Shown here piece by piece: positions 1 to 64,000 of a stretch of 64,000 bases of DNA. The notes under the pieces were generated by a model. The model saw nothing but the letters and a program-made list of their open reading frames with translations. It had not been told where the DNA came from and searched no databases. The DNA comes from Salipaludibacillus neizhouensis (lineage in GTDB: Bacteria > Bacillota > Bacilli > Bacillales > Salisediminibacteriaceae): positions 2,887,924-2,951,923 of the forward strand of contig NZ_KZ614146.1 in NCBI RefSeq assembly GCF_002886185.1, given 5' to 3'. The position numbers and the translations under genes were made by a program. How positions within the stretch are numbered: the first letter of the stretch is position 1; every line of letters starts with the position of its first letter.

Positions 1-84
1 CACATTAGATTAAGTTTTCTGGAAACCGTTATTGATTCTATTGTTTTGATACTTCTTATATGAGTCTTTCAGAGAATATTTTCT

Positions 85-106
85 CCCTTTTTTAAAAGGG
101 ATTTTT
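85..106 (+). terminator. Intrinsic terminator of an upstream gene
   Basis: CCCTTTT (85-91) pairs with AAAAGGG (94-100) and is followed by ATTTTT. It probably ends a plus-strand gene lying before the window. The stem is short, so confidence is moderate. Confidence 0.5.
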
Positions 107-162
107 CTATTTGAAGTTGAATTTATACTTAAGCAGCAAAGAGAGTACTAAAGGAGGTAGCC

Positions 163-1380
163 ATGTTAATTAGAAGATTAAAAGCGTCTGAGACACAAAC
201 TAGTCTCCAAATGTCAGAGTTTGCTTTTCAATTTGAATTGAACGAAAAAGAACGGTTGCAGCAATTAGAGGATGATCAACCGGAACAAACCTGGGTTATA
301 GAAATGGAAAATGAAATTGTCTCTAAAGCTACAGTCCTTCCGCTTCACGTCTACTTCAACGGAAAAGTTGTCCCTATGGGTGGAGTTTCTGGTGTTGTCA
401 CATGGCCAGAGCATCGGCGAGGCGGGTATGTAAAGAAGTTATTAAGCCACTCCTTAAATGAAATGAGAGAACAAGGTCAAGTACTTTCATTTCTCTATCC
501 ATTTTCCATTCCCTTTTATAGAAAGTTTGGTTGGGAGCTTTTTGCTGATACAGAAATATTAACTTTAGAAAAGCACCAACTTCCTAAACGGGAGACATAT
601 GAAGGAACGATCCGAAGACTGACAAAAGATGATCCATTAATCGTTGATGAGGTTTATCAAGCTTGGGCAAAGAAATATGCAGGAACGATAGTCCGTGACA
701 GTGAGTGGTGGAAAAAATCTGTTTTTAAAAGAAAGAAGGGAACAATTAGTGCTTACTTTAACGCTCAAAATGAAAAAACTGGTTATCTAATTTACGAAGT
801 GAAAAATAGAACGATGACCGTTCATGAAATTATCTGGTTAACCCCTGATGCTCGTCGTGCTTTATTACATTTTATCTCAAATCACGACTCCATGATTGAC
901 AAGGCAGTGATTAAAACAGTCGCCCACGATCGTCTTCCTTTTCTTTTAACTGATCCGCAGGTTAAACGGGAAGTTTCGTCTTACTTTATGGCAAGAATCG
1001 TAGACGTAAAGGCTTTTTTATCACTCTATCCGTTCGAATTTAATCGTGACGATAAACCTTTGATATTACATATAACCGATGAATTTTGTTCTTGGAACAG
1101 TGGCATTTATATTTTGTCGAAATCCACCGATGATAACATTGATAATGAGGTAAAATTCTTTGGTGATGATACATCGAATTCAGGTTCAGGTGCGACATGT
1201 TCACATTCTCCTAAGAAAGGAATTCATTTAACTGTACAACATTTAACAGCTATTCTATTCTGTACACAAACTCCGCAAACCTTAGTAGAAGAAGAATTCA
1301 TTCAAGGAGATCAACAATCTATTAAAGTTTTGGAGTCGGCACTCCCCACTTTAAAACCTTTTATCTATGATTTTTTCTAA
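163..1380 (+). CDS. Eis-type GNAT N-acetyltransferase
   Basis: A 405-residue acetyltransferase of the Eis/COG4552 type, which transfers an acetyl group from acetyl-CoA to amines. The N-terminal half is a GNAT fold: beta strand GVSGVVT (74-80) leads into the acetyl-CoA loop RRGGYV (85-90), then FYRKFGWELF (118-127), whose Tyr matches the catalytic Tyr of Eis. The rest fits the second GNAT-like and SCP2-like domains of the family. The protein ends in Phe; the C-terminal carboxylate acts as a base in characterised Eis enzymes. The start follows AAAGGAGG at ideal spacing. It appears monocistronic, and its stop codon runs into a repeat fragment. The physiological substrate cannot be read from sequence. 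Confidence 0.85.
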   Translation: MLIRRLKASETQTSLQMSEFAFQFELNEKERLQQLEDDQPEQTWVIEMENEIVSKATVLPLHVYFNGKVVPMGGVSGVVTWPEHRRGGYVKKLLSHSLNEMREQGQVLSFLYPFSIPFYRKFGWELFADTEILTLEKHQLPKRETYEGTIRRLTKDDPLIVDEVYQAWAKKYAGTIVRDSEWWKKSVFKRKKGTISAYFNAQNEKTGYLIYEVKNRTMTVHEIIWLTPDARRALLHFISNHDSMIDKAVIKTVAHDRLPFLLTDPQVKREVSSYFMARIVDVKAFLSLYPFEFNRDDKPLILHITDEFCSWNSGIYILSKSTDDNIDNEVKFFGDDTSNSGSGATCSHSPKKGIHLTVQHLTAILFCTQTPQTLVEEEFIQGDQQSIKVLESALPTLKPFIYDFF

Positions 1381-1440
1381 GAAAAACAGCATAGCCTTCT
1401 TTTATCAAATACATTGTGATTCGAGCACCTCTGTTTGAAG
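1378..1440 (+). repeat. Truncated left end of nested-hairpin element, joined to a GC-rich repeat tail
   Basis: TAAGAAAAACAGCATAGCC overlaps the acetyltransferase stop codon and matches the left terminus of the element family described at 11588, 14328, 18520, 34389 and 38880. It continues into the conserved spacer as far as AATACA. It then switches to GATTCGAGCACCTCTGTT, which matches the tail of the repeat at 14140-14290. The rest of both elements is missing. Confidence 0.6.
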
Positions 1441-1449
1441 TAAACAAAC

Positions 1450-1482
1450 AAAAGGTGTGCCACGTCGGCACACCTTTTGTTT
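1450..1482. terminator. Bidirectional intrinsic terminator
   Basis: A perfect 12-bp stem, AAAAGGTGTGCC (1450-1461) with GGCACACCTTTT (1467-1478), with T/A runs on both sides. It separates the convergent acetyltransferase and aldehyde dehydrogenase genes and can serve both. Confidence 0.85.
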
Positions 1483-2855
1483 TACTCCCACATTTTTCTT
1501 AATGTACTCAGAGAGGTTTTCGTTTGACTATAACGAATTGGTAAATCAAAGCTAGTAGTTTGTTTTAAGATGCTCTTTTCATGTGTAAAGGTATCGAAAC
1601 TGTTTTTCCCGTGATAACTGCCCATGCCACTAGCTCCGACACCGCCAAAGGGTAAATAGGGCGTTGACAAGTGCATAACAGTATCATTCACACAGCCTCC
1701 TCCGAATGAGAGGTTACTAAGGATGAACTGCTCATGATCTTTGCTCTCTGTAAATAGATACAAAGCTAAAGGATTTGGACGTTTTCTTACGATATCAACG
1801 ATTTCAAAGGGATGTTCAAAAGTTACTATTGGAAGGATCGGGCCAAAGATTTCCTCTGCCATAACTGGATCATCCATTGTCACATCCATCATAATTGTTG
1901 GTTCGATGAATCGTTGTTCTTGTGCAAATCCTCCACCGTAGAAAACTTTTTCTTCATCAATTAAATTAATTAGACGTTCAACGTGTTTTTCATTAATGAT
2001 CTTAGGGTAATCTCTCTTCTTTAATGCTTCATTACCAAACCACTTTTTCGTATAGTACGTTAGTAGTTTAAGAAATTTCCTTCGCTTTTTTTCATGAATG
2101 AGAATATAATCCGGGGCGACACAAGTTTGGCCGGCATTTAAAAACTTTCCCCATACAATTCTCTTCGCAGCCAATTTAAGATTAGCATCATCCATAATTA
2201 TGGCAGGACTTTTACCTCCCAATTCAAGTGTAACCGGAGTTAAATGTTTTGAGGCTGCTTCCATCACTTTTTTTCCGACTTCTGTACTGCCCGTGAAAAA
2301 TATATAATCTACGTCCTCATCTAAAAGGACTTTCGAAGTTTCCACATCCCCTTCGACTACAGCAATATACTTTTCAGGAAAAGTAGTCGCAATTAGTTCA
2401 CGAATAACAACACTTGTATTAGGCGTTAATTCTGACGGTTTAATAATAGCGGTGTTACCCGCGCCAATTGCCCCAATTAACGGTGCTATTGCCAGTTGAA
2501 ATGGATAATTCCAAGGTGCAATAATCAGCGTTACGCCATAAGGCTCTTTATAGACAAAGCTTTTACCACCAAAACTGCTAATCGGAGTTTTCTCTTTCTT
2601 TGGAGTTGCCCAATAATCAACATTTTTGATCATATCTTTTAGTTCACTATATAAAAAACCTATTTCGGTTAAAAAACCTTCGTATTCCCCTTTATTTAAA
2701 TCTTTTTTCAGTGCCTCCAGAATATCTGATTCATAATTGCGGATAGCTTCTTTCAAAGCAGTTAATTGATTTTTTCGAAAAGAGATACTTTTAGTCTCTC
2801 CGGAATAGAAATAGTTTCTCTGTTTCTGGACGAGCGAACTGATCGCATCCTTCAT
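1482..2855 (-). CDS. Aldehyde dehydrogenase, NAD(P)-dependent (YwdH-like)
   Basis: A 457-residue class 3-type aldehyde dehydrogenase that oxidises aldehydes to acids. The general base Glu is in TLELGGKS (about residue 211), the nucleophile Cys in NAGQTCVAPD (about 245), and the cofactor-loop motif IIAPWNYPFQL is present. The C-terminal NDTVMHLSTPYLPFGGVG and FTHEKSI segments are typical of YwdH and fatty aldehyde dehydrogenase relatives. Length is normal. The frame opens four codons earlier with a GTG, but AAGGGG lies directly against that codon and 11 nt before the internal ATG, so the ATG at 2855 is preferred. It is probably monocistronic and ends at the shared terminator. Confidence 0.88.
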   Translation of the reverse strand: MKDAISSLVQKQRNYFYSGETKSISFRKNQLTALKEAIRNYESDILEALKKDLNKGEYEGFLTEIGFLYSELKDMIKNVDYWATPKKEKTPISSFGGKSFVYKEPYGVTLIIAPWNYPFQLAIAPLIGAIGAGNTAIIKPSELTPNTSVVIRELIATTFPEKYIAVVEGDVETSKVLLDEDVDYIFFTGSTEVGKKVMEAASKHLTPVTLELGGKSPAIIMDDANLKLAAKRIVWGKFLNAGQTCVAPDYILIHEKKRRKFLKLLTYYTKKWFGNEALKKRDYPKIINEKHVERLINLIDEEKVFYGGGFAQEQRFIEPTIMMDVTMDDPVMAEEIFGPILPIVTFEHPFEIVDIVRKRPNPLALYLFTESKDHEQFILSNLSFGGGCVNDTVMHLSTPYLPFGGVGASGMGSYHGKNSFDTFTHEKSILKQTTSFDLPIRYSQTKTSLSTLRKMWE

Positions 2856-2924
2856 TCCACAAAACACCCCTTTATATCTAATAATACACTATTCCCCAGC
2901 TTATAGAGAACTAAGCATTAAAAC

Positions 2925-3407
2925 TTACTCTATCGGTCCTTTTTCCGTACCATAGCGTAACACATCATATATCTCTTTCCCATCAGTTGCATGCCCTTCT
3001 CCAAACTTTACCGGTATTATTGCAAAAAATATATAATAGACGGAGAAGTAGACGAATTGATAAAAAAACAAATCAGGCTGTAAGACTCCTGCATGAATCA
3101 AGCTATTTATTAATATAACTGTAATTAAATTAAACGCGGATCCGCCAGCATAAATGATCGCATGGCTCCACCGATTATCAACATCCAATTTTTCGAGTTG
3201 GGTCCAGGCATCCAAGAAATAAATTCTTCTTATCTCAAAGTCACCTCTTTTGAAAAAAATTCTTCCTCGCCCTATTGTAAATCTCATTTTACCACCAAAA
3301 AGATAAGTTAGTATAAAATGTCCTGATTCGTGAATGAAGGCTACTAAAGGTAAAACTACAAAAAATGCGATAATAAAAGTTGGTATATCTTCCCAGCCAA
3401 ACATCAT
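2925..3407 (-). CDS. Small membrane M50-like metalloprotease homologue
   Basis: A 160-residue membrane protein. A helix at 10-36 carries HESGH (residues 26-30), the zinc-binding HExxH pattern of site-2-protease-type M50 peptidases. A hydrophobic stretch at about 82-102, another at 108-132 and then HATDGKEIYDVLRYG follow; the Asp in that segment may be the third metal ligand, as in the NPDG motif of the family. It is shorter than SpoIVFB or RseP and lacks a PDZ domain. Start is ATG after AGGAGGAG. It stands alone between an aldehyde dehydrogenase and a divergent TetR gene. Substrate unknown; proteolytic activity is inference. Confidence 0.7.
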   Translation of the reverse strand: MMFGWEDIPTFIIAFFVVLPLVAFIHESGHFILTYLFGGKMRFTIGRGRIFFKRGDFEIRRIYFLDAWTQLEKLDVDNRWSHAIIYAGGSAFNLITVILINSLIHAGVLQPDLFFYQFVYFSVYYIFFAIIPVKFGEGHATDGKEIYDVLRYGTEKGPIE

Positions 3408-3604
3408 GTCTCCTCCTTTTGGATAATTATGAAAACATTGAAGAGCCAGAACTTAGGGTTAAATTCCTTTTAACTTACATAATTTAAAGGTTCACTCGAT
3501 AAATATCTACCCCGTAAATAATGGAAGTAATCTCATCAGATAGGAAACGGTTCATTTTACTTTTATCTTTTAAAGTCTCGTTGGCTCACGTATCACATCG
3601 CTCA

Positions 3605-3660
3605 TTGTGTTAACACAGAACTTTATGATATAATCCTTTATGAACTAACGGTCGTTAGTT
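3605..3660 (+). promoter_or_regulatory. tetR promoter and palindromic TetR-type operator
   Basis: TTGTGT (3605-3610), an 18-nt spacer and TATAAT (3629-3634) form a sigma-A promoter. Nine bases downstream is an 18-bp palindrome, AACTAACG-GT-CGTTAGTT (3643-3660), with perfect 8-bp arms covering the expected transcription start. ACTAACNGNCNGTTAGT-like palindromes are typical TetR/QacR operators, so autorepression by the following gene is likely. Confidence 0.75.
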
Positions 3661-3684
3661 TCTTCACCTTAAGGAGGTCTACTA

Positions 3685-4272
3685 GTGAAAACATCTGAAG
3701 AAATTCTTCATGCAGCATTAAAAACATTTGCTGACAAGGGCTACGAAGGAACAAGTCTTTCCACTGTTGCATCTGAAGTTGGTATAAAAAAACCATCGAT
3801 ATATAATCATTTTAAAAGCAAGGAAGACCTTTTTTTAGCTGTCGTACAATTTGTTTACAAAGAATACTTGAAAGAAATCAAAAATCTGATAGACAATAAT
3901 TCGAATAAGACTCCTGATATTTTATTGAAATTAGTAGTGGATAATATTACAACCTACTTAAGCTCTGAGAAGTCAGGCATATTTTACATTCACTTCTTAC
4001 TTTTCCCCCCAAAGAATTTGAAGGAGAAGATTAATGAGCAATTTTCACAGTTTGAAAAGGATTCTGATGATCTTTTCATACCTGTTTTTCAAAATGCTAT
4101 TCGGTTGAATTTAATTAAACAAGTTCCTATACAAGATTTGTTAGATAGTTTTTATTGTTTGTTAGATGGCATCACTTTTCAATTATTTTCTTACACTCGA
4201 TCTACAGGATTGAGAAAAAAGGAAGCTGCTTGGCAAATATTCTGGAATAGCATTTCCAAGAAGGTGGTTTAA
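3685..4272 (+). CDS. TetR/AcrR family transcriptional regulator
   Basis: A 195-residue repressor. The N-terminal helix-turn-helix (about 4-48) includes ALKTFADKGYEGTS and the recognition region VGIKKPSIYNHFKSKEDL, the standard TetR signature. The remaining all-helical part would bind an unknown ligand. It begins with GTG after AAGGAGG. The next gene starts one base after its stop, so the two form an operon. The palindrome just upstream is a likely own operator. The paired gene suggests control of an export or membrane function. Confidence 0.88.
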   Translation: MKTSEEILHAALKTFADKGYEGTSLSTVASEVGIKKPSIYNHFKSKEDLFLAVVQFVYKEYLKEIKNLIDNNSNKTPDILLKLVVDNITTYLSSEKSGIFYIHFLLFPPKNLKEKINEQFSQFEKDSDDLFIPVFQNAIRLNLIKQVPIQDLLDSFYCLLDGITFQLFSYTRSTGLRKKEAAWQIFWNSISKKVV

Positions 4273-4273
4273 C

Positions 4274-4759
4274 ATGTTTGAAATTCTCTGGCAGTATTCT
4301 TTAATTTTTATAATGGCTGCTACGCCATGGTTAGAAATATTAGTCGTTATTCCGATTGGTGTCGGGATGGGTTTGAATCCATTTTTTGTAGGAGTTTTTT
4401 CTTTCATTGGAAACTTTTTACCCATTTTATTAATCGTTTATTCTCTTCATAAGTTGCAGAAGACTGGCATTTATAAAAACTGGTCCTCCAATAGGGAAAA
4501 GAAAACTTTAAAAAATAAAGAAAAACAATCTTCTAAAAATAATCGTGCAATGAATGTCTTCAGAAAATACGGGTTACCTGGTTTAGCTATCTTAGGACCG
4601 CTTCTTACTGGAATCCATTTAGCCGCAATCATTGCACTTTCGTTAAAGATCGATAAAAATAAGATCACTGTTTGGATGGGTGGAAGCTTGCTCGTTTGGA
4701 CGCTCTTTATCACAATAGCCAGCGTTTATAGTATCGATTGGGTCAGAAATATTTTTTAA
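4274..4759 (+). CDS. Small multi-drug export family membrane protein (COG2426)
   Basis: A 161-residue integral membrane protein with four hydrophobic segments (about 5-30, 32-55, 98-125 and 133-155) and a basic, Lys/Asn-rich cytoplasmic loop (about 66-92). The pattern LEILVVIPIGVGMGLNP near the N-terminus and YGLPGLAILGPLLTG before the third helix match the small multi-drug export (PF06695) family. Despite the family name, transport has not been well established. It is translationally coupled to the TetR gene (1-nt gap) and is the probable regulated effector. Confidence 0.75.
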   Translation: MFEILWQYSLIFIMAATPWLEILVVIPIGVGMGLNPFFVGVFSFIGNFLPILLIVYSLHKLQKTGIYKNWSSNREKKTLKNKEKQSSKNNRAMNVFRKYGLPGLAILGPLLTGIHLAAIIALSLKIDKNKITVWMGGSLLVWTLFITIASVYSIDWVRNIF

Positions 4760-4810
4760 ACACATCACCATATTAATTTTCTAGTAGGAGCATTGATTGA
4801 GCTCCTACTT

Positions 4811-5140
4811 TTAATCACTTTCGCCTACCTTCTCTAAAAACCATCCTTCAAGAAATGCCCCTCTTCGATCAGATTTATACTCTCTTATTATCTCCAATTC
4901 AGCTTTAGAGTGACCGTGTCTTTCGGCAAGGCAATAAATAATCTCAAGGAGGTCAGCAAGTTCTTCAATCGCTTGTTCTGAATTCTGCGCCTCTAAATAC
5001 TCTTTCATTTCTTCTTCTAATTTCCTTTTCGCCTCCTTTAAAAACTCTTCTCCGACTATTCGTCGGTAAGACACAGGTTGTCCATTCATTTTAATAATTT
5101 CAGGAATCCTATCTCGGACTAATTTATTATAAATTGGCAT
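4811..5140 (-). CDS. MazG-like nucleotide pyrophosphohydrolase (COG4997)
   Basis: A 109-residue all-alpha NTP pyrophosphatase-like protein thought to clear non-canonical nucleotides. It starts with the family hallmark YNKLVRDRIPEII. Acidic motifs KLEEEMKEYLEA and EELADLLEIIYCLAE supply the metal-binding Glu/Asp pairs of the MazG/HisE fold. The frame opens five codons further upstream, but GGGAGGAG six bases before the ATG at 5140 fixes the start. It appears monocistronic. Substrate is not known. Confidence 0.8.
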   Translation of the reverse strand: MPIYNKLVRDRIPEIIKMNGQPVSYRRIVGEEFLKEAKRKLEEEMKEYLEAQNSEQAIEELADLLEIIYCLAERHGHSKAELEIIREYKSDRRGAFLEGWFLEKVGESD

Positions 5141-5221
5141 TATTTCTCCTCCCATTAGTCAAATAGAAATAAAGTTCTTTTAATTAGAATGTTTTCTAAA
5201 CGTTAATGAAAGCTTGAAGAA

Positions 5222-5510
5222 GTAAAATAGGACAATCCAATGGGGGAAAGCTGATCCAGTAGTACAGATTCTGTCTGAGAAGGATAAAATGAAGCGTTGC
5301 CCCTTGAATACGTCCATTTGTAGCGTATTTGAGTACCACTCAGTTTAAATAATAACATCAACCTTTTATAAAACGGGTTGCAATTAAAACTTTTGTCTCA
5401 GTCTTATTATGTAAGATTCATGAAAATAATAAAAAATCCCTTTATCTAATAACATTAAACGAAAGAAGCTTAATCAACATGACTAAAATCGATAACTAAG
5501 CTTCTTTTTT
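5222..5510 (+). ncRNA. Candidate structured RNA in a gene-free gap, ending in a terminator
   Basis: The 368-bp gap between two minus-strand genes contains a nested fold on the plus strand. GGGG (5242-5245) pairs with CCCC (5300-5303), GC with GC, GATCC (5253-5257) with GGAT (5282-5285), and ACAG (5264-5267) with CTGT (5271-5274). A second hairpin AATACG/CGTATT lies at 5307-5329. The gap ends in AAAGAAGCTTA (5462-5472) / TAAGCTTCTTT (5497-5507), whose T-run is clearly better on the plus strand. No convincing ORF is present and no strong -35 was found. The final hairpin could simply end the MOSC gene on the minus strand. Confidence 0.25.
5462..5510. terminator. Hairpin terminator after the MOSC gene
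   Basis: An 11-bp stem, AAAGAAGCTTA/TAAGCTTCTTT, with a long loop, directly after the MOSC stop codon. The plus-strand side is followed by TTTTTTATTT and the minus side by a weaker T-rich stretch. It probably ends the MOSC transcript and may also end a plus-strand RNA. Confidence 0.6.
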
Positions 5511-6153
5511 ATTTCACTTTTTTCAACAGCATTTCTTTCCAAGAAGTTGCTAATTCCGGAACAGCAGCAGTACTTTTTATTAATTCATTATCTGCTTTTT
5601 TTTGATAATAAAGCTGATTTATATAGGCGATTGAAACTTCCGTGGATCTCGTTATAAATTGAAGAGGCGTTTCTCTAGAAACATGCCCTTCTTTCAACAC
5701 TCTTAAATAAAATCCTGTGTATCCTCGTTCTATTACTCTTTTAGGCATACTTGGTACATTAAGTTGCTTTGCAAGTTTATGGCAAGGCTTTCGAGGCTGT
5801 GATACTTGTACTTGAGCCTCTCCCCACTGAAAAATATCGCCAATATTAACGTCATTTTCAACGAGTCCTTTAATCGTTATATTTTCTCCAAAAGCTCCTG
5901 GTAAAAGATTCATGCTTAATTCTTCTTCCCAAAAAACATAATGGTCGTATGGATAAACACAAACTGCTTTATCTAATCCTCCATGATTCACTAGATCTGC
6001 CTGCTCATCCCCAACCAAGTTATTTTCCGATAGAAAAATTTGGTCGTATACTGGCTCTTTTTTTATTGCAGAAGAAACCGATTCTCCAAAACCTTCTAGT
6101 GTTTGTTTTTTTCCAACGTTTATAGAGATAATATTTGCCGTCAGTCGTTTCAT
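5509..6153 (-). CDS. MOSC domain protein (YiiM/YflK-like)
   Basis: A 214-residue protein with a MOSC beta-barrel: LVGDEQADLVNHGGLDKAVCVYP (about 47-70) and VSQPRKPCHKL (about 118-128). The latter contains the conserved Cys that binds molybdenum-cofactor-type sulfur or metal-sulfur groups in this superfamily. The C-terminal helices match the three-alpha domain of YiiM. YiiM-type proteins reduce N-hydroxylated compounds with Moco, so that is the best guess. Two ATG codons lie two codons apart; GAGAGG is 3 nt from the first and 9 nt from the second, so the second (6153) is preferred. Monocistronic. Confidence 0.8.
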   Translation of the reverse strand: MKRLTANIISINVGKKQTLEGFGESVSSAIKKEPVYDQIFLSENNLVGDEQADLVNHGGLDKAVCVYPYDHYVFWEEELSMNLLPGAFGENITIKGLVENDVNIGDIFQWGEAQVQVSQPRKPCHKLAKQLNVPSMPKRVIERGYTGFYLRVLKEGHVSRETPLQFITRSTEVSIAYINQLYYQKKADNELIKSTAAVPELATSWKEMLLKKVK

Positions 6154-6409
6154 AAACATTATCCTCTCTTCAATTTCTTTAAAAAATAGTCACTATTATT
6201 CTATCGTAATTCTTCTACGGTTTCACCGCAATAGCTTATTTTGTCGAAATCAACTAGTAATACTTTAAAGATCTGACATACTTTTCCCGGGAAATATATC
6301 ACTTTACACTATTTCCCACTATTTTTCTATGTAACTACCCCTATAAAATAGAGATATGTAAAGAATTACTATAAGAACGTCGAGTACCAGAAAAATTGGA
6401 GGAATTGCT

Positions 6410-7414
6410 ATGTTTTCATCTGTTCAAATTGGAATTGATTTAGGAACAGCAAATATACTTGTATACACTAAGAATAAGGGAATGATTATTAACGAACCTT
6501 CAGTAGTAGCCATTGATATTAATACTAGAGAAGTTTTAGCAGTAGGACACGAAGCTAAGTTAATGGTTGGTAAAACTCCTGAAAACATTGTCGCAATCCG
6601 TCCATTAAAAGATGGCGTAATTGCTGATTATCAAGTAACTACGGATATGCTAAAACACATTATGAAAAAGGCATCAAAAAAATTAGGAACTCCTCTTCGA
6701 AAACCAAGTGTCGTAGTCTGTACACCATCCGGATCAACCTCTGTTGAAAGGAGAGCCATCCTGGATGCTGTAAGGCAATGTGGTGCAAGAGATGTTCAAT
6801 TAATAGAGGAACCTGTCGCTGCTGCGATTGGCGCTGACCTTCCAGTAGAAGAACCTATTGCCAATGTTATTGTAGACATTGGGGGGGGAACGACAGAAGT
6901 AGCTATTATATCCTTCGGTGGAATTGTGTCCTGCCACTCCATTCGTGTAGGTGGAGATCAGATAGATGATGACATCATCCAACTTATTCGTAAAAAATAT
7001 AATATGCTTATTGGTTACCGCACGGCCGAAAATATTAAAATTGAGATTGGATATGCCCTAGTCGATCATGAAGAATTGAAAATGGATATTAGAGGGAGAG
7101 ACTTGGTTACAGGATTGCCAAAAACAATTGAAATTTCCTCTTATGAAATCCAAGGAGCAATGAGAGAATCGTTGCTATCTATTTTAGAAGCAATAAGAGC
7201 CACACTTGAAGAATGTCCTCCTGAATTAAGCGGAGATATTGTTGATCGTGGAGTTATTTTAACTGGCGGAGTTGCATTATTAAATGGAATAGAAGAATGG
7301 ATTTCCTCAGAAATCGTTGTTCCTGTTCACATAGCTCCTAGTCCGCTTGAATCTGTTGCCATCGGAACAGGCCGTTCTTTAGGAATGATGCAAAGACTTC
7401 AAAAGTCTAAATAA
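6410..7414 (+). CDS. mreBH: MreB-like actin homologue MreBH
   Basis: A 334-residue bacterial actin that moves with the cell-wall elongation machinery beneath the membrane; in Bacillus subtilis MreBH directs the autolysin LytE. Nucleotide-binding motifs are visible: [12 protein letters not shown] (8-19), VVCTPSG (about 103-109), [13 protein letters not shown] (about 155-167) and ILTGGVALL (about 282-290). The N-terminus [19 protein letters not shown] resembles MreBH more than MreB or Mbl. The gene stands alone, as mreBH does in B. subtilis. A short amphipathic N-terminal membrane anchor is known for the family. Start ATG after TTGGAGG. Confidence 0.9.
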
Positions 7415-7430
7415 CAAGAAAGTGGGCTGA

Positions 7431-7462
7431 GTGGCGTAAAGAGAGCTGTCACCTTCTACTTT
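7431..7462 (+). repeat. Right-end fragment of nested-hairpin element
   Basis: GTGGCGTAAAGAGAGCTGTC matches the 3' arm of the element family (GTGGCGTAAAGATAGCTGTC in the copies at 11588, 14328 and 34389) with one substitution. Nothing of the left part is present. It lies directly after mreBH. Confidence 0.6.
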
Positions 7463-7470
7463 CCAATAAA

Positions 7471-7518
7471 AAGAGGATGAATAAAAAGGTCTTATTTAAC
7501 CTTTTTATTCATCCTCTT
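7471..7518. terminator. Long bidirectional terminator
   Basis: A perfect 20-bp stem (7471-7490 with 7499-7518) and an 8-nt loop, CTTATTTA. It lies between mreBH and a convergent small membrane-protein gene. Confidence 0.85.
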
Positions 7519-7521
7519 CAT

Positions 7522-7659
7522 TTATTTTCCTCGGATCATTTTTACAATGAATACTATTAGTGCTATAACAAGAACTAAATGAATAAGCCCTCCTGCCAAA
7601 TCAAGTACTAAACCAACAAGCCAAAACAGGATCAAAATCGCAATAATTGTCCAAATCAT
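7522..7659 (-). CDS. lmo0937-family small membrane protein
   Basis: A 45-residue protein, too short for most gene finders. It begins MIWTIIAILILFWLVG, has two hydrophobic segments (about 2-19 and 23-40) around LDLAGGLIH, and ends MIRGK. This composition and length match the lmo0937/DUF5670 family of small membrane proteins found across Bacilli. GAAGGAGG lies about 9 nt before the ATG. The long terminator at 7471-7518 lies directly after the stop. Function unknown; relatives are often stress-induced, which I infer only by family. Confidence 0.85.
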   Translation of the reverse strand: MIWTIIAILILFWLVGLVLDLAGGLIHLVLVIALIVFIVKMIRGK

Positions 7660-7867
7660 AAACTAAAACCTCCTTCAAAAATATCTTTTTCCATTATAGC
7701 TATTTAGATATTTATTATTTCACTTATTCTTACTATTTCCGTTTCCTAGTTTTATAAACCAGTTTTATTCTTATTATTCTTTATAAAGGACCTTGAAAAG
7801 ACAAAAACCTTAAAATATAGATTTAGCTAACAGTGAAATCACAAAAAATAATTGTCGTTTTAACCAC

Positions 7868-8761
7868 TTACCCTTTAGTTCCTGTTTTAAAGGTCAGTAG
7901 CTCACTCAGCACAGAGACTTCCATTGGTGTTTCGAGATAAATTTCCCCGTCCGTGTCTATTTTTTTTATTTCAGGTGTTTCTATGCTTGCACTTTCTATT
8001 TTCTGTTGAAAAATATCTGTATCTTGCGCTTCTGGTGTTAAAAGTGTTTTACTTTGAACCCACTCTTTGAATAACGGCAGCCCCGCCTCTTTCACGATAA
8101 GAAGATTTAATTTGTTATCCTGAGGCTGGATATGCTCATATGGTAATTCTCTGGTCCCTATAAAACGTCCGTTCATGATAATTATCATAACCGCTTCCCC
8201 GTCGTACATCCCTTTATCGGTTCGAACCTTAAAGCTAAACAAAGACGTCTCCTTCATTGTTTTTAAAGCACTTATAAAATAACTGAGTGTCCCAAATTTT
8301 TCTTTTATATTATCCTCGATATTTTCAGAGGTATCTGCAATTAAACCTATACCTGCAAAATTTGTGAAAAATCGATCATTTACTTTTCCAATATCTATTT
8401 TTTTATCCGGCCCGTGTACTGCATCTACACAGGCTTCGGATATTACCATCGAAATATTTAACGTTCTCGCAAAATCGTTACATGTTCCTGTAGGTATGAT
8501 GGCTATTTTAGGGGGGGCAGAGAGAAGAGCTAAACCATTTACACATTCATGAACAGTACCGTCTCCTCCCATAATTACCACTAACTCGAATTCTTCTCCC
8601 CTATCCCGACAAATTTCCTCTAATTCACCTGGATAACCTCCTTTAAGAATTGTGAGTTCCTTGACGTTAGAACTTAAAATGCCGGCAGCAATTCCTACAT
8701 TGTTTCCAGTGTTTTCTTTTCCCGCTTTTTCATTAAAAACCAACAATACTTTGTTATACAT
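7868..8761 (-). CDS. Diacylglycerol kinase family lipid kinase (YegS/BmrU type)
   Basis: A 297-residue soluble lipid kinase. The catalytic domain carries the ATP-binding VVIMGGDGTVHECVNGLA motif (about 61-78) and IIPTGTCNDFARTL (about 86-99), both diagnostic for the DAGK_cat family. The C-terminal beta-sandwich holds DGEAVMIIIMNG and NKLNLLIV. Members phosphorylate diacylglycerol or related lipids at the inner membrane face. It is not clear which Bacillus paralogue (DgkB, BmrU or YtlR) is orthologous. Start ATG after GAGGGAG. Monocistronic, divergent from the glycosyltransferase gene. Confidence 0.85.
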   Translation of the reverse strand: MYNKVLLVFNEKAGKENTGNNVGIAAGILSSNVKELTILKGGYPGELEEICRDRGEEFELVVIMGGDGTVHECVNGLALLSAPPKIAIIPTGTCNDFARTLNISMVISEACVDAVHGPDKKIDIGKVNDRFFTNFAGIGLIADTSENIEDNIKEKFGTLSYFISALKTMKETSLFSFKVRTDKGMYDGEAVMIIIMNGRFIGTRELPYEHIQPQDNKLNLLIVKEAGLPLFKEWVQSKTLLTPEAQDTDIFQQKIESASIETPEIKKIDTDGEIYLETPMEVSVLSELLTFKTGTKG

Positions 8762-8918
8762 ATGTCTCCCTCAATTCTCTTCTATTTTATCTTAGTATGT
8801 TTCTATACCCTCTTTTACTTCGACTTATGTAACTGATTTACGTTAATTGAATCTGTCGCCTTTTAGATCTAATGCATGATAATATTAAATCAAATAAACT
8901 ATTAGAAGGAGGCTAACC

Positions 8919-10040
8919 ATGACAGCATTCGCACTTTTAATATTTATTGGTGGATGCGTTATTTTCCTCCAATGGTATATCGGTATTCGCCGTTTACCTG
9001 TCATAAGCAACTACCCATCCGATTGTTTAAGGGATTTACCCTCTGTCACAGTTATCGTTGCAGTTCGGGATGAAGAAAAAAATATTTATGACAGTGTGTA
9101 TACCCTTTTAAATCAAAACTATTGTCATTTAGAGATTATTGTCGTAAACGATCGTTCTACAGATCATACGTTATCTTTGTTAAATAAATTAAAGGCTAGT
9201 CATATCAATCACGATAAATTAAAGATTATAACTATTTCTCATCTTCCCGCTGGATGGCTAGGAAAAAATCATGCTTTATACCAAGGCTTCTTGCAGTCAA
9301 AAGGGGAGATACTTCTCTTCACAGATGGAGACATTTTCTTTACCAAAGAAACTCTAAAAAGGACCGTGAATTACCTAATCAGTTATAATTTGGATCACCT
9401 AACACTGATACCTGAAAATAAAGGAGGTACTCTTCCTTATCGGGCGTTTCACAGTTATTGGAGTATAATCGGCATTTGGAATTTCATTCAACTAAATCAT
9501 GCAGGAGTTGGCGCTTTTAATATGATCAGAGCTTCGGTGTACCGAAAGATCGGTACTCACGAGTCAGTTGCACTTTCGCCTGATGATGACCTTAAACTCG
9601 GTAAACTCATTGTTTCAAAAGGGTTTCGACAGCAATTAGGCCTAGGAAAAGATCTGGTTTCTGTACAATGGTATCAGAACATTCCTGAGGTAATTCACGG
9701 CTTAGAAAAGAACTTATTTGCTTTTATGCGGTATCGAGTTTTATATGTTGTGCTATTTTCTATTGTTATATTTCTTTTTCACGTCATCCCCTTTATCGGA
9801 TTATTTACAGCTTCTTTTTTTGCCCAATTAACATTTGCTGCGGTTATCAGCTTGTATGCCTTGATGTTCACGATTAATGCAAGGATATTCAACGACTCAA
9901 GCTGGTTTTTTCTCTGGGTGCCTATTAATGCTTTTATATTTATTTTCTGCCTATGTCGATCAGCGTATAAAACTATCAGGAATGGTGGAATTACTTGGAG
10001 GGGGACTAGATATCCTCTAAAAGACTTACGAAAAAAATAA
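8919..10040 (+). CDS. Membrane-anchored family 2 glycosyltransferase
   Basis: A 373-residue GT-A glycosyltransferase. An N-terminal membrane helix (2-20) is followed by the GT2 domain: SVTVIVAVRDEEKNI (about 42-56), VVNDRSTDHT (about 77-86) and LLFTDGDIFF (about 132-141) with the metal-binding DxD-like DGD. SPDDDLKLGKLI provides the catalytic Asp region. Three hydrophobic segments (about 270-352) close the protein. The arrangement resembles carotenoid glycosyltransferases such as CrtQ and HpnB-type enzymes, but no carotenoid genes are nearby, so the acceptor is unknown. Start ATG after GAAGGAGG. Confidence 0.8.
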   Translation: MTAFALLIFIGGCVIFLQWYIGIRRLPVISNYPSDCLRDLPSVTVIVAVRDEEKNIYDSVYTLLNQNYCHLEIIVVNDRSTDHTLSLLNKLKASHINHDKLKIITISHLPAGWLGKNHALYQGFLQSKGEILLFTDGDIFFTKETLKRTVNYLISYNLDHLTLIPENKGGTLPYRAFHSYWSIIGIWNFIQLNHAGVGAFNMIRASVYRKIGTHESVALSPDDDLKLGKLIVSKGFRQQLGLGKDLVSVQWYQNIPEVIHGLEKNLFAFMRYRVLYVVLFSIVIFLFHVIPFIGLFTASFFAQLTFAAVISLYALMFTINARIFNDSSWFFLWVPINAFIFIFCLCRSAYKTIRNGGITWRGTRYPLKDLRKK

Positions 10041-10173
10041 GATATATACAAATTCAGGTACTCAGTTATGCAAAAATAGCCTTACAATTTTCTCCACTAC
10101 ATTTTTCTGATATGATAATGAAAGAGTTCACAACATTCGTCCCACATCGACAACAAGTTTGGAGGGCAGGCTT

Positions 10174-11328
10174 ATGACTAAAACACACGGCTGGATTTTT
10201 GCTAGGCTATTATTAGTCATTATTATCATTCTATCTGTATTATGGTTCACTGGGTGGCTTTTTACGATCTCTTACCCTTTTTGGATTGCCGCCCTTCTCG
10301 TATGGATGTTTCATCCTTTAATTCGGTTATTAAGAGCTAAAGTCAATTTTCCAAATGGACTAGCTGTTTTAGTGGCACTTTTACTTGGCTTAAGCACGTT
10401 ATTCGGCGCTATTACAGGTCTAGTATTCCTGATTATCTTTGGGGTACGAAGAATCTCTGATTTTATCCCAAACTGGATTCAAACGACAGCAACACAAGTT
10501 CAAGAAGTTTTTAATGAATCCATTTTTCCGATTTGGCAGCAATTGACTGGGGTTATCGATGAACTAACTCCAGAACAGCAAGCTACTCTTCAAGACGGTA
10601 TTGCTACTTTAGGAACTCGTCTCGCTAGTACTCTTGCTGATTACGGTCAGCAACTAGCTGATGGTCTCACTCAATTAATTATCATTGTACCTAGTTTTCT
10701 ATTAGCCTTCTTTTTTATCTTTATCGCCTTTTATTTTATCGGCAAAGATTGGGAAAAGCTGTTTAGAAAGGTCTATGATATCACTCCCGCTCCACTTATT
10801 AAGAAATCAAAGGCCTTCCGCAATATGTTGCAGTATCGAGTATTCGGTTTCCTAAGAGCACAAGTTATCCTCATGATTATTGCTTCTATTCTAGTTTTTA
10901 TCGGGTTAGCAATCTTGCGGGTTGAACATGCATTAACTATAGCCATGATTGTAGGAATTGCCGAAATTCTTCCTTATTTAGGATCGGGTACCATATTAAT
11001 TCCATGGTTCTTATACATGTTCTTTACCGGAGACATTAGTATGGGAATTGGTTTAGCCATTGTATATGGAGTTACGATCGGTATTCGCCAGGCTATAGAA
11101 CCTAAAATTTTATCTTCCAGCATGAATTTGAATGCCCTCGCAGTTCTAGTTTCTTTATTCGTCGGCTTTCAAATTTTTGGTATCCTTGGCGTCTTTCTAG
11201 GTCCTTTAATCCTGGTTATTTTGGTTATCTTTAAAGATATAGGTCTAGCTGATGACGTATCAAACTTTGTGAAACATGGTTTTAAAGAAGACCCGACACC
11301 AAAAAAAGTCTACCATAAAAATAACTAA
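10174..11328 (+). CDS. ytvI: AI-2E family / sporulation membrane protein YtvI
   Basis: A 384-residue permease-like membrane protein of the AI-2E transporter family (PF01594). Paired helices occupy the N-terminus (about 10-100). A soluble helical region (about 105-160) precedes four or five C-terminal helices containing GIAEILPYLGSGTILIPW and the family motif QAIEPKILSSSMNLNALAVLVSLF. Size and order match YtvI, a sporulation-associated protein in Bacillus. A TTG opens the frame 15 nt earlier but overlaps the GGAGGG site, so the ATG at 10174 is chosen. Monocistronic. Transport substrate unknown. Confidence 0.78.
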   Translation: MTKTHGWIFARLLLVIIIILSVLWFTGWLFTISYPFWIAALLVWMFHPLIRLLRAKVNFPNGLAVLVALLLGLSTLFGAITGLVFLIIFGVRRISDFIPNWIQTTATQVQEVFNESIFPIWQQLTGVIDELTPEQQATLQDGIATLGTRLASTLADYGQQLADGLTQLIIIVPSFLLAFFFIFIAFYFIGKDWEKLFRKVYDITPAPLIKKSKAFRNMLQYRVFGFLRAQVILMIIASILVFIGLAILRVEHALTIAMIVGIAEILPYLGSGTILIPWFLYMFFTGDISMGIGLAIVYGVTIGIRQAIEPKILSSSMNLNALAVLVSLFVGFQIFGILGVFLGPLILVILVIFKDIGLADDVSNFVKHGFKEDPTPKKVYHKNN

Positions 11329-11373
11329 TGTTTGGTCTGATCTCGCAGAAGTTCACTCTCCTTTCCACTGCCT

Positions 11374-11411
11374 GACTAGCTAGTTGCAACTGTTAATGCA
11401 ACTAGCTAGTC
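11374..11411 (+). terminator. Hairpin after ytvI
   Basis: A perfect 15-bp stem, GACTAGCTAGTTGCA (11374-11388) with TGCAACTAGCTAGTC (11397-11411), and loop ACTGTTAA. The following TATTTGTGTT is a weak T tract, so termination efficiency is uncertain. Confidence 0.6.
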
Positions 11412-11532
11412 TATTTGTGTTGGTAAGCTCTCGCCTGAGCAAGAACTCTGAAAGATGGATATTATCCATTTAAACTGTAAGAAGAGCTAAAGGCTAACAG
11501 AAAATAAATTGAATAAATTTTACAAATCTCTC

Positions 11533-11586
11533 TTGCAGTGAGAATGGTTTTCAATTATACTCATAAATGAGAATGATTTTCATTTA
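11533..11586 (+). promoter_or_regulatory. Promoter overlapped by two Fur boxes
   Basis: TTGCAG (11533-11538), a 17-nt spacer and TATACT (11556-11561) form a good sigma-A promoter. GAGAATGGTTTTCAATT (11540-11556) fills the spacer and TGAGAATGATTTTCATTTA (11568-11586) covers the start region. Both fit the 7-1-7 Fur consensus (TGATAATNATTATCA), the second very closely. Iron-dependent repression of the downstream DUF2325 operon is therefore expected. A nested-hairpin element lies between this promoter and the first gene. Confidence 0.8.
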
Positions 11587-11587
11587 C

Positions 11588-11738
11588 AAAAAAACGCGTA
11601 GCGCCTTTTGTTAAATACAGTGTTATCTTTCGCCACCCCCGAGTAGCACCTACGTAGTGCGTGTAGGTGCTACTCGATAGGAGGTGGGGGTTCCCTTGAC
11701 ACGCGTGGCGTAAAGATAGCTGTCATCTTATAAATTGT
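11588..11738 (+). repeat. Nested-hairpin element, copy A
   Basis: Full copy in plus orientation. Hairpin 1 is AAAAACGC-GTA-GCGCCTTTT. The outer stem pairs ATCTTTCGCCAC with GTGGCGTAAAGAT. The inner hairpin is CGAGTAGCACCTAC/GTAGGTGCTACTCG. It then shows the CCCTTGACACGCGTGG segment and the right end TTATAAATT. It begins just after the second Fur box and ends next to an A8-GGGAGG run that is the ribosome binding site of the DUF2325 gene, so it should be transcribed as that operon's 5' leader. Confidence 0.75.
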
Positions 11739-11763
11739 CTGTAAAAAAAAGGGAGGTAAAAAC

Positions 11764-12081
11764 ATGTCATCGTTACTAGTTATTGGTGGGGATAAACTCG
11801 GAACTATTCCTGTTCGCTTAAAAGACTTGGGATTTCAAGAGATAGTGCACATAGACGGTCGTAAGGTCAAAATGATAAAAAAGGAAATACCCGAAAATGT
11901 AGACTTGATTTTAATTCTGACTGATTTCATTAATCATAATTTAGCAAAGAAAATTAAAGATAAAGCTGCAAAAAAATCTGTACCGATTTGTTATGCTAAA
12001 CGTTCTTGGTGTGCAATCTATCAATCACTTTCAAATTGTGAACATGCTTGTGCTCACTGCCCAATGCTAAAGAACTCTTGA
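11764..12081 (+). CDS. DUF2325 domain protein, Fur-boxed operon
   Basis: A 105-residue protein of the DUF2325 family. It opens with a Rossmann-like LLVIGGDKLGTIP and VHIDGRKVKMIKKE, followed by VDLILILTDFINHN. The C-terminus is rich in Cys and His (SWCAIYQSLSNCEHACAHCP), suggesting metal or redox chemistry that is not described for the family. Start ATG after GGGAGG. It is the first gene after a promoter covered by two Fur boxes, and the next gene follows 22 nt after its stop. A role in the iron-limitation response is inferred. Confidence 0.75.
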   Translation: MSSLLVIGGDKLGTIPVRLKDLGFQEIVHIDGRKVKMIKKEIPENVDLILILTDFINHNLAKKIKDKAAKKSVPICYAKRSWCAIYQSLSNCEHACAHCPMLKNS

Positions 12082-12103
12082 ATTATAATAGGGGGTGTTA
12101 CCT

Positions 12104-12613
12104 GTGAAACGGTTACAGCTGATAGATATAGAAAAAACAAACACATCATCGTCTCCTCGTACATTTCATGAATTTCTTCAAGAGACGATGAAGAAGATTC
12201 TCAATCTAAAACCTTTAACTACAAAAACTGCATTGGCAACGTTTTACAGCGAATGTCATCCTTGTACTACAACGATCTTCCACTCGTCGAATGATTTTCT
12301 TCAAAGAATTTCTTCTGTTCTGGACTATGGATTGAAAATTCTTCCGGTTTTAGTTCAGTTTGAATTACTTTCTACAACGAAAATTAAAGATGTATATATA
12401 TTTCAAGGATTTAACAAGACTACGTATGAAAACGAAAGTTGGTGTTTCCTTAGTAAAAAAGCAAAATGTGACTCAGAGTTATTGCAACATATAAATTTAT
12501 TTTTCGATAGTGATAGGAGTCATCACACCATGAGATTGTGGATGTATTGTCTAGAGGACGGAGATACTGATTGTCTTCAAAATACAGCGCAAGCTCCTTG
12601 TTCATCCACGTAA
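12104..12613 (+). CDS. Unknown Cys-rich protein in the Fur-boxed operon
   Basis: 169 residues, not recognised. It is soluble, with no signal peptide or membrane segment. Cys residues occur as SECHPC (about residue 50), SWCFLSKKAKC (about 118-128) and near the end as YCLEDGDTDCLQNTAQAPC. A central hydrophobic stretch, GLKILPVLVQFELL, suggests a folded core. The GTG at 12104 is favoured because GGGGGTG lies 6 nt before it; an earlier in-frame GTG at 12095 overlaps that site. Its position 22 nt after the DUF2325 gene implies co-transcription and iron control. Function is unknown; a metal-related role is only suggested by context and Cys content. Confidence 0.6.
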   Translation: MKRLQLIDIEKTNTSSSPRTFHEFLQETMKKILNLKPLTTKTALATFYSECHPCTTTIFHSSNDFLQRISSVLDYGLKILPVLVQFELLSTTKIKDVYIFQGFNKTTYENESWCFLSKKAKCDSELLQHINLFFDSDRSHHTMRLWMYCLEDGDTDCLQNTAQAPCSST

Positions 12614-12721
12614 AATGATCTTATTAAACAATCATTAAAAAAACATCCTTCCTTTATGGGAAGAATGCAGTATCTATAATTATATTGGATAGTATCCGAT
12701 AAATTTATATTGTATGCTTTG

Positions 12722-12880
12722 CTACTGATTGCGAGCGATCATACCTTGATAAGATTGACCCTGAGAAGACCGTTCAGCTTCGGCAATACGGAATTCTTCG
12801 ATAAACGTATAGACGATTCTTAATTCTGTCTCTGATAAATCGTCAACCATTTGAAGGACATCTTTTTTGGTTATTTCCAT
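12722..12880 (-). CDS. Small hypothetical protein
   Basis: 52 residues starting MEITKKDVLQMVDDLSE, predicted to be two helices with many charged residues, ending in a Gln/Ser-rich tail. The frame continues 17 codons upstream, but GGAGG about 8 nt before the ATG at 12880 marks the start. It lies 63 bp downstream of the TspO-like gene on the same strand and may be co-transcribed. No family was recognised; codon use and the good RBS argue that it is real. Confidence 0.6.
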   Translation of the reverse strand: MEITKKDVLQMVDDLSETELRIVYTFIEEFRIAEAERSSQGQSYQGMIARNQ

Positions 12881-12943
12881 CGATGTATCCTCCTTTTTCT
12901 TTAATAGTGATGCTATTATATGTTTACCCACTATCTATAGTTC

Positions 12944-13714
12944 TCAATCATTCTTCGGATAAAATCCTCTCATTTTAACCATCTGAAAAATGACGTAAAT
13001 CAGTACAATACTAGCTAATCCGCATGCAGTATAAGATATAGCCGGAAAGCTATCTAGTCTTTCCAATGCTATTCCGATAAATGCCCATACAAAGACTAAT
13101 GGAAATACTGTATCTTTTTTAACATGTGTAAATCCTATTGCCAAAATACTAGCAAGGAAAAGTAAAATTATTGTCCAACTTTGAGGTCCAAGAATAACTC
13201 CATCCTCGTAACCTAACGTATTGAAAAAGATTCCCACGTTGACAATCGTTGCTACAGAAATCCAACCTAAGTAGATAGAGAAAGGCAATTTAGACCATAT
13301 ACTCACTTCTTTCACAGTCCGAAGTCTCCGGTAAATTATGATAATATTTACTAACAAACTAATCATTACAATCAATGTGCCAATAAAATATTGATAATGA
13401 AATAAATAGAGCCAAGAACTATTCAACAGAGCATTTAATAAAAATAGTGTACCTATATTTTCATATGCTTCTTTATCACGTAAGTGTCTTTTAAAAAAAG
13501 GTCTTAGCGTCCAAATGAATAAAAGCAAGTAAATAATACTCCAAATACTAAATACATAGCCTGCTGGTGTAAACAATACATTCACCTGGTCGGAAATTTC
13601 ACCGGTTGTCAGATTGTTGAATGGTAAAATATTAGCCAATGCGTTTACTATAACTAGACCTAAAAGGGCAAAAAGGTTAATATATTTTATTATTTGTAAG
13701 TCATATCTCTTCAT
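12944..13714 (-). CDS. TspO/MBR-related tryptophan-rich sensory protein
   Basis: A 256-residue protein with about eight hydrophobic segments. The N-terminal portion has NILPFNNLTTGEISDQ, then FTPAGYVFSIWSIIYLLLF (about 48-66) and NALLNSSWLYLFHY (about 94-107). These correspond to the Pro/Trp-rich signatures of the extended tryptophan-rich sensory protein family distantly related to TspO. Canonical TspO is about 160 residues, so this is the longer subfamily. The ligand is unknown. Start ATG after AAGGAG. Confidence 0.72.
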   Translation of the reverse strand: MKRYDLQIIKYINLFALLGLVIVNALANILPFNNLTTGEISDQVNVLFTPAGYVFSIWSIIYLLLFIWTLRPFFKRHLRDKEAYENIGTLFLLNALLNSSWLYLFHYQYFIGTLIVMISLLVNIIIIYRRLRTVKEVSIWSKLPFSIYLGWISVATIVNVGIFFNTLGYEDGVILGPQSWTIILLFLASILAIGFTHVKKDTVFPLVFVWAFIGIALERLDSFPAISYTACGLASIVLIYVIFQMVKMRGFYPKND

Positions 13715-13929
13715 TTTCAGTAACTCCTTTATTTTCGTTACGTATCAGTACCCTTTTTTCAGAAGAATAAATCCAATTCTAAAGATGATTCCGTAAAGTT
13801 TAGGAATACATTAGAAAAACTAAAGTTTAACTTTAATTAAATTTTTGTTTTATAGGTTATATTGCTCTTTAGTCAATTGAAGTCTTTAAAAACTTAGTGT
13901 TTTTTTCTCTATTTTGTTGCCTTATTTTC

Positions 13930-14062
13930 CTCAAAAGTTGTTTGGAAGAATTACGTTCCCTTTCCGTGAATGATCCGTGTGCCCCCTCGAGCCAAAACGC
14001 TCTGCGGGGTCTCTCTTGGATCATTCTTCCACAGGAGTCTCGCGGATTCTTCCAAACAACCA
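13930..14062. repeat. Large composite inverted repeat
   Basis: Outer 15-bp perfect arms, GTTGTTTGGAAGAAT (13937-13951) and ATTCTTCCAAACAAC (14046-14060), enclose GAATGATCC (13968-13976)/GGATCATTC (14018-14026) and a GCCCC/GGGGT core around CTCGAGCCAAAACGCTC. The centre is GC-rich compared with its AT-rich surroundings. It looks like a miniature inverted-repeat element. Open frames across it on both strands are artefacts of the symmetry. Confidence 0.65.
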
Positions 14063-14139
14063 TTTTTTATAAAGGAGTTTACGTAACTGTTATTGTTTCT
14101 TGGCTTGGAAAGTTCTACGTTGACTTTCTTTTTTGAACA

Positions 14140-14290
14140 AATAACTCGATGTAGCGAAGGCGGCGACTCCTGCGGAATTAGCAACGACTGAAGACCCCGG
14201 AGGATGGTTTTTGTCCGAGGAGGCTGAAGTCGTTGCCCGCGGAAAGCGTCCGCCTAGAGCGGATTCGAGCCTCTCTGTTCGACGAACAAA
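14140..14290. repeat. GC-rich Bacillaceae-type intergenic repeat
   Basis: A GC-rich block with nested stems: GCAACGACT (14181-14189)/AGTCGTTGC (14228-14236), GGCGGCGACTCC with a partner in GCGTCCGCC, and a tail GAGCGGATTCGAGCC. The segments GGCGACTCCTGCGG, GAAGACCCCG and CCCGCGGAAAGCGTCCGCC recall a repeat I know to be scattered through many Bacillaceae genomes (from memory, not searched). Truncated tails of the same element are at 1416, 18389, 26714 and 38788. Confidence 0.7.
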
Positions 14291-14327
14291 ACAATCTATA
14301 AAAAGTGTTAATTTTATAAATTATCTT

Positions 14328-14459
14328 ATAAGAAAAACGGCATAGCCGTCTTTTATTAAATACAGCGTCATCTTTCGCCACCATCATTTATGCATCAAGG
14401 GCGAACTTCCCTTGATGCTTGTGGCGTAAAGATAGCTGTCAACTTATAAATTTCTTACC
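14328..14459 (+). repeat. Nested-hairpin element, copy B (short form)
   Basis: Plus orientation. Hairpin 1 is AAAAACGGC-ATA-GCCGTCTTTT and the outer stem is ATCTTTCGCCAC/GTGGCGTAAAGAT. The GAGTAGCACCTAC module is absent. Instead a perfect 10-bp stem, GCATCAAGGG (14392-14401)/CCCTTGATGC (14409-14418), fills the centre. The right end TTATAAATTTCTTA stops about 5 nt from the A-run of the yfmR terminator. Confidence 0.8.
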
Positions 14460-14462
14460 TTG

Positions 14463-14510
14463 AAAAAAAGGGACTGAAAAAAGTATCTCCCTTTTTTCAG
14501 TCCCTTTCAA
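14463..14510 (-). terminator. yfmR terminator
   Basis: A perfect 17-bp stem (14467-14483 with 14491-14507) around loop TATCTCC, with a T7 run on the minus strand. It lies just after the yfmR stop codon. Confidence 0.9.
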
Positions 14511-14518
14511 AATATCTG

Positions 14519-16432
14519 CTATTTTGTTTGCTTTTCCGATTCTATTTCTTCAACAAGAACGGATAACTCTGTCCATCTGCTCATCGCTTCTTCCAGTTCT
14601 TTTTCGAGCTTTTTCTGGTTCTCCATAAAATCCCGAGCCTTATCAAAGTCGCTGCCCGTTTTTTCTATATCTTCAGCAATGCCTTCCAACTTTTGTTCTA
14701 AAGTTTCGATTCGGTCTTCGATCGTATCCCATTCTAATTGATCCTTGTAGGCCAGTTTCTTCGGTTTATCTTTGCTTGCTGTTGGTTCATCATTATTAAT
14801 TTTTTCTTTTTTAATTGGTGAGGAATCTTCCTGTTTCTGTTTTTCAGAGTCTAACCACTCACTATAGGAACCATAATAGCGTGATATTTTTCCATCTCCT
14901 TCAAATACAAGAAGCTTTTCAATCACTCTGTCAAGGAAATACCTATCATGGGATACTGTAATGACTACTCCCGGAAATTGATCTAAATAATCTTCTAGTA
15001 CTGATAGCGTTTGTGTATCAAGATCGTTTGTAGGCTCATCCAGAAACAGTACATTCGGTTCTTCCATTAGTGTCTTTAATAAAAACAATCTGCGTCTTTC
15101 GCCACCAGACAAGCGGCGAATATGAGTCCATTGCGCTGATCTTGAAAAGAGAAAGCGTTCCAGCATTTGCTCAGCAGTAATAACTTCTCCCTTGGATGTA
15201 TGCACAACTTCAGCAGTTTCTTTAATATAATCTATCATGCGTAGATTCTCATCCATCTCCTCATGATTTTGTGTGTAATAACCAATTTTAACCGTTTCAC
15301 CAATATCAAGAGTTCCTTCATCAGGGGTGATTCGTCCAGCCATCATGTTTAATAACGTCGTTTTACCGATCCCATTTGGTCCTATAATACCTAGACGTTC
15401 ACCTGGAATAATTAAATAGTCTAATTTGTTAACCAGTGTTTTATCATCATATGATTTACTGATGTTTTCCAATTCAATCACTTTTTTCCCTAGTCTGTGG
15501 GATCCGATTGAAAAATCTACATTTTGCAGCTTCGCATTAGGTGTGTCATCCTGAAGAGTTTCTACCCGTTGTTTTCGTGCTTTTTGTTTTGTAGATCTAG
15601 CCTTCGCTCCCCGTCTTAACCAAGCCAACTCACGGCGCAGTAAATTTTGACGTTTTGTTTCTTTATTACCTTCATCTAGTTCACGTAATGACTTCTTCTC
15701 AAGAAACAACTCATAGTTACCATCATATTGGTAAAGTTCCCCATGATCTAATTCAAAAATTCGTTTTGTAACACGATTGAGAAAGTAGCGATCGTGAGTA
15801 ATTAGGATAATGGCACCAGGATAGTTAGATAAAAAACCTTCTAGCCACTCTATTGTAATATTGTCAAGATGGTTGGTTGGCTCATCCAATAACAGTAAGT
15901 CCACTGGTTGGATGAGAGCTTTAGCAATCGAAACCCTTTTTCTTTGGCCCCCGGAAAGCTCACTAACCTTTTTTGAATATTCAGGAACTCCCAGTTTCGT
16001 CAGTACCGTTTCGGCAATCGTATTAGCTTCCCAAGCACCTTCATCATCCATTTTTCCTTGAGCTTTAATGAGTCTATTTTGAGCCCCTTCATCATTAGGG
16101 TTCTTTTCTAAAAGAATTTGAGCCTCTTCATAAGCTCTCAGCGTTTTCATAACAGCTGAATTGCCATAATATACTTGATCCAAAACAGTTAGTTCTTCTT
16201 CTAAAATTGGCTCCTGAGGTAAATATTCCAGGAGAAAGTCATTAGAGTGGTCTAGCTTTCCACCTTCTTTACCTTCAATGCCCGATAACACTTTTAATAG
16301 TGAGGACTTGCCCGTTCCATTCACACCTATTAGCCCGATTCTGTCTTTTTTTTCTATTGAAAAGGAGATGTCATTAAACAATGTTTTCTCCCCGTAAGTT
16401 TTACGTAAATCTGTTACCCTGAACATACTCAT
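14519..16432 (-). CDS. yfmR: ABC-F ATPase YfmR (Uup family)
   Basis: A 637-residue soluble ABC-F protein with two nucleotide-binding domains. Walker A motifs are GVNGTGKSS (about 37-45) and GPNGIGKTT (about 354-362). The signatures are LSGGQRKR and LSGGERRR, and both Walker B motifs read LLLDEPTNHLD or LFLDEPTNDLD. The inter-domain P-site linker ELAWLRRGAKARSTKQKA is characteristic of Uup/YfmR, and a C-terminal coiled coil (about 560-637) completes the Uup layout. ABC-F proteins act on the ribosomal E site; YfmR helps resolve stalled ribosomes in Bacillus. Start ATG 12 nt after AAGGAT; a second ATG two codons on is possible. Confidence 0.9.
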   Translation of the reverse strand: MSMFRVTDLRKTYGEKTLFNDISFSIEKKDRIGLIGVNGTGKSSLLKVLSGIEGKEGGKLDHSNDFLLEYLPQEPILEEELTVLDQVYYGNSAVMKTLRAYEEAQILLEKNPNDEGAQNRLIKAQGKMDDEGAWEANTIAETVLTKLGVPEYSKKVSELSGGQRKRVSIAKALIQPVDLLLLDEPTNHLDNITIEWLEGFLSNYPGAIILITHDRYFLNRVTKRIFELDHGELYQYDGNYELFLEKKSLRELDEGNKETKRQNLLRRELAWLRRGAKARSTKQKARKQRVETLQDDTPNAKLQNVDFSIGSHRLGKKVIELENISKSYDDKTLVNKLDYLIIPGERLGIIGPNGIGKTTLLNMMAGRITPDEGTLDIGETVKIGYYTQNHEEMDENLRMIDYIKETAEVVHTSKGEVITAEQMLERFLFSRSAQWTHIRRLSGGERRRLFLLKTLMEEPNVLFLDEPTNDLDTQTLSVLEDYLDQFPGVVITVSHDRYFLDRVIEKLLVFEGDGKISRYYGSYSEWLDSEKQKQEDSSPIKKEKINNDEPTASKDKPKKLAYKDQLEWDTIEDRIETLEQKLEGIAEDIEKTGSDFDKARDFMENQKKLEKELEEAMSRWTELSVLVEEIESEKQTK

Positions 16433-16673
16433 GAATTGATCATCCTTCTCTACTTACTCTTACCTCTCATTGTATCTGAAAAAAGGAATTCGCGATAGGT
16501 CCCCGCACAGTTCCTATGGTAAAATAATAGAAGCAGCGGTGCTATGTGAAACTTTATGCTTTTTTAAACGTAACTATTTATGAAAGATTTCAATTACTTT
16601 AGTTAGAAAACAAGATAATTGGTTCATCATTGAACACAGTACAACGATTGATTATAAGGATGAGGTGAAGGTA

Positions 16674-18365
16674 ATGACTCAAATGATTTTAGTAAGTGCG
16701 CTTTTAGCACTTTTATTTTTGCCGCTTGAACTCAGTTGGTGGCGAATGGCATTTTTCCGTAAATGGATTCCTGTCCGTTACATATTAGGTATTATATATG
16801 GAGTATCTTTATTTTACTTCGGATTGCTCGACCAAAGCTTAACTGCTATTATTGCCGCTTATTTACCTATCATAGGAATTGGATTGATTGTTGATAACAC
16901 ACTTATTTTTATGTTTAAAAAATCTTTCCGGAAAAAACAGGCAACTACCGGTGCTGCTATTGGATTAATAGTGCTCGTAGGTTTCGCCATATTCTGGCTG
17001 ATACAACCTTTATTTTTAGCAGATGTAAAATTTGATCTTGCTGATGGCGAAGAAGTTACAGTCGAAGAAATGGATCCTGTAAATGAAGAAAATATTCCTA
17101 TTGTGCCAAGAAGTTATGCCCAATACCGGTCTAATGTTTTAATGGGCCAATTAGAAAATCCGGCCTTTTATACTCTAGGGGAAACAAGGATTCAACGGGC
17201 GGATGAATCCCTCTATTGGATTACTCCGATTGAATATGATGGTATTTTCCGTTGGTATCGAAGTGACTTTGTCCCGGGTTACATTAGAGTGAGTGCAGAA
17301 AACCCTCGGGAAGAACCTGAACTTGTTTATACTGAAATGAATTATGTTCCGTCTGCGTATTTCCATGAAAATTTAGAACGTCATGTTCGCACAGAATACC
17401 CAGAGATTGTTATGCACGACACTACATTTGAGATTGATGAAGAAGGTAACCCTTTTTACATTATTAGTTACGGGCATTTCACTGAATTTCGTCGTGTGGC
17501 AGAAGTCGACGGCGTCGTCACCATTAACCCTGCAAGTGGAGAAATGGAAAAATACGATGTTGAAAATACTCCTGCATGGATAAATAGAATTTACCCTCCT
17601 CACATTGCCGAAGAGAGAAACACATGGTTTGGTATTTACAAACAAGGCTTAATTAACCGCTTCTTTGGCAGAGAAGGGCTTACACAACCTACTGAATGGG
17701 GCGCTGATGATGCTGTGACCGGCGTTGTCAATGCGGACCTTCAGCTAAACTGGTTTACGGACCATATGCGTTTACAAAACGAAGGAGAAGAAGCCTCAAA
17801 TTCCATGGTTGGTTTTACAATGTTTGATACAAGAACCGGAGATCTGAATTACTTTCGGGATGCTAGTGGAATGTTAAACGGTCGAACCGCAATGAACTTA
17901 GCTGAGCGTACATTCCGTCGTGATGACTATGTTCCAGGAACACCATCCTTGTACAATATATATGGTCAATATACATGGGTCGTTCCTCTAATGGATCGTA
18001 ATTCTGTCTTTAGACAAGTGATGCTTGTCAGTGCACGTGATGAGAATGTATATGGTCACGGAGAAACAAAACGGGAGGCTTTTGGTGCCTATCAACTAGA
18101 ACTCTCCAGAAATATAGACGAGGATATTGTGCCTGGTGAATTAACTGATATGGTTGAAATCACCTCAACAGTTGAACGAGTCTATCAATGGGACCGGGAA
18201 GATAATGTTACAATCAGGCTATTGTTAGAAGGGGAAGATCGAATTTTCACCGTTAACGCATCTTCATACCCTCGATCAGTATTCATTGAACCTGGTGATG
18301 AGATAACAATATCTTTCATGGATTCAGGGGAAGACATTCAAGTTATCGAAGAACTAGATTTTTAA
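16674..18365 (+). CDS. Membrane-anchored protein with large extracytoplasmic domain, unknown
   Basis: 563 residues, not recognised. Four hydrophobic segments fill the first 120 residues (about 3-20, 32-52, 55-80 and 93-115). An acidic, probably extracytoplasmic region of about 440 residues follows, with no Cys and many aromatic residues (RSYAQYRSN, GRTAMNLAERTFRR, YNIYGQYTWVVPLMDR). The acidic bias suits a protein exposed to a saline medium. A GTG three codons earlier overlaps the GAGGTG site that serves the ATG at 16674. It is monocistronic, with its own promoter region and a strong terminator. No enzyme motif was seen. Confidence 0.6.
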   Translation: MTQMILVSALLALLFLPLELSWWRMAFFRKWIPVRYILGIIYGVSLFYFGLLDQSLTAIIAAYLPIIGIGLIVDNTLIFMFKKSFRKKQATTGAAIGLIVLVGFAIFWLIQPLFLADVKFDLADGEEVTVEEMDPVNEENIPIVPRSYAQYRSNVLMGQLENPAFYTLGETRIQRADESLYWITPIEYDGIFRWYRSDFVPGYIRVSAENPREEPELVYTEMNYVPSAYFHENLERHVRTEYPEIVMHDTTFEIDEEGNPFYIISYGHFTEFRRVAEVDGVVTINPASGEMEKYDVENTPAWINRIYPPHIAEERNTWFGIYKQGLINRFFGREGLTQPTEWGADDAVTGVVNADLQLNWFTDHMRLQNEGEEASNSMVGFTMFDTRTGDLNYFRDASGMLNGRTAMNLAERTFRRDDYVPGTPSLYNIYGQYTWVVPLMDRNSVFRQVMLVSARDENVYGHGETKREAFGAYQLELSRNIDEDIVPGELTDMVEITSTVERVYQWDREDNVTIRLLLEGEDRIFTVNASSYPRSVFIEPGDEITISFMDSGEDIQVIEELDF

Positions 18366-18388
18366 ATAGAATCCTTCGTTCCCAAGAA

Positions 18389-18427
18389 AATCGTCCGTTT
18401 AGAGCGAATTCGATTACTCTGTTCAAA
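18389..18427 (+). repeat. Truncated tail of the GC-rich repeat
   Basis: TCGTCCGTTTAGAGCGAATTCGATTACTCTGTTC matches the 3' portion of the repeat at 14140-14290 with several substitutions; the rest is missing. It is one of four such tails in the window. Confidence 0.5.
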
Positions 18428-18475
18428 TGTAAAACTACAATCGTATTAATATTCAACACAACAACCAATAAAAAA

Positions 18476-18517
18476 GATGGTACCGCATGAAACAATTTGC
18501 GGTACCATCCTTTTTTT
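18476..18517 (+). terminator. Terminator of the unknown membrane-protein gene
   Basis: A perfect 12-bp stem, GATGGTACCGCA (18476-18487)/TGCGGTACCATC (18498-18509), followed by CTTTTTTT. Nested-hairpin copy F begins 2-4 nt after the T-run. Confidence 0.92.
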
Positions 18518-18519
18518 AA

Positions 18520-18684
18520 GAGATAATTTATAAAATTAGCAGCTACCTTCACACCGCGCGTATCAAGGGAAACCCTCCCTTCTTTTCGAGTAGCACCTAC
18601 ACGCAATTCGAAGGTGCTACTCGTGGCGGTGGAAGCTGACGCTGTATTTAATAAAAGACGGCTATGCCGTTTTTCTTATAAAAC
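18520..18684 (-). repeat. Nested-hairpin element, copy F
   Basis: Full copy, reading on the minus strand directly from the metE stop codon. Its first hairpin AAAAACGGC-ATA-GCCGTCTTTT can terminate metE. The outer stem is CACCGC (18552-18557)/GCGGTG (18626-18631), whereas other copies have CGCCAC/GTGGCG. Both arms changed together, preserving pairing. The inner hairpin has the GAGTAGCACCTAC type with one mismatch. Its right end abuts the terminator at 18476-18517. Confidence 0.85.
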
Positions 18685-18686
18685 TT

Positions 18687-20957
18687 TTATTTCGCAGAGA
18701 TGAGTGATCTCGCCTTTTTGGTTGCTTCCACCATATTCTCTAGTGCTGCGATCGTTTGATCCTCTGTACGTGTCTTAAGACCACAATCCGGGTTGACCCA
18801 GAACGATTTCGCAGGTAAAACTTCCAATGCTTTTTCAATTACCTGAACCATATCGTTTATTTCTGGGATTCGCGGACTGTGAATATCATAAACACCTAGC
18901 CCGATTCCTTTTTCATATACATTCGTTTTAAATATTTGTATTAGTTCACCATGACTGCGGGATGTTTCAATAGAGATAACATCAGCGTCTAATGCATTTA
19001 TTGAATCGATAATGTCGTGAAATTCACAATAACACATATGAGTATGTATTTGTGATGTTGGAAGAACGTGTGCTGTTGCTATACGGAATGATTCAACAGC
19101 CCAAGATAAGTATTCCTGTTGATCTTCCGCTTTTAGAGGAAGTCCTTCTCGCAATGCCGGTTCATCTACTTGAATCATTTCAATCCCTGCATTCTCTAAC
19201 GCTTCAATTTCCTCTACAAGAGCTTTCGCTATTTGCCTGGTTACTTCCTTGTTTGAGATGTCATCTCTTACAAATGACCAGTTCAGGATCGTTACAGGAC
19301 CTGTGAGCATTCCCTTTACCGGTTTCTTCGTTAATGTTTGTGCATATGCTGTTTCTTTCACAGTCATTGGTTGATCAAAGTTTACATTCCCGTAAATAAC
19401 CGGAGGCTTCACACAACGAGACCCGTAGGATTGAACCCAGCCATTCTTAGTAACCGCGAATCCTTCAAGCTTTTCTCCAAAATACTCGACCATGTCATTT
19501 CTTTCAAATTCTCCATGTACAAAAACATCGAGACCAACCTTTTCTTGAATGTCTATCCACTTTTCAATCTTTTCGTTAATTAACGACTCGTATTTAAGGT
19601 CGTCTAGCTCCCCTTTACGCCACTTTGTTCTTGCTTGACGCATATCTTTCGTTTGGGGAAAGCTTCCAATAGTCGTAGTAGGTAAGAATGGCAGATTCCA
19701 TTTTTTCTCTTGCAGACCTTTGCGTTTCTCAAAAGAGAGCTCTCTCTCCGTTTTAATACCTGCAAGTGTTTGCGCCTCAATATCTTTTCTGAAAGGAGAT
19801 TGGTTGAATTGCTCTACTTGTTTTTGATGGTTTTGAAAATCTTGTGAATACTCCTTGCTACCAGAACGGAAATGATCACCTAATAGTTTTAGCTCAACTA
19901 ATTTTTCATCAGCAAAAGCAAGCCCGTCTTTGAGTTCTTTTGTTAATTTCACTTCCTGATTTAAGGATACTGGAACATGTAAAAGACTTGAAGAAGTTTG
20001 AATGAGTAATCTCTCACTGGATACTAAGCCTTTTAATTCTTCTAATAGTTGCACAGATTTCATTAAATCAGCTTTCCAAATATTTCGACCATCAATTAGG
20101 CCAACTCCAAGAATTTTATCGTTTGGAAAACCTAATTCCTTGATATATTGCAGGTTCTTCCCTTTGTCATGCTTGAAATCCAACCCAAGTCCTTTAACTG
20201 GAAGAGAGACAATCTCGCTATAATAATCGACGGAATCGAAATAAGTTTGAAGGAAGATATTAGCTTCTGGAACAGCCTTTGTAAGCTTTTTATATAATTC
20301 TTTGAATTGATTAATATCTTCTTGCGACAATGATGTCACTAATGATGGCTCATCTAATTGTATAAGTGAGGCACCTTCGTCATGTAATTCCTTGATAATT
20401 TGCTCGTATAATGGCGTTAATTTACCAAGCAAAGTCGAAAATTCCTTAGGCTCATACCCTTTAGATAGTTTCAAGAATGTAAAGGGTCCTAATATAACAG
20501 GCTTCCCATCAATGCCTAATTCTTTCTTTGCTTCTTTATATGCTTTGAGTATTGTATTTTCTTTAACTTGTGGAGTCCATGAGGCTTCAAACTCAGGTAC
20601 GATATAATGATAGTTTGTATCAAACCACTTCGTCATTTCACTTGCTTGTCCAGCTTCACTTCCCCTTGCCATCGAAAAAAATGTTTCAAGTGTATCATTT
20701 TGCTTTGATTTAAACCTGTCTGGGATAACTCCAAACATCATTGCTGTGTCTAGTACATGATCATAGTAACTGAAATCTCCCACCGGAATAAAATCAATTC
20801 CACTATCTAATTGTTTTTGCAAATGCGATAGTCTAATTTGCTTCATTTTTTCATTCAAAGTCTCTTCAGTAATATCTCCTTGCCAATAGGATTCTAGTGC
20901 CCTCTTCCATTCTCTTTCTTGCCCTATTCGTGGATAACCTAGATTACTTGTTTGCAA
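18687..20957 (-). CDS. metE: Cobalamin-independent methionine synthase MetE
   Basis: A 756-residue enzyme that transfers a methyl group from 5-methyltetrahydrofolate polyglutamate to homocysteine without B12. It has the usual duplicated barrel. N-terminal GYPRIG (7-12) belongs to the folate half. The C-terminal catalytic half has LPTTTIGSFPQT, the zinc ligands in HTHMCYCEF (His, Cys), GPVTILNWSF and the last Cys in WVNPDCGLKTR. Length is standard. Translation starts at TTG, 9-10 nt after GAGAGGGG. The leader holds a cobalamin riboswitch and terminator, so expression should fall when B12 allows MetH to work. Confidence 0.95.
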   Translation of the reverse strand: MQTSNLGYPRIGQEREWKRALESYWQGDITEETLNEKMKQIRLSHLQKQLDSGIDFIPVGDFSYYDHVLDTAMMFGVIPDRFKSKQNDTLETFFSMARGSEAGQASEMTKWFDTNYHYIVPEFEASWTPQVKENTILKAYKEAKKELGIDGKPVILGPFTFLKLSKGYEPKEFSTLLGKLTPLYEQIIKELHDEGASLIQLDEPSLVTSLSQEDINQFKELYKKLTKAVPEANIFLQTYFDSVDYYSEIVSLPVKGLGLDFKHDKGKNLQYIKELGFPNDKILGVGLIDGRNIWKADLMKSVQLLEELKGLVSSERLLIQTSSSLLHVPVSLNQEVKLTKELKDGLAFADEKLVELKLLGDHFRSGSKEYSQDFQNHQKQVEQFNQSPFRKDIEAQTLAGIKTERELSFEKRKGLQEKKWNLPFLPTTTIGSFPQTKDMRQARTKWRKGELDDLKYESLINEKIEKWIDIQEKVGLDVFVHGEFERNDMVEYFGEKLEGFAVTKNGWVQSYGSRCVKPPVIYGNVNFDQPMTVKETAYAQTLTKKPVKGMLTGPVTILNWSFVRDDISNKEVTRQIAKALVEEIEALENAGIEMIQVDEPALREGLPLKAEDQQEYLSWAVESFRIATAHVLPTSQIHTHMCYCEFHDIIDSINALDADVISIETSRSHGELIQIFKTNVYEKGIGLGVYDIHSPRIPEINDMVQVIEKALEVLPAKSFWVNPDCGLKTRTEDQTIAALENMVEATKKARSLISAK

Positions 20958-21042
20958 AATTATTTTCCCCTCTCATTTGAAAAAATTTAATGTTTTCGGT
21001 TTAGACTTACGATGACCTAAAGGATCTATTCTCTTTCAAAAC

Positions 21043-21091
21043 GAAAAAAAGGATATTTTCGCCACCATAAAAAGGGCAAAAATATCCTTAC
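21043..21091 (-). terminator. Riboswitch-controlled terminator in the metE leader
   Basis: AAGGATATTTT (21049-21059) pairs with AAAATATCCTT (21079-21089), extended by GCC/GGC, and a T7 run follows on the minus strand. It lies between the cobalamin aptamer and metE and is the expected expression platform. Confidence 0.85.
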
Positions 21092-21149
21092 GTATTTGTA
21101 TGAGATACTAATGACACCTCCCTATTTCCCGTAGGTCGACAGTGTTGAG

Positions 21150-21340
21150 AACTAGGCAGGTCTCCTGACTTTTAAATCATCATGAATTTGGCCTTCCCGG
21201 AATTCTATTCCAGTGACATCATCAAATTCACTCATTAAATACAGTGGCGGGACCGTTCTGGATTTTCACCAGATTCCCTTTTAATTGTTTAATAATCAGT
21301 CTTTTTTTAATAAAACATGAGAAATTAAACAAACCTATTT
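21150..21340 (-). promoter_or_regulatory. Cobalamin (B12) riboswitch upstream of metE
   Basis: Read on the minus strand, the leader shows AAATAGG at the 5' end (P1), AAGGGAATCTGGTGAAAATC, then GGTCCCGCCACTGTA and the B12-box region GTCAGGAGACCTGCCTA at the 3' end. These are the conserved blocks of cobalamin riboswitches in the right order and spacing. The P1 partner CCTAG closes the aptamer. A terminator follows before metE. When bound to adenosylcobalamin it should stop metE transcription. Confidence 0.93.
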
Positions 21341-21429
21341 CTTAATTATGAAATTCCTTGAATCGTACTTCTTTTCTGACTATTTGTCAATAGCTAAACA
21401 TTGTGACTATTTTGTCTATCAATGTATAA

Positions 21430-21470
21430 AAAGCCTGCATCACTTGGATATTTCCCAAGGATGCAGGCCT
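21430..21470 (-). terminator. cshA terminator
   Basis: GCCTGCATC (21433-21441) pairs with GATGCAGGC (21460-21468), with CTTGG/CCAAG extending the stem past one bulge. A T5 run follows on the minus strand. Confidence 0.85.
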
Positions 21471-21484
21471 TCAATAAATTTTTA

Positions 21485-22999
21485 TTATCTACTCTCTTTT
21501 TTGTAAGCCAATGATTTAACTTTAGCTGCCGGTCTGCTGCTATTACTGCTTCCGCTATTTCGACCGCGATCGCGATCTGTGCGTGGACGACTGTTCGGCT
21601 TTCTAGAACCGCCACCTCCGTCACGTCGTTTACCACCGCCGCCGTAGCTTCCGCCACCGCCGCCGCCACGTCGTTTAGAGTGGGCAGGAGCTTCGCTTGT
21701 AAGACGAACTGGTGTCTGGCTCGGCTCTTTCGTCATCGTTTTCAAAGCTGCTGCGACAAGTGTCTCAGCATCATGCTCAGCTAATAAAGACTTAGCCGCT
21801 GCCATTAAATGTTCAAAATTACCTTTACGTAGAGACTCCTGTAAGTGATTCACAGAACGATCTTGACGACCAGCTAAAGCATCTTCATACGTAGGCATAG
21901 ATTGACGCTTCATTGTTTTTTTAGTAACCTTCTCAATGATTTTAAGATGATCACGTTCTTTTGGAGTCACAAAGCTAAATGCGATTCCACTTTTTCCTGC
22001 TCGGCCAGTTCGGCCGATTCGGTGAACGTAGCTTTCTGAATCCTGAGGAAGGTCAAAGTTAAAGACATGCGTAACATTATTTACATCTAATCCACGCGCT
22101 GCAACATCTGTAGCTACAAGAATTTCGATTGTACCACGTTTGAATTTACGAATAACTGCATCACGGCGTTCTTGTTTCATGTCTCCGTGTAATCCTTCAG
22201 CAGCGAATCCACGAATACCTAGTGATTCTGTTAATTCATCTACGCGACGTTTAGTTCTACCAAAAACAATCGCTAATTCAGGTGGATCAACGTCTAAAAT
22301 ATGACTTAGAGCGTCAAATTTTTGCTTTTCCTGTACTTCAATATATCGTTGTTCAATATTTTCGACAGTCATTTCCTTAGATTTAATAGCAATGGTAACT
22401 GGGTTTGCCATAAAAGAATTGATAACTGTTTTTAGACGCTTCGGCATTGTTGCAGAGAATAACATTGTGCGACGATCTTCCGGAACTTCTTTAAGGATCG
22501 TTTCAATATCTTCAATGAAACCCATGCTTAACATTTCATCTGCTTCATCCAATACTACTGTGTTCATATATTCAGGACGAATTGTTTTACGGCGCATATG
22601 ATCCATAAAACGACCAGGAGTACCAACAATAATTTGTGGATTTTTTTTCAAACCTCGAATTTGTTTCGAAATTTCTTGCCCACCATAAATTGGTAAAGCA
22701 GTAACTCCTTTTTCTTTTCCTAACTTATTTAACTCTTCACAAACCTGCATAGCTAACTCGCGTGTTGGAGCTAATACTAGACCTTGAGGATGACGAGCTT
22801 TTGGATCGACTGATTCTAACAAAGGAATACCAAATGCTACTGTCTTACCTGTACCAGTTTGAGCCTGTCCAATAACATCTCTACCATCTTTTGCAACAGG
22901 TATGACTTGTTCCTGAATTGGTGTTGCTTCTGTAAATCCCATTTTCTCAATCGCTTTTAATATTGGTTCCTCGATATTTAAATCTTTAAAAAGTGCCAA
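21485..22999 (-). CDS. cshA: DEAD-box RNA helicase CshA
   Basis: A 504-residue ATP-dependent RNA helicase of the RNA degradosome and cold-response type. Q motif PIQEQVIP; motif I AQTGTGKT; Ia [30 protein letters not shown]. The C-terminal tail after about residue 435 is Gly/Arg-rich ([14 protein letters not shown] and [10 protein letters not shown]), a low-complexity RNA-binding tail of the CshA type. The frame extends eight codons upstream, but AAGGAG lies inside that extension, 9 nt before a TTG, so the TTG at 22999 is the likely start. A leader of more than 200 nt precedes it. Monocistronic. Confidence 0.92.
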
Positions 23000-23263
23000 A
23001 TTTATAATCTCCTTTTGGTTCATCTTTCCCGTAACGGCGCAAGGTAATTCTTAAAATCACTAAGCGCTATATCAATAATATTTAAAGAAAACAGCCCATT
23101 CCTTATAGATAAACGGAACAAGCTGCTTATGTTATCCTCGTTTTGAAGGGCTTCATCTTTATCTTATACGAAAAGGATGAATTTCATGTATTTTTTTATT
23201 GATTTTAAATCAACCTTTTAACTATATCATATTTTTACCAAACTGACCACTAATTTCTTCATT

Positions 23264-26200
23264 CTACGTTTTAGGTGCCAATGACTTAAGATCAAGCAGC
23301 TCTTCAATATCATCTTTGCCTAACGATGTAATCATTGTTTCGCCAGGTTGGATCACACGATCTAATAGATCACGTTTCTTCGCCTGTAGCTTGTGAATTT
23401 TTTCTTCGATTGTTCCTGTTGTAATCATTTTAGTCACTTGCACGACTTGTTTTTGTCCATATCGGTAAACGCGGTCCGCTGCCTGTTCTTCCACGGCAGG
23501 ATTCCACCACGAATCAAACAAAATGACCGTGTCTCCTCCGGTTAAATTCAACCCTGTTCCACCTGCTTTTAAAGAGACGAGAAATAAGTCTTTTTCGCCA
23601 TTATTAAATCTCTCGGCAAGTTCTACTCTGTCTTTTCCGGGAGTCGAACCATCTAAATAATGATAGTCCCGCCCCGCTTCAAATAGGCGGCTCTTAATAA
23701 TCGAAAGCATTGTTGTGAACTGACTAAACAGCACCACTCGTCTTCCTGAGTTTCGTGCTTCTTCTAAATATTCCATTAATCGCTCTAATTTACCCGAACT
23801 TCCTTCATATTCTTTTAAAAACATACCTGGATGGCAGCAAATCTGTCTTAGTCTTGTTAATCCAGCAAGTATTTTCATACGATTTTCCTGTAATTTATTT
23901 TCTTGAATAGCTGAGCTTGCTTCTGCCTGTAAAAGCTGAAGTTGCCCTAAATACAATGCCTTCTGGTCTTTTGTTAAGTTTGTATACTCTACGGACTCAA
24001 TTTTCTCTGGAAGTTCTGTTAATACATCCTTTTTCATTCTTCTCATAACAAACGGTTTTATACGTTTTGCAATTCTGGCTTCCTCCATATTTTTATACAT
24101 ATGCCTATTTTTGAAAATTCCCGGTTGTACAACAGATAATATGGAGAACAATTCATCCAGCGAATTTTCGATTGGAGTACCACTCAATGCAAAACTTTTC
24201 GATGCTTTTATTGCCTTCACTGCTTTAGCTGTCAGTGTACCCTCGTTCTTTATATACTGTGCTTCATCTAAAACCATTGTTGTAAAAGACTGTTCCTCAT
24301 AATCTTTGATATCCCGGCGAATTAATGGATAGGAAGTAATCCATACATCACAGTTTTTTGCCTGTTCAAGTACCTCTTTTCTTTCCGTTAACGATCCTGA
24401 GATAATTGCAGTTGTTAAAGTGGGAGCAAAACGTTCAATCTCTTTTTGCCAGTTATAGACAACACTTGATGGACAAATAACAAGAGCCGGTCCTGCATCA
24501 TACTCTTCTTTCACAGCCTGCAAATAGGCAATCGTTTGAAGTGTTTTTCCCAATCCCATGTCATCCGCTAAAATTCCGCCAAATCCGTAGTAGGACAGGG
24601 ACATTAGCCATTGAAAACCACGTTTCTGATAATCTCTGAGCACATCATCTAAATGAGCTGGTATTGGAAAGTCAATCTCCTCAGGATCCGTCAGTCGTTC
24701 GATAAGCTTTTTGAAAGCACGATCTCTCTTAACCAGCACTTCATTGGTCTCCGAGAGTTGAAAAGCACGATACATAGGAACTTGAGCACTTGCTGATGCA
24801 TCCTTACTGGATATTTCAAGATCCTCCATCACTTGTTTCATTCCTTGAAACTCTTCACTTTGCAAATGAAGATATGCTCCTGAATCTAAACGGTAATATT
24901 TCTTATTATCTAAAAGACTTCTTAAAACTTCTGACATTTCTTCTTCAGAAATTCCTTCAATTTCAAACTCCACATCTAAATAATTGAATTTCTCATTCGT
25001 TTCTACTTTTACAGCGGGACGTTCTAGCGGCTGATAGACAACATTCCGTAAGTTTGACGTAGCATACAAGTGAAAAAGCTCCGAGAGTTCCGGTATATCG
25101 TAAGAAACAAAGTGAAGAATTTCCTCTATGTCATCCAGATACAGTTCTGTACCATTGAATTTAAAAGGGACGTTTTCAATATACGACAATAAATAAAATT
25201 CTTTTTCAACGTCCCTGACAATCAGCTGATTTCCTTCCTTTTCGGTTTGTTTAAACGGAGAAAAAGTTACTTCTCCATACTGAAAAACCACTTCAGCTGT
25301 TGCCCTCTCTTCATTATAATCTACATATAATTTAGCAACCAATGGCGACATTTGAATGTTTTCCCGGATGGAATCGCTCAGGGAGACGTCACCTATTTCT
25401 CTTAGCCTAGGCAAAACAACCGAAGCAAACGTTTCTAATTGATTTTCTTCTACGAGCAATTCCGGCGTATCTTCGAGTACCATTTGAAAAAACAAAGAAT
25501 CGAACGCTTCAAGCTGTGCCCCTTCTAAAGGGTAAAAAGTTCCTAATAAATATAAGAGCCCGTATCGTTTGCCAAAATATTGAGCATACATGGCTCCTTC
25601 CCATTTCATCCGATAAATACCTTGATTTGACGAATCCTCCACTACACTAAATTCTAGTGGTGGCTTCCCTGTACTGATTTCAAAATGATCGAGAGGACTA
25701 AATGCATCTTCAATGACTATTTTTCGTGGTTGTAACAACTGAAGCATCTCCATCACATATGAGGAGGGAATATGAAAACTTCGCTGCTGTTCCGCTGTTC
25801 TTCTCAAGTAAGAATAAGAGAAAGCAGGTTCATCCGATTTTTTCATATCTAAAATCATGCTCATTTTGCGAAAGATTTCAATATCTTCTTCTTCAAAGAA
25901 ATAGTCGGAAGGATGATACGTAAATAGTTTTGAAAATTTCAGTGCTTCGTTCTCTTCAACTGCTTTTAACAAATCGGTAATGCTTTTTACGACGTACAAT
26001 CGTTTTGGTCCAATTTTCAATTCTAATTCAATTGCTCCGGCTATTCTTTTGCTGAATGTGGATTCTAACTTAATCGTATATTCCACTTGCAATGCTTCCC
26101 GTTCATGAAATGTTTCCTGTTTTTTTACGTATAATTGTTCAAATGATTCAATGAGTTGCGAAGTTCTCTTTCTTTCTTCCGAAGTCACATTAAATTGGGA

Positions 26201-26545
26201 AACTTGAGCAGTTACGTCAGCATTTATTTCACTTAACATTGCTTGCCCCTTCTTGTCTTCAGAGATGGCAATAAGTGCTGCAACAACATGTTTACACGGT
26301 CCAGAGTATGCTTCATCTGCTGGACAAGAGCATTCCATCCGATTCAAATTCAAACTCGAATCAAATCCAATTTCAACTTTATAAAGCTCGTTTCCTGCTA
26401 CTTCAGCTTCATACATAGACTTTTCCTTATTTATTGATAAATCCAAAACGTTATTTAATTGGAAGTATTTCTTTCCTTTATTGAAAGTTTGCGTATGTGC
26501 GGAAATATTGGATATATCTTCTATTGTCATTGTTTTCAGGTTCAT
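23264..26545 (-). CDS. SNF2-family helicase with SWIM zinc finger
   Basis: A 1093-residue DEAD/DEAH-type DNA translocase. The N-terminus has a SWIM finger (CxCx..CxH: CSCPADEAYSGPCKH, about 72-86), followed by a roughly 500-residue SNF2-associated region. The ATPase core starts near 645 with DDMGLGKTLQT, DEAQ and SGTPIENS, and the second lobe carries FSQFTTML, GGTGLNLT and DRVYRYGQ. Such proteins remodel protein-DNA complexes; their exact role in Bacilli is unclear. AGGTGGGG directly before the ATG at 26545 sets the start, seven codons inside the open frame. Monocistronic. Confidence 0.88.
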   Translation of the reverse strand: MNLKTMTIEDISNISAHTQTFNKGKKYFQLNNVLDLSINKEKSMYEAEVAGNELYKVEIGFDSSLNLNRMECSCPADEAYSGPCKHVVAALIAISEDKKGQAMLSEINADVTAQVSQFNVTSEERKRTSQLIESFEQLYVKKQETFHEREALQVEYTIKLESTFSKRIAGAIELELKIGPKRLYVVKSITDLLKAVEENEALKFSKLFTYHPSDYFFEEEDIEIFRKMSMILDMKKSDEPAFSYSYLRRTAEQQRSFHIPSSYVMEMLQLLQPRKIVIEDAFSPLDHFEISTGKPPLEFSVVEDSSNQGIYRMKWEGAMYAQYFGKRYGLLYLLGTFYPLEGAQLEAFDSLFFQMVLEDTPELLVEENQLETFASVVLPRLREIGDVSLSDSIRENIQMSPLVAKLYVDYNEERATAEVVFQYGEVTFSPFKQTEKEGNQLIVRDVEKEFYLLSYIENVPFKFNGTELYLDDIEEILHFVSYDIPELSELFHLYATSNLRNVVYQPLERPAVKVETNEKFNYLDVEFEIEGISEEEMSEVLRSLLDNKKYYRLDSGAYLHLQSEEFQGMKQVMEDLEISSKDASASAQVPMYRAFQLSETNEVLVKRDRAFKKLIERLTDPEEIDFPIPAHLDDVLRDYQKRGFQWLMSLSYYGFGGILADDMGLGKTLQTIAYLQAVKEEYDAGPALVICPSSVVYNWQKEIERFAPTLTTAIISGSLTERKEVLEQAKNCDVWITSYPLIRRDIKDYEEQSFTTMVLDEAQYIKNEGTLTAKAVKAIKASKSFALSGTPIENSLDELFSILSVVQPGIFKNRHMYKNMEEARIAKRIKPFVMRRMKKDVLTELPEKIESVEYTNLTKDQKALYLGQLQLLQAEASSAIQENKLQENRMKILAGLTRLRQICCHPGMFLKEYEGSSGKLERLMEYLEEARNSGRRVVLFSQFTTMLSIIKSRLFEAGRDYHYLDGSTPGKDRVELAERFNNGEKDLFLVSLKAGGTGLNLTGGDTVILFDSWWNPAVEEQAADRVYRYGQKQVVQVTKMITTGTIEEKIHKLQAKKRDLLDRVIQPGETMITSLGKDDIEELLDLKSLAPKT

Positions 26546-26566
26546 TTTCCCCACCTGCTTTTCCAT

Positions 26567-27277
26567 TTAATTGAAATCTAGGTCATAAAAATATCTAATC
26601 TTTTAATCTTACCAAAAAATTTGAAATAAATCTAAATTTTAATGATGAACAAATATATTATTCTTTATATTTTGGTTTTGTTATCACTGAATACAGGTTT
26701 AATTAGTACTTGGTATGTGGATTCGAGCCCTCTGTTCGAAAGCATACAACATTCTCTAAAATCAAGAGTTTCACCTAACCAAATGATCTTAGATATTAAT
26801 GAAAATAAACAAAGATTACAGAATTAACATGAAATTAACTTAAACACTAAAGGAATGTAAAGTCTGGTTAATATGTTATCTGTAAAGTGAATCTTGTACA
26901 TATAAAACGAAAGGAGCGTATTTATGTAGTTTTATGCCATGTAAATTAAGATTTTTTAGTGTATGTATGATTATATTTTCTTGTGCTTTTATTATTAAAG
27001 ATTTATCTGCTCACGTAAGATCCTGCTTGAAATTTACCTGAATGCTAAAGCCTCTTCTTCCTGATGCCTATACTAGGATTACCATTCTTGCATATCTTCA
27101 ATCATTGAAAGCAGGGGTAGTTTTCTGTAACTAGCAATCGTAAAACCTACACTATAAAAACTTAATATTTTGAATTGACTGAATAAATATTGACAGGTTA
27201 CCTTGCAACATTGCTTTACAGTTTGATTACTACGTATATGATAATCCCTAAATCTATTAAAATATGAGGAGGTAACA
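26567..27277. other. 700-bp gap: repeat tail, weak small ORF and yhcR upstream region
   Basis: The gap holds a truncated GC-rich-repeat tail (GGATTCGAGCCCTCTGTTCGA, about 26714-26735) and two TTAACA/TTAACT direct repeats 11 bp apart (26824-26840) that resemble half a Pho box. AAAGGAG is followed by ATG-TAG (26924-26929), a start-stop pair. A 35-codon frame at 26934-27041 (MPCKLRFFSVCMIIF...) has no well-placed RBS. Otherwise AT-rich with no clear gene. Confidence 0.4.
27215..27245 (+). promoter_or_regulatory. Putative yhcR promoter
   Basis: TTACAG (27216-27221), an 18-nt spacer and GATAAT (27240-27245, with upstream TAT) lie 32 bp before the start codon. TTGACA, TTGCAA and TTTACA occur upstream at 12-13 bp intervals and could be a degenerate Pho box, since B. 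subtilis yfkN-type nucleotidases respond to phosphate. This last point is weak. Confidence 0.4.
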
Positions 27278-30200
27278 ATGAGAAATCTATCAAAAAATAA
27301 GTTTTTTACTAGTTTCCTAATTGCTATTATATTGATGGCAAACTTATCCAGTGTGTTTGCTCCTATGGCGAATGCAGCAGAAAATGAGGAACCATTAACA
27401 GTCGCTGAGGTGCTTGAATTAGAAGTTGGAACGGATGTCACTGTAAAAGGGTACATAGTTGATGCATTTAATGGTAACTATGCTCTTAAGTTATCTGATT
27501 CATTGGAAGACACATCTTCTTCTATCAATGTAAAATTAGAATCCGATCAAAGAGATACATTCAATCCACAGCTTAATCTTAATGCTCTAGATAAAGAAGT
27601 TATTATTACTGCTAAGATTGGAAATTACTTTTCAGTTAAAGCTATAACCGGGGTTTCAAACATTGAATTTGTTGATCCCTCCGTGCCGACTGGACCCGAG
27701 GAACCTGAAGAACCTAACGAGTCGATCAGTATTGACGAAGCACGTGATTTAGCTGATGGCCAATTGGCAATGGTGGAAGGAATAGTTCTTGCTAGTCCTT
27801 CCACCATTGGAAATGGTCAATATTCTACCTATATTCAGGATGATACAGGCGGAATTAACCTGTTTTCTTATGAACAAGGAGAATTGCCGTCTCTGGAAAA
27901 GGGAGACAAAGTAAAAGTATCTGGAGAACTAGAAACATATAACGGATTAAAAGAAATTATACCCAGTGCGGTAGAAGTAATTGAACAAGATCAACCTTTA
28001 CCCGAGCCAAAACCTATTACATTAGCAGAAATGACTGATGGTTCGTTCGCAGAACAATATGAGGGACAGTTAGTTAACGTCACTGGATACGTGAATAATA
28101 TTCCTGAAAGTCCAGCTGGTGGCGGCTATAATATTTCCCTAGTTGATGGAGACTTTAACGGGACAACATTACGCATCATGGATGGTTCACTTCCAATTTC
28201 AGAGATCGAAGCAGGAAATTGGTATGATGTGACAGCGATTATGAGTCAATACAATTCCTATCAATTAATTCCAACTGGAGCAAGTGACATTTCGCTTGCC
28301 GATGAGCAACCAGAACCTCCAACTGCTTCTGGTGAATATACTTCAACAGTTATGTATGTAACCGATGGCGATACTATCCGCTTAAACACTCCAGTACTGG
28401 GAGCTGATCGTGTTCGATTTGTAAATATTGATACTCCCGAAACAGGGATGGGTTCAGCAAATGGGGCTCATGGAGATAATCAAAATAAACATGGGGTGTA
28501 TGCTACCGATTACTTAAAGGGGCTATTGCAAGAAGGCGATGAAGTTACCCTGAAAGTCGGTGAAGAACCAACGGACGCATATGGTCGTTTGCTTGCTCAA
28601 GTCATTAATAAAGATGGTATTAACACGAACTTAGAAATGGTAAAAGAAGGTTATGCATCTTCATACTTTATTTGGCCAGTTGGTGATGAAGAAGAATATG
28701 AACAATTCCAATCAGCTACAAGAGAAGCAAAAAATACTGAAAAAGGAATTTGGAATCCAGAAGACCCACTAATTGAACAACCATTTGAATATCGCGCAAT
28801 TTTGGAAGGTGGAGATTTCCACAGATATGTTGGTCACTCCGATACAAAAGAATATGTAGAACCTCTGGAATGGAATCTAGTACCAGTGGATAAGCGCATT
28901 TTCTTCGCTAGTGAAGAAGAAGCCGAAACTCAAGGATATGTTCCGGCAGAAGCTGATGGAACATATCCTGAAGTACCATCCGAAGATCTTTTAGAACTGC
29001 AATTACTAAGCATGAACGATCTTCATGGAAAGATTGATCAAGAATATGAGCTTGATCTTGATGGTGACGGCGTGATGGATGGAACATTTGGAAGAATGGA
29101 CTATGTGTCATCATTTATAAAAAACAGGAAGCTGGAAAATGAAAATACTCTTGTCGTTCATGCTGGCGATATGATTGGTGGAAGCTCCCCAGTATCAGGA
29201 CTTTATCAAGATGAACCGACGGTAGAAATTATGGAAGAAATCGGTTTTGACATTGGTACAGTAGGCAATCATGAATTTGACGAAGGTACAGACGAACTAA
29301 TTCGCATGGTAAATGGCGGTGATCATCCCGAAGGATTAGGAACAGAAGGTTATGATGGGATGAACTTTGATAACCTTTGTGCAAACTGTGTCTATAAAGA
29401 TTCAGGCGAAACCATTTTAGATCCCTACACAGTAAAAGAAGTAGATGGCGAAAAAATTGGATTTATCGGAGTTAATACGCAGGCATCAGCCAATATGGTA
29501 ATGCCAGCTGGAATTGAAGATATTGAATTTACCGATGAGGCTGCAGCTGTCAATGAGGCAGTTGTTGAGTTGCAAGCTGACGGTGTAGAGGCCATAGTCG
29601 TATTAGCACATATGCCAGCCGATCAAAATGGTGATTCTGCTACCGGAGATTCTGCAAATCTAGCAAATGAAGTTGATGATGCAGTTGATATTATCTATGC
29701 GGCTCACAATCACCAAGTTGTTGATGCAGTAGTTGATAATAAACTTATTGTACAAGCATCAGAGTACGGAAAAGCTTTTGCTGACGTTGATATCGAGATT
29801 GATCGCGAAACAGGTGATATTGTTAGTAAAGATGCAGAAATTGTATTTGTAGATCAAAGTATCATCGATCCAGATCCTGAAGTAACAGCTATATTAGAAA
29901 AGTACGAGGATCTCATTTCAGATAAAATGAATGAAGTGCTGGGTTATAACGCCAATACGATGACAGGCAGTTATACGGGTGATGGTGACCACGGTTTAGG
30001 AAACTTAATTGCAGATGCCATGTTATATTCGATGGACAGCGACTTTGCAATGATGAATGGCGGAGGAATTAGAGACGAGTTACTAGCAGGTGAAGTGACA
30101 TGGGGCGATTTATACAACATCATGCCTTTTGGAAATACTTTAATGGAGTTTGAAGTAACAGGCGCCGATTTATATGTCATTCTAAATGAACAACTATCAG

Positions 30201-31234
30201 CTCAATACGGGCCAGATTATAGTATTAGCGGAATGAAATATACTTGGGATTCTGCAACAAACGAAGTGATCGATATCATGTTTATGGATGGTTCGCTGAT
30301 TGATGAAAATACAACATATACATTAACAGTCAATAATTATATGGGTACGTCGGAAGGTCCAATAAAAGATCTTGGTCAGAATGAAATAATGGGACCAGTA
30401 GACTTAGATTCTTTTGTTGATTATGTGAAAAGTCTGGAAACTACAGAAGCAAATCCAATTGATTATACTTCAGAAGGACGTATTGTCGAGGTAGAAGACG
30501 GCTCAGGTGGGAATGATTCTCTAGGTGAAGTAACCATTGAAGAAGCACGTGTAGCAAGTGCCGGTACGGAAGTTACCGTCGAAGGTGTTGTTACGACCAC
30601 TCCAGGCGCATGGGGTAGTAACGGTTTTTATATGCAAGATGAGACAGGCGGCACATATGTTTTTGGTGATGACAGTGTATCTGTCGGGGATACGGTGAAG
30701 CTTACAGCAAAAACGGCAAGTTATAATGGTGAATTTCAATTAACAAGTGTCTCAGATTTGGAGATTACAGGTAGTGCAGCTGTTCCAGAAGCACTCGAAG
30801 TATCCCCAATTGGAATTAATGATACGAATCAAGGACAATTAGTATCATTAAAAGGAGTGACAATTTCTGAATTGGAAGAAGTAAATAGTTACGGCACATT
30901 TGAATTTATAGCATCGAAAGACGACGAGAGTGTGATCATACGAGTCGACAACAGAACAGGTCTAGTATTCTCTGACTTTGTATTTTCAGATGGAGACAGT
31001 GTTGATATTATCGGTATTGCTAGTGAGTTCAACGGTGTCTATCAACTAAAACCAACAACAACGGAAGATATTATCGAACATGTAGAAGATACAGAACCAA
31101 CCAAACCAGGAAAGCCTGGTAATAAACCAGATAAACCCGGTAAGCCTGATAAACCTGGTAAACCTGATAAAAAAGGAAAACCGGATTTCGTAAAAGAAAA
31201 GCAAAAAGCAAAAAAGAAGAATAAAAATAAATAG
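27278..31234 (+). CDS. yhcR: Secreted multidomain nuclease/5'-nucleotidase (YhcR-like)
   Basis: 1318 residues. A signal peptide (1-34, ending PMANA) precedes three OB-fold nucleic-acid-binding domains (about 40-130, 150-235 and 245-340). A staphylococcal-nuclease domain (about 350-495) has VTDGDTIRL, RVRFVNIDTPE and AYGRLLAQV. A calcineurin-like phosphoesterase (about 575-850) has MNDLHGKI, HAGDMIGG and GNHEFDEG. A 5'-nucleotidase C domain (about 885-1060) has MNGGGIRDEL. Two more OB folds (about 1085-1265) and a Pro-Gly-Lys tail follow. The order matches the YhcR nuclease of B. subtilis, which degrades external DNA and RNA. Unlike YhcR, no LPxTG-type sorting signal is present; the protein ends in a Lys-rich segment. 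Confidence 0.9.
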   Translation: MRNLSKNKFFTSFLIAIILMANLSSVFAPMANAAENEEPLTVAEVLELEVGTDVTVKGYIVDAFNGNYALKLSDSLEDTSSSINVKLESDQRDTFNPQLNLNALDKEVIITAKIGNYFSVKAITGVSNIEFVDPSVPTGPEEPEEPNESISIDEARDLADGQLAMVEGIVLASPSTIGNGQYSTYIQDDTGGINLFSYEQGELPSLEKGDKVKVSGELETYNGLKEIIPSAVEVIEQDQPLPEPKPITLAEMTDGSFAEQYEGQLVNVTGYVNNIPESPAGGGYNISLVDGDFNGTTLRIMDGSLPISEIEAGNWYDVTAIMSQYNSYQLIPTGASDISLADEQPEPPTASGEYTSTVMYVTDGDTIRLNTPVLGADRVRFVNIDTPETGMGSANGAHGDNQNKHGVYATDYLKGLLQEGDEVTLKVGEEPTDAYGRLLAQVINKDGINTNLEMVKEGYASSYFIWPVGDEEEYEQFQSATREAKNTEKGIWNPEDPLIEQPFEYRAILEGGDFHRYVGHSDTKEYVEPLEWNLVPVDKRIFFASEEEAETQGYVPAEADGTYPEVPSEDLLELQLLSMNDLHGKIDQEYELDLDGDGVMDGTFGRMDYVSSFIKNRKLENENTLVVHAGDMIGGSSPVSGLYQDEPTVEIMEEIGFDIGTVGNHEFDEGTDELIRMVNGGDHPEGLGTEGYDGMNFDNLCANCVYKDSGETILDPYTVKEVDGEKIGFIGVNTQASANMVMPAGIEDIEFTDEAAAVNEAVVELQADGVEAIVVLAHMPADQNGDSATGDSANLANEVDDAVDIIYAAHNHQVVDAVVDNKLIVQASEYGKAFADVDIEIDRETGDIVSKDAEIVFVDQSIIDPDPEVTAILEKYEDLISDKMNEVLGYNANTMTGSYTGDGDHGLGNLIADAMLYSMDSDFAMMNGGGIRDELLAGEVTWGDLYNIMPFGNTLMEFEVTGADLYVILNEQLSAQYGPDYSISGMKYTWDSATNEVIDIMFMDGSLIDENTTYTLTVNNYMGTSEGPIKDLGQNEIMGPVDLDSFVDYVKSLETTEANPIDYTSEGRIVEVEDGSGGNDSLGEVTIEEARVASAGTEVTVEGVVTTTPGAWGSNGFYMQDETGGTYVFGDDSVSVGDTVKLTAKTASYNGEFQLTSVSDLEITGSAAVPEALEVSPIGINDTNQGQLVSLKGVTISELEEVNSYGTFEFIASKDDESVIIRVDNRTGLVFSDFVFSDGDSVDIIGIASEFNGVYQLKPTTTEDIIEHVEDTEPTKPGKPGNKPDKPGKPDKPGKPDKKGKPDFVKEKQKAKKKNKNK

Positions 31235-31247
31235 AGACGAAATTGTT

Positions 31248-31280
31248 GAGTTTACGAGATTTTCTCGTAAACTCTTTTTT
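31248..31280 (+). terminator. yhcR terminator
   Basis: A perfect 12-bp stem, GAGTTTACGAGA (31248-31259)/TCTCGTAAACTC (31263-31274), followed by TTTTTT. Confidence 0.92.
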
Positions 31281-31324
31281 AAAATCAGGTAGACCTGCAC
31301 AGCACTGTCCAAGATAACTTAAAC

Positions 31325-31385
31325 GAATAAAAAGGATGTCACAAGGCATTATCGCCAGATGACACCCCCTTATTCGTGGATTCCT
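31325..31385 (-). terminator. yfmL terminator
   Basis: GAATAA...TGTCA (31325-31341) pairs imperfectly with TGACA...TTATTC (31370-31385), and a T5 run occurs on the minus strand, immediately after the yfmL stop codon. Confidence 0.6.
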
Positions 31386-31386
31386 T

Positions 31387-32514
31387 TTAAACCAACTCAC
31401 CTTGTGATATTGTCTTTTCTTCCATTTTCAATCCTAGCTTATCACCAATTTGCTGAAGTCTTTCTTGCTCCCCTTTTGTCACAATCGACACGACTGTGCC
31501 TGACTTGCCAGCTCGTCCAGTTCGTCCAGACCGATGGACATACTGATGAATATCATTCGCCAAATCAAGCTGGATAACATGTGTTATGTCATCGATATCC
31601 AGTCCACGCGAGGCAACATCAGTTGCCATGAGAAGAGGTATTTCTTGACTGCGGAACGCTTTAATGGCCTTTTCCCGTTCTTGTTTCGTCGTTTCCCCAT
31701 GAAGGATCCCGACATTCGCCCCACGGAATTCAAGGCGACCGGCAAATGTTTCAAGTTCATGGACATCATTGGAAAAAGCCAATCCATATAACCCTTCTAA
31801 ATGGACTAATTTTCTTAATAGTTTTGATTTTTCTCTTCTTTCACTAACGATGTAATAATGATTCACTCTTTCTAGATGATCTTTGTCCATATTGATTCTA
31901 ATGACTCGAGGAGAGAGAATTCGATCCTTAGCCATGTCTTCTATTTTTTTAGGTATAGTAGCCGAACATATAATTCGCTGACAATCTTTCATGACACCCT
32001 TTAATAGACCATCTGTTTCGTTAATATGCTCTTTTGCAAAAAGCTGATCTGCCTCATCAAAAATAAGCGTGTGCACTTCATGTAGTTTCACTTTTTTTGC
32101 TTTTAGAAGTTCAATGATCCTACCAGGTGTAGCTACTAAAATATGTGGTTTTTGCTTTAATTTTTCTAACTGTCGTTTTACATTCGCTCCACCAATCAAA
32201 GCCGCAGATAGAATATTACTTCCTTCCGACCAAATATTTACTTGGTCCACAATTTGCATCACTAATTCTCTGGAAGAAGCAATAATAACCACCTGAGCTT
32301 GTTTTAGTTCAGGATCTACCTTTGTTAAACTCGGTAAGAGGTAAGCCAATGTTTTGCCGGAACCTGTAGGGGCTTCTGCAATAATATTCTTTCCTTCTTT
32401 GGCAGGTTCGATCATTTCTGCCTGAATTTTAGTAAAATCTGTAAAGCCTGATTTCTCCCACGCCTCTTGTAAATAGGGTGGGAAAGTCTGTATGATAGAA
32501 TTTGGATTGTTCAT
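31387..32514 (-). CDS. yfmL: DEAD-box RNA helicase YfmL
   Basis: A 375-residue minimal DEAD-box helicase with no C-terminal extension, which matches YfmL (about 376 residues) rather than CshA, CshB or DeaD. Motif I is APTGSGKT, II DEAD, III SAT, VI HRSGRTGRAG; ASSRELVMQI matches the YfmL variant of motif Ia. YfmL acts in 50S ribosome assembly in B. subtilis. The divergent neighbour is YfmM, the same pairing as in B. subtilis. Start ATG after AAGGAG. Confidence 0.88.
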   Translation of the reverse strand: MNNPNSIIQTFPPYLQEAWEKSGFTDFTKIQAEMIEPAKEGKNIIAEAPTGSGKTLAYLLPSLTKVDPELKQAQVVIIASSRELVMQIVDQVNIWSEGSNILSAALIGGANVKRQLEKLKQKPHILVATPGRIIELLKAKKVKLHEVHTLIFDEADQLFAKEHINETDGLLKGVMKDCQRIICSATIPKKIEDMAKDRILSPRVIRINMDKDHLERVNHYYIVSERREKSKLLRKLVHLEGLYGLAFSNDVHELETFAGRLEFRGANVGILHGETTKQEREKAIKAFRSQEIPLLMATDVASRGLDIDDITHVIQLDLANDIHQYVHRSGRTGRAGKSGTVVSIVTKGEQERLQQIGDKLGLKMEEKTISQGELV

Positions 32515-32583
32515 TAATATCTCCTTTTTACTTATCTTTGAATTTGGCTCTGCTAGCGAGTGGTTTTATGATTTCGTTTTTGC

Positions 32584-32624
32584 TAAGAAAAATGGCATAG
32601 CCGTCTTCTTTATAAATTCTTATC
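32584..32624 (+). repeat. Internally deleted nested-hairpin element
   Basis: The left end TAAGAAAAATGGCATAGCCGTC joins directly to the right end TTTATAAATTCTTATC. The whole outer stem and core are missing, but both termini are intact, which helps define the element ends. It lies between yfmL and yfmM. Confidence 0.7.
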
Positions 32625-32762
32625 TTTTATAAAATAGATGAACTATCTAGTCCGAATTAAACGATGTCAGTCACTCGAATCGCTATCAAAATTAGTTTAT
32701 AGCTTGAGTTTAACTCACTTTGTACCAAGAAACCAAATTTTTTATAGAGGTGTTAGCTAACT

Positions 32763-34319
32763 ATGAGTATTTTAACCGTAAATAACCTAAGCCACGGCTT
32801 TGGTGACCGTGCAATTTTTAACGATGTTTCCTTCCGTCTGCTAAAAGGCGAGCATATTGGATTAATTGGTGCAAATGGCGAAGGAAAGTCTACGTTCATG
32901 AATATTATTACCCGACAGCTGGATCCTGATGAAGGAAAAGTGCAATGGGCTAAAAATGTTAGAATCGGTTTTCTGGATCAACATACTGTGCTGGAAAAAG
33001 GGTTAACAATGCGTGATGTGTTGAAAAGTGCTTTTCAGTACTTATACGACATGGAAGCTGAAATGAATGGTATGTATGAAAAGATGGGTGAAGTAACTCC
33101 TGAAGAGATGGATACTCTTCTTGAAGATGTAGGAATTCTGCAGGATGTTCTTACAAACAATGATTTTTATGTGATCGATGCAAAAGTCGAAGAAATCGCT
33201 CGTGGTCTCGGTTTAGATGAAGTCGGACTTGAAAAAGATGTGAACGATTTAAGTGGAGGTCAACGCACGAAAATATTGTTGGCAAAATTGTTATTGGAAA
33301 AACCTGATATTTTGTTACTGGATGAGCCCACTAACTTCTTGGACGAGCAACATATCGAATGGCTGAAACGTTATTTAAATGACTATGAAAATGCATTTAT
33401 TCTCATTTCACACGATATTCCGTTTCTAAATTCCGTTATCAACCTTGTTTACCACATGGATAACCAAAAACTTGATCGTTATGCGGGAGATTACGACCAC
33501 TTCCAGCATGTCTATGGTGTGAAAAAACAACAGCTTGAGTCAGCATTTAAAAAGCAGCAAAAAGAAGTCGCCGATTTAAAAGACTTTGTTGCCCGTAATA
33601 AGGCCAGAGTATCAACACGGAACATGGCAATGTCCCGTCAAAAGAAGCTCGACAAAATGGATATGATTGAATTGGATCAAGAAAAACCGAAGCCGGAATT
33701 TAACTTCAAATTAGCTCGTACGTCTAGCAAGCTGATATTTGAAGCCAATGATCTCGTTATAGGATATGATGAGCCGTTATCAAAGCCTTTGAATCTTCGT
33801 ATGGAAAAAGGCCAAAAGCTGGCGCTCGTCGGTGCAAATGGAATTGGAAAAACAACGTTGCTTAAGAGTTTACTAGGTGAAATTCAACCTTTGGAAGGCT
33901 CCGTAAAACGAGGAGAAAACCAGTTTCTCGGCTATTTCGAACAAGAGGTGAAAGGTAAAAATACGAACTCTTGTATCGAAGAGATCTGGGAAGAATTCCC
34001 TCACTTTTCTCAATATGAAGCACGTGCAGCTCTTGCTAAATGCGGATTAATGCAAAAACATATTGAAAGTAAAGTATCCGTACTAAGTGGTGGAGAAAAA
34101 GCTAAAGTTCGTATGTGTAAACTTATAAATAATGAAACAAATGTCTTGGTTCTGGATGAACCTACAAACCACCTGGATGTCGATGCAAAAGCTGAATTAA
34201 AACGCGCATTACAGGAATACAAAGGCAGTATTCTTCTAATCAGTCACGAACCCGAGTTTTATCAGGATGTAGTGACAGACGTATGGAACGGTGAATCTTG
34301 GACAACAAAAGTATTCTAG
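32763..34319 (+). CDS. yfmM: ABC-F ATPase YfmM
   Basis: A 518-residue soluble ABC-F protein with two nucleotide-binding domains. Walker A is GANGEGKST (about 37-45) and GANGIGKTT (about 356-364); the signatures are LSGGQRTK and LSGGEKAK; the Walker B motifs are LLLDEPTNFLD and LVLDEPTNHLD. The linker KQQKEVADLKDFVARNKAR matches YfmM, as do the length and the opening MSILTVNNLSHGFGDRAIF. It is presumed to act at the ribosomal E site like other ABC-F ATPases. Start ATG 10 nt after AGAGGTG. Its terminator has been split by a nested-hairpin insertion. Confidence 0.88.
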   Translation: MSILTVNNLSHGFGDRAIFNDVSFRLLKGEHIGLIGANGEGKSTFMNIITRQLDPDEGKVQWAKNVRIGFLDQHTVLEKGLTMRDVLKSAFQYLYDMEAEMNGMYEKMGEVTPEEMDTLLEDVGILQDVLTNNDFYVIDAKVEEIARGLGLDEVGLEKDVNDLSGGQRTKILLAKLLLEKPDILLLDEPTNFLDEQHIEWLKRYLNDYENAFILISHDIPFLNSVINLVYHMDNQKLDRYAGDYDHFQHVYGVKKQQLESAFKKQQKEVADLKDFVARNKARVSTRNMAMSRQKKLDKMDMIELDQEKPKPEFNFKLARTSSKLIFEANDLVIGYDEPLSKPLNLRMEKGQKLALVGANGIGKTTLLKSLLGEIQPLEGSVKRGENQFLGYFEQEVKGKNTNSCIEEIWEEFPHFSQYEARAALAKCGLMQKHIESKVSVLSGGEKAKVRMCKLINNETNVLVLDEPTNHLDVDAKAELKRALQEYKGSILLISHEPEFYQDVVTDVWNGESWTTKVF

Positions 34320-34377
34320 GAAGAACGCAGAGCGGTAGCTTGACTTAGAGTGATAATAATAAATAACAAAGCCAATT

Positions 34378-34592
34378 AAAAAGATGTCTAAGAAAAACGG
34401 CATAGCCGTCTTTTATTAAATACAGCGTGATCTTTAGCCACCGCCCCGAGTAGCACCTACGTACTGCGTGTAGGTGCTACTCGAAAGGAGGGTGGGTTTC
34501 CCTTGATACTTGTGGCGTAAAGATAGCTGTCAATTTTATAAATTTTTATCTCTTCAAAAGTCCTTTATGACCTTTTGAGACATCTTTTTTTA
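34378..34592. terminator. Terminator split by element copy C
   Basis: AAAAAGATGTC (34378-34388) is complementary to GACATCTTTTT (34579-34589). The inner arms TCAAAAG (34554-34560) and CTTTTGA (34572-34578) complete one hairpin once the element between 34389 and 34551 is removed. The inferred ancestral structure is a bidirectional terminator between yfmM and the flavin reductase gene. The short inner hairpin remains intact. Confidence 0.65.
34389..34551 (+). repeat. Nested-hairpin element, copy C
   Basis: Full copy in plus orientation: hairpin 1 AAAAACGGC-ATA-GCCGTCTTTT, outer stem ATCTTTAGCCAC/GTGGCGTAAAGAT, inner hairpin CGAGTAGCACCTAC/GTAGGTGCTACTCG, segment TCCCTTGATACTTG, and right end TTTTATAAATTTTTATC. 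It sits inside one arm of a terminator. Confidence 0.85.
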
Positions 34593-35198
34593 CTCTGGTC
34601 GTTCCAGTTCAAATATTTTCCCTAGTTTTGCATATTGTTTTCCCCCGAGTCTTGCAACCGGCTTTAATTTCTTCGTATCCACTACCCCATCTTTTATCAA
34701 GTCATCATCTACATGGTACTTGACTATTTTCCCAATGATGACATCAGTAGCAGATTCGCCTTCCTCAAACACGAGGTGTTTTTCCAATTTACACTCAAAA
34801 CGTACTTTCGTCTCTTTGATTGACGGTACACCAACGACATCGCTCACGGTGGGAGAAAGTTTTATCTTATCTACTTCACTTTCATCTGGTGGTAAATTCA
34901 TGGCTGACTGATTCACCGCTTCGATAATATCTTCATCTGTCACATGAACGACAAACTCTCCAACTTGAAGGATATTGCGCGCTGTATCCTTTTGCTGTCC
35001 TTTTTTTCTGCCGATCGATACAGATAACAAAGGTGGTTCAGCAGATATCACATTAAAATAGCTAAACGGAGCCGCATTTAAAACTCCCGCTTCTGATATT
35101 GTTGTAATAAACGCAATCGGCCTAGGCGCGACACCAGATGTGAGTAACTGGTAATTTTGTTTTTTTGATAATTCTGTTGGAATAAATCCCTTCATCAT
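34590..35198 (-). CDS. Flavin reductase-like FMN-binding protein (YwrF-like)
   Basis: A 202-residue split-barrel flavoprotein. VAPRPIAFITTISEAGVLNAAPFSYFN (about 23-49) is the FMN-binding signature of the flavin reductase-like domain, and ARLGGKQYAKLG near the end is also conserved. Members reduce flavins or carry FMN in two-component systems. It is the second gene of a two-gene unit, starting 5 bp after the hydrolase stop. Co-transcription with an MhqD-like hydrolase suggests quinone or electrophile detoxification, by inference. Confidence 0.8.
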   Translation of the reverse strand: MMKGFIPTELSKKQNYQLLTSGVAPRPIAFITTISEAGVLNAAPFSYFNVISAEPPLLSVSIGRKKGQQKDTARNILQVGEFVVHVTDEDIIEAVNQSAMNLPPDESEVDKIKLSPTVSDVVGVPSIKETKVRFECKLEKHLVFEEGESATDVIIGKIVKYHVDDDLIKDGVVDTKKLKPVARLGGKQYAKLGKIFELERPE

Positions 35199-35203
35199 TA
35201 TCT

Positions 35204-35818
35204 TTACTCTCCCTTCACGTGACTATCGTACCAACCTTTTGCCTGATCAATTTCATCACGAGTAAGCTGATGGCCTTGATGCGCCCAAAATAGCTCAACT
35301 GCTGCTCCTGCACTTTCTAAATGCTTACTTAATTCTTCTGTTTCTTGCGGTGGACAAATAGGGTCATTCGAACCTGCCCCAATAAAAACTGGAATGCCTT
35401 TCATGTTTGGCAAATCAAGTCCTCTTCTCGGCACCATCGGATGCAAAAGAACGCCCCCTTTAAAAGGATTATCATAATGGTATAAAAGACTTGCAGCTAT
35501 ATTTGCCCCATTAGAATAACCAACCGCTATGAGATTCTCACGATCAAAACTATAGTCAGTCGCCGCTTGATCAATAAATTCATTCAATTCGCCTGTGCGG
35601 AAAATTAAATCTTCTTCATCGAATACTCCTTCCGCCAACCTGCGGAAAAACCTGTTCATTCCATTCTCATCAACATTTCCTCTCACTCCCAGAACCGACG
35701 CATCAGGGTCAATCATTTCTGCAATTGGTAATAAATCCTCTTCATTACCTCCCGTACCGTGAAGTAATAATAATGTTTTTTCATAACCTTCTTTACCCTT
35801 TTTAAAAATATGTTTCAT
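35204..35818 (-). CDS. Alpha/beta hydrolase, phospholipase/carboxylesterase (MhqD-like)
   Basis: A 204-residue alpha/beta hydrolase. LLLLHGTGGNEEDLLP (about 16-31) gives the oxyanion region, VGYSNGANIAASLL (about 98-111) the nucleophile Ser, GSNDPICPP the acid Asp and AHQGHQLT the catalytic His. It resembles MhqD, induced by hydroquinone and azo compounds in B. subtilis, and related small carboxylesterases. First gene of a pair with a flavin reductase. The start ATG follows GGAGA. No MhqR-type regulator is seen here. Confidence 0.8.
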   Translation of the reverse strand: MKHIFKKGKEGYEKTLLLLHGTGGNEEDLLPIAEMIDPDASVLGVRGNVDENGMNRFFRRLAEGVFDEEDLIFRTGELNEFIDQAATDYSFDRENLIAVGYSNGANIAASLLYHYDNPFKGGVLLHPMVPRRGLDLPNMKGIPVFIGAGSNDPICPPQETEELSKHLESAGAAVELFWAHQGHQLTRDEIDQAKGWYDSHVKGE

Positions 35819-36080
35819 GGTTTAACGTCTCCTTTTTTTAAAATTGGCTAGGTTTATTAATGCTGAATGAGAAGTAAGTGAAGTGAAGCTCCTCCGAAAC
35901 TACCGCACACAATTAAAACATAGCCTTTCCTTAATAATTATCTCAGTCTCATCTAAGTCTTAAACAAGCACTATCAAAAAGTAAGTATGTTTAGTATATC
36001 CCCTTTTTCAGATAGATTCAAAACATAAGATTTTATTAAAACAGCAAAGAAACAAATTCAGTACACTATTAACAGCTAAT
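35819..36080. other. AT-rich intergenic stretch
   Basis: Upstream region of the hydrolase operon and flank of the tandem array. No gene, RNA or clear signal was recognised. Confidence 0.3.
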
Positions 36081-36084
36081 TTAT

Positions 36085-36450
36085 TTTTAACGTTCCCCTT
36101 GCATCTGCTTTTCTCGCTTTTTCTCTCTTTTTCTACCTGCTACATTTGTAGGTGCTACCTCCGTAGCACCTACAGATAATCCCTCTCTTCAATCTCCTTC
36201 TTTCTCGCTCTTCCTCCCGTTTTCTACCTGCTACATTTGTAGGTGCTACCGCCGTAGCACCTACCGATAATCCCTCTCTTCAATCTCCTTCTTTCTCGCT
36301 CTTCCTCTCGTTTTCTGCCTGCTACGTTTGTAGGTGCTACCGCCGTAGCACCTACCGATAATGCACCATTTCAATCTCCCTCTTTCTCGCTCATCCTCTC
36401 GTTTTCTACCTGCTACGTTTAGAGGTGCTACCGCCGTAGCACCTACCGCC
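36085..36450. repeat. Tandem array, 91-bp period, with palindromic core
   Basis: Four cores GTAGGTGCTAC-N4-GTAGCACCTAC begin at 36148, 36239, 36330 and 36421 (the last with AGAGGTGCTAC), exactly 91 bp apart. N4 is CTCC in the first and CGCC in the others. The intervening 65 nt are pyrimidine-rich (CTCTTCAATCTCC, TTTCTCGCTC, CGTTTTCTACCTGCTAC) and near-identical between units; the first unit is degenerate. The core is the inner hairpin of the nested-hairpin elements with its arms in the opposite order. The same arrangement occurs at 45357-45382. Confidence 0.92.
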
Positions 36451-36620
36451 CCTTTTTTCATATTAAATTTCATTCCCTCTAGTTTTTCCCCTCCCCTTTC
36501 ATGTAAACTAATAGAGTATGTATAGATTCAACTAGAGAAGCACCGGAACTTAAATTCGGTTTCGATACTTAAGCTATTATTAAATATCTTCAACAATGAA
36601 CGTAAGTTTTGGAGGCAATC

Positions 36621-38753
36621 ATGCTATTAGAAGCTGAACAACTATTAAAAAAACATTATGGCTATGACGAGTTTCGTAAAGGTCAAAAAGAGATTCTCGG
36701 AAAAGTTTTTTCTCATAAAAATACGATGGGAGTTATGCCTACGGGTGGTGGAAAGTCAATTTGCTATCAAATTCCTTCCCTGGTTTTTGACGGGGTCACT
36801 CTAGTTATATCTCCACTTATCTCTCTCATGAAAGACCAAGTGGACGAATTACACGAAGCGGGCATAGACGCAACATTCATCAACAGCTCTCTTGGTTATG
36901 AAGAAGTTCGCGAAAGAATTCAAGGTATTCAACAAGGCACATACCCCCTCGTTTATGTTGCTCCTGAACGTTTAGAATCTGCTAGTTTTTCACACCTGCT
37001 TCAATCGTTACCAATAGCGTTAGTTGCTGTTGATGAAGCTCACTGTTTATCTCAATGGGGACATGATTTCCGTCCAAGTTACTTGAGAATTCCTGAACTC
37101 ATTGAACAAATAGCTAGCTCACCAGCTGTGTTAGCACTCACGGCAACAGCTACTCCTGAAGTTACAAAAGATATATGTAAGTCCCTATCGATTCATTCGG
37201 ACGATGTCGTCCAAACGGGTTTTGCGCGGAAAAACCTGTCTTTTCATGTAATGAAGGGGGTAGACCGGGATGTGTATATTAAAGACTATTTAAAACGGAA
37301 TCCCAGCCATTCTGGAATCATATATGCCGCAACTCGTAAAGAAGTCGAGCGTCTCCATGACAGACTCCATCAACAAGGAGTCGCTGTCGGAAAGTACCAC
37401 GGTGGTTTGTCAACGGATGATCGACGCCGTATGCAAGAAGAGTTTGTTTATGATCAAACTCAGGTGATGGTTGCGACTAATGCATTCGGGATGGGGATTA
37501 ATAAATCGAATGTTCGTTTCGTCATTCACGCTCAAATGCCCCGAAATATTGAAAGCTATTATCAAGAAGCTGGACGTGCCGGACGCGATGGCGAAGATAG
37601 TGCGTGCATTCTATTATTTAGTGCTCAAGATATTCGGATCCAGCAATTTCTTATAGATCAGTCAAGTATGGAAGACGACAGAAAAGCAAATGAGTACGCT
37701 AAACTCCAGGCAATGGTTAATTTTTGCCATACAGAAAATTGTCTGCAAGCATACATCCTTGCCTATTTTAAAGATACGAATATAAAACCATGTGGAAGAT
37801 GTTCGGAGTGTGTCGATGATCGGGAAACTGTAGATGTTACCAAAGAAGCACAAATGGTTTTCTCCTGCATTAAACGGATGGGAGAACGTTTCGGTAAAAC
37901 AATGGTAGCCCAAGTTCTCGTAGGTTCTGCAAACCAAAAGGTAAAAGATTTCTCGTTTCAAAAACTTACTACTTATGGACTTTTGAAGAACCGAACTCAA
38001 AAAGATGTTAGTCAATTTATTGACTATCTTGTTGCGTCACAATATTTAGCTTTAACAAGTGGTAATTTTCCTGTACTACAACTAACTGAAAATGTGGTAC
38101 CGGTTTTAAAAGGGGAAGTAAATGTCGTTAAAAAACAAGCTATACAACCAAAACAAATTCAAAAAAGTGATCCACTATTTGAAAAACTAAGGGAGTTACG
38201 CCGCCAATTAGCAAAAACGCATGAGGTTGCACCTTATATGGTATTTTCTGATCAAACATTAAATGAACTCTGTTCTAAACTCCCGGAAACGGAAACAGAA
38301 ATGCTTGAAGTTAAAGGGGTCGGTCAAACAAAATTGGATACGTACGGAAAACCATTTTTAACAACAATTTCTGTGTATCTAAAAGAAAGTCCTAAGCAAC
38401 AAGCTATACAACTGACGAAAAAAACCGATGGAATTGGTCTAGAAAAAGACGAGACTCCTAGTTTTATAAAAACTTATGAGTTGTATAAAGAAGGACGCAC
38501 ACTCGAAGAAATAGAACAACTTCGTGCTATTAAGAAAACTACTGTTCAAAGTCACCTTTTACAAGCAGCTGATGAGGATTACGACGTCAATTTTGATTCA
38601 TTAATAGACGTTGCACAGCTTCCCTTAATAGAAGAGGTTGTCGATAGAATCGGCTTAGAGGATGGGTTAAAACCTTTAAAGGATGCTTTGCCTGAGGAAG
38701 TAGACTACTTCACGATCAAAGCATTTGTTAATGACTATCTAGCTAGAAAATAA
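36621..38753 (+). CDS. recQ: ATP-dependent DNA helicase RecQ
   Basis: A 710-residue 3'-5' DNA helicase acting in recombination and fork repair. Helicase core: MPTGGGKSICYQ (motif I), DEAH (II), ALTATATPEV (III), QEAGRAGRDG (VI). The RecQ-C zinc site comes from FCHTENCLQ with CGRCSEC (about 370-402), then a winged helix. An HRDC domain (about 517-595) is followed by a C-terminal helix-turn-helix extension (about 610-710). A TTG four codons earlier overlaps the GGAGG site, so the ATG at 36621 is used. Monocistronic, with a strong terminator. Confidence 0.92.
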   Translation: MLLEAEQLLKKHYGYDEFRKGQKEILGKVFSHKNTMGVMPTGGGKSICYQIPSLVFDGVTLVISPLISLMKDQVDELHEAGIDATFINSSLGYEEVRERIQGIQQGTYPLVYVAPERLESASFSHLLQSLPIALVAVDEAHCLSQWGHDFRPSYLRIPELIEQIASSPAVLALTATATPEVTKDICKSLSIHSDDVVQTGFARKNLSFHVMKGVDRDVYIKDYLKRNPSHSGIIYAATRKEVERLHDRLHQQGVAVGKYHGGLSTDDRRRMQEEFVYDQTQVMVATNAFGMGINKSNVRFVIHAQMPRNIESYYQEAGRAGRDGEDSACILLFSAQDIRIQQFLIDQSSMEDDRKANEYAKLQAMVNFCHTENCLQAYILAYFKDTNIKPCGRCSECVDDRETVDVTKEAQMVFSCIKRMGERFGKTMVAQVLVGSANQKVKDFSFQKLTTYGLLKNRTQKDVSQFIDYLVASQYLALTSGNFPVLQLTENVVPVLKGEVNVVKKQAIQPKQIQKSDPLFEKLRELRRQLAKTHEVAPYMVFSDQTLNELCSKLPETETEMLEVKGVGQTKLDTYGKPFLTTISVYLKESPKQQAIQLTKKTDGIGLEKDETPSFIKTYELYKEGRTLEEIEQLRAIKKTTVQSHLLQAADEDYDVNFDSLIDVAQLPLIEEVVDRIGLEDGLKPLKDALPEEVDYFTIKAFVNDYLARK

Positions 38754-38787
38754 ACATAAATACGCACAAGAAACTAGCATAGGAAAA

Positions 38788-38825
38788 TCTTCGGCCTAGA
38801 GCGGATTCGAGCCCTCTGTTCAAAA
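38788..38825 (+). repeat. Truncated tail of the GC-rich repeat
   Basis: GGCCTAGAGCGGATTCGAGCCCTCTGTTC is nearly identical to the tail of the repeat at 14140-14290; the rest is missing. It lies between recQ and its terminator. Confidence 0.6.
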
Positions 38826-38843
38826 TAATAATCTCTAAAAAAT

Positions 38844-38874
38844 AAAAAAAGGACCGTGGTCTCGGTCCTTTTTT
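38844..38874 (+). terminator. recQ terminator
   Basis: AAAAAAGGACCG pairs with CGGTCCTTTTTT around loop TGGTCT (38857-38862). Nested-hairpin copy G begins 5 nt after the T-run. Confidence 0.9.
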
Positions 38875-38879
38875 CAGAA

Positions 38880-39040
38880 GATAAGAATGTATAAGTTGAC
38901 AACTATCTTTACGCCACGCGTGTCAAGGGAAACCCTCCATTCATTTCGAGTAGCACCTACACTCAGTTACGTAGGTGCTACTCGGAGTGGCGAAAGATCA
39001 CGCTGTATTTAACAAAAGACGGCTATGCCGTTTTTCTTAT
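38880..39040 (-). repeat. Nested-hairpin element, copy G
   Basis: Full copy on the minus strand. Hairpin 1 AAAAACGGC-ATA-GCCGTCTTTT lies just after the stop of the chemotaxis-protein remnant. Outer stem GTGGCG (38987-38992)/CGCCAC (38912-38917); inner hairpin of the GAGTAGCACCTAC type; right end TTATACATTCTTATC facing the recQ terminator. Confidence 0.85.
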
Positions 39041-39048
39041 GCAATCTT

Positions 39049-39373
39049 CTAAACTGTTTTCTTCACAATATTTTGTTCCATATCGTCTATTTGTTCAGTT
39101 AAAGAGCTGACTAAGTTATTCAACGAGAGCGTAATCTGATTAAATTCATCAAATGTCGCTAATTGTTGTTCAGAGGAAGCAGATATATTTTCTGAGCTAG
39201 CTTTGTTGTTTTCAATGATATTCGTCATTTCACTTACTGCATTCAGAACCTCGGACATATTTTTTCCTATCTCATTTGTAAGATAATGAAAATCCTTCGT
39301 TTCATCGTTACCTTGCTCGATTTCGCTTATAATTTGATCTAACACCACAGCGGTGTCCCGAATCTGACTTGAC
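39049..39373 (-). pseudogene. Methyl-accepting chemotaxis protein remnant (3' end)
   Basis: An open frame of about 107 codons starts right after the adeC stop and encodes only the C-terminal signalling helices of a chemoreceptor: IISEIEQGNDETKDF, MTNIIENNKASSENISASSEQQLATFDEF and TLSLNNLVSSL. The sensor, HAMP and the conserved hairpin tip are all absent, and no RBS or convincing start codon is present. It looks like a decayed gene fused downstream of adeC by deletion. Expression as a short peptide cannot be ruled out. Confidence 0.75.
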
Positions 39374-41119
39374 CTATTCTATCTCTTCGTTTACCTTAAA
39401 CGCAATATGCGTTCCTTTCACTGCATCGAAGTAACCTAAATCGGTAAGCTTTAATGCAGGAATAACAGGTAAACACATGAAAGACAATGCCGAAAATGGA
39501 TTAAAATCTCCGTTGAACCCTAGTTCACTAAGGGACTTATCCAATTTTTTTAATTCACTATAGGTTTTCTCTCCAGTTTCAGATGACATGAGTCCAGCTA
39601 TGTTTAAGGTAATACTTGCTAAAACATCTCCATCCTTCACAAGCACTATACCACCGTTGATTCTCTCTATTTCTTGAATAGCAACAAGCATGTCTTCATC
39701 ATTCAAACCTGCTGTGACCAAATTATGTGAATCATGGGCAACCGTTAAAGCAATAGCACCTTTTGTAAAACCTAGTCCTTGAATCATACCAAGACCGACA
39801 TTCCCAGTGTTATGGTGACGCTCAATCACTGCCATTTTCAAAAGGTCTGCGTCTCCTTCTGGCTGGAATTCATCTTTTATAACAGCTGGTTCCACGGTAA
39901 TTTTTTCGGTAACGAGACTGTTAGGTTTCAATTTAATCGCATAGGCTTTTCCACCTTTTTCCATCTTCATAGACAGCATTTCTTTCGTGAAACAGGTGAG
40001 ATTCACAGAGCTCATCAATGCAGAAGGAGGGGCTTTAATTAATGCTGCTTCAGAAAGCATTTCCCCTTCCTTAGCAACGAGTTTTCCATTTTTATACACC
40101 TCTTCAACTTGAAATTCCTCCAAGTTTTTAATAAACAAAAGGTCTGCTTGATAACCCGGTGCAACTGCTCCTTTCGTTTTCAGACCATAACATTCAGAAG
40201 CGTTTAACGTCGCCATTTGAATCGCCAGAATTGGATCTAGCCCTTGACTGACAGCAAGCCTGACATTATCATCAATGCTTCCATTTTCTTTAAGTTCATC
40301 TAAATGCTTATCGTCTGTGCAGAACAGGAATCTTCGGGCATTTCCAGCATTGACTAGTGGAATGAGTGATCGTAAATCTTTTGCTCCAGAACCTTCTCGT
40401 ATAATGACATAGAGCCCCTTACGTAATCTTTCTTTCGCCTCTTCCATTTGCGTACTTTCATGGTCCGTTGTGATGCCTGCCGAACCATATACATTCATTG
40501 AATGAGCATCTAGTCCTGCGCCATGACCATCAATGACCCGATGTCTCGTTCGTGCATCTGTTAGCTTCTGTATCATTCCCGGTTCTGCATTAGAAACAGA
40601 CGGGTAATCCATGACCTCTGCTAAACCAATCACTCTTGGATGCTCATAAAAAGGTGCTAAATCTTCCGCGGAAAGCTCTGCTCCGGAATTTTCGAAAGGA
40701 GTGGCTGGTACACACGAAGGTAACATAAACAACGTGTCCAATATACTTCCTTCTGAATCATCTAACATGAATTGTATTCCTTCTACTCCTGCTACATTAG
40801 CAATTTCATGAGGATCAGTTACTACGGTTGTTACGCCATGGGGAACGACTACATGGGCAAAGTGACTGGGTGGGACCATGGATGATTCGATATGGACGTG
40901 ACCATCAATCAATCCTGGCACGATGAATTTCCCTTTAGCATCCACTGTCTTTTTTCCTTCATAGGAACCAATTCCTACAATGAAACCATTATGAATAGCC
41001 AGATCCTCTTCTTCAATTTCCAGCGTAAAAACATTTACAATCTTCCCATTCTTAATAACAAGATCCGGTTTTATCTCTTTATTCGCTGCTTTTATTTGTT
41101 CAGTAATTTCGTAATTCAT
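39374..41119 (-). CDS. adeC: Adenine deaminase
   Basis: A 581-residue metallo-amidohydrolase converting adenine to hypoxanthine and ammonia for purine salvage and nitrogen supply. FIVPGLIDGHVHIESSMV (about 69-86) holds the first metal ligands, VVTDPHEIANVAG the loop typical of adenine deaminases, and VIDGHGAG and GITTDHEST further ligands. The C-terminal half with VAHDSHNLV and GGIVLVKDG matches AdeC. Length agrees with B. subtilis AdeC (577). The ATG at 41119 lies 10 nt after AGGGGG; a TTG two codons earlier is possible. The upstream ATAACCGAATACT only loosely resembles a PurR box. Confidence 0.92.
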   Translation of the reverse strand: MNYEITEQIKAANKEIKPDLVIKNGKIVNVFTLEIEEEDLAIHNGFIVGIGSYEGKKTVDAKGKFIVPGLIDGHVHIESSMVPPSHFAHVVVPHGVTTVVTDPHEIANVAGVEGIQFMLDDSEGSILDTLFMLPSCVPATPFENSGAELSAEDLAPFYEHPRVIGLAEVMDYPSVSNAEPGMIQKLTDARTRHRVIDGHGAGLDAHSMNVYGSAGITTDHESTQMEEAKERLRKGLYVIIREGSGAKDLRSLIPLVNAGNARRFLFCTDDKHLDELKENGSIDDNVRLAVSQGLDPILAIQMATLNASECYGLKTKGAVAPGYQADLLFIKNLEEFQVEEVYKNGKLVAKEGEMLSEAALIKAPPSALMSSVNLTCFTKEMLSMKMEKGGKAYAIKLKPNSLVTEKITVEPAVIKDEFQPEGDADLLKMAVIERHHNTGNVGLGMIQGLGFTKGAIALTVAHDSHNLVTAGLNDEDMLVAIQEIERINGGIVLVKDGDVLASITLNIAGLMSSETGEKTYSELKKLDKSLSELGFNGDFNPFSALSFMCLPVIPALKLTDLGYFDAVKGTHIAFKVNEEIE

Positions 41120-41260
41120 ACTCAATCATCCCCCTGCAAAACTCTGTTTTATTCCAAGTATTAATTTGATGTGTTCATCGTCAGTTAGTATTCGGTTATT
41201 ATCCACTTTATAAAATTTTATTTAGGCTGTATTAGAAGGAAAACTACAGTATCTAAAAAA

Positions 41261-41284
41261 CTCTAGGTTTAGCTAAACCTAGAG
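41261..41284 (-). terminator. Terminator of the ABC exporter operon
   Basis: A perfect 24-bp palindrome, CTCTAGGTTTAG/CTAAACCTAGAG, with TTTTTT on the minus-strand side, 90 bp after the second exporter gene. Confidence 0.85.
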
Positions 41285-41374
41285 CAAGATTTTAAATATT
41301 ATTTTATATTATAAAGGATTCAAAAGCCAATCGTCTATTTATCGTTAAGTTTCTTCACACAATCCTTCACCTTA

Positions 41375-43252
41375 TTAACCAACTTCGCTTTTTAATTGAC
41401 TGTAATACAGATCAGAATAAAAGCCGTTTTCTCCTAATAGTTGATCATGGGAGCCCTTTTCAATGATTTGGCCTTCCTCTAGTACTAAAATCTGATCGGC
41501 TCGTTGAATCGTATTTAGCCGGTGGGCAATGACGAAACTTGTCCGTCCCTTCATTAGTCGTTGTAGGGCTTCTTGAATTTTTAATTCGGTGATCGTATCA
41601 ATACTACTTGTTGCTTCATCTAAAATTAAGATGGATGGATCTACTAGCAGAGCGCGAGCAATGGATAGTAATTGCTTTTGCCCTTGACTGATACCTCCTC
41701 CTTCTGCATCTATTTCCGTATCATATGCATCAGGCATTTGTTCGATAAACGAATGGGCATTTGCCGACTTAGCCGCTTCCACTATTTCCTCGTCCGTTGC
41801 ATTTAAACGACCATAGCGAATATTTTCCCGAATAGTCCCTTGGAACAAAAATGAATCCTGTAATACAAAAGCCATCTGTCTTCTTAACGACTCTCGTTTG
41901 ACAGAGGAGGTATCGACTCCATCAATAGATATGACGCCATCTGTAGGATCATAGAAGCGTGAAAGTAAACTAATAATGGTTGTTTTTCCAGCTCCAGTAG
42001 GGCCTACAAAAGCAACCATCTCACCCACATCAGCTTGGAATGATATACCGGAAATTGTCTCTTCATCATTCTCATAGGAAAAAGACACGTCTTCAAATAC
42101 TACCTCACCTTTTACATTATTTAGTTCTATTTTTTCTCGTTCATCAATCAATTCATTATCTTCATCCATAATTGTAAAGACCCTTTCGGCACCCGCAATA
42201 GCAGATAAAAGGGTGTTGAATTGATTCGCCAAGTCATTTAAAGGACGGGTGAATTGTCTGGCATACTCCGCAAAGATCACAATAACTCCAATTGTTATCA
42301 CACCATTAATTGCTAAAACTCCACCGACACCAGCAATGATTGCAAAACTAAAGTTATTCAGCATGTTCATCAGTTTCGGAATGAATCCAGAAATAGTTTG
42401 TGCCCAAAATCCAACCTTTTTCAATTCAATATTACGTTCTCCAAATTCCTGAATGACTTTATCCTCTTGCGAGAACGTTTTAATAATTCTTTGTCCAGAC
42501 ATTGTTTCTTGAATATATCCATTCAGCTCACCAAGGTTTTTTTGTTGAGCTTTAAATAATACGCCTGTTCGTTTTGTAATCCATTTCATTCCGTATACCA
42601 TAACTGGCACGATTGTCAACGTAATAAGAGTCAGTAACGGACTTAAGTAAAACATCACAGAGAGTGTACCAATTAAGGTCAGAATACTGGCAAAAATTTG
42701 TATCACTGAGCTATTCAAGGTATTGCTTACGTTTTCTATATCATTCGTTAACCGGCTCATTAAATCACCGTGCTTGCGTTTATCAAAAAAGGGAATTGGC
42801 AAAGTGTGTAAATGATCAAATAAATTCGTTCTCATTTTATACACCGTTTGCTGAGCAACTTGAATCATCCAATAATGCTGCAGCCACACCGATAAAGAGT
42901 GAAGGACATAGATGAGAGCCAACGATAAAAGTACCCATTTTAATCCCGTTGTTTCTTCTGTGACGATAAAATTATCAATCGACATACCTACGATAAACGG
43001 ACCTAACAATGCAAATAGAGAACTGAAAAATACCATTAAAAGTACTAGGAAAAGACGTGCCTTGCTTTCCGAAAGATAATCCCAAATCCGTTTAAGTGTT
43101 CCTTTCCAATCCTGAGCGCGTTTTGTTGTTTGGGGTTGACTTCCCCCTTTTTCATCTGTTGTTTCAGTGTTAATCTTGAATTTTTCCTGCTGAAAAGGTT
43201 CTTTTAATTTATCTAGCACCTGTTGCCTCCTCCTTTCCCAATTGTGATTCAT
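41375..43252 (-). CDS. ABC exporter half-transporter, catalytic subunit (YfiC-like)
   Basis: A 625-residue ABC half-exporter. A cytoplasmic N-terminal extension (about 1-60) precedes six membrane helices (about 65-345) and an ATPase domain. Walker A GPTGAGKTT and Walker B ILILDEATSSID keep the catalytic Glu, and AHRLNT keeps the switch His. Its signature motif is degenerate (ISQGQ rather than LSGGQ). This complements the partner encoded just upstream, with which it overlaps by 44 bp. Size and order match the YfiB-YfiC pair of B. subtilis and resemble BmrCD. Probably a heterodimeric multidrug or lipid exporter; substrate unknown. Confidence 0.85.
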   Translation of the reverse strand: MNHNWERRRQQVLDKLKEPFQQEKFKINTETTDEKGGSQPQTTKRAQDWKGTLKRIWDYLSESKARLFLVLLMVFFSSLFALLGPFIVGMSIDNFIVTEETTGLKWVLLSLALIYVLHSLSVWLQHYWMIQVAQQTVYKMRTNLFDHLHTLPIPFFDKRKHGDLMSRLTNDIENVSNTLNSSVIQIFASILTLIGTLSVMFYLSPLLTLITLTIVPVMVYGMKWITKRTGVLFKAQQKNLGELNGYIQETMSGQRIIKTFSQEDKVIQEFGERNIELKKVGFWAQTISGFIPKLMNMLNNFSFAIIAGVGGVLAINGVITIGVIVIFAEYARQFTRPLNDLANQFNTLLSAIAGAERVFTIMDEDNELIDEREKIELNNVKGEVVFEDVSFSYENDEETISGISFQADVGEMVAFVGPTGAGKTTIISLLSRFYDPTDGVISIDGVDTSSVKRESLRRQMAFVLQDSFLFQGTIRENIRYGRLNATDEEIVEAAKSANAHSFIEQMPDAYDTEIDAEGGGISQGQKQLLSIARALLVDPSILILDEATSSIDTITELKIQEALQRLMKGRTSFVIAHRLNTIQRADQILVLEEGQIIEKGSHDQLLGENGFYSDLYYSQLKSEVG

Positions 43253-44942
43253 AGATTTTCAGATAGAGAGAGGAAGAACGCATTAATTCCTCATGTGTTC
43301 CTCTTGCTGAGATGGTGCCATTCTCCATCAGCAGTATTTGATCTGCATTCATTGTCGTACTCATTTTTTGGGTAATCATAATCGTGGTGCAGGAATAAGT
43401 TCGCAACGCATCAAGTAATCTTCCCTCAGTTTTCACATCTAATGCACTGGTACTATCATCTAATAGAAGAATTTTTGGTTTTCTAATGAGTGCTCTCGCA
43501 ATCGATAAACGTTGCTTTTGTCCTCCGGAAAGATTGACACCTCTCTGGCCAATTCGCGTATCAAAGCCATTTGGTAATTCTTCAATCGTATGATAAATCT
43601 GAGCATCTTTTACGGCCTGTATCATCTCATCCAGACTTGCATCTTCTTTGCCCCAGAGCAAATTATCATGAATCGATCCCGTAAACAGCATAGCTTCCTG
43701 CGGGACGTAGCCAATTTGTCTGCGTAAATAAGACAGCTTCATTTTTCTAATATCCTGTCCATCAATCCAAATCGTGCCATCATCAAGATCATATAACCGG
43801 GGAATCAGTTGAAACATCGAAGTTTTCCCCGCACCCGTAGCACCTAGGACCGCAACCCGGTCGCCAGCTTTCGCTTGGAAAGACAAACCATTAACGACTC
43901 GCTTCTCTTTGTTAGGATAGCGAAAAGTAACCCTGTCAAACTGAATTTCTCCTGCAGTAATTCTCGATCCGTTAGGTTGATCATCTGCATCCTTTAAATC
44001 TACTTCTTCATCCAGTACATCTGCAATTCTGTCTGCAGAGGCACGCGCTCTAGAAAACATAATTACAATCATCGAAAATATCGAAAGGGCCCCCGTCATT
44101 CTCGTCACATAGTTCACGATTGCCACAACTTCTCCGACACTCGCACCTCCATTATTCACACCTACACTTCCAAACCAGAGCACAGCCATAATACTTCCGT
44201 TCATCACGAGTAAAATGACTGGCATCGTTGCTTCGATAAGCCGTAATGCTTTCACCGTTTTCACACGTAGTTCGTCGGATGCTATCGTAAAACGGTTGGA
44301 TTCATACTTTCTGCGTATAAACGCTTTAATAAGCCGTATCGCTGTTAAATTTTCCTGAACAACGTTATTAACGATATCCACTCTGGCTTGGACAGCTTTA
44401 AACATCTTGCCTGCTTTTCTCACCATCCACACAAGAAAGGCAATGAGGAAAGGTATCGTTACTACGAGAATTAAAGCAAGCTGAACGTTCACAAATAACG
44501 CCATAATAATCGATCCGATGACGAGAAGCGGAGCTCTAAGCATAATTCTCAAACTCATAAAAATCGTATTCTGAATTTGATTGACATCATTTGTCATCCT
44601 TGTCATTAAGGATGATGTAGGAAATTGACTAAAGTTAGAAAATGCGAAAGACTGCACCTTCTCAAATAGTTTGGTTCGCAAGTCAAATCCAGTATATTGA
44701 CTGGCAAGAGCCGCATAAAAAGAATTGATAACACCAGCTGCGAAGGCTATGAGGGAGAATCCTACCATGACACCGCCCCAAAGCATCACGACAGATAAAT
44801 CATTCTGCATAATTCCATCGTCAATAATTTTTGACATGAGCAACGGCTGAAGAAGTTCAACCGTTAGTTCAACAATTGTTAAAAAAAGTGCTACATACAC
44901 TGCTACCCGATACGGGCCCAGAAATGAAAATAAACGTTTCAT
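43209..44942 (-). CDS. ABC exporter half-transporter, degenerate-site subunit (YfiB-like)
   Basis: A 577-residue half-exporter with six membrane helices (about 15-300) and an ATPase domain: Walker A GATGAGKTS, signature LSGGQKQR. Walker B reads LLLDDSTSALD, with Asp in place of the catalytic Glu, and the H-loop His is replaced by Gln (ITQKMST). With the partner's degenerate signature this gives one active and one inactive ATP site, the hallmark of heterodimeric exporters such as BmrCD and TM287/288. First gene of the two-gene operon. Confidence 0.87.
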   Translation of the reverse strand: MKRLFSFLGPYRVAVYVALFLTIVELTVELLQPLLMSKIIDDGIMQNDLSVVMLWGGVMVGFSLIAFAAGVINSFYAALASQYTGFDLRTKLFEKVQSFAFSNFSQFPTSSLMTRMTNDVNQIQNTIFMSLRIMLRAPLLVIGSIIMALFVNVQLALILVVTIPFLIAFLVWMVRKAGKMFKAVQARVDIVNNVVQENLTAIRLIKAFIRRKYESNRFTIASDELRVKTVKALRLIEATMPVILLVMNGSIMAVLWFGSVGVNNGGASVGEVVAIVNYVTRMTGALSIFSMIVIMFSRARASADRIADVLDEEVDLKDADDQPNGSRITAGEIQFDRVTFRYPNKEKRVVNGLSFQAKAGDRVAVLGATGAGKTSMFQLIPRLYDLDDGTIWIDGQDIRKMKLSYLRRQIGYVPQEAMLFTGSIHDNLLWGKEDASLDEMIQAVKDAQIYHTIEELPNGFDTRIGQRGVNLSGGQKQRLSIARALIRKPKILLLDDSTSALDVKTEGRLLDALRTYSCTTIMITQKMSTTMNADQILLMENGTISARGTHEELMRSSSLYLKIYESQLGKEEATGAR

Positions 44943-45097
44943 ATAGGATCTCTTCTTTCAAATCTATTATTTTTTCCACTCACAAAAGAGGGAATTTTCT
45001 GATAACTATTAACACCTTTGTATTTATCTCCTATATTACTTTATCATAAAAAACGATTTGTTGGCACGAAAATGTTTCGAATTGCGAAGTAGTTATT
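44943..45097. other. Upstream region of the ABC exporter
   Basis: AT-rich with no recognised operator. It should hold the exporter promoter on the minus strand, but no confident -35/-10 pair was assigned. Element copies D and E begin at 45098. Confidence 0.3.
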
Positions 45098-45226
45098 ACT
45101 AAAAACGCGTAGCGTATTTTAGTAATTACAGCGTGATCTTTTTAGCCACCATCACTTAAGTATCTAGGGTGGGTTTCCCTTGATACGTGTGACGTAAAGA
45201 TAGCTGTCATTTTATACTTTCTTATC
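45098..45226 (+). repeat. Nested-hairpin element, copy D (short form)
   Basis: Plus orientation. Hairpin 1 is AAAAACGC-GTA-GCGTATTTT and the outer stem is GCCAC with GTGAC(G), one pair reduced to G-T. The GAGTAGCACCTAC module is absent, as in copy B. The right end TTTTATACTTTCTTATC is followed 4 nt later by the left end of copy E, so the two are head-to-tail. Confidence 0.8.
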
Positions 45227-45229
45227 TGT

Positions 45230-45386
45230 TAAGAAAAACGCATAGCGTCTTTTATTAAATACAGCGTCAGCTTACGCCGCCCCCGAGTAGCACCTAAAGC
45301 TACATTCTAATCTTCTTTATCCTCACGTATGCTCTCGTTTTCGACGTGCTACTTTTGTAGGTGCTACAACGGTAGCACCTACACCT
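45230..45386 (+). repeat. Nested-hairpin element, copy E, hybrid with a 91-bp-type unit
   Basis: The left half is standard: TAAGAAAAACGC-ATA-GCGTC, ACAGCGTCAGC and CGAGTAGCACCTA. The inner hairpin loop is then replaced by about 59 nt resembling the 91-bp array spacer (TCTAATCTTCTTTATCCTC, GCTCTCGTTTTCGACGTGC), ending in GTAGGTGCTAC-AACG-GTAGCACCTAC (45357-45382). The right outer arm is absent. This copy physically links the two repeat families. Confidence 0.85.
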
Positions 45387-45407
45387 CTTTTCATCAGCTA
45401 ATTTCTG

Positions 45408-45452
45408 AAAAAAAGCCTACAGTAAAGCCGGTTCTCAGCTTAACTGTAGGCT
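45408..45452 (-). terminator. Terminator of the cobalamin operon
   Basis: GCCTACAGT (45415-45423) pairs with ACTGTAGGC (45443-45451), extended internally, with T7 on the minus strand. It ends the operon that begins at btuF. Confidence 0.9.
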
Positions 45453-45510
45453 CTTTAGTATAAGTAGTCCTTGTTGAAAAAAACCGGAATCTTTCAATTC
45501 ATCTACTCTG

Positions 45511-45936
45511 TTATTTCAATCTCTTTTCTAGTCCATGCCAAACATAAAAAACTTCTTTTGCTGCTTCAGCAGCATCCTGCTGTATCCAGCCGGCAACATC
45601 TCTTAATTTACGGTCTGTTTCATTAATTGGTACGATTCCTTTGCCGATTTCCAACATAATGAGGATGACTGTTTCCTCTCGTTTCGCCTCTTCTTCCAGT
45701 AATTCTTGAAAAAGCAGCTTGTATTGTTGACGAATCTTATCTATCTCTGTGCTATGTATGCTTTCTTTTATCCAGTATTCCCAGCCTTCTATCACGAGAT
45801 GCGTGTTTTTCAGCCACGTTGATTTCCAATCTAAAAGAAGATTCCCATTATAACTTGATAACCAACTGGCGTTTTCATATCTTTTATTTACTGCTTTTCT
45901 TTTTCCTGCGTAGGAACCTCCGATATAGAGTTGCAC
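45511..45936 (-). CDS. Second CobU-like protein
   Basis: 141 residues, similar to the adenosylcobinamide kinase/guanylyltransferase CobU but shorter (usual 180). A P-loop-like GGSYAGKRKAV (about 6-16) replaces the canonical GGARSGKS, and the end, NETDRKLRDVAGWIQQDAAEAA, matches the CobU C-terminus. The RHxxxR guanylylation segment present in the main CobU is not visible. GGAGG lies 6 nt before the GTG at 45936; the gene overlaps cobC by 49 bp. Last gene of the operon. It may have a specialised or partial CobU activity; this is inference. Confidence 0.65.
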   Translation of the reverse strand: MQLYIGGSYAGKRKAVNKRYENASWLSSYNGNLLLDWKSTWLKNTHLVIEGWEYWIKESIHSTEIDKIRQQYKLLFQELLEEEAKREETVILIMLEIGKGIVPINETDRKLRDVAGWIQQDAAEAAKEVFYVWHGLEKRLK

Positions 45937-46529
45937 AGCCAACCTCCTTCTTGATATTCAAGCGAAATTCGGACACCATTTCCATGTTTGATCTTGAAAT
46001 CCCAAATGGAAGAAGACTCTTTTAATGAGGAAAGAATATATTTAATTACTCCTCCGTGCGTAATTACCAGCACTTGATTATGATTACACGTCTTAGATTG
46101 CGCTTTTTCATAAACTTCACCGAGAAATTCGTTGATTCGGGATTTAAATTGATTAGCTGTTTCTCCAGTAGGAGGATTGTAACTTTCCCAGTCGTCAATC
46201 CAATTCCGATAGACATGATTCGTTTTTAATTCTTCATACGTTTTGCCTTCCCATTCACCAAAGTTCAGCTCCCTCAATCGGTTATCTACAATACACTCGT
46301 TTTGCTTATTGCCAACCAAATAATCAGATGTTTCCCGGCACCGTTTTAAATCACTCGTAAAAATAGTATCAAATGGATATTTACTCAGTTCTTGTTTTAG
46401 TTCCGACATTTCTTCAAACACTCCTGGTAAAACAGACTCATCCGAATGTCCTAAATATCTTTTATCCTGATTCCATTTTGTTATCCCATGCCGTACAAGA
46501 AAAATATCCAAACGCTGAGTAGCCCCCAT
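45888..46529 (-). CDS. cobC: Alpha-ribazole phosphatase CobC
   Basis: A 213-residue histidine phosphatase. FLVRHGITKWNQDKRYLGHSD (about 10-30) includes the catalytic RHG, RCRETSDYL and RELNFGEWEGKTYEEL carry further active-site residues, and VITHGGVIKYIL holds the second His. Such proteins are general phosphoglycerate-mutase relatives, but the cobalamin operon context indicates removal of the 5' phosphate during nucleotide-loop assembly. Start ATG after AAGGAGG; overlaps the end of cobS by 49 bp. Confidence 0.85.
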   Translation of the reverse strand: MGATQRLDIFLVRHGITKWNQDKRYLGHSDESVLPGVFEEMSELKQELSKYPFDTIFTSDLKRCRETSDYLVGNKQNECIVDNRLRELNFGEWEGKTYEELKTNHVYRNWIDDWESYNPPTGETANQFKSRINEFLGEVYEKAQSKTCNHNQVLVITHGGVIKYILSSLKESSSIWDFKIKHGNGVRISLEYQEGGWLCNSISEVPTQEKEKQ

Positions 46530-47251
46530 AATTCTCCTCCTTCAATTGCAGTTCCTATTAAATCTCCATTTGTCCCCTTAAATGTTTTCATCATCCAGAC
46601 ACCATAAACGAGGATAAACAAACCATATGCTAGACCAAGGAATATGACATTCGGTGCAAATACACAAAGTATTACTAATGGTAAAAAAGAAAAGAAAATA
46701 TCAAAAATAGTTAGATTCTTTTTCCATTCCCATGCTAAACCACTTGTTTTTGCAGAAGGAAATACGCCTAAAAGCAACACGGCATGAAAACGGGCAAATC
46801 CGATAATTCCTAGCATCACCAGTATAATCGTTATGTCATTTATCTCGGCTAATTGAAGTTCAAATACCAAGACCACTTTCCAAGCCAACACAAATAACAA
46901 GGCAATGATTCCAAAGCTTCCGACATGCGGATCCTTCATTATTTCCCACTTTTTCTTTAATGGAGCATTCGAGCCAACTGCATCCGCCACATCCATCAAT
47001 CCATCCAGATGAAGCCCCCCCGTTAGCCAGACCCATAAAGAAATAATACATAAAGCTAGTATCTCGGAAGGGATAACATCCTTCAGTAAAACCCATCCCC
47101 CCGCTAAAATAAACCCAACTATCATCCCTACTAAGGGATAAAAACGTATCGCCCAACGACTTGTTTTTTCATTCCATGGACAAGTGACCGGAACAGGTAG
47201 TCTCGTCAAAAATTGCACTGCTAATAAAAAGCCATACATAGAATTTTTCAT
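46481..47251 (-). CDS. cobS: Adenosylcobinamide-GDP ribazoletransferase CobS
   Basis: A 256-residue integral membrane enzyme joining adenosylcobinamide-GDP and alpha-ribazole to make adenosylcobalamin. FLLAVQFLTRLPVP near the N-terminus and GGLHLDGLMDVADAVGS (about 78-94) with KDPHVGSFG (about 106-114) are diagnostic; the Asp-rich motif binds metal. Six or seven hydrophobic segments. It starts 6 bp after the cobU stop and overlaps cobC. Confidence 0.93.
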   Translation of the reverse strand: MKNSMYGFLLAVQFLTRLPVPVTCPWNEKTSRWAIRFYPLVGMIVGFILAGGWVLLKDVIPSEILALCIISLWVWLTGGLHLDGLMDVADAVGSNAPLKKKWEIMKDPHVGSFGIIALLFVLAWKVVLVFELQLAEINDITIILVMLGIIGFARFHAVLLLGVFPSAKTSGLAWEWKKNLTIFDIFFSFLPLVILCVFAPNVIFLGLAYGLFILVYGVWMMKTFKGTNGDLIGTAIEGGELWGLLSVWIFFLYGMG

Positions 47252-47257
47252 AATAAC

Positions 47258-47800
47258 TTAGCCTTTCCAGTAAACAGGTATGCCAGCAATCACCTGTATT
47301 ACTTCTCTCGCTTCCGCTGTTAATTGATGGTGTATTTTTTCCAACGTATAGATGTATCGATTGACGACATCACTTTCATGAGGAATTTCTTCATTCACAT
47401 CATTAGAAACGATCAATAAGCGAATATTCTTTAGTTTCACCTGCTTAATCACATCACTAATGATTGTCTTTATCACTTCCTCATGATAGTTTTCATAGAA
47501 CATGACGTTACTTAACCAGATTGTTAAGCAGTCTAGTAAAATGACACTATCAGTCTCTGCCTGTTTTAAAACAGACACAATGTCAACAGGTTCTTCTAAT
47601 GTCTCCCAAGTGGCCGACCTTTCTTTTTGATGGCGTGTAATTCTGTCCTCCATTTCCTTGTCACTCCGTTTTGAAGTTGCCAGGTAGACAAGTTTAGACA
47701 TAGTTGAATTCCCTTTTTCATTCTCACAGCTGGAAAGTGCTAGCTTTTCTGCTAAACCACTTTTACCCGATCGCGCTCCGCCCGAGATAAATACGATCAT
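47258..47800 (-). CDS. cobU: Adenosylcobinamide kinase/guanylyltransferase CobU
   Basis: A 180-residue bifunctional enzyme that phosphorylates adenosylcobinamide and adds GMP. P-loop SGGARSGKS (about 6-14); TSKRSDKEMEDRITRHQKER (about 47-66) contains the His that accepts GMP; LLDCLTIWLSN (about 93-103) is the Walker B region; VSNDVNEEIPHES follows. Length is canonical. Overlaps the cobD stop by 4 bp. A shorter CobU-like gene lies three genes further on. Confidence 0.92.
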   Translation of the reverse strand: MIVFISGGARSGKSGLAEKLALSSCENEKGNSTMSKLVYLATSKRSDKEMEDRITRHQKERSATWETLEEPVDIVSVLKQAETDSVILLDCLTIWLSNVMFYENYHEEVIKTIISDVIKQVKLKNIRLLIVSNDVNEEIPHESDVVNRYIYTLEKIHHQLTAEAREVIQVIAGIPVYWKG

Positions 47801-48882
47801 TGCTTCGCTCTCCAGTTTTTTAATGCCTCAAGTAAAACCTTGTTTTCATGGGACGACCTGACTGCCAACCTAAGGAAATGACCATCCAAACCTTTGAAAT
47901 TAAACGTATGCCTCGCTACGATTCCTGCTTTTAATAAATGTTTAAACAAAAGATCTGTCTCCATCGGAAATTCTCGGTCCCGCAACAAGTAAAAGTTAAC
48001 ATGTGTGGACGACATATAGAAATTCAACTTGTCTAGTTCCTCGCGTAAAAAGGTTAATTCCGTTTGTAACCACGTTTTAGTTTTCTCTAAAAAAAGCTTG
48101 TCCTCAACCATCCCTGGTATAAAATTTGCGGCCAGAGTATTTACGCTCCAAGGGATTTGTCCGTCTCCAGCCTGTTTTATAATCTTCTTATCTGCTAATA
48201 TATATCCGACTCTTAGCCCAGGTATCGCATACATTTTTGTCATGGACCTTAATATAATCAGATTTTCATAATCGCTTAAAAGTCCAGACAAGCTTGCTTC
48301 CTCACCAGGCAAAAAATCGACAAAAGCTTCATCTACAACGATATATGTATTATGCTTTTTCCCTTCTATCAATAACCTTCGAACCGTTTCTTCTTTTATA
48401 ATCGTTCCGGAGGGATTATTCGGACGACAGAGAAACATAACATCCGTTGTTTTACATTCCATTATCATTTTATCAATTGGCAAATCGAACTCCTCGTCTA
48501 GTGAAAAAAAGGCATCCTTCACTTTTAGATGATAGTGAAAACACGCTCGTTCATATTCTAAAAATGTCGGATGGACGACTATTGCTTGTTTCCCTTCAAA
48601 CAATTTGGCGATTAAGAAAATCGCCTCTGCTCCACCGTTTGTAACCAAAACTTGATCAGGTTGCAAGTCCTCAGAAAACGCCAAACTTTTTCTCGCCTTA
48701 AAGTACGTAGGATCGGGATATTTTATCAGTTCAGTAAAATGTTTTCCTAGCTCTTTTTTCATCCATGTTGGCGGTCCTAAAGGATTAATATTCGCACTGA
48801 AATCAATTACGTCGCTCGACATGGGAAAACCGAGGCTCTCCCTTAAAGCCTCTGGTTGTCCACCATGACTTGGCCATTTCAT
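47797..48882 (-). CDS. cobD: Threonine-phosphate decarboxylase CobD
   Basis: A 361-residue PLP enzyme (fold type I) making (R)-1-amino-2-propanol phosphate from L-threonine phosphate. IDFSANINPLGPP (about 26-38), CRPNNPSGTII with substrate and PLP ligands, VDEAFVDFLPGE (PLP-pyridine Asp), and RSMTKMYAIPGLRVGY with the Schiff-base Lys. GGAGG lies 8-9 nt before the ATG at 48882, twelve codons inside the open frame. Overlaps cobU. No PduX-type threonine kinase is in the window. Confidence 0.9.
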   Translation of the reverse strand: MKWPSHGGQPEALRESLGFPMSSDVIDFSANINPLGPPTWMKKELGKHFTELIKYPDPTYFKARKSLAFSEDLQPDQVLVTNGGAEAIFLIAKLFEGKQAIVVHPTFLEYERACFHYHLKVKDAFFSLDEEFDLPIDKMIMECKTTDVMFLCRPNNPSGTIIKEETVRRLLIEGKKHNTYIVVDEAFVDFLPGEEASLSGLLSDYENLIILRSMTKMYAIPGLRVGYILADKKIIKQAGDGQIPWSVNTLAANFIPGMVEDKLFLEKTKTWLQTELTFLREELDKLNFYMSSTHVNFYLLRDREFPMETDLLFKHLLKAGIVARHTFNFKGLDGHFLRLAVRSSHENKVLLEALKNWRAKQ

Positions 48883-48895
48883 ATGAAATCCTCCT

Positions 48896-49861
48896 TTAAA
48901 TGATGCTGGTAAAAACACTTAAAATAATGTAAAAGACGATCCAGCCTCCATGCATATATACAATGGTTTTTTTAATATCCTTTCCTTCCAATTCCCTTAA
49001 CGGATCGCCCATTTTAGCCCGTCTCGAGATAACGCCATCATAATAGTTAATGCCACCGAGTTGAATACCCATGAGACCTGCTACCATCGCTTCAGACCAT
49101 CCTCCATTTGGGCTAGGGTGCTTTTTAGCATCTCTGTACGTTACTTGAAGAGCAAGTTTTCTGTTCGCTCCTTTTATAAACATAGAGGACAACCAAAATG
49201 AAACAGATGTTATTCTAGCCGGTAACCAATTAGCGATATCGTCCAAGCGGGCAGAGGCCCAACCGAAATCATGAAATTTCTCATTTTTATAGCCGACCAT
49301 CGAATCTAATGTATTAACGGCGCGATAGGCCATTGCTAACGGCGCTCCACCAACAAATGCCCAAAAGAGCGGAGCGGTTATTCCGTCAACGGTGTTCTCT
49401 GCAAGCGTTTCAACCGTGCCTCTGACTATTTCAGATTCTGACAGATCTTGCGTATCTCTTCCAACAATCATACTTAATTGATAACGTGCTGCCGGATAGT
49501 CTCCTTGAGATAATGGGACGTAAACACGTAAAGCTGCTTCCCTAAGACCATTAATCGCGATTGTCGTAAAAATCAAGTAGGCTTCCAGGAAAATTCCTAA
49601 CGCAATATGTAGTTGAAATGCTAATAAAACCATCGAGAAGGAAAGAACATATACAGTCCCTATCACTGTAAAAGTTAAAAGAATTCCTAATCCTTTTCTT
49701 CTTTTAGAAGAACCGGCATTCCACCGTTTCTCTAATAATAAAATAAGCTTCCCAATACCGATGACCGGATGAGGAAGCCATTTCGGATCACCAATGAGCA
49801 GATCCAGAATAATTGCCATACATAAAATAATGACACTCGATGAAACAACTATTTCTAACAC
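48896..49861 (-). CDS. cbiB: Adenosylcobinamide-phosphate synthase CbiB
   Basis: A 321-residue membrane enzyme attaching aminopropanol phosphate to adenosylcobyric acid. LDLLIGDPKWLPHPVIGIGKLI (about 24-45) and ENTVDGITAPLFWAFVGGAP (about 155-174) are hallmark motifs, and HPSPNGGWSEAMVAGLMG is also conserved. GTG start 8 nt after GGAAG; 2 bp separate it from the btuD-cbiZ stop. Works with CobD, the next gene. Confidence 0.93.
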   Translation of the reverse strand: MLEIVVSSSVIILCMAIILDLLIGDPKWLPHPVIGIGKLILLLEKRWNAGSSKRRKGLGILLTFTVIGTVYVLSFSMVLLAFQLHIALGIFLEAYLIFTTIAINGLREAALRVYVPLSQGDYPAARYQLSMIVGRDTQDLSESEIVRGTVETLAENTVDGITAPLFWAFVGGAPLAMAYRAVNTLDSMVGYKNEKFHDFGWASARLDDIANWLPARITSVSFWLSSMFIKGANRKLALQVTYRDAKKHPSPNGGWSEAMVAGLMGIQLGGINYYDGVISRRAKMGDPLRELEGKDIKKTIVYMHGGWIVFYIILSVFTSII

Positions 49862-49863
49862 AG

Positions 49864-51333
49864 CTATATCTTCCTTTTTAACTCAGATTCAATGGCTTCT
49901 CTAGTAGCTTCATATACAATTCGTCCAATCCCTTTTCCGACAAATGTACCTGAACCCGCATAGGGGGTTGCTTCTCCCTGTTGCGTCACTCCAATAAGAA
50001 GACTGTCTGTCGATGTGCTTGTAGCTATCGTATTAGTGAAAGGGTCTTTCACTTTTAAATCACTTAAAGCCTTTGTTTTTGCTTCAGTAGCTGACATACA
50101 AGCATTTACTAACGCACCATCGGTTAAATGGGCATCTACAAAAACCATTGTGTTAATTGTACCTATTTTGTATTCTCTTTCATAGTCTCCCTCTTGAGAA
50201 ATATCTACGGCGTTGCCTACTCCTGCAGTTACCACGGTAATAAATTGGATGTTTTCTATCTTTGCAGTTCTGACTACCGCATATTTTAACTGTACCGCCG
50301 TCATCATTCCTACAGCCTGCTCAGGAGGTATACCATTATCTCTCATCCATCCTTCTAATTCATCTTTCGGAGAAGAACAATCATAATTTTTATCTACGTG
50401 AAAATTACAATAATGTTTTACCCATTGAATCCCTTCTCCAATCACACCGTTTGAGATCGTACGTAACGGTTGATCAAATTCAAGATGGATAAAATCATCA
50501 TTCTGCTTCATTTGATAGGCTTTCCCGAGTTCCATTCGTGTTACTGATACTTCATTTCTAGGTGTCATTAAGATCTGTGGTTTCGGTACTTTCGGATGGG
50601 ACTGCGTGCGAATGTCTACCTCATATAATTTGTTAAGCTGATCTTTTTTTCTAAGTACTTCTACTTCTCCAATATCCAAAAAAGTACCCTCATGCAATAA
50701 TGCAATTCGGTCCGCATATAGTGCAGCAATATTAATATCGTGTAAAATGGAAAAAATGGTTAACTGCTTCGTTCGTTGCCATTCTTTCAATAAATCCAGC
50801 ATATATAAGGAGTGTTTAATATCCAAATGATTCGTCGGTTCATCCAATAATAGTAATAGAGGTTCTTGTGCTAATGCTTTCGCAAGTAACACTCGTTGTT
50901 TTTCCCCACCGCTTAGTAACCGAAATTGTTTAAACCGGTACTTTGTAACATTCGCTAATTCCATCACATCATTGATAATGTTCTTATCATGCTTAGACAA
51001 GCTTTTAAGAATCCCTTTTTGAAAAGCATAGCGTCCTAAACTAACAATTTCCTCTACGGTAAAATCAAAGGATACATGCGATTCCTGTGTAAGAACTGCT
51101 ATTTTGCGTGCCTTTTCCAGTTTAGAAAGGGAAAACAAAGATGTATTGTCCAGTAATATCTCTCCGCTCGTCAAAGGCAACGTTCCCGTGATCAATTTAA
51201 AAAGTGTCGTTTTTCCACTGCCATTTGGTCCGAGGAGCCCAAAAAACTCTCCTTGTTGTATATCAAAATTAAGTCCTTTAACAATTGGATCATCGGCTGA
51301 ATATCCTCCAGAAAGATTTTTCACTTCAATCAT
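49864..51333 (-). CDS. Fused corrinoid ABC ATPase (BtuD) and adenosylcobinamide amidohydrolase (CbiZ)
   Basis: 489 residues, two domains. Residues 1-255 are an import ATPase: Walker A GPNGSGKTT (35-43), signature LSGGEKQR, Walker B LLLLDEPTNHLD and switch ILHDINIA, of the BtuD/FecE type. From about 262 to the end is a CbiZ domain (RTISNGVIGEG, VGMMTAVQLKY, VVTAGVGNAVD, MSATEAKTKAL, ATSTSTDSLLIG). CbiZ cleaves the side chain of adenosylcobinamide or pseudocobamides to give adenosylcobyric acid. The fusion ties import to remodelling at the membrane. Start ATG after AAGGGGG; overlaps btuC by 4 bp. Confidence 0.9.
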   Translation of the reverse strand: MIEVKNLSGGYSADDPIVKGLNFDIQQGEFFGLLGPNGSGKTTLFKLITGTLPLTSGEILLDNTSLFSLSKLEKARKIAVLTQESHVSFDFTVEEIVSLGRYAFQKGILKSLSKHDKNIINDVMELANVTKYRFKQFRLLSGGEKQRVLLAKALAQEPLLLLLDEPTNHLDIKHSLYMLDLLKEWQRTKQLTIFSILHDINIAALYADRIALLHEGTFLDIGEVEVLRKKDQLNKLYEVDIRTQSHPKVPKPQILMTPRNEVSVTRMELGKAYQMKQNDDFIHLEFDQPLRTISNGVIGEGIQWVKHYCNFHVDKNYDCSSPKDELEGWMRDNGIPPEQAVGMMTAVQLKYAVVRTAKIENIQFITVVTAGVGNAVDISQEGDYEREYKIGTINTMVFVDAHLTDGALVNACMSATEAKTKALSDLKVKDPFTNTIATSTSTDSLLIGVTQQGEATPYAGSGTFVGKGIGRIVYEATREAIESELKRKI

Positions 51334-52400
51334 CTCGTTTTCCCCCTTCCAACTCGGTCTCTGATAAGCAAGAATGCAAATAATGGCGCACCTATTAGTG
51401 CTGTAATCACACCGATAGGAAGCTCTTTTGGTGCTATAATTGTTCTGGCAAGGATGTCAGCCAGAATAAGAAAGGATCCTCCCAAAAGCATAGATAAAGG
51501 GAGAACATGTCGATGATTTGGTCCCGTAACAAGCCTCACCAAATGTGGGATCACTAATCCAACAAATCCAATGGAACCAGAAACAGCGACAGAAGCCCCC
51601 GTTAGTAAAGATGCTCCGACTAAAATAAAAATCTTACCCTTTTTAACATTCACGCCGATATGCTCCGCAGCATCTTCCCCTAACGCCAATGCATTCAATT
51701 CCCGATAGTGGATAATCAGCATAAACGATCCTGCTAGCATAAACGGAACAATAAGCTGAACATAATTCCAACCTCTCATTCCTACACTACCATAAAGCCA
51801 ATAAATGATTTGCATCATCGAATCCCTATCGCCCAAAGCAATAATTAAAGAAATAATAGAGCCTAAAAATGCCCCAATAATAATTCCTGCTAAAATAATC
51901 GTTTCGATGGCCATGCTTCGACTGCTTAGTCTCACCAATCCAAAAACGAGCATGAGTGTCAAAAATCCACAGACAATAGACACGATTGGCAATGTGAAAT
52001 TCCCCAAACCAATAATAGTGAATTGGAAAAAGATCACAAACACAGCACCTAAAGCAGCACCTGATGAAACACCAATCGTATAAGGATCCGCCAATGGATT
52101 TCTTAACAATCCTTGAAAAGCTGCCCCGGCTAATGCAAGCGAGGCACCTACAAAAAAGGCTAATAGCACCCTTGGAAACCTGATATTCCAAATAATCGCT
52201 TCTTCATTACCTGGAACTTCCTGCATCCACCCTAGACCTAGCGTTTGATCTGCAATGATATGTAAGATTGTCGGGATTGGGATCGTAACACTACTGTAAA
52301 ACAAACCAAGGAGGATTGTACTAAGTACAAGCCCCCCACTGAAAATGTATAACCATACTACTCTATTATTCAAAAACTTCCGGGTAGATAACTTCTGCAA
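51330..52400 (-). CDS. btuC: Corrinoid ABC transporter permease BtuC
   Basis: A 356-residue FecCD/BtuC-family permease with about ten membrane helices. PRVLLAFFVGASLALAGAAFQGLLRNPLADPYTIGVSSGAALGA (about 75-118) is the family signature, SGSIGFVGLVIPHLVR (about 275-290) contacts the ATPase, and ELPIGVITALIGAPLF is near the C-terminus. The open frame begins upstream, but AAGGAG lies 9 nt before a TTG at 52400 that is the probable start; the gene overlaps btuF by about 35 bp. With BtuF and the BtuD-CbiZ fusion it forms the importer. Confidence 0.9.
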   Translation of the reverse strand: MQKLSTRKFLNNRVVWLYIFSGGLVLSTILLGLFYSSVTIPIPTILHIIADQTLGLGWMQEVPGNEEAIIWNIRFPRVLLAFFVGASLALAGAAFQGLLRNPLADPYTIGVSSGAALGAVFVIFFQFTIIGLGNFTLPIVSIVCGFLTLMLVFGLVRLSSRSMAIETIILAGIIIGAFLGSIISLIIALGDRDSMMQIIYWLYGSVGMRGWNYVQLIVPFMLAGSFMLIIHYRELNALALGEDAAEHIGVNVKKGKIFILVGASLLTGASVAVSGSIGFVGLVIPHLVRLVTGPNHRHVLPLSMLLGGSFLILADILARTIIAPKELPIGVITALIGAPLFAFLLIRDRVGRGKTR

Positions 52401-53427
52401 GTGTCTCCACTCCTTCAATTAAACGAGGTCCCGGTCTAGTTACTGCATCGCTGTCCACGTCATAAATTTCATCGTTTGCTACAGCAGGAACATTATCCCA
52501 ACCTTCTCGTGATGTTACTTCTGCAACCGGATCTTCCACATAAAACCCGTACGTAGTTACGATCACATCAGGGTTTAACGTCACGATTTCTTCTTCCGTT
52601 AAACTAACCCATCCCTCTTGGTCCTCGGCAGCGTTTACTGCATGAATAGCTTCAAGCATTTCATTCATAAACGTACCTGTCCCAGTTGTAAAGATATCAG
52701 GTGATGGTGCAACTTCTATCCAAACCTTTTTTCTTTCATCTTCTGGGATGTCACTAGTCGCTTCCGTTAAAGCAGTGAGTCTTTCTTCCATATCTTTAAT
52801 AATAGCTTCTGCTTCTTCCAATGTACCAGTCGCATCGCCGATAAGACGCATGGAACCATAAGCACCTTCGAAAGATGTCGCTCCACCAATTACAAGAACA
52901 TCAATTCCTGCCTCTTCATATTGCTCAAGAATCTCTGGGTGATTCTCAAAGTGATACTCTGTTACAAGAGCTAAATCAGGTGCCAACGATAAAATTAGCT
53001 CGGCATCCATATCCTGCGCCCCTACAACTTCAATGTCTTCCACTTCAGGAGGATAATTATCAAATTCGGAAACTCCTACAAATTTATCACCTAAGCCAAG
53101 TGCAAAAGAGATTTCCGTATTACTTGGCTGAAGTGATACGATAGATTCTGGTTCAGATTCGATCGTTACCTCGTTACCAGCATCATCTGTTACTGTTACC
53201 GGAAATTCTTCAGCATCTGCTGCTTCATCTGCGCCATTGTTTTCCGCAGTTTCATTCGAGTTATTAGCTGCCGTATTTTCGTTTTCTTCCGTATTTTCTT
53301 CTGCTTCATTCGTAGTCTCTTCTACCTCGGTATTTGTATCACCGTTATTACCACATGCTACGAGCATACTCACTGCACCCATGAAGATTAAACTTCCTTG
53401 TCCCCATTTTTTAATCATACCTGTCAT
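52366..53427 (-). CDS. btuF: Corrinoid-binding lipoprotein BtuF
   Basis: A 353-residue substrate-binding protein. A signal sequence ends in lipobox LVAC (about residue 25), so the mature protein is tethered by a lipidated Cys. A strongly acidic, Asn-rich linker (about 26-76) is followed by a helical-backbone metal-receptor fold: RI-type entry ESIVSLQPSNTEISFALGLG, VGAQDMDAELILSLAPDLAL and RPGPRLIEGVETLAEVIYP. Start ATG 8 nt after GAGGAGG. First gene after the cobalamin riboswitch. The acidic linker suggests adaptation to salt. Confidence 0.9.
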   Translation of the reverse strand: MTGMIKKWGQGSLIFMGAVSMLVACGNNGDTNTEVEETTNEAEENTEENENTAANNSNETAENNGADEAADAEEFPVTVTDDAGNEVTIESEPESIVSLQPSNTEISFALGLGDKFVGVSEFDNYPPEVEDIEVVGAQDMDAELILSLAPDLALVTEYHFENHPEILEQYEEAGIDVLVIGGATSFEGAYGSMRLIGDATGTLEEAEAIIKDMEERLTALTEATSDIPEDERKKVWIEVAPSPDIFTTGTGTFMNEMLEAIHAVNAAEDQEGWVSLTEEEIVTLNPDVIVTTYGFYVEDPVAEVTSREGWDNVPAVANDEIYDVDSDAVTRPGPRLIEGVETLAEVIYPEVFE

Positions 53428-53462
53428 TTTTGGTTCCTCCTCTTAACTATCTGTAAATAAAA

Positions 53463-53497
53463 CAAAAAAGCGCAAATCCGTAAGGAAAGGCGCTTAG
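53463..53497 (-). terminator. Riboswitch-controlled terminator in the btuF leader
   Basis: AAGCGC (53468-53473) pairs with GCGCTT (53490-53495), with T6 on the minus strand, between the aptamer and btuF. Confidence 0.85.
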
Positions 53498-53603
53498 AAT
53501 AAAATGCATGTGTGTACCCGGGTTTTGACAATAAAAATTCTATTAATAATAACAGAAAATGCCATGCATTTTAAACTTCCTTTCCTCGAAGGAGCTTAAA
53601 AAC

Positions 53604-53805
53604 GAATAGGCAGGTCTCCTGACTTACGTCTTTATGAAAAACCCGTTTCTCCTTCCCATGCCGACAGCACAGTGGAATTGCTAAACAGATTCTAGACGTT
53701 TACAGTGGCGGGACCGTGTTGGATTTTCACCAACTTCCCTTTTCACCCTTTATGTTTAGCAAAAGCTGCTACGCGAACTTTCGTTAATATAAAGGGAACC
53801 TATTT
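53604..53805 (-). promoter_or_regulatory. Cobalamin (B12) riboswitch upstream of btuF
   Basis: On the minus strand: AAATAGG at the 5' end, AAGGGAAGTTGGTGAAAATCC, GGTCCCGCCACTGTAAA, then GTCAGGAGACCTGCCTATT at the 3' end, with AATAGG/CCTATT forming P1. These are the conserved cobalamin aptamer blocks, and they match the metE leader aptamer. A terminator follows, so effector binding should stop transcription of the btuF-to-cobU2 operon. Confidence 0.95.
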
Positions 53806-53871
53806 GTTCTATATGTAATTTGCTTCTTTGCTCTATCAGTCATTATAAGTTAGTTTTTACAGAAAGTAAAT

Positions 53872-54936
53872 TTAATTTTCAGCGTTTCCTTTCTCCGCGT
53901 CAGAGACACCTGCAGAAGAAAACGTAGCCATTTCACGCAAGATTCTGGTAGAGGCTTCTAAGATAGGAAAAGCCATTGCAGCTCCTGTCCCTTCCCCTAA
54001 TCTGAAATTCAAGTTTAATAATGGTTTCGCATCTAGTAATGCTAATGCAAATGTATGGCCAGCCTCTTGTGAGTGATGTCCAAAAATTAAATAGTCTCTT
54101 ACTTTACTGCATAATTTAGTCGCTAAAATCGCAGCTACTGTTGAGATAAATCCATCAACGAGAATTGGTGTTTGTCGAGACGCACCACCTAGCATCGCAC
54201 CAACCATTGCTGCAATTTCAAGACCACCTACTTTTGCTAAAATATCCAAAGGGTCATCCTTTGCCGGACGACGATCTGCAAGTGCTTGTTCAATGACACG
54301 CTGCTTTTTAATTAACGTTTCTGAAGAAATCCCTGTGCCAGTCCCAACAACCTTTGATACTTCTGCCCCACTAACGGCTGCTAAAATTGCACTACTACTT
54401 GTTGTATTTCCGATGCCCATTTCTCCAAGAATCAAGCTTTTTGCACCTTGACCGATCACTTTTTCAGACATGTTAATTCCTACACGAATTGCCTTTTCTA
54501 CTTCTACTTTTGTCAAAGCATCCTCTTCAGCAAAATTTTTCGTACCAAAACCGATTTTCTCTACGACAAGACCGTCCCTTTCAATGGTTTCAGCGACACC
54601 GACATCAACAACTTCCAAAAAGGCTTCTAACTGATTCGCCAAAACATTTATCGCTGATCCTCCGTCCAGGAAATTATGAACCATTTGTGCAGTTACCGCT
54701 TGAGGAAATGCTGATACCCCTTCGTTAACCACTCCATGATCTCCAGCAAAAACGATAATAGCCGGTGGAGTCACTTGTGGAAAATTTTCTCCTGTTATTT
54801 CCGCTAATTGAACGGCCAACTCTTCTAATCTCCCTAAACTACCGGGCGGCTTTGTCAACGTATCCAAATATGCTTCAACTTCCTTTGTTATCGATTTATC
54901 GACGGCCTTAATTTTTTTAATTGTTTGTTCCATCAT
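53872..54936 (-). CDS. cobT: Nicotinate-nucleotide-dimethylbenzimidazole phosphoribosyltransferase CobT
   Basis: A 354-residue enzyme making alpha-ribazole phosphate from dimethylbenzimidazole and nicotinate mononucleotide. LTKPPGSLGRLEELAVQ (about 27-43), FAGDHGVVNEGVSAFPQ (about 63-79), LGEMGIGNTTSSSA (about 170-183) and the C-terminal RLGEGTGAAMAFPILEA with catalytic Glu are all diagnostic. Last gene of the cobO-cobQ-cobT operon; the riboswitch-led btuF operon begins about 65 bp later. Confidence 0.95.
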   Translation of the reverse strand: MMEQTIKKIKAVDKSITKEVEAYLDTLTKPPGSLGRLEELAVQLAEITGENFPQVTPPAIIVFAGDHGVVNEGVSAFPQAVTAQMVHNFLDGGSAINVLANQLEAFLEVVDVGVAETIERDGLVVEKIGFGTKNFAEEDALTKVEVEKAIRVGINMSEKVIGQGAKSLILGEMGIGNTTSSSAILAAVSGAEVSKVVGTGTGISSETLIKKQRVIEQALADRRPAKDDPLDILAKVGGLEIAAMVGAMLGGASRQTPILVDGFISTVAAILATKLCSKVRDYLIFGHHSQEAGHTFALALLDAKPLLNLNFRLGEGTGAAMAFPILEASTRILREMATFSSAGVSDAEKGNAEN

Positions 54937-54950
54937 CTAGCCCCTCCATC

Positions 54951-56477
54951 CTAGTTGTCCCTTTCCGAATCCGAAAACTCTTTCATCTTCTTTTCAATCA
55001 AGGCCATATCCAGACTTTTTTCAACAACCATGGCCAAATCTGAGAAGGCTTTTTCTTTGATAGCCTCGAACGGCTTTCTATCATGGATAGGTGGTAAACC
55101 TAATCTGGTTCTTAGATCGTTTAGAATTTCTATCCGTAATAAATCATTGTGAAAGATATGATGGAAATACGTACCTATACAGCGTTGATCTGCTTGAATA
55201 AAACCATCTTGACGACCGTCTGCTAATTGTATAAACGGTAATGAATGTTTGTCCTCATATGTGGAATCACCCATATGTATTTCAAATCCTTTTACAGGAA
55301 GTTCACGATTGGAGTATCGTGCATTTCCTTCTGACAGAATCGTCACCTTTTCTTCTAAGAGTTGAGTATGTAACCCTTTGATCAACCCTAACCCATTCGT
55401 TTTTTTCGTGGCTGATTCAATCCCAAATGAATCTTCTATTTTCTCCCCCAGCATTTGATACCCTCCACATATGCCGATAATCGAGCTTTTGCCTGTTTCC
55501 ACAAGGGTGATAATCTCATCGACCATACCTAGTGTACGAAGAAATTCCAGGTCTTCTATTGTATTTTTACTTCCAGGCATAATGATCAAATCCGGCTGTC
55601 CAATTTCCTCTTTCGTTTTCACAAACCGAACATGACAGTCTTCCTCTTGAAAGAGTGGATCAATATCTGTGAAATTAGAGATTCTCGGATATTGTATAAC
55701 CGCGATATCGATATCCTTTGTCGTATCTTTTAATGCTGTATATGTATCTAAAACGACGGAATCTTCCGCTTCAATATTCAAATCTTTTACGTGAGGAATC
55801 ACTCCTAAGACTGGAAGGCTTGTGTATTCTTCAAACCATTTTAATCCTGGTTCCAATAATGAAAGATCACCTCTGAATTTGTTGATAATTACTCCAATAA
55901 CGCGTTTTCTGTCTTCAGGATCAAGAAGCTGTAATGTACCAACCAGACTAGCGAATACCCCTCCCTTGTCTATATCGCCAACTAAGACAACTGGGGCATT
56001 TGTCATCCTTGCCACACGCATATTGACAAGCTCTCGATCATTTAAATTTACCTCTGCCGGGCTTCCTGCTCCTTCTATAATTATCCTTTCATACTCTTGG
56101 GTTAACGCTTGGTAAGATTTCTGAATAAGCATTAATCCTTGTTCATAAAAGTCTGTTCGATAAGAACCGGCTTCCATGTTTCGGTATGGCTTTCCATGAA
56201 CAACTATTTGGGACCGACTTTCGCCAGTTGGTTTAATCAAAATTGGATTCATATTTGTTGAAGCCACAATCCTTGCCGCTTCAGCCTGAACCCCTTGAGC
56301 ACGGCCAATTTCCTTTCCGTCCAGTGTAATATACGAATTTAATGCCATGTTTTGTGATTTAAACGGAGCCGTTTTAAAGCCTTTATCGGCAAAAATCCGA
56401 CATAAGGCAGTAACGACAATACTTTTCCCCGCATCCGAATGCGTTCCTTGAACCATGAGAGGTTGGCATTTATCCAA
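54951..56477 (-). CDS. cobQ: Cobyric acid synthase CobQ/CbiP
   Basis: A 508-residue glutamine-dependent amidotransferase that amidates four carboxylates of adenosylcobyrinic diamide. The N-terminal synthetase half has MVQGTHSDAGKSIVVTALCR and KSQNMALNSY. The C-terminal GATase half has the nucleophile Cys in IIGICGGYQML and its partner His in GTYFHHIFHN. A GTG opens the frame 18 nt earlier but forms part of the AAAGGAGG site, so TTG at 56477 is the probable start. Its presence implies de novo or late corrin steps elsewhere, or salvage of incomplete corrinoids. Confidence 0.92.
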   Translation of the reverse strand: MDKCQPLMVQGTHSDAGKSIVVTALCRIFADKGFKTAPFKSQNMALNSYITLDGKEIGRAQGVQAEAARIVASTNMNPILIKPTGESRSQIVVHGKPYRNMEAGSYRTDFYEQGLMLIQKSYQALTQEYERIIIEGAGSPAEVNLNDRELVNMRVARMTNAPVVLVGDIDKGGVFASLVGTLQLLDPEDRKRVIGVIINKFRGDLSLLEPGLKWFEEYTSLPVLGVIPHVKDLNIEAEDSVVLDTYTALKDTTKDIDIAVIQYPRISNFTDIDPLFQEEDCHVRFVKTKEEIGQPDLIIMPGSKNTIEDLEFLRTLGMVDEIITLVETGKSSIIGICGGYQMLGEKIEDSFGIESATKKTNGLGLIKGLHTQLLEEKVTILSEGNARYSNRELPVKGFEIHMGDSTYEDKHSLPFIQLADGRQDGFIQADQRCIGTYFHHIFHNDLLRIEILNDLRTRLGLPPIHDRKPFEAIKEKAFSDLAMVVEKSLDMALIEKKMKEFSDSERDN

Positions 56478-56498
56478 CGTGAGTCCTCCTTTCACTTT

Positions 56499-57044
56499 TT
56501 AGAATTCAATCCCTTTCACTGCTGGAATACCTTCATCATAGTAGTGCTTTTCTGGTTCCATAACTGAAACGAGGTCTGCAATATCCTTGATCTCCTTTTT
56601 TGCATCTCTTCCCGTAATCACGAGGTGAACATGATTAGGTCTGTTCTTGATCATATCAATCACTTCCGTGAGAGGTAACACATCGTCAATTGGAAACTTT
56701 TCCAATGCTAACGCGTTATTTAATTCATCCAAGATAACGACATCATATTCTCCACTCATTACCGCAGCTTTCGCTTTAGGCCATCCGATTCTTAACGCTT
56801 CCCGATGTTCTTCCGGTGTTTTAGTCCATGTGAACCCAATGCCGAGTTGTGTCATTTCTACGCCAAGTTTTTTTAATGCAATTTGCTCTCCGTAAGATCG
56901 CTCAGGCGATTTGATAAATTGAAAAATTCCAACACTCATTCCTCTCCCGATACTTCGAAGAGCCAGTCCTAAGGCCGATGTTGTTTTACCTTTTCCGTGC
57001 CCCGTAAAAACGAGGGTCAAACCGTGTTTTTTCTGTTCATTCAT
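56499..57044 (-). CDS. cobO: Cob(I)yrinic acid a,c-diamide adenosyltransferase CobO/BtuR
   Basis: A 181-residue P-loop adenosyltransferase. FTGHGKGKTTSALGLALR (about 13-30) is the CobA-type Walker A, DVVILDELNNAL (about 100-111) the Walker B, and VITGRDAKKEI follows. Single-domain CobA/BtuR size. First gene of the operon with cobQ and cobT. No riboswitch was seen in its 280-bp upstream region. Confidence 0.93.
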   Translation of the reverse strand: MNEQKKHGLTLVFTGHGKGKTTSALGLALRSIGRGMSVGIFQFIKSPERSYGEQIALKKLGVEMTQLGIGFTWTKTPEEHREALRIGWPKAKAAVMSGEYDVVILDELNNALALEKFPIDDVLPLTEVIDMIKNRPNHVHLVITGRDAKKEIKDIADLVSVMEPEKHYYDEGIPAVKGIEF

Positions 57045-57205
57045 TTTTTTGCCTCCTAAAATTATATACTAAATGTATAAGTTCATTCTATCTTATAACT
57101 AACTCTTGCATACAACTTATTGTTTGCACTTCCAAAACTTAAAGTAATTGTAGTTGGATTAGGTAATATCATCAACACTTTATTATGAAGTTTAGTGAAA
57201 CAAGA

Positions 57206-57258
57206 TTGTATTTCTGCTTAAGCTTCGGTATGATAATAGTGTGGAAAACCGTTTGCAC
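57206..57258 (+). promoter_or_regulatory. Alpha-glucosidase promoter with LacI-type operator
   Basis: TTGTAT (57206-57211), a 17-nt spacer and TATGAT (57229-57234), followed by GTGGAAAACCGTTTGCAC (57241-57258) at the likely start site. The operator is palindromic (GTGnAAA/TTTnCAC around a CG-containing centre), typical of LacI/GalR family regulators, and partly fits a CcpA cre site. No regulator gene is in the window. Confidence 0.6.
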
Positions 57259-57326
57259 AAATTATATTGAAAGAATTCCACTTTTATATAATTTAAAAAA
57301 TAAATCTACATTATAGAATATACGAG

Positions 57327-59012
57327 GTGGAGAAAATGGAGAGATTTTGGTGGAAAGAAGCTGTTGGATACCAAGTGTATCCCCGTAGTTTTCAAGATAG
57401 TAATGGGGATGGGATTGGCGATCTTCAAGGTATTATTCAACGATTGGATTATTTACAGGACCTTGGTATTAATTTTATTTGGATTTGTCCTATGTACAAA
57501 TCACCTTTGGATGACAATGGATATGACATTTCTGATTATCAGGATATCTTAGAGGATTTTGGCACAATGGCTGATTTTGATGAGCTTCTTGAACAATGTC
57601 ATGTGCGAGGAATCAGATTAATTATTGACCTCGTATTGAATCATACAAGCGATGAACACCCTTGGTTCATAGAATCCCGAACATCTAAAACCAATCCTAA
57701 ACGTGACTGGTACATTTGGCGCGACGGAAAAAAAGAAAAAGAGCCGAATAACTGGGAAAGCATATTTGGTGGGTCTTCATGGGAGTATGATTCAAAAACG
57801 GATCAATATTTTCTTCACGTGTTTTCTCGAAGACAACCTGATTTGAATTGGGAAAATTCTGAAGTACGTTCCGCCCTGTATGACATGGTTAATTGGTGGC
57901 TCGATAAAGGAGTTGACGGATTCAGGATAGATGCAATTAGTCATATTAAAAAAAGACCTGGTTTTCCAGATATGCCTAACCCTCTCCATAAAAAATATGT
58001 ATCTTCCTTTGACATGCATATGAATCAAAAAGGAATCCATACATTTTTGCAAGAATACAAGGATCAAACCTATGCAAAATACGACGACAAATTAATCGTT
58101 GGAGAAGCAAATGGTGTGAGTGTAGATGAGGCGCATTTATGGGTTGGTAAAACTGGAAAAATGGACATGGTTTTTCAATTTGAGCACCTTGACCTTTGGG
58201 ACTCAAATCCAGATGTGGGTCTGGATATTCCTGGTTTAAAGAAAGTTCTGACTCGCTGGCAAAAAGGCCTGGACCACGACGGCTGGAACGCTCTTTTCGT
58301 TGAAAATCATGACAAAGCACGTGTTGTCTCAACATGGGGGAATGACAAAGAATATTGGCGTGAAAGCGCAACTTCAATTGCGACTATGTACTTCTTTATG
58401 AAAGGTACTCCTTTTATATATCAAGGTCAAGAAATCGGAATGACTAATAGTTATTTCCAGTCCATTGAAGATTACCGCGATGTCGCTGCAAAAAATTTAT
58501 ATCAGGAACAGATGGAAGCAGGTGTGGAAAAAACAGATATCATCCATACGCTTGCAAATACATCTCGTGATAACAGCAGAACTCCAATGCAGTGGTCTAG
58601 TGAAAAGAACGCTGGTTTTTCTGAGGGAAGTCCTTGGATCAAAGTTAATCCGAACTTTACGGAAATAAATGTTGAAAAACAGTCACAAGATAAAAACTCC
58701 ATCCTTCAGTTTCACAAGGATATGATTCAACTTAAGAAACGTAATTCTATCTTTACTTACGGTTCTTATGACTTACTGTTAGCAAAGGATGAGCATATTT
58801 TCTCTTACAAACGTCAACTTGATGGTCAAACTGCAATTATCATTTCTAATTTAACAGATAAAGAAGCAACATGGTCAGTTGATTCAAAAGAAAACGCGAT
58901 AAACAGTGAAGAAATTGTGTTACACAACCTTCCAATTACAGATCACCAAGATACGAGAAGTCTTTCCTTGAAACCCTTTGAGGCAAGAGTTTATTTGAAA
59001 AGAAAAGCCTAG
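57327..59012 (+). CDS. malL: GH13 alpha-glucosidase (oligo-1,6-glucosidase type)
   Basis: A 561-residue glycoside hydrolase of family 13 that releases glucose from isomaltose, maltose or sucrose-like oligosaccharides inside the cell. YQVYPRSFQDSNGDGIGDL (about 15-33), DLVLNHTS (region I), GFRIDAIS (catalytic Asp), IVGEANGV (acid/base Glu) and FVENHDKARV (region IV) are all present. No signal peptide. No transporter gene is adjacent. The start follows GAGGTGG; an ATG two codons later is possible. Substrate specificity between oligo-1,6-glucosidase and related enzymes cannot be fixed from sequence alone. Confidence 0.88.
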   Translation: MEKMERFWWKEAVGYQVYPRSFQDSNGDGIGDLQGIIQRLDYLQDLGINFIWICPMYKSPLDDNGYDISDYQDILEDFGTMADFDELLEQCHVRGIRLIIDLVLNHTSDEHPWFIESRTSKTNPKRDWYIWRDGKKEKEPNNWESIFGGSSWEYDSKTDQYFLHVFSRRQPDLNWENSEVRSALYDMVNWWLDKGVDGFRIDAISHIKKRPGFPDMPNPLHKKYVSSFDMHMNQKGIHTFLQEYKDQTYAKYDDKLIVGEANGVSVDEAHLWVGKTGKMDMVFQFEHLDLWDSNPDVGLDIPGLKKVLTRWQKGLDHDGWNALFVENHDKARVVSTWGNDKEYWRESATSIATMYFFMKGTPFIYQGQEIGMTNSYFQSIEDYRDVAAKNLYQEQMEAGVEKTDIIHTLANTSRDNSRTPMQWSSEKNAGFSEGSPWIKVNPNFTEINVEKQSQDKNSILQFHKDMIQLKKRNSIFTYGSYDLLLAKDEHIFSYKRQLDGQTAIIISNLTDKEATWSVDSKENAINSEEIVLHNLPITDHQDTRSLSLKPFEARVYLKRKA

Positions 59013-59063
59013 ATCTTAGAGCTAAGCTAGAACTGATTAGAAAGTTTAGCTTCAAAAACGCTT

Positions 59064-59096
59064 AAGCGCACCAGCCTATTAGGCTGATGCGCTTTT
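59064..59096. terminator. Bidirectional terminator after the alpha-glucosidase gene
   Basis: AAGCGCACCAGCC (59064-59076) pairs with GGCTGATGCGCTT (59082-59094), one mismatch, loop TATTA, with TTTT following. Confidence 0.85.
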
Positions 59097-59101
59097 CCTT
59101 T

Positions 59102-59566
59102 CTAAGCTTCTCTTTTCACCTCTTCTTGCCATAGCATATCAATATGTGGAATATCATCTTCTGGATAAACCTCTGAGATTGGGCGGAATCCAAACGATGC
59201 ATAAAACTTTTGCGCGTATTCTTGTGCCTGCAGTTTGATTTCCTTTTCATGAAGCTGTTCTTTCAAGAATTCCAAACCACGTTCCATTAGTTTTTTACCT
59301 AAACCTGTATTACGGTAATCATGTCTCACTAACACTCTGCCGATGGATGCTTGTTTTTCATAACTTATACCTAACGGAAGAAGTCTTGCATACGTTATAA
59401 TCTCATCATTTTCCTTTGCAAAAAGGTGATACGAGTCTTGATCTTTGTTGTCAATTTCCGGGTATGGACACTCTTGTTCAACAACAAATACGTTCACCCT
59501 TTCATGTAAAATTTGATAAAGCTCCAATGTAGTTAAGTCATGGAACTTTTTTATATACCAATCCAT
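59102..59566 (-). CDS. elaA: GNAT acetyltransferase ElaA
   Basis: A 154-residue single-domain GNAT. LTTLELYQILHERVNVFVVEQECPYPEIDNKD (about 11-42) is the ElaA family opening. SIGRVLVRHDYRNTGLGKKLME (about 73-94) is the acetyl-CoA-binding strand and loop, followed by YAQKFYASFGF. Acetyl acceptor unknown. Monocistronic; start ATG after GGGGAG. Confidence 0.85.
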   Translation of the reverse strand: MDWYIKKFHDLTTLELYQILHERVNVFVVEQECPYPEIDNKDQDSYHLFAKENDEIITYARLLPLGISYEKQASIGRVLVRHDYRNTGLGKKLMERGLEFLKEQLHEKEIKLQAQEYAQKFYASFGFRPISEVYPEDDIPHIDMLWQEEVKREA

Positions 59567-59632
59567 ATGTAGCTCTCCCCTTTATGAATTTGAAATCTCT
59601 AAACGTAACTTGTTAGGATGTTTTTGGCTTCA

Positions 59633-60604
59633 TTAATTTCTTAGAATAATATAGAAAAGATATCCCAGATAAAAAACTACAAATAGGATACCTTCCACTC
59701 TTCCTACTTTCCATCCAGTCCTTGAAAATATTAGAAGTAACACTGTAAAAAGAATCATCACTACTGTATCCGTGAATATTTTAACATCTATCAACAATGG
59801 TGAGATGATAGAGGATGCCCCTAGAACAAACAATATGTTAAAAATACAACTGCCGACAATATTACCAAGAGCAAGATCGCTGTATTTTTTCAATGCTGCA
59901 GTAATGGAGGTTACAAATTCAGGTAACGAAGATCCAATAGCTACAATCGTTAACCCTACCAATGTTTCACTCATACCGAATCGAAGAGCAATATCTGTAC
60001 TGCTCTCTACAACCCAATAACCACCAAGAATTACTGCCGCAAGTCCTAGCAGGGTAAAAACACTGCTTTTTTTCCATTTTGCTTCACTCTTAGCAGATCT
60101 GTTTTCGACACCCGATTCCATCGCGGTATCTCGACTGTTCAGGGCTAACTCAATAATATAATACATGAAAATAAGAAAGAATAGTAACAGAACTAATCCA
60201 TCGCCGCGTGAAAGCATATTAGATGCTTCTCCATCCACCCCAACATCCGCAACCAATGCCAGCAAAGCAATACTAGCAATGAGTGTAAATGGTATCTCTT
60301 TACGAACTGTCTGTCCCTCAACTTTTAAAGGCAATAATATAGCAGTTATACCTACAACTCCTGCGATATTAATGATGTTACTTCCAATAACATTTCCAAT
60401 TGTTACACCGGGATTCCCTTCTAATGCCGCAATAATACTCACAGTCGCTTCAGGCGCACCTGTACCAAAAGCGACTATCGTTAGCCCAACTAATAATGGT
60501 GGAACGGCAAAAATCCGTGCTAATTCAGAAGCTCCTGTAACAAACCAATCTGCTCCTTTAATGAGTAATAAAAATCCTAACACCAGAAATAAATAGACCA
60601 TCAT
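59633..60604 (-). CDS. Calcium/cation antiporter, CaCA family (YrbG-like)
   Basis: A 323-residue membrane exchanger with two inverted alpha repeats. Each repeat carries the ion-binding motif: IVAFGTGAPEATVSIIAA (about 43-60) and IVAIGSSLPEFVTSITAA (about 222-239). Each is followed by GNVIGSNIINI or GNIVGSCIFNI. Ten or so hydrophobic segments and a charged central loop (about 160-180). It probably exports Ca2+ in exchange for Na+ or H+, which would suit a salt-exposed organism. Start ATG after GGAAGG; first repeat has Thr-Gly where many have Ser. Confidence 0.85.
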   Translation of the reverse strand: MMVYLFLVLGFLLLIKGADWFVTGASELARIFAVPPLLVGLTIVAFGTGAPEATVSIIAALEGNPGVTIGNVIGSNIINIAGVVGITAILLPLKVEGQTVRKEIPFTLIASIALLALVADVGVDGEASNMLSRGDGLVLLLFFLIFMYYIIELALNSRDTAMESGVENRSAKSEAKWKKSSVFTLLGLAAVILGGYWVVESSTDIALRFGMSETLVGLTIVAIGSSLPEFVTSITAALKKYSDLALGNIVGSCIFNILFVLGASSIISPLLIDVKIFTDTVVMILFTVLLLIFSRTGWKVGRVEGILFVVFYLGYLFYIILRN

Positions 60605-60839
60605 TAAACACCTTCCTGTCTTTTGTCACTAGAAGGTCTTATTATTTGCTCTAAATCACTATTTATTCCATACTTAAGACTTATGTTAAACCTATTTAGA
60701 AACGTTTTTCCTACTACAAAACAACTAGTACGAGATTTTTTCACATATTATTTTACGTAACCAGTAAATCATGAGTACTACTAGCGAGAAAGGGTATGTA
60801 TAATAAAATAGAGTTACATTTAGTATCGGAGGAGCAATT

Positions 60840-61298
60840 ATGAAAAAATATCTCATTGGTTTGTCTACACTAATATTTTCAATTTTACTTGTTTTCGTAA
60901 AAAAAACCAAAACAGAATCCTCACCAAGCGGCCTTGAGGACAAAGAAGTCGCTTTACCAAAGGATTCATCTATTCCGAATCCTTCACTTGCCCATTCAAG
61001 GGAAAAAAAACAGATTGAACCTCTGCCATTTAAAGGTGATATTCATCGTTCAAAACAAATTATTCAAGAATTACTTGAACAGGAGATAGATGTCGTTTCA
61101 ATCTATATTGAAGAAAATTATATCTCAGCGGTTTTCACTTCACCAAACCATCGAGTCAAGGACGATGTAGAATTCCTCTTTGACACTGTCAATCAGCAGA
61201 TTGATTACCACTCTGTTTCCAGAATCGGCTATTCCGATATTGGTGTCAATAGAAAAAGATACGATGCCATTCGAGAAAAATACTTGGCAAACAGTTAG
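60840..61298 (+). CDS. DUF1499 family membrane-anchored protein
   Basis: A 152-residue protein. An N-terminal hydrophobic helix (about 4-20) without a clear cleavage site or lipobox suggests anchoring. The body matches DUF1499: FKGDIHRSKQIIQELLE, the region with DDVEFLFDTVNQQIDYHS and the closing SRIGYSDIGVNRKRYDAIREKY, which is the most conserved part. Function is not known. Start ATG after GGAGGAG; monocistronic. Confidence 0.8.
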   Translation: MKKYLIGLSTLIFSILLVFVKKTKTESSPSGLEDKEVALPKDSSIPNPSLAHSREKKQIEPLPFKGDIHRSKQIIQELLEQEIDVVSIYIEENYISAVFTSPNHRVKDDVEFLFDTVNQQIDYHSVSRIGYSDIGVNRKRYDAIREKYLANS

Positions 61299-61382
61299 TC
61301 TATTTTCGTTTTAAAGGATATGATACCATTTGAAACCTCTAGGCACCTTCTTTCGGTGAGGTCCTCAGCTATAGCTTTTCAA

Positions 61383-61420
61383 GGGCACTGTAAAAAAGAT
61401 ATTTCTTTTCAGTGTCCTAT
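61383..61420. terminator. Bidirectional terminator
   Basis: GGGCACTG (61383-61390) pairs with CAGTGTCC (61410-61417), one G-T pair, with an A-rich/T-rich loop extension; it lies between convergent genes. Confidence 0.7.
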
Positions 61421-61438
61421 TTATGCCTTCTGAAGCCT

Positions 61439-62338
61439 TCATCCATTATCTGCTTCATACCAAGTAAAATTATTTTTACCGTGGTTTTTAGTTTTATACA
61501 AAGCTTGATCCGCTCGCTTTAGCATTTCAGCCAGATTTGAATTCTCATCGCTCCAAGTTAGCCCAATACTTATTGTCACAAAAACTTTTTCATCTTCATA
61601 AACCCAAGGTTCATCCATTGAATGAATCATCCTTAACGCAATAGCATTCACTTGTTCTTCGTCTTTTAATGTCGGAAGTAACACAGTGAATTCGTCTCCA
61701 CCGATCCTAGCAATAGTGTCTTTAGAACGCATACATTTCTTTAGTCTGATAGCAAACTCACGCAACAGTTCATCACCTGCTTCGTGCCCAAAACGGTCAT
61801 TTACTTGCTTGAAGTCATCGAAATCTAAGTACATAATCGTAAAAGGATCTTTTGTTTCTATATATCGTAAATACTCTTCTTCTAGCTTTCTATTAAACAT
61901 ATTTCGGTTAGGCAGCCCTGTGAGAGCATCGTGGAACGCCATATGGCCAACATATTCTTCATAGAGTTTCTTTTTGGTAATATCTCTAGTAATACATAAG
62001 ACAAACTCTACCTTGTTTGATTTATATGTAATTGGTGACAATATAGACTCATCCACACATCCGTTTATTCGTTTGAATTCATAACTCATTGGTCGATTCT
62101 CCACACACGTTTCCTCATATTGTTCATGAAGTATGGCAGCAACATCTTCTGGAAGAACATCAAATAAACTTTTTCCAATAACATCCTCTGTTATGTTTGC
62201 TCTGCTTTTTCCTTCTTTATTAACAGCAACATATATAAATCCATCTTCTGATACTTGCATCACAAAAACTGCATCTGTCATACAATCAATAAACGTTTGG
62301 AATTCATCGCGCAAGTTTACAAATAATTCTTTAAGCAA
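61439..62338 (-). CDS. PAS-GGDEF diguanylate cyclase
   Basis: About 299 residues, making c-di-GMP from GTP. A PAS sensor domain (about 12-125) is followed by a GGDEF domain (about 140-299). HDALTGLPNRNMFNRKLEEE opens the catalytic domain, DFDDFKQVNDRFGHEAGDELL holds the metal-binding Asp, and RIGGDEFTVLLP is the active-site loop. RSKD lies five residues before GGDEF and is an intact RxxD product-inhibition site. No membrane helices, so it is cytoplasmic. Start is uncertain: GAAGGG is 2 nt from a TTG at 62347 and 11 nt from a TTG at 62338, which is preferred. Confidence 0.88.
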   Translation of the reverse strand: MLKELFVNLRDEFQTFIDCMTDAVFVMQVSEDGFIYVAVNKEGKSRANITEDVIGKSLFDVLPEDVAAILHEQYEETCVENRPMSYEFKRINGCVDESILSPITYKSNKVEFVLCITRDITKKKLYEEYVGHMAFHDALTGLPNRNMFNRKLEEEYLRYIETKDPFTIMYLDFDDFKQVNDRFGHEAGDELLREFAIRLKKCMRSKDTIARIGGDEFTVLLPTLKDEEQVNAIALRMIHSMDEPWVYEDEKVFVTISIGLTWSDENSNLAEMLKRADQALYKTKNHGKNNFTWYEADNG

Positions 62339-62439
62339 GATTATCAAATCCCTTCACTAACAAATTCTCCTCTCAATCATATAGGAATAAATTCGCTATC
62401 GCCCACGGTAACTATATTATTAACAAATGAATAAAGAAA

Positions 62440-62473
62440 ATCTGGCTCGGAGATAATTCCCGGTAAGCCAGAT
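62440..62473 (-). terminator. Terminator of the VOC protein gene
   Basis: ATCTGGCT (62440-62447) pairs with AGCCAGAT (62466-62473), followed on the minus strand by TTTTCTTT. Confidence 0.75.
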
Positions 62474-62571
62474 CGCTTTTATTTAGTAATGTTTTTATAA
62501 AGTTCGGATAACTCCTATTGTTGAAAGTCTTAAATAAGAAAATCCCCGATAATTCAACATGTCTATTAAAA

Positions 62572-63357
62572 TTATTCTCTAACTCCAAATAAATTACCAT
62601 CTATATCTGTAAAATAAAAGCATCCATGTATTAATGCCGTTACACTCACATTATTTCGTTTAAACTTTTCAAAGTCCTTCTCAATTTCGTTAGACTGAAA
62701 ATAAATAAATGGTATGGAACTAGGTTTTGAAATAGATGTGCGTACTTTGGCTTCTTCTTCCATAAAAATTCCGATAGAAGCTCCTTTTATTCCTGATGGA
62801 AGAATTAAGCCTTTACCATCATTCCAATCATCAAATAACTTCATTCCCTCTAGTTCAAGAAACCAGTCACTTAATTTATCTACATTTTTAGTTGAAAGAA
62901 AAACACTTGCAACCCCATCAAAAATACGTTCACTATTTTCTTCGTATGCCTCTTTAATTGATGAATAAAAAGGATTCTTATAATCTCTTTCTTCACAAAC
63001 ATTAAGAATATTTCCGTCTGGATCTTTGAAATCAAATGTAAATACGGATGGTGATTCCTTGAAATTAAATACTTCCACACCTTTTTTCTTCAGTTGATCA
63101 AAACAAGTGTCAACGGTTTGAGTATAGAAATTAAATGGGGAAAGTTCCCCTTCAAGATCTTTCGACAGAAACTCTTCTTCTGTTACTTCTATTAATTCTA
63201 GATTTGCAAGTCCTTCGCCCACAATATATCTGGCATAACGGTGCCCACGAATATCACCTTCATCAATGCATTCAAAGCCTAACTTTTGCTCATAAAATTC
63301 TTTTGAAATAGTAATATTTCGAACCGACAGTACCACCGCATTAACATGCTGTAACAT
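62572..63357 (-). CDS. Two-domain VOC (glyoxalase/dioxygenase superfamily) protein
   Basis: 261 residues with two vicinal-oxygen-chelate domains (about 1-125 and 145-261). The first starts HVNAVVLSVRNITISKEFYEQKLGFE, with metal-ligand positions His4 and a Glu in VCEERD after FDFKDPDGNIL. The second ends HGCFYFTDIDGNLFGVRE. This is the layout of glyoxalase-like and antibiotic-resistance-like VOC proteins; the substrate is not predictable. Monocistronic. Confidence 0.78.
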   Translation of the reverse strand: MLQHVNAVVLSVRNITISKEFYEQKLGFECIDEGDIRGHRYARYIVGEGLANLELIEVTEEEFLSKDLEGELSPFNFYTQTVDTCFDQLKKKGVEVFNFKESPSVFTFDFKDPDGNILNVCEERDYKNPFYSSIKEAYEENSERIFDGVASVFLSTKNVDKLSDWFLELEGMKLFDDWNDGKGLILPSGIKGASIGIFMEEEAKVRTSISKPSSIPFIYFQSNEIEKDFEKFKRNNVSVTALIHGCFYFTDIDGNLFGVRE

Positions 63358-63520
63358 AGATCCACCCCATTCTTTCCTCGTAGTATTTATTAAATATAGT
63401 TTCTTTTATTATCTAAAGATTCTGTTACTTTATATTCTATAAATTTTACCACGTTCTATCCAAATTGGATAGAGAAGTGCCTAAGCTTTAAGGGAAAAAT
63501 TACGAAACGTCTGCTTACCT

Positions 63521-63546
63521 GATAAGAAAAACTGCATTTCAGTCTT
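63521..63546 (+). repeat. Left-end fragment of nested-hairpin element
   Basis: GATAAGAAAAACTGCATTTC then AGTC: the left terminus TAAGAAAAA is followed by hairpin ACTG/CAGT in place of the usual ACGGC/GCCGT. Both arms differ together, keeping the stem. The rest of the element is missing. Confidence 0.55.
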
Positions 63547-63583
63547 AAAAAAAGATGTGCCAATAACTCCTTGGCACACCTTT
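63547..63583 (-). terminator. yjfB terminator
   Basis: TGTGCCAA (63556-63563) pairs with TTGGCACA (63571-63578), with a T7 run on the minus strand after the yjfB stop codon. Its core stem resembles the terminator at 1450-1478. Confidence 0.88.
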
Positions 63584-63596
63584 TTCCTAAGTTAAA

Positions 63597-63797
63597 TTAA
63601 GCTTTAAAATCTACTGACGCACCTAAGTGCGGTTGTGCGGCTTGCTCAAGCTTTTGAATGGACGGCTGTTCCACCATTTCAGCAACGAAATCTACTTGTT
63701 GATCTGAAGTATCCATTGCTTTTTTCATCAACGACAGACTTGCCTGCTGTTGAACATTCATTTGACTCATTCCCATTGATAAAGCTGGAATATCCAT
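63597..63797 (-). CDS. yjfB: YjfB family putative motility protein
   Basis: A 66-residue soluble protein. It begins MDIPALSMGMSQMNVQQQAS and continues with SLMKKAMDTSDQQ, ending PHLGASVDFKA; this matches the YjfB family (PF14070), small proteins often near or co-regulated with motility genes in Bacilli. No other motility genes are nearby. Start ATG after GGAGG; own terminator. Confidence 0.85.
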   Translation of the reverse strand: MDIPALSMGMSQMNVQQQASLSLMKKAMDTSDQQVDFVAEMVEQPSIQKLEQAAQPHLGASVDFKA

Positions 63798-64000
63798 AAA
63801 AACACCTCCAAACGTAGTCTTCCTTTCACTAATACTTTAGAGAATACAAGTTGTATAGAAAAGGATTTTACTACTATAATCGTACCACTTTCTAATTTTT
63901 AACACACATAATTATTACGATACGAGGGTATATTTGTAGTTTAGTACAGTTTTTTACCTAAATATGGATATTATTTTGTTGGTCAAAACTTAGTAAGAAG

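Follow-up and report, generated by a model that had tools for sequence, protein, structure and literature searches.

A large family of folded, gene-free repeats often lying behind terminators in a relative of Salipaludibacillus and in other genera

Introduction

Bacterial genomes commonly contain small non-autonomous repeats, most of which are recognised by sequence. The bcr1 repeat was first described, in the accounts available, as confined to the Bacillus cereus group and as carrying a TTTAT motif. Like bcr1 and other B. cereus repeats (group A, MITE-like), as outlined in those accounts, the elements examined here are ~150 bp long, structured, intergenic, present in many copies and non-autonomous. 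However, their host lies outside the B. cereus group, its nearest named relatives being Salipaludibacillus (76–79% protein identity), and the comparison with bcr1 is one of descriptions, not of sequences. bcr1 was the first lead and was dropped once the host was found to be related to Salipaludibacillus.

Three further systems are relevant. REP/REPIN sequences and their RAYT (TnpAREP) Y1 enzymes are characterised, in the summaries consulted, by palindromic structure, high copy number, spread in trans and single-strand-specific recognition. Non-autonomous derivatives of IS200/IS605 are portrayed in similar summaries as having subterminal hairpins and a relationship to the lagging-strand template, and both features have counterparts here. 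Group IIC introns target terminators and the lagging-strand template, according to the part of PMC8919778 that was available.

Results

Copies in the 64-kb window

The window, the whole 64-kb stretch of DNA analysed, was searched with covariance model R2, which was built from 18 copies from the same genome (including window copy D) and 14 copies from a second genome, G018. Eleven rows were obtained at E≤1, and six full copies were identified with E values of 5e-29 to 3e-14. The elements and fragments are as follows, with strands given for the natural orientation.

1378 to 1485, minus strand: fragment, 3′ terminator end (R2 30.9 bits, E 7e-4)
7429 to 7466, minus strand: fragment, 5′ end of the natural strand (sequence profile only, 25.5 bits)
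11585 to 11743, minus strand: copy A, long form with a REP-type hairpin inside (R2 79.3 bits, E 3.4e-14; profile 11587–11739)
14329 to 14459, minus strand: copy B, short form (R2 148.8 bits; RNA fold z -5.9)
18519 to 18678, plus strand: copy F, long form (R2 88.2 bits)
32584 to 32635, minus strand: mini copy, core deleted (R2 26.6 bits, E 0.0055)
34389 to 34550, minus strand: copy C, long form (R2 91.0 bits; fold z -6.6)
38879 to 39039, plus strand: copy G, long form (R2 90.3 bits)
45096 to 45227, minus strand: copy D, short form, head-to-tail with E (R2 121 bits, D being part of the model)
45229 to 45323, minus strand: copy E, truncated (R2 39.7 bits, E=9e-6)
63523 to 63598, minus strand: weak fragment or terminator arm (R2 21.1 bits, E 0.082)

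A further R2 row at 14392–14420 (E 0.15) is the palindromic core of copy B. The preliminary description had listed seven copies, A to G, and six of these are full; copy E is a fusion of ~70 bp of the element with one unit of a different, 91-bp repeat (45309–45382; repeat family D2), which also forms an array at 36100–36450. The four fragments that it had placed near 1378, 7431, 32584 and 63521 were all recovered, that at 7431 by the sequence profile only and the last one weakly, and its TAAGAA/TTCTTA terminal arms were supported. All seven copies lie between larger ORFs in the window, when a purely mechanical 87-aa ORF (18343–18606) overlapped by copy F is omitted from the comparison. Copy F directly follows a terminator hairpin and T-tract (~18475–18518). 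The fold z-score of copy D is -3.8, and its minimum-energy fold is partly different. The right flank of copy B, in the frame of the preliminary description, is a terminator-like palindrome.

Copy number and size classes

In the genome containing the window (G000), 161 full copies (72 short and 89 long) and 48 partial copies were found in the 510 kb examined, mainly around copies, out of 5.51 Mb. With ≤3 mismatches allowed, the right-end 21-mer was located at 146 genomic places and the left-end 35-mer at 111, and reversed control patterns at none, so the repeats are not due to chance. Their grouping as a single family, as had been claimed from the window, is supported. Many copies are truncated or fused, and 23 of the 161 are stacked head-to-tail.

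The two types of core noticed earlier correspond to a real division into short and long forms: of the 99 copies (out of 107) whose parts could be delimited, 43 measure 135–139 bp and 47 measure 163–167 bp. The short form (~130 bp) is probably ancestral. Comparison of the two forms suggests that long copies arose by exchange of one arm of the apical stem for a GTAGCACCTAC hairpin like those in the array next to a Y1 gene.

Fold and covariation

The natural strand was found to be the reverse of that used in the preliminary description. Its 5′ part consists of an arm, AGATAAGAA, followed by a long bulged stem and an asymmetric 2x10 internal loop, and the apical stem of ~10 bp is closed by a 7-nt loop, often AANNSC(A/G). 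A second copy of the arm at the 3′ end forms an intrinsic terminator ending in TTTTTCTTA. The hairpin previously taken for a terminator is supported as such, its stem showing compensating changes, but on the opposite strand and at the 3′ end.

Across 62 distinct rows from G018 and two further genomes, G023 and G084, the covariation score was 0.607, versus 0.214 when shuffled (sd 0.009; 0/500), sliding gave 0.108 at most, and two-sided changes occur in 26 of the 27 pairs. Weighing against this is the fitting of alignment A4 to the model structure. In the unfitted MAFFT alignment A1, the score was 0.137 versus 0.085 for shuffles (sd 0.006, 0/500), and seven pairs have two-sided changes, barely above the shuffled value (4.8; 29/500). 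A first RNAalifold structure, which had just eight pairs and misaligned terminator columns, was rejected, and a pseudoknot between the apical and internal loops was weighed by eye and then dropped.

G-U pairs were compared with A-C mismatches in the stems, giving 28 versus 31 in A1 and 21 versus 23 in the own-genome alignment P2, both unfitted, and 38 versus 18 in the fitted A4. With G-U pairs no more frequent than A-C in the unfitted counts, single copies look more like decaying mobile DNA than maintained RNA genes. The alternatives offered in the preliminary description were a mobile element or a repeated RNA; the former stood and the latter was half right, as the fold is conserved across genera but unfitted counts contain no G-U excess.

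Occurrence in other genomes

The covariance-model search of relatives that had been proposed detected elements that keep this fold but differ in most of their sequence in G018 (111 matches), G023 (86), G084 (83) and G039 (27). In an order-wide scan with the narrower model R2, in which eight candidates per genome were scored, at least 3 of 397 genomes matched. A pattern search did not find the element in any of seven congeners, and no match was obtained in plasmids (four queries), phages (one query) or viral contigs (one exact 18-mer). In five named relatives, divergence of the intergenic sites prevented alignment. A copy at locus L187 in G018 is missing at the orthologous site in G016, a directly observed case of presence and absence.

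At gathering threshold, Rfam returned two cobalamin riboswitches and nothing else; at a relaxed threshold it returned a riboswitch again and otherwise only rows below gathering, the best being a yeast snoRNA on locus L292 (E 0.0014). No publication describing the family was found in the literature searched. Neither result that the preliminary description had named as refuting it was obtained, as many further copies exist and no convincing Rfam match emerged. The repeats belong to a large, gene-free family of mobile elements spanning several genera and apparently so far without a name.

Position behind terminators and orientation

In G000, a terminator pointing at the element was found in 70 of 131 right flanks versus 5 of 131 left flanks, which served as the control; the count excludes the stacked copies and seven lacking an ORF on both sides. 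With duplicates and stacked copies removed, elements follow a terminator in 23 of 38 cases in G018 (3 and 0 in two control windows), 7 of 14 in G023 (1 and 2) and 7 of 18 in G084 (2 and 2). By the test used, 61 of the 131 unstacked copies in G000 and 11 of 18 in G084 have no terminator. The count for G039 was 0/6, as the longer 5′ part of its elements reaches beyond the test window; on inspection by eye, the flanks do contain T-tracts.

The natural strand in G000 is co-directional with the replication fork in a ratio of 125:29, and this holds for tandem leading (62:10), tandem lagging (12:3), convergent (38:14) and divergent (13:2) gene contexts. Among the matches listed, each cluster being counted once, those that break a two-replichore split number 0/28 in G023, 1/35 in G084 and 3/65 in G018, compared with shuffled means of 8.3, 10.4 and 21.3. 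A second subtype departs from this rule, as 2 of its 10 located copies agree and 8 oppose. The elements therefore resemble group IIC introns in lying behind terminators and, for the main type, in the lagging-strand template, but the second subtype does not share the latter property. The strand bias of the main type could reflect selection rather than insertion.

Inner hairpin, Y1 genes and cargo

The window also contains an array with hairpins of the inner kind:

36100 to 36450, strand not assigned: four tandem units of 91 bp bearing GTAGGTGCTAC/GTAGCACCTAC hairpins (341 bp aligned to the L228 array at 76.5% identity)

This repeat is of the same kind as an array adjoining a Y1 transposase gene (C2:737646), and the extra hairpin of the long copies matches the latter array. 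All 75 perfect inner hairpins found lie within elements. The inner hairpin therefore has the adjacency to a Y1 gene expected from REP/RAYT systems, but the main element does not: no main-type copy was present in 20 Y1 loci examined (~1.5 kb each side; 22 matches in G000, G004, G018 and G020), nor in an R3 rescan of 18 of them. The link to Y1 transposases anticipated in the preliminary description thus applies to the inner hairpin only. The flanks of the Y1 genes carry other repeats, a broken IS200-like copy in G000 has one element of the second subtype nested within it, and G004 has two Y1 matches and no element. No Y1 gene was found within 20 element-rich regions. In some copies GTAG lies within the outer stem (e.g. 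AAGGTAGC in G018), and an unpaired foot of the REP kind was not seen by eye; GTAG also begins the inner hairpin. Unlike in IS200/IS605, no intact canonical IS200 TnpA was among the Y1 matches in G000 (best 55 bits) or G018 (best 65 bits). One Y1 match in G020 reached 133 bits.

No autonomous copy, with tnpA and the same ends, was found in the stretches examined. Orphan ends and cargo-bearing copies were considered as candidates and rejected, as the cargo is not a transposase: two G018 copies (L276 and L277) carry a tandem array of ~103 bp, and the gene between two element halves at C1:704567–705325 is, by eye, what we take to be a phosphatase-like gene.

Discussion

The shape of the elements, their position at terminators and their common direction suggest an unusual, single-strand mode of spreading. 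The reading we favour, with a probability of about 0.53, is that the element is mobile but non-autonomous and enters the lagging-strand template behind terminators as a folded single strand, in the manner of group IIC introns or IS200/IS605. The insertion point would lie a few bases past the T-tract of an intrinsic terminator already in place. As the inserted element would supply its own terminator, transcription should still stop and a new target would be created, making head-to-tail stacking possible. The fold and its covariation, the adjacency to terminators, the strand bias of the main type, stacking and presence/absence are observed; from these we infer a single-strand intermediate and an enzyme acting in trans, most likely of the HUH (Y1) type, with an RNA/reverse-transcriptase route less likely.

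That latter route, in which a reverse transcriptase (RT) borrowed from group IIC introns would insert the transcribed element as RNA and then copy it, as in a bacterial SINE-like parasite, appears unlikely. The shared insertion behind terminators into the lagging-strand template (PMC8919778, in the part available), the RNA-like fold with its own terminator and the group II RT matches in G000 (13) and G023 (11) are consistent with it. However, G018 has no group II RT match despite its 111 element matches, G019 and G024 have 32 and 12 RT matches yet no element match, and G-U is not favoured over A-C in the unfitted stem counts. Group II RT was dropped as a candidate partner given this poor correlation. 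The elements also differ from group IIC introns in being 130–165 bp long, in having no RT and in having no intron match in Rfam.

Movement as a conventional MITE, by a DDE transposase that recognises the TAAGAA/TTCTTA ends, is less probable still. Small terminal inverted arms, high copy number, the lack of an ORF and presence/absence variation would all be expected of such an element, but the ends seen here are very short, and neither conserved internal and apical loops nor a strand bias would be expected. Inspection of 118 junctions by eye, and the base composition at the ends, revealed no regular target duplication, and none was apparent in the single filled/empty comparison, where the site is within a repeat and the ends are not uniform. 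No fixed tetranucleotide adjoins either end. The least credible explanation is a host-maintained regulatory RNA or terminator cassette, amplified for its usefulness rather than as a parasite, as the strong fold with its terminator and the mostly intergenic positions co-directional with replication would fit, but positions are not conserved (pattern in none of seven congeners, G016 site empty), many copies are truncated or fused, and unfitted counts show no G-U preference.

Tentatively, and with rather less confidence, the elements may belong to a previously undescribed superfamily defined by shape, not sequence, in which a 27-pair fold, a conserved 7-nt apical loop and a terminator are common across genera, and which a common putative enzyme reading the folded strand would insert at terminators, with the lagging-strand template as the target of the main type.

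Between genera the sequence diverges but the fold persists, so the family extends beyond the reach of sequence searches. The loop of the element accepts cargo, which is a REP-type hairpin in the 89 long copies among 161 full ones and a tandem array in two G018 copies. With a 130-bp element that lacks an RT and has IIC-like targeting, the question of what reads lagging-strand terminators becomes directly testable.

Copies of the element in the window and in the host genome

The repeat family named in the preliminary description of the window proved to be real. In the window, the covariance model R2, trained on 18 copies from the window genome (G000) and 14 from another genome of the same family (G018), recovered six complete copies, the truncated copy E and, with weaker scores, three fragments. 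Because copy D is in the training set, its match was to be expected. The supposed fragment at 7431 was recovered by a sequence profile only and was not matched by R2. Across the whole window genome, the right-end 21-mer matched 146 places and the left-end 35-mer 111 (≤3 mismatches, both strands pooled), whereas the reversed control patterns of both end-mers had no match.

Stretches covering most of the first ~100 places listed for each end-mer (149 after merging, 510,043 bases) were subjected to a profile search, which identified 209 non-redundant matches, 161 of full length (72 short, ~130 bp; 89 long, ~165 bp) and 48 partial. A predicted ORF of at least 80 aa was overlapped by more than 60 bp in 8 of the 161 copies. 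Deletion variants of ~50 bp were seen at C2:799325, C3:314049 and C3:358182, in which the terminator stem is fused to the outer stem at a CGCGTGGCG-like word common to both. At C1:704567-705325 a gene, by eye low-molecular-weight-phosphatase-like, lies between two element halves as if it were loop cargo, and two G018 loci (L276 and L277) carry an identical tandem array with a period of ~103 bp in the loop of two element copies.

The best named relatives of a 566-aa protein encoded in the window were, among 17 loci, from Salipaludibacillus (76–79% identity), followed by Litchfieldia, Evansella and Alkalicoccus; the GC content of the window is 37.8%. Judged by sequence, the host is outside the B. 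cereus group, and the label bcr1, compared from passages describing that repeat only, was therefore dropped. A separate repeat with CGAAGTAGCGAAGGCGGCGACTCCTGCGGGA is found at ~14120-14260 in the window and at seven more places in the fetched stretches. Rfam matches in the window at the gathering threshold were:

21138-21353, minus strand: cobalamin riboswitch
53591-53788, minus strand: cobalamin riboswitch

Distribution and a second subtype

None of seven congeners had a copy in a pattern search. When 35 genomes of the family were searched at the DNA level, G018 and G020 yielded diverged relatives (25 and 2 matches), and a match in the congener G004 was rejected as the REP-type hairpin alone. 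When R2 was applied across the order, with 8 candidates per genome scored, at least 3 of 397 genomes were matched. R3, a successor model that includes later hits, was then run on 11 genomes (150 candidates per genome, E≤1e-3), giving 111 matches in G018, 86 in G023, 83 in G084, 27 in G039, 2 in G020 and 1 each in G022 and G028, and none in G004, G005, G019 or G024. G084 and G039 belong to a different family from the window genome.

A second subtype has the layout and fold of the main type with the core GGCAATGG..CATTGC. By blastn it connects G022, G028, Evansella caseinilytica SP, G023, G018 and three sites of the window genome, and main-type copies of G084 match it more weakly. The second-subtype loci are:

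L304: in G028
L305: in G022
L139:12377-12518: in E. caseinilytica SP, the sole model match among 17 named loci (E=0.052), 87.5% identical to L305 over 144 bp
L334
L342
L057
L093
L229: in the window genome

At ~5640-6640 in L229 (C1:2995640-2996640), a second-subtype element is nested in the right end of a degenerate IS200-like tnpA; a tnpA reading frame in G020 (L166) is without it.

Structure of the element

On the natural strand, the reverse of that used in the preliminary description, the element begins with a AGATAAGAA arm, followed by a long bulged stem (ACAGC..GCTGT, ATCTTT..AAAGAT and CGCCAC..GTGGCG), an internal loop with 2 nt facing 10 nt, and an apical stem of ~10 bp capped by a 7-nt loop. 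The 3' part is a terminator hairpin ending in TTTTTCTTA. Among five copies folded (two from the window and one each from G018, G084 and G023), this was the minimum-energy fold in four, that of G084 being slightly shifted; the fold of copy D was partly different from the other four. Z-scores were -3.8 to -7.9 (six folds).

Changes in the terminator hairpin compensate (ACGGC/GCCGT, ACGC/GCGT, ACCGC/GCGGT). In the apical stem, GTAT/ATAC (26), GCAT/ATGC (10) and GTGT/ACAC (8) were found among the 58 of 72 short window-genome copies that could be parsed, and GTCT/AGAC in 13 of 16 parsed from 24 in G018. Over 62 distinct rows from regions of three genomes, in an alignment fitted to the model, the covariation score was 0.607, against 0.214 (sd 0.009) when shuffled and at most 0.108 with the partner slid; 92.1% of cells were paired, with two-sided changes at 26 of 27 pairs. 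The unfitted MAFFT alignment A1 gave a weaker signal (0.137 versus 0.085, sd 0.006, shuffled), with 7 pairs changing on both sides versus 4.8 in shuffles. By single-sequence folding, the apical loop was AANNSC(A/G) in 34 of 72 short window-genome copies, and in 12/38 in G018, 23/32 in G023, 15/18 in G084 and 3/6 in G039 (duplicates dropped). The fitted count favours G-U pairs over A-C mismatches in stems (38 versus 18), whereas unfitted counts were 28 versus 31 and 21 versus 23, a balance that we read as neutral decay of copies.

Insertion site and strand

After 23 directly adjoining copies and 7 lacking an ORF on both sides were set aside, a terminator pointing at the element was found in 70 of 131 right flanks and 5 of 131 left flanks in the window genome (strand of the preliminary description). 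Elsewhere, omitting duplicates and 18 stacked G023 copies, terminators flanked 23/38 copies in G018, 7/14 in G023 and 7/18 in G084 (controls, 0–3 per window). The result for G039 was 0/6, with T-tracts nonetheless visible in the printed flanks, as a longer 5' part pushes the T-tract beyond the test window. Head-to-tail stacking follows from the element itself ending in a terminator.

With GC skew and gene strand within the fetched stretches used to define replichores, the natural strand was co-directional with replication in 125 cases versus 29 in the window genome, the majority in each of four gene contexts. Among the matches listed, a two-segment strand split had 0 exceptions in G023 (47 of 86 matches), 1 in G084 (35 of 83) and 3 in G018 (66 of 111), where the minima over 1000 strand shuffles with clusters collapsed were 3, 5 and 14; breakpoints were fitted to the data, for which the shuffles allow. 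In 20 fetched regions, 62 of 65 matches fit the split and all 3 exceptions are second-subtype copies. The main-type natural strand thus corresponds to the lagging-strand template. For the second subtype in G000, G018 and G023, match strands compared by hand with the replichore of each place agreed with this rule in 2 of 10 cases and opposed it in 8.

The inner hairpin and Y1 genes

Inside the long form is GTAGCACCTAC-loop-GTAGGTGCTAC, a pattern with 95 occurrences in the window genome (each matched on both strands), one each in the congeners G004 and G005, and none in the other five congeners. Of these 95, the 75 within fetched stretches are all inside an element. The same stem, with its arms in opposite order, forms two arrays:

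Window 36100-36450: 91-bp tandem REP-type hairpin array
C2:736750-737980 (L228): 91-bp tandem REP-type array, lying 3' of the Y1 (RAYT-like) gene at C2:737646, which encodes 204 aa

Because this stem forms arrays with reversed arm order, one of them beside a Y1 gene, it seems that the element acquired a REP-type hairpin and then spread as a composite. In two genera, a RAYT-like Y1 gene lies directly upstream of a gene that by eye is SSB-like (L171 in G018, L174 in G020). In L175, and less clearly in L170, GGTGCCTGACCCCC-type repeats flank RAYT-like genes and may be the REP family that belongs to these genes.

Mobility

Three copies (C1:103289, 2216365 and 3543687) lie at the identical point of another repeat, which occurs uninterrupted in the window near 14120-14150. 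The comparison showed no apparent target duplication, and these copies may share one ancestral insertion. The G018 copy in L187 is missing at the orthologous site in G016; the site in G017 was too changed to compare.

Passages of the open-licence literature, and listings of it, contained no recognisable description of this element. Spread by a reverse transcriptase was considered, as passages of PMC8919778 describe group IIC introns inserting behind terminators and into the lagging-strand template, a site and strand like those of the element. The element carries no gene, and Rfam gave no indication of a ribozyme in it. G018 has 111 element matches yet no group II reverse transcriptase match, which argues against this route. 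HUH Y1 transposases, as described in PMC6006769, use the lagging-strand template too. No enzyme could be tied to the element, and the opposite strand use of the second subtype is not accounted for by this reading, but the best fit is a mechanism in which a folded single DNA strand of the element would be handled by an HUH-type enzyme.
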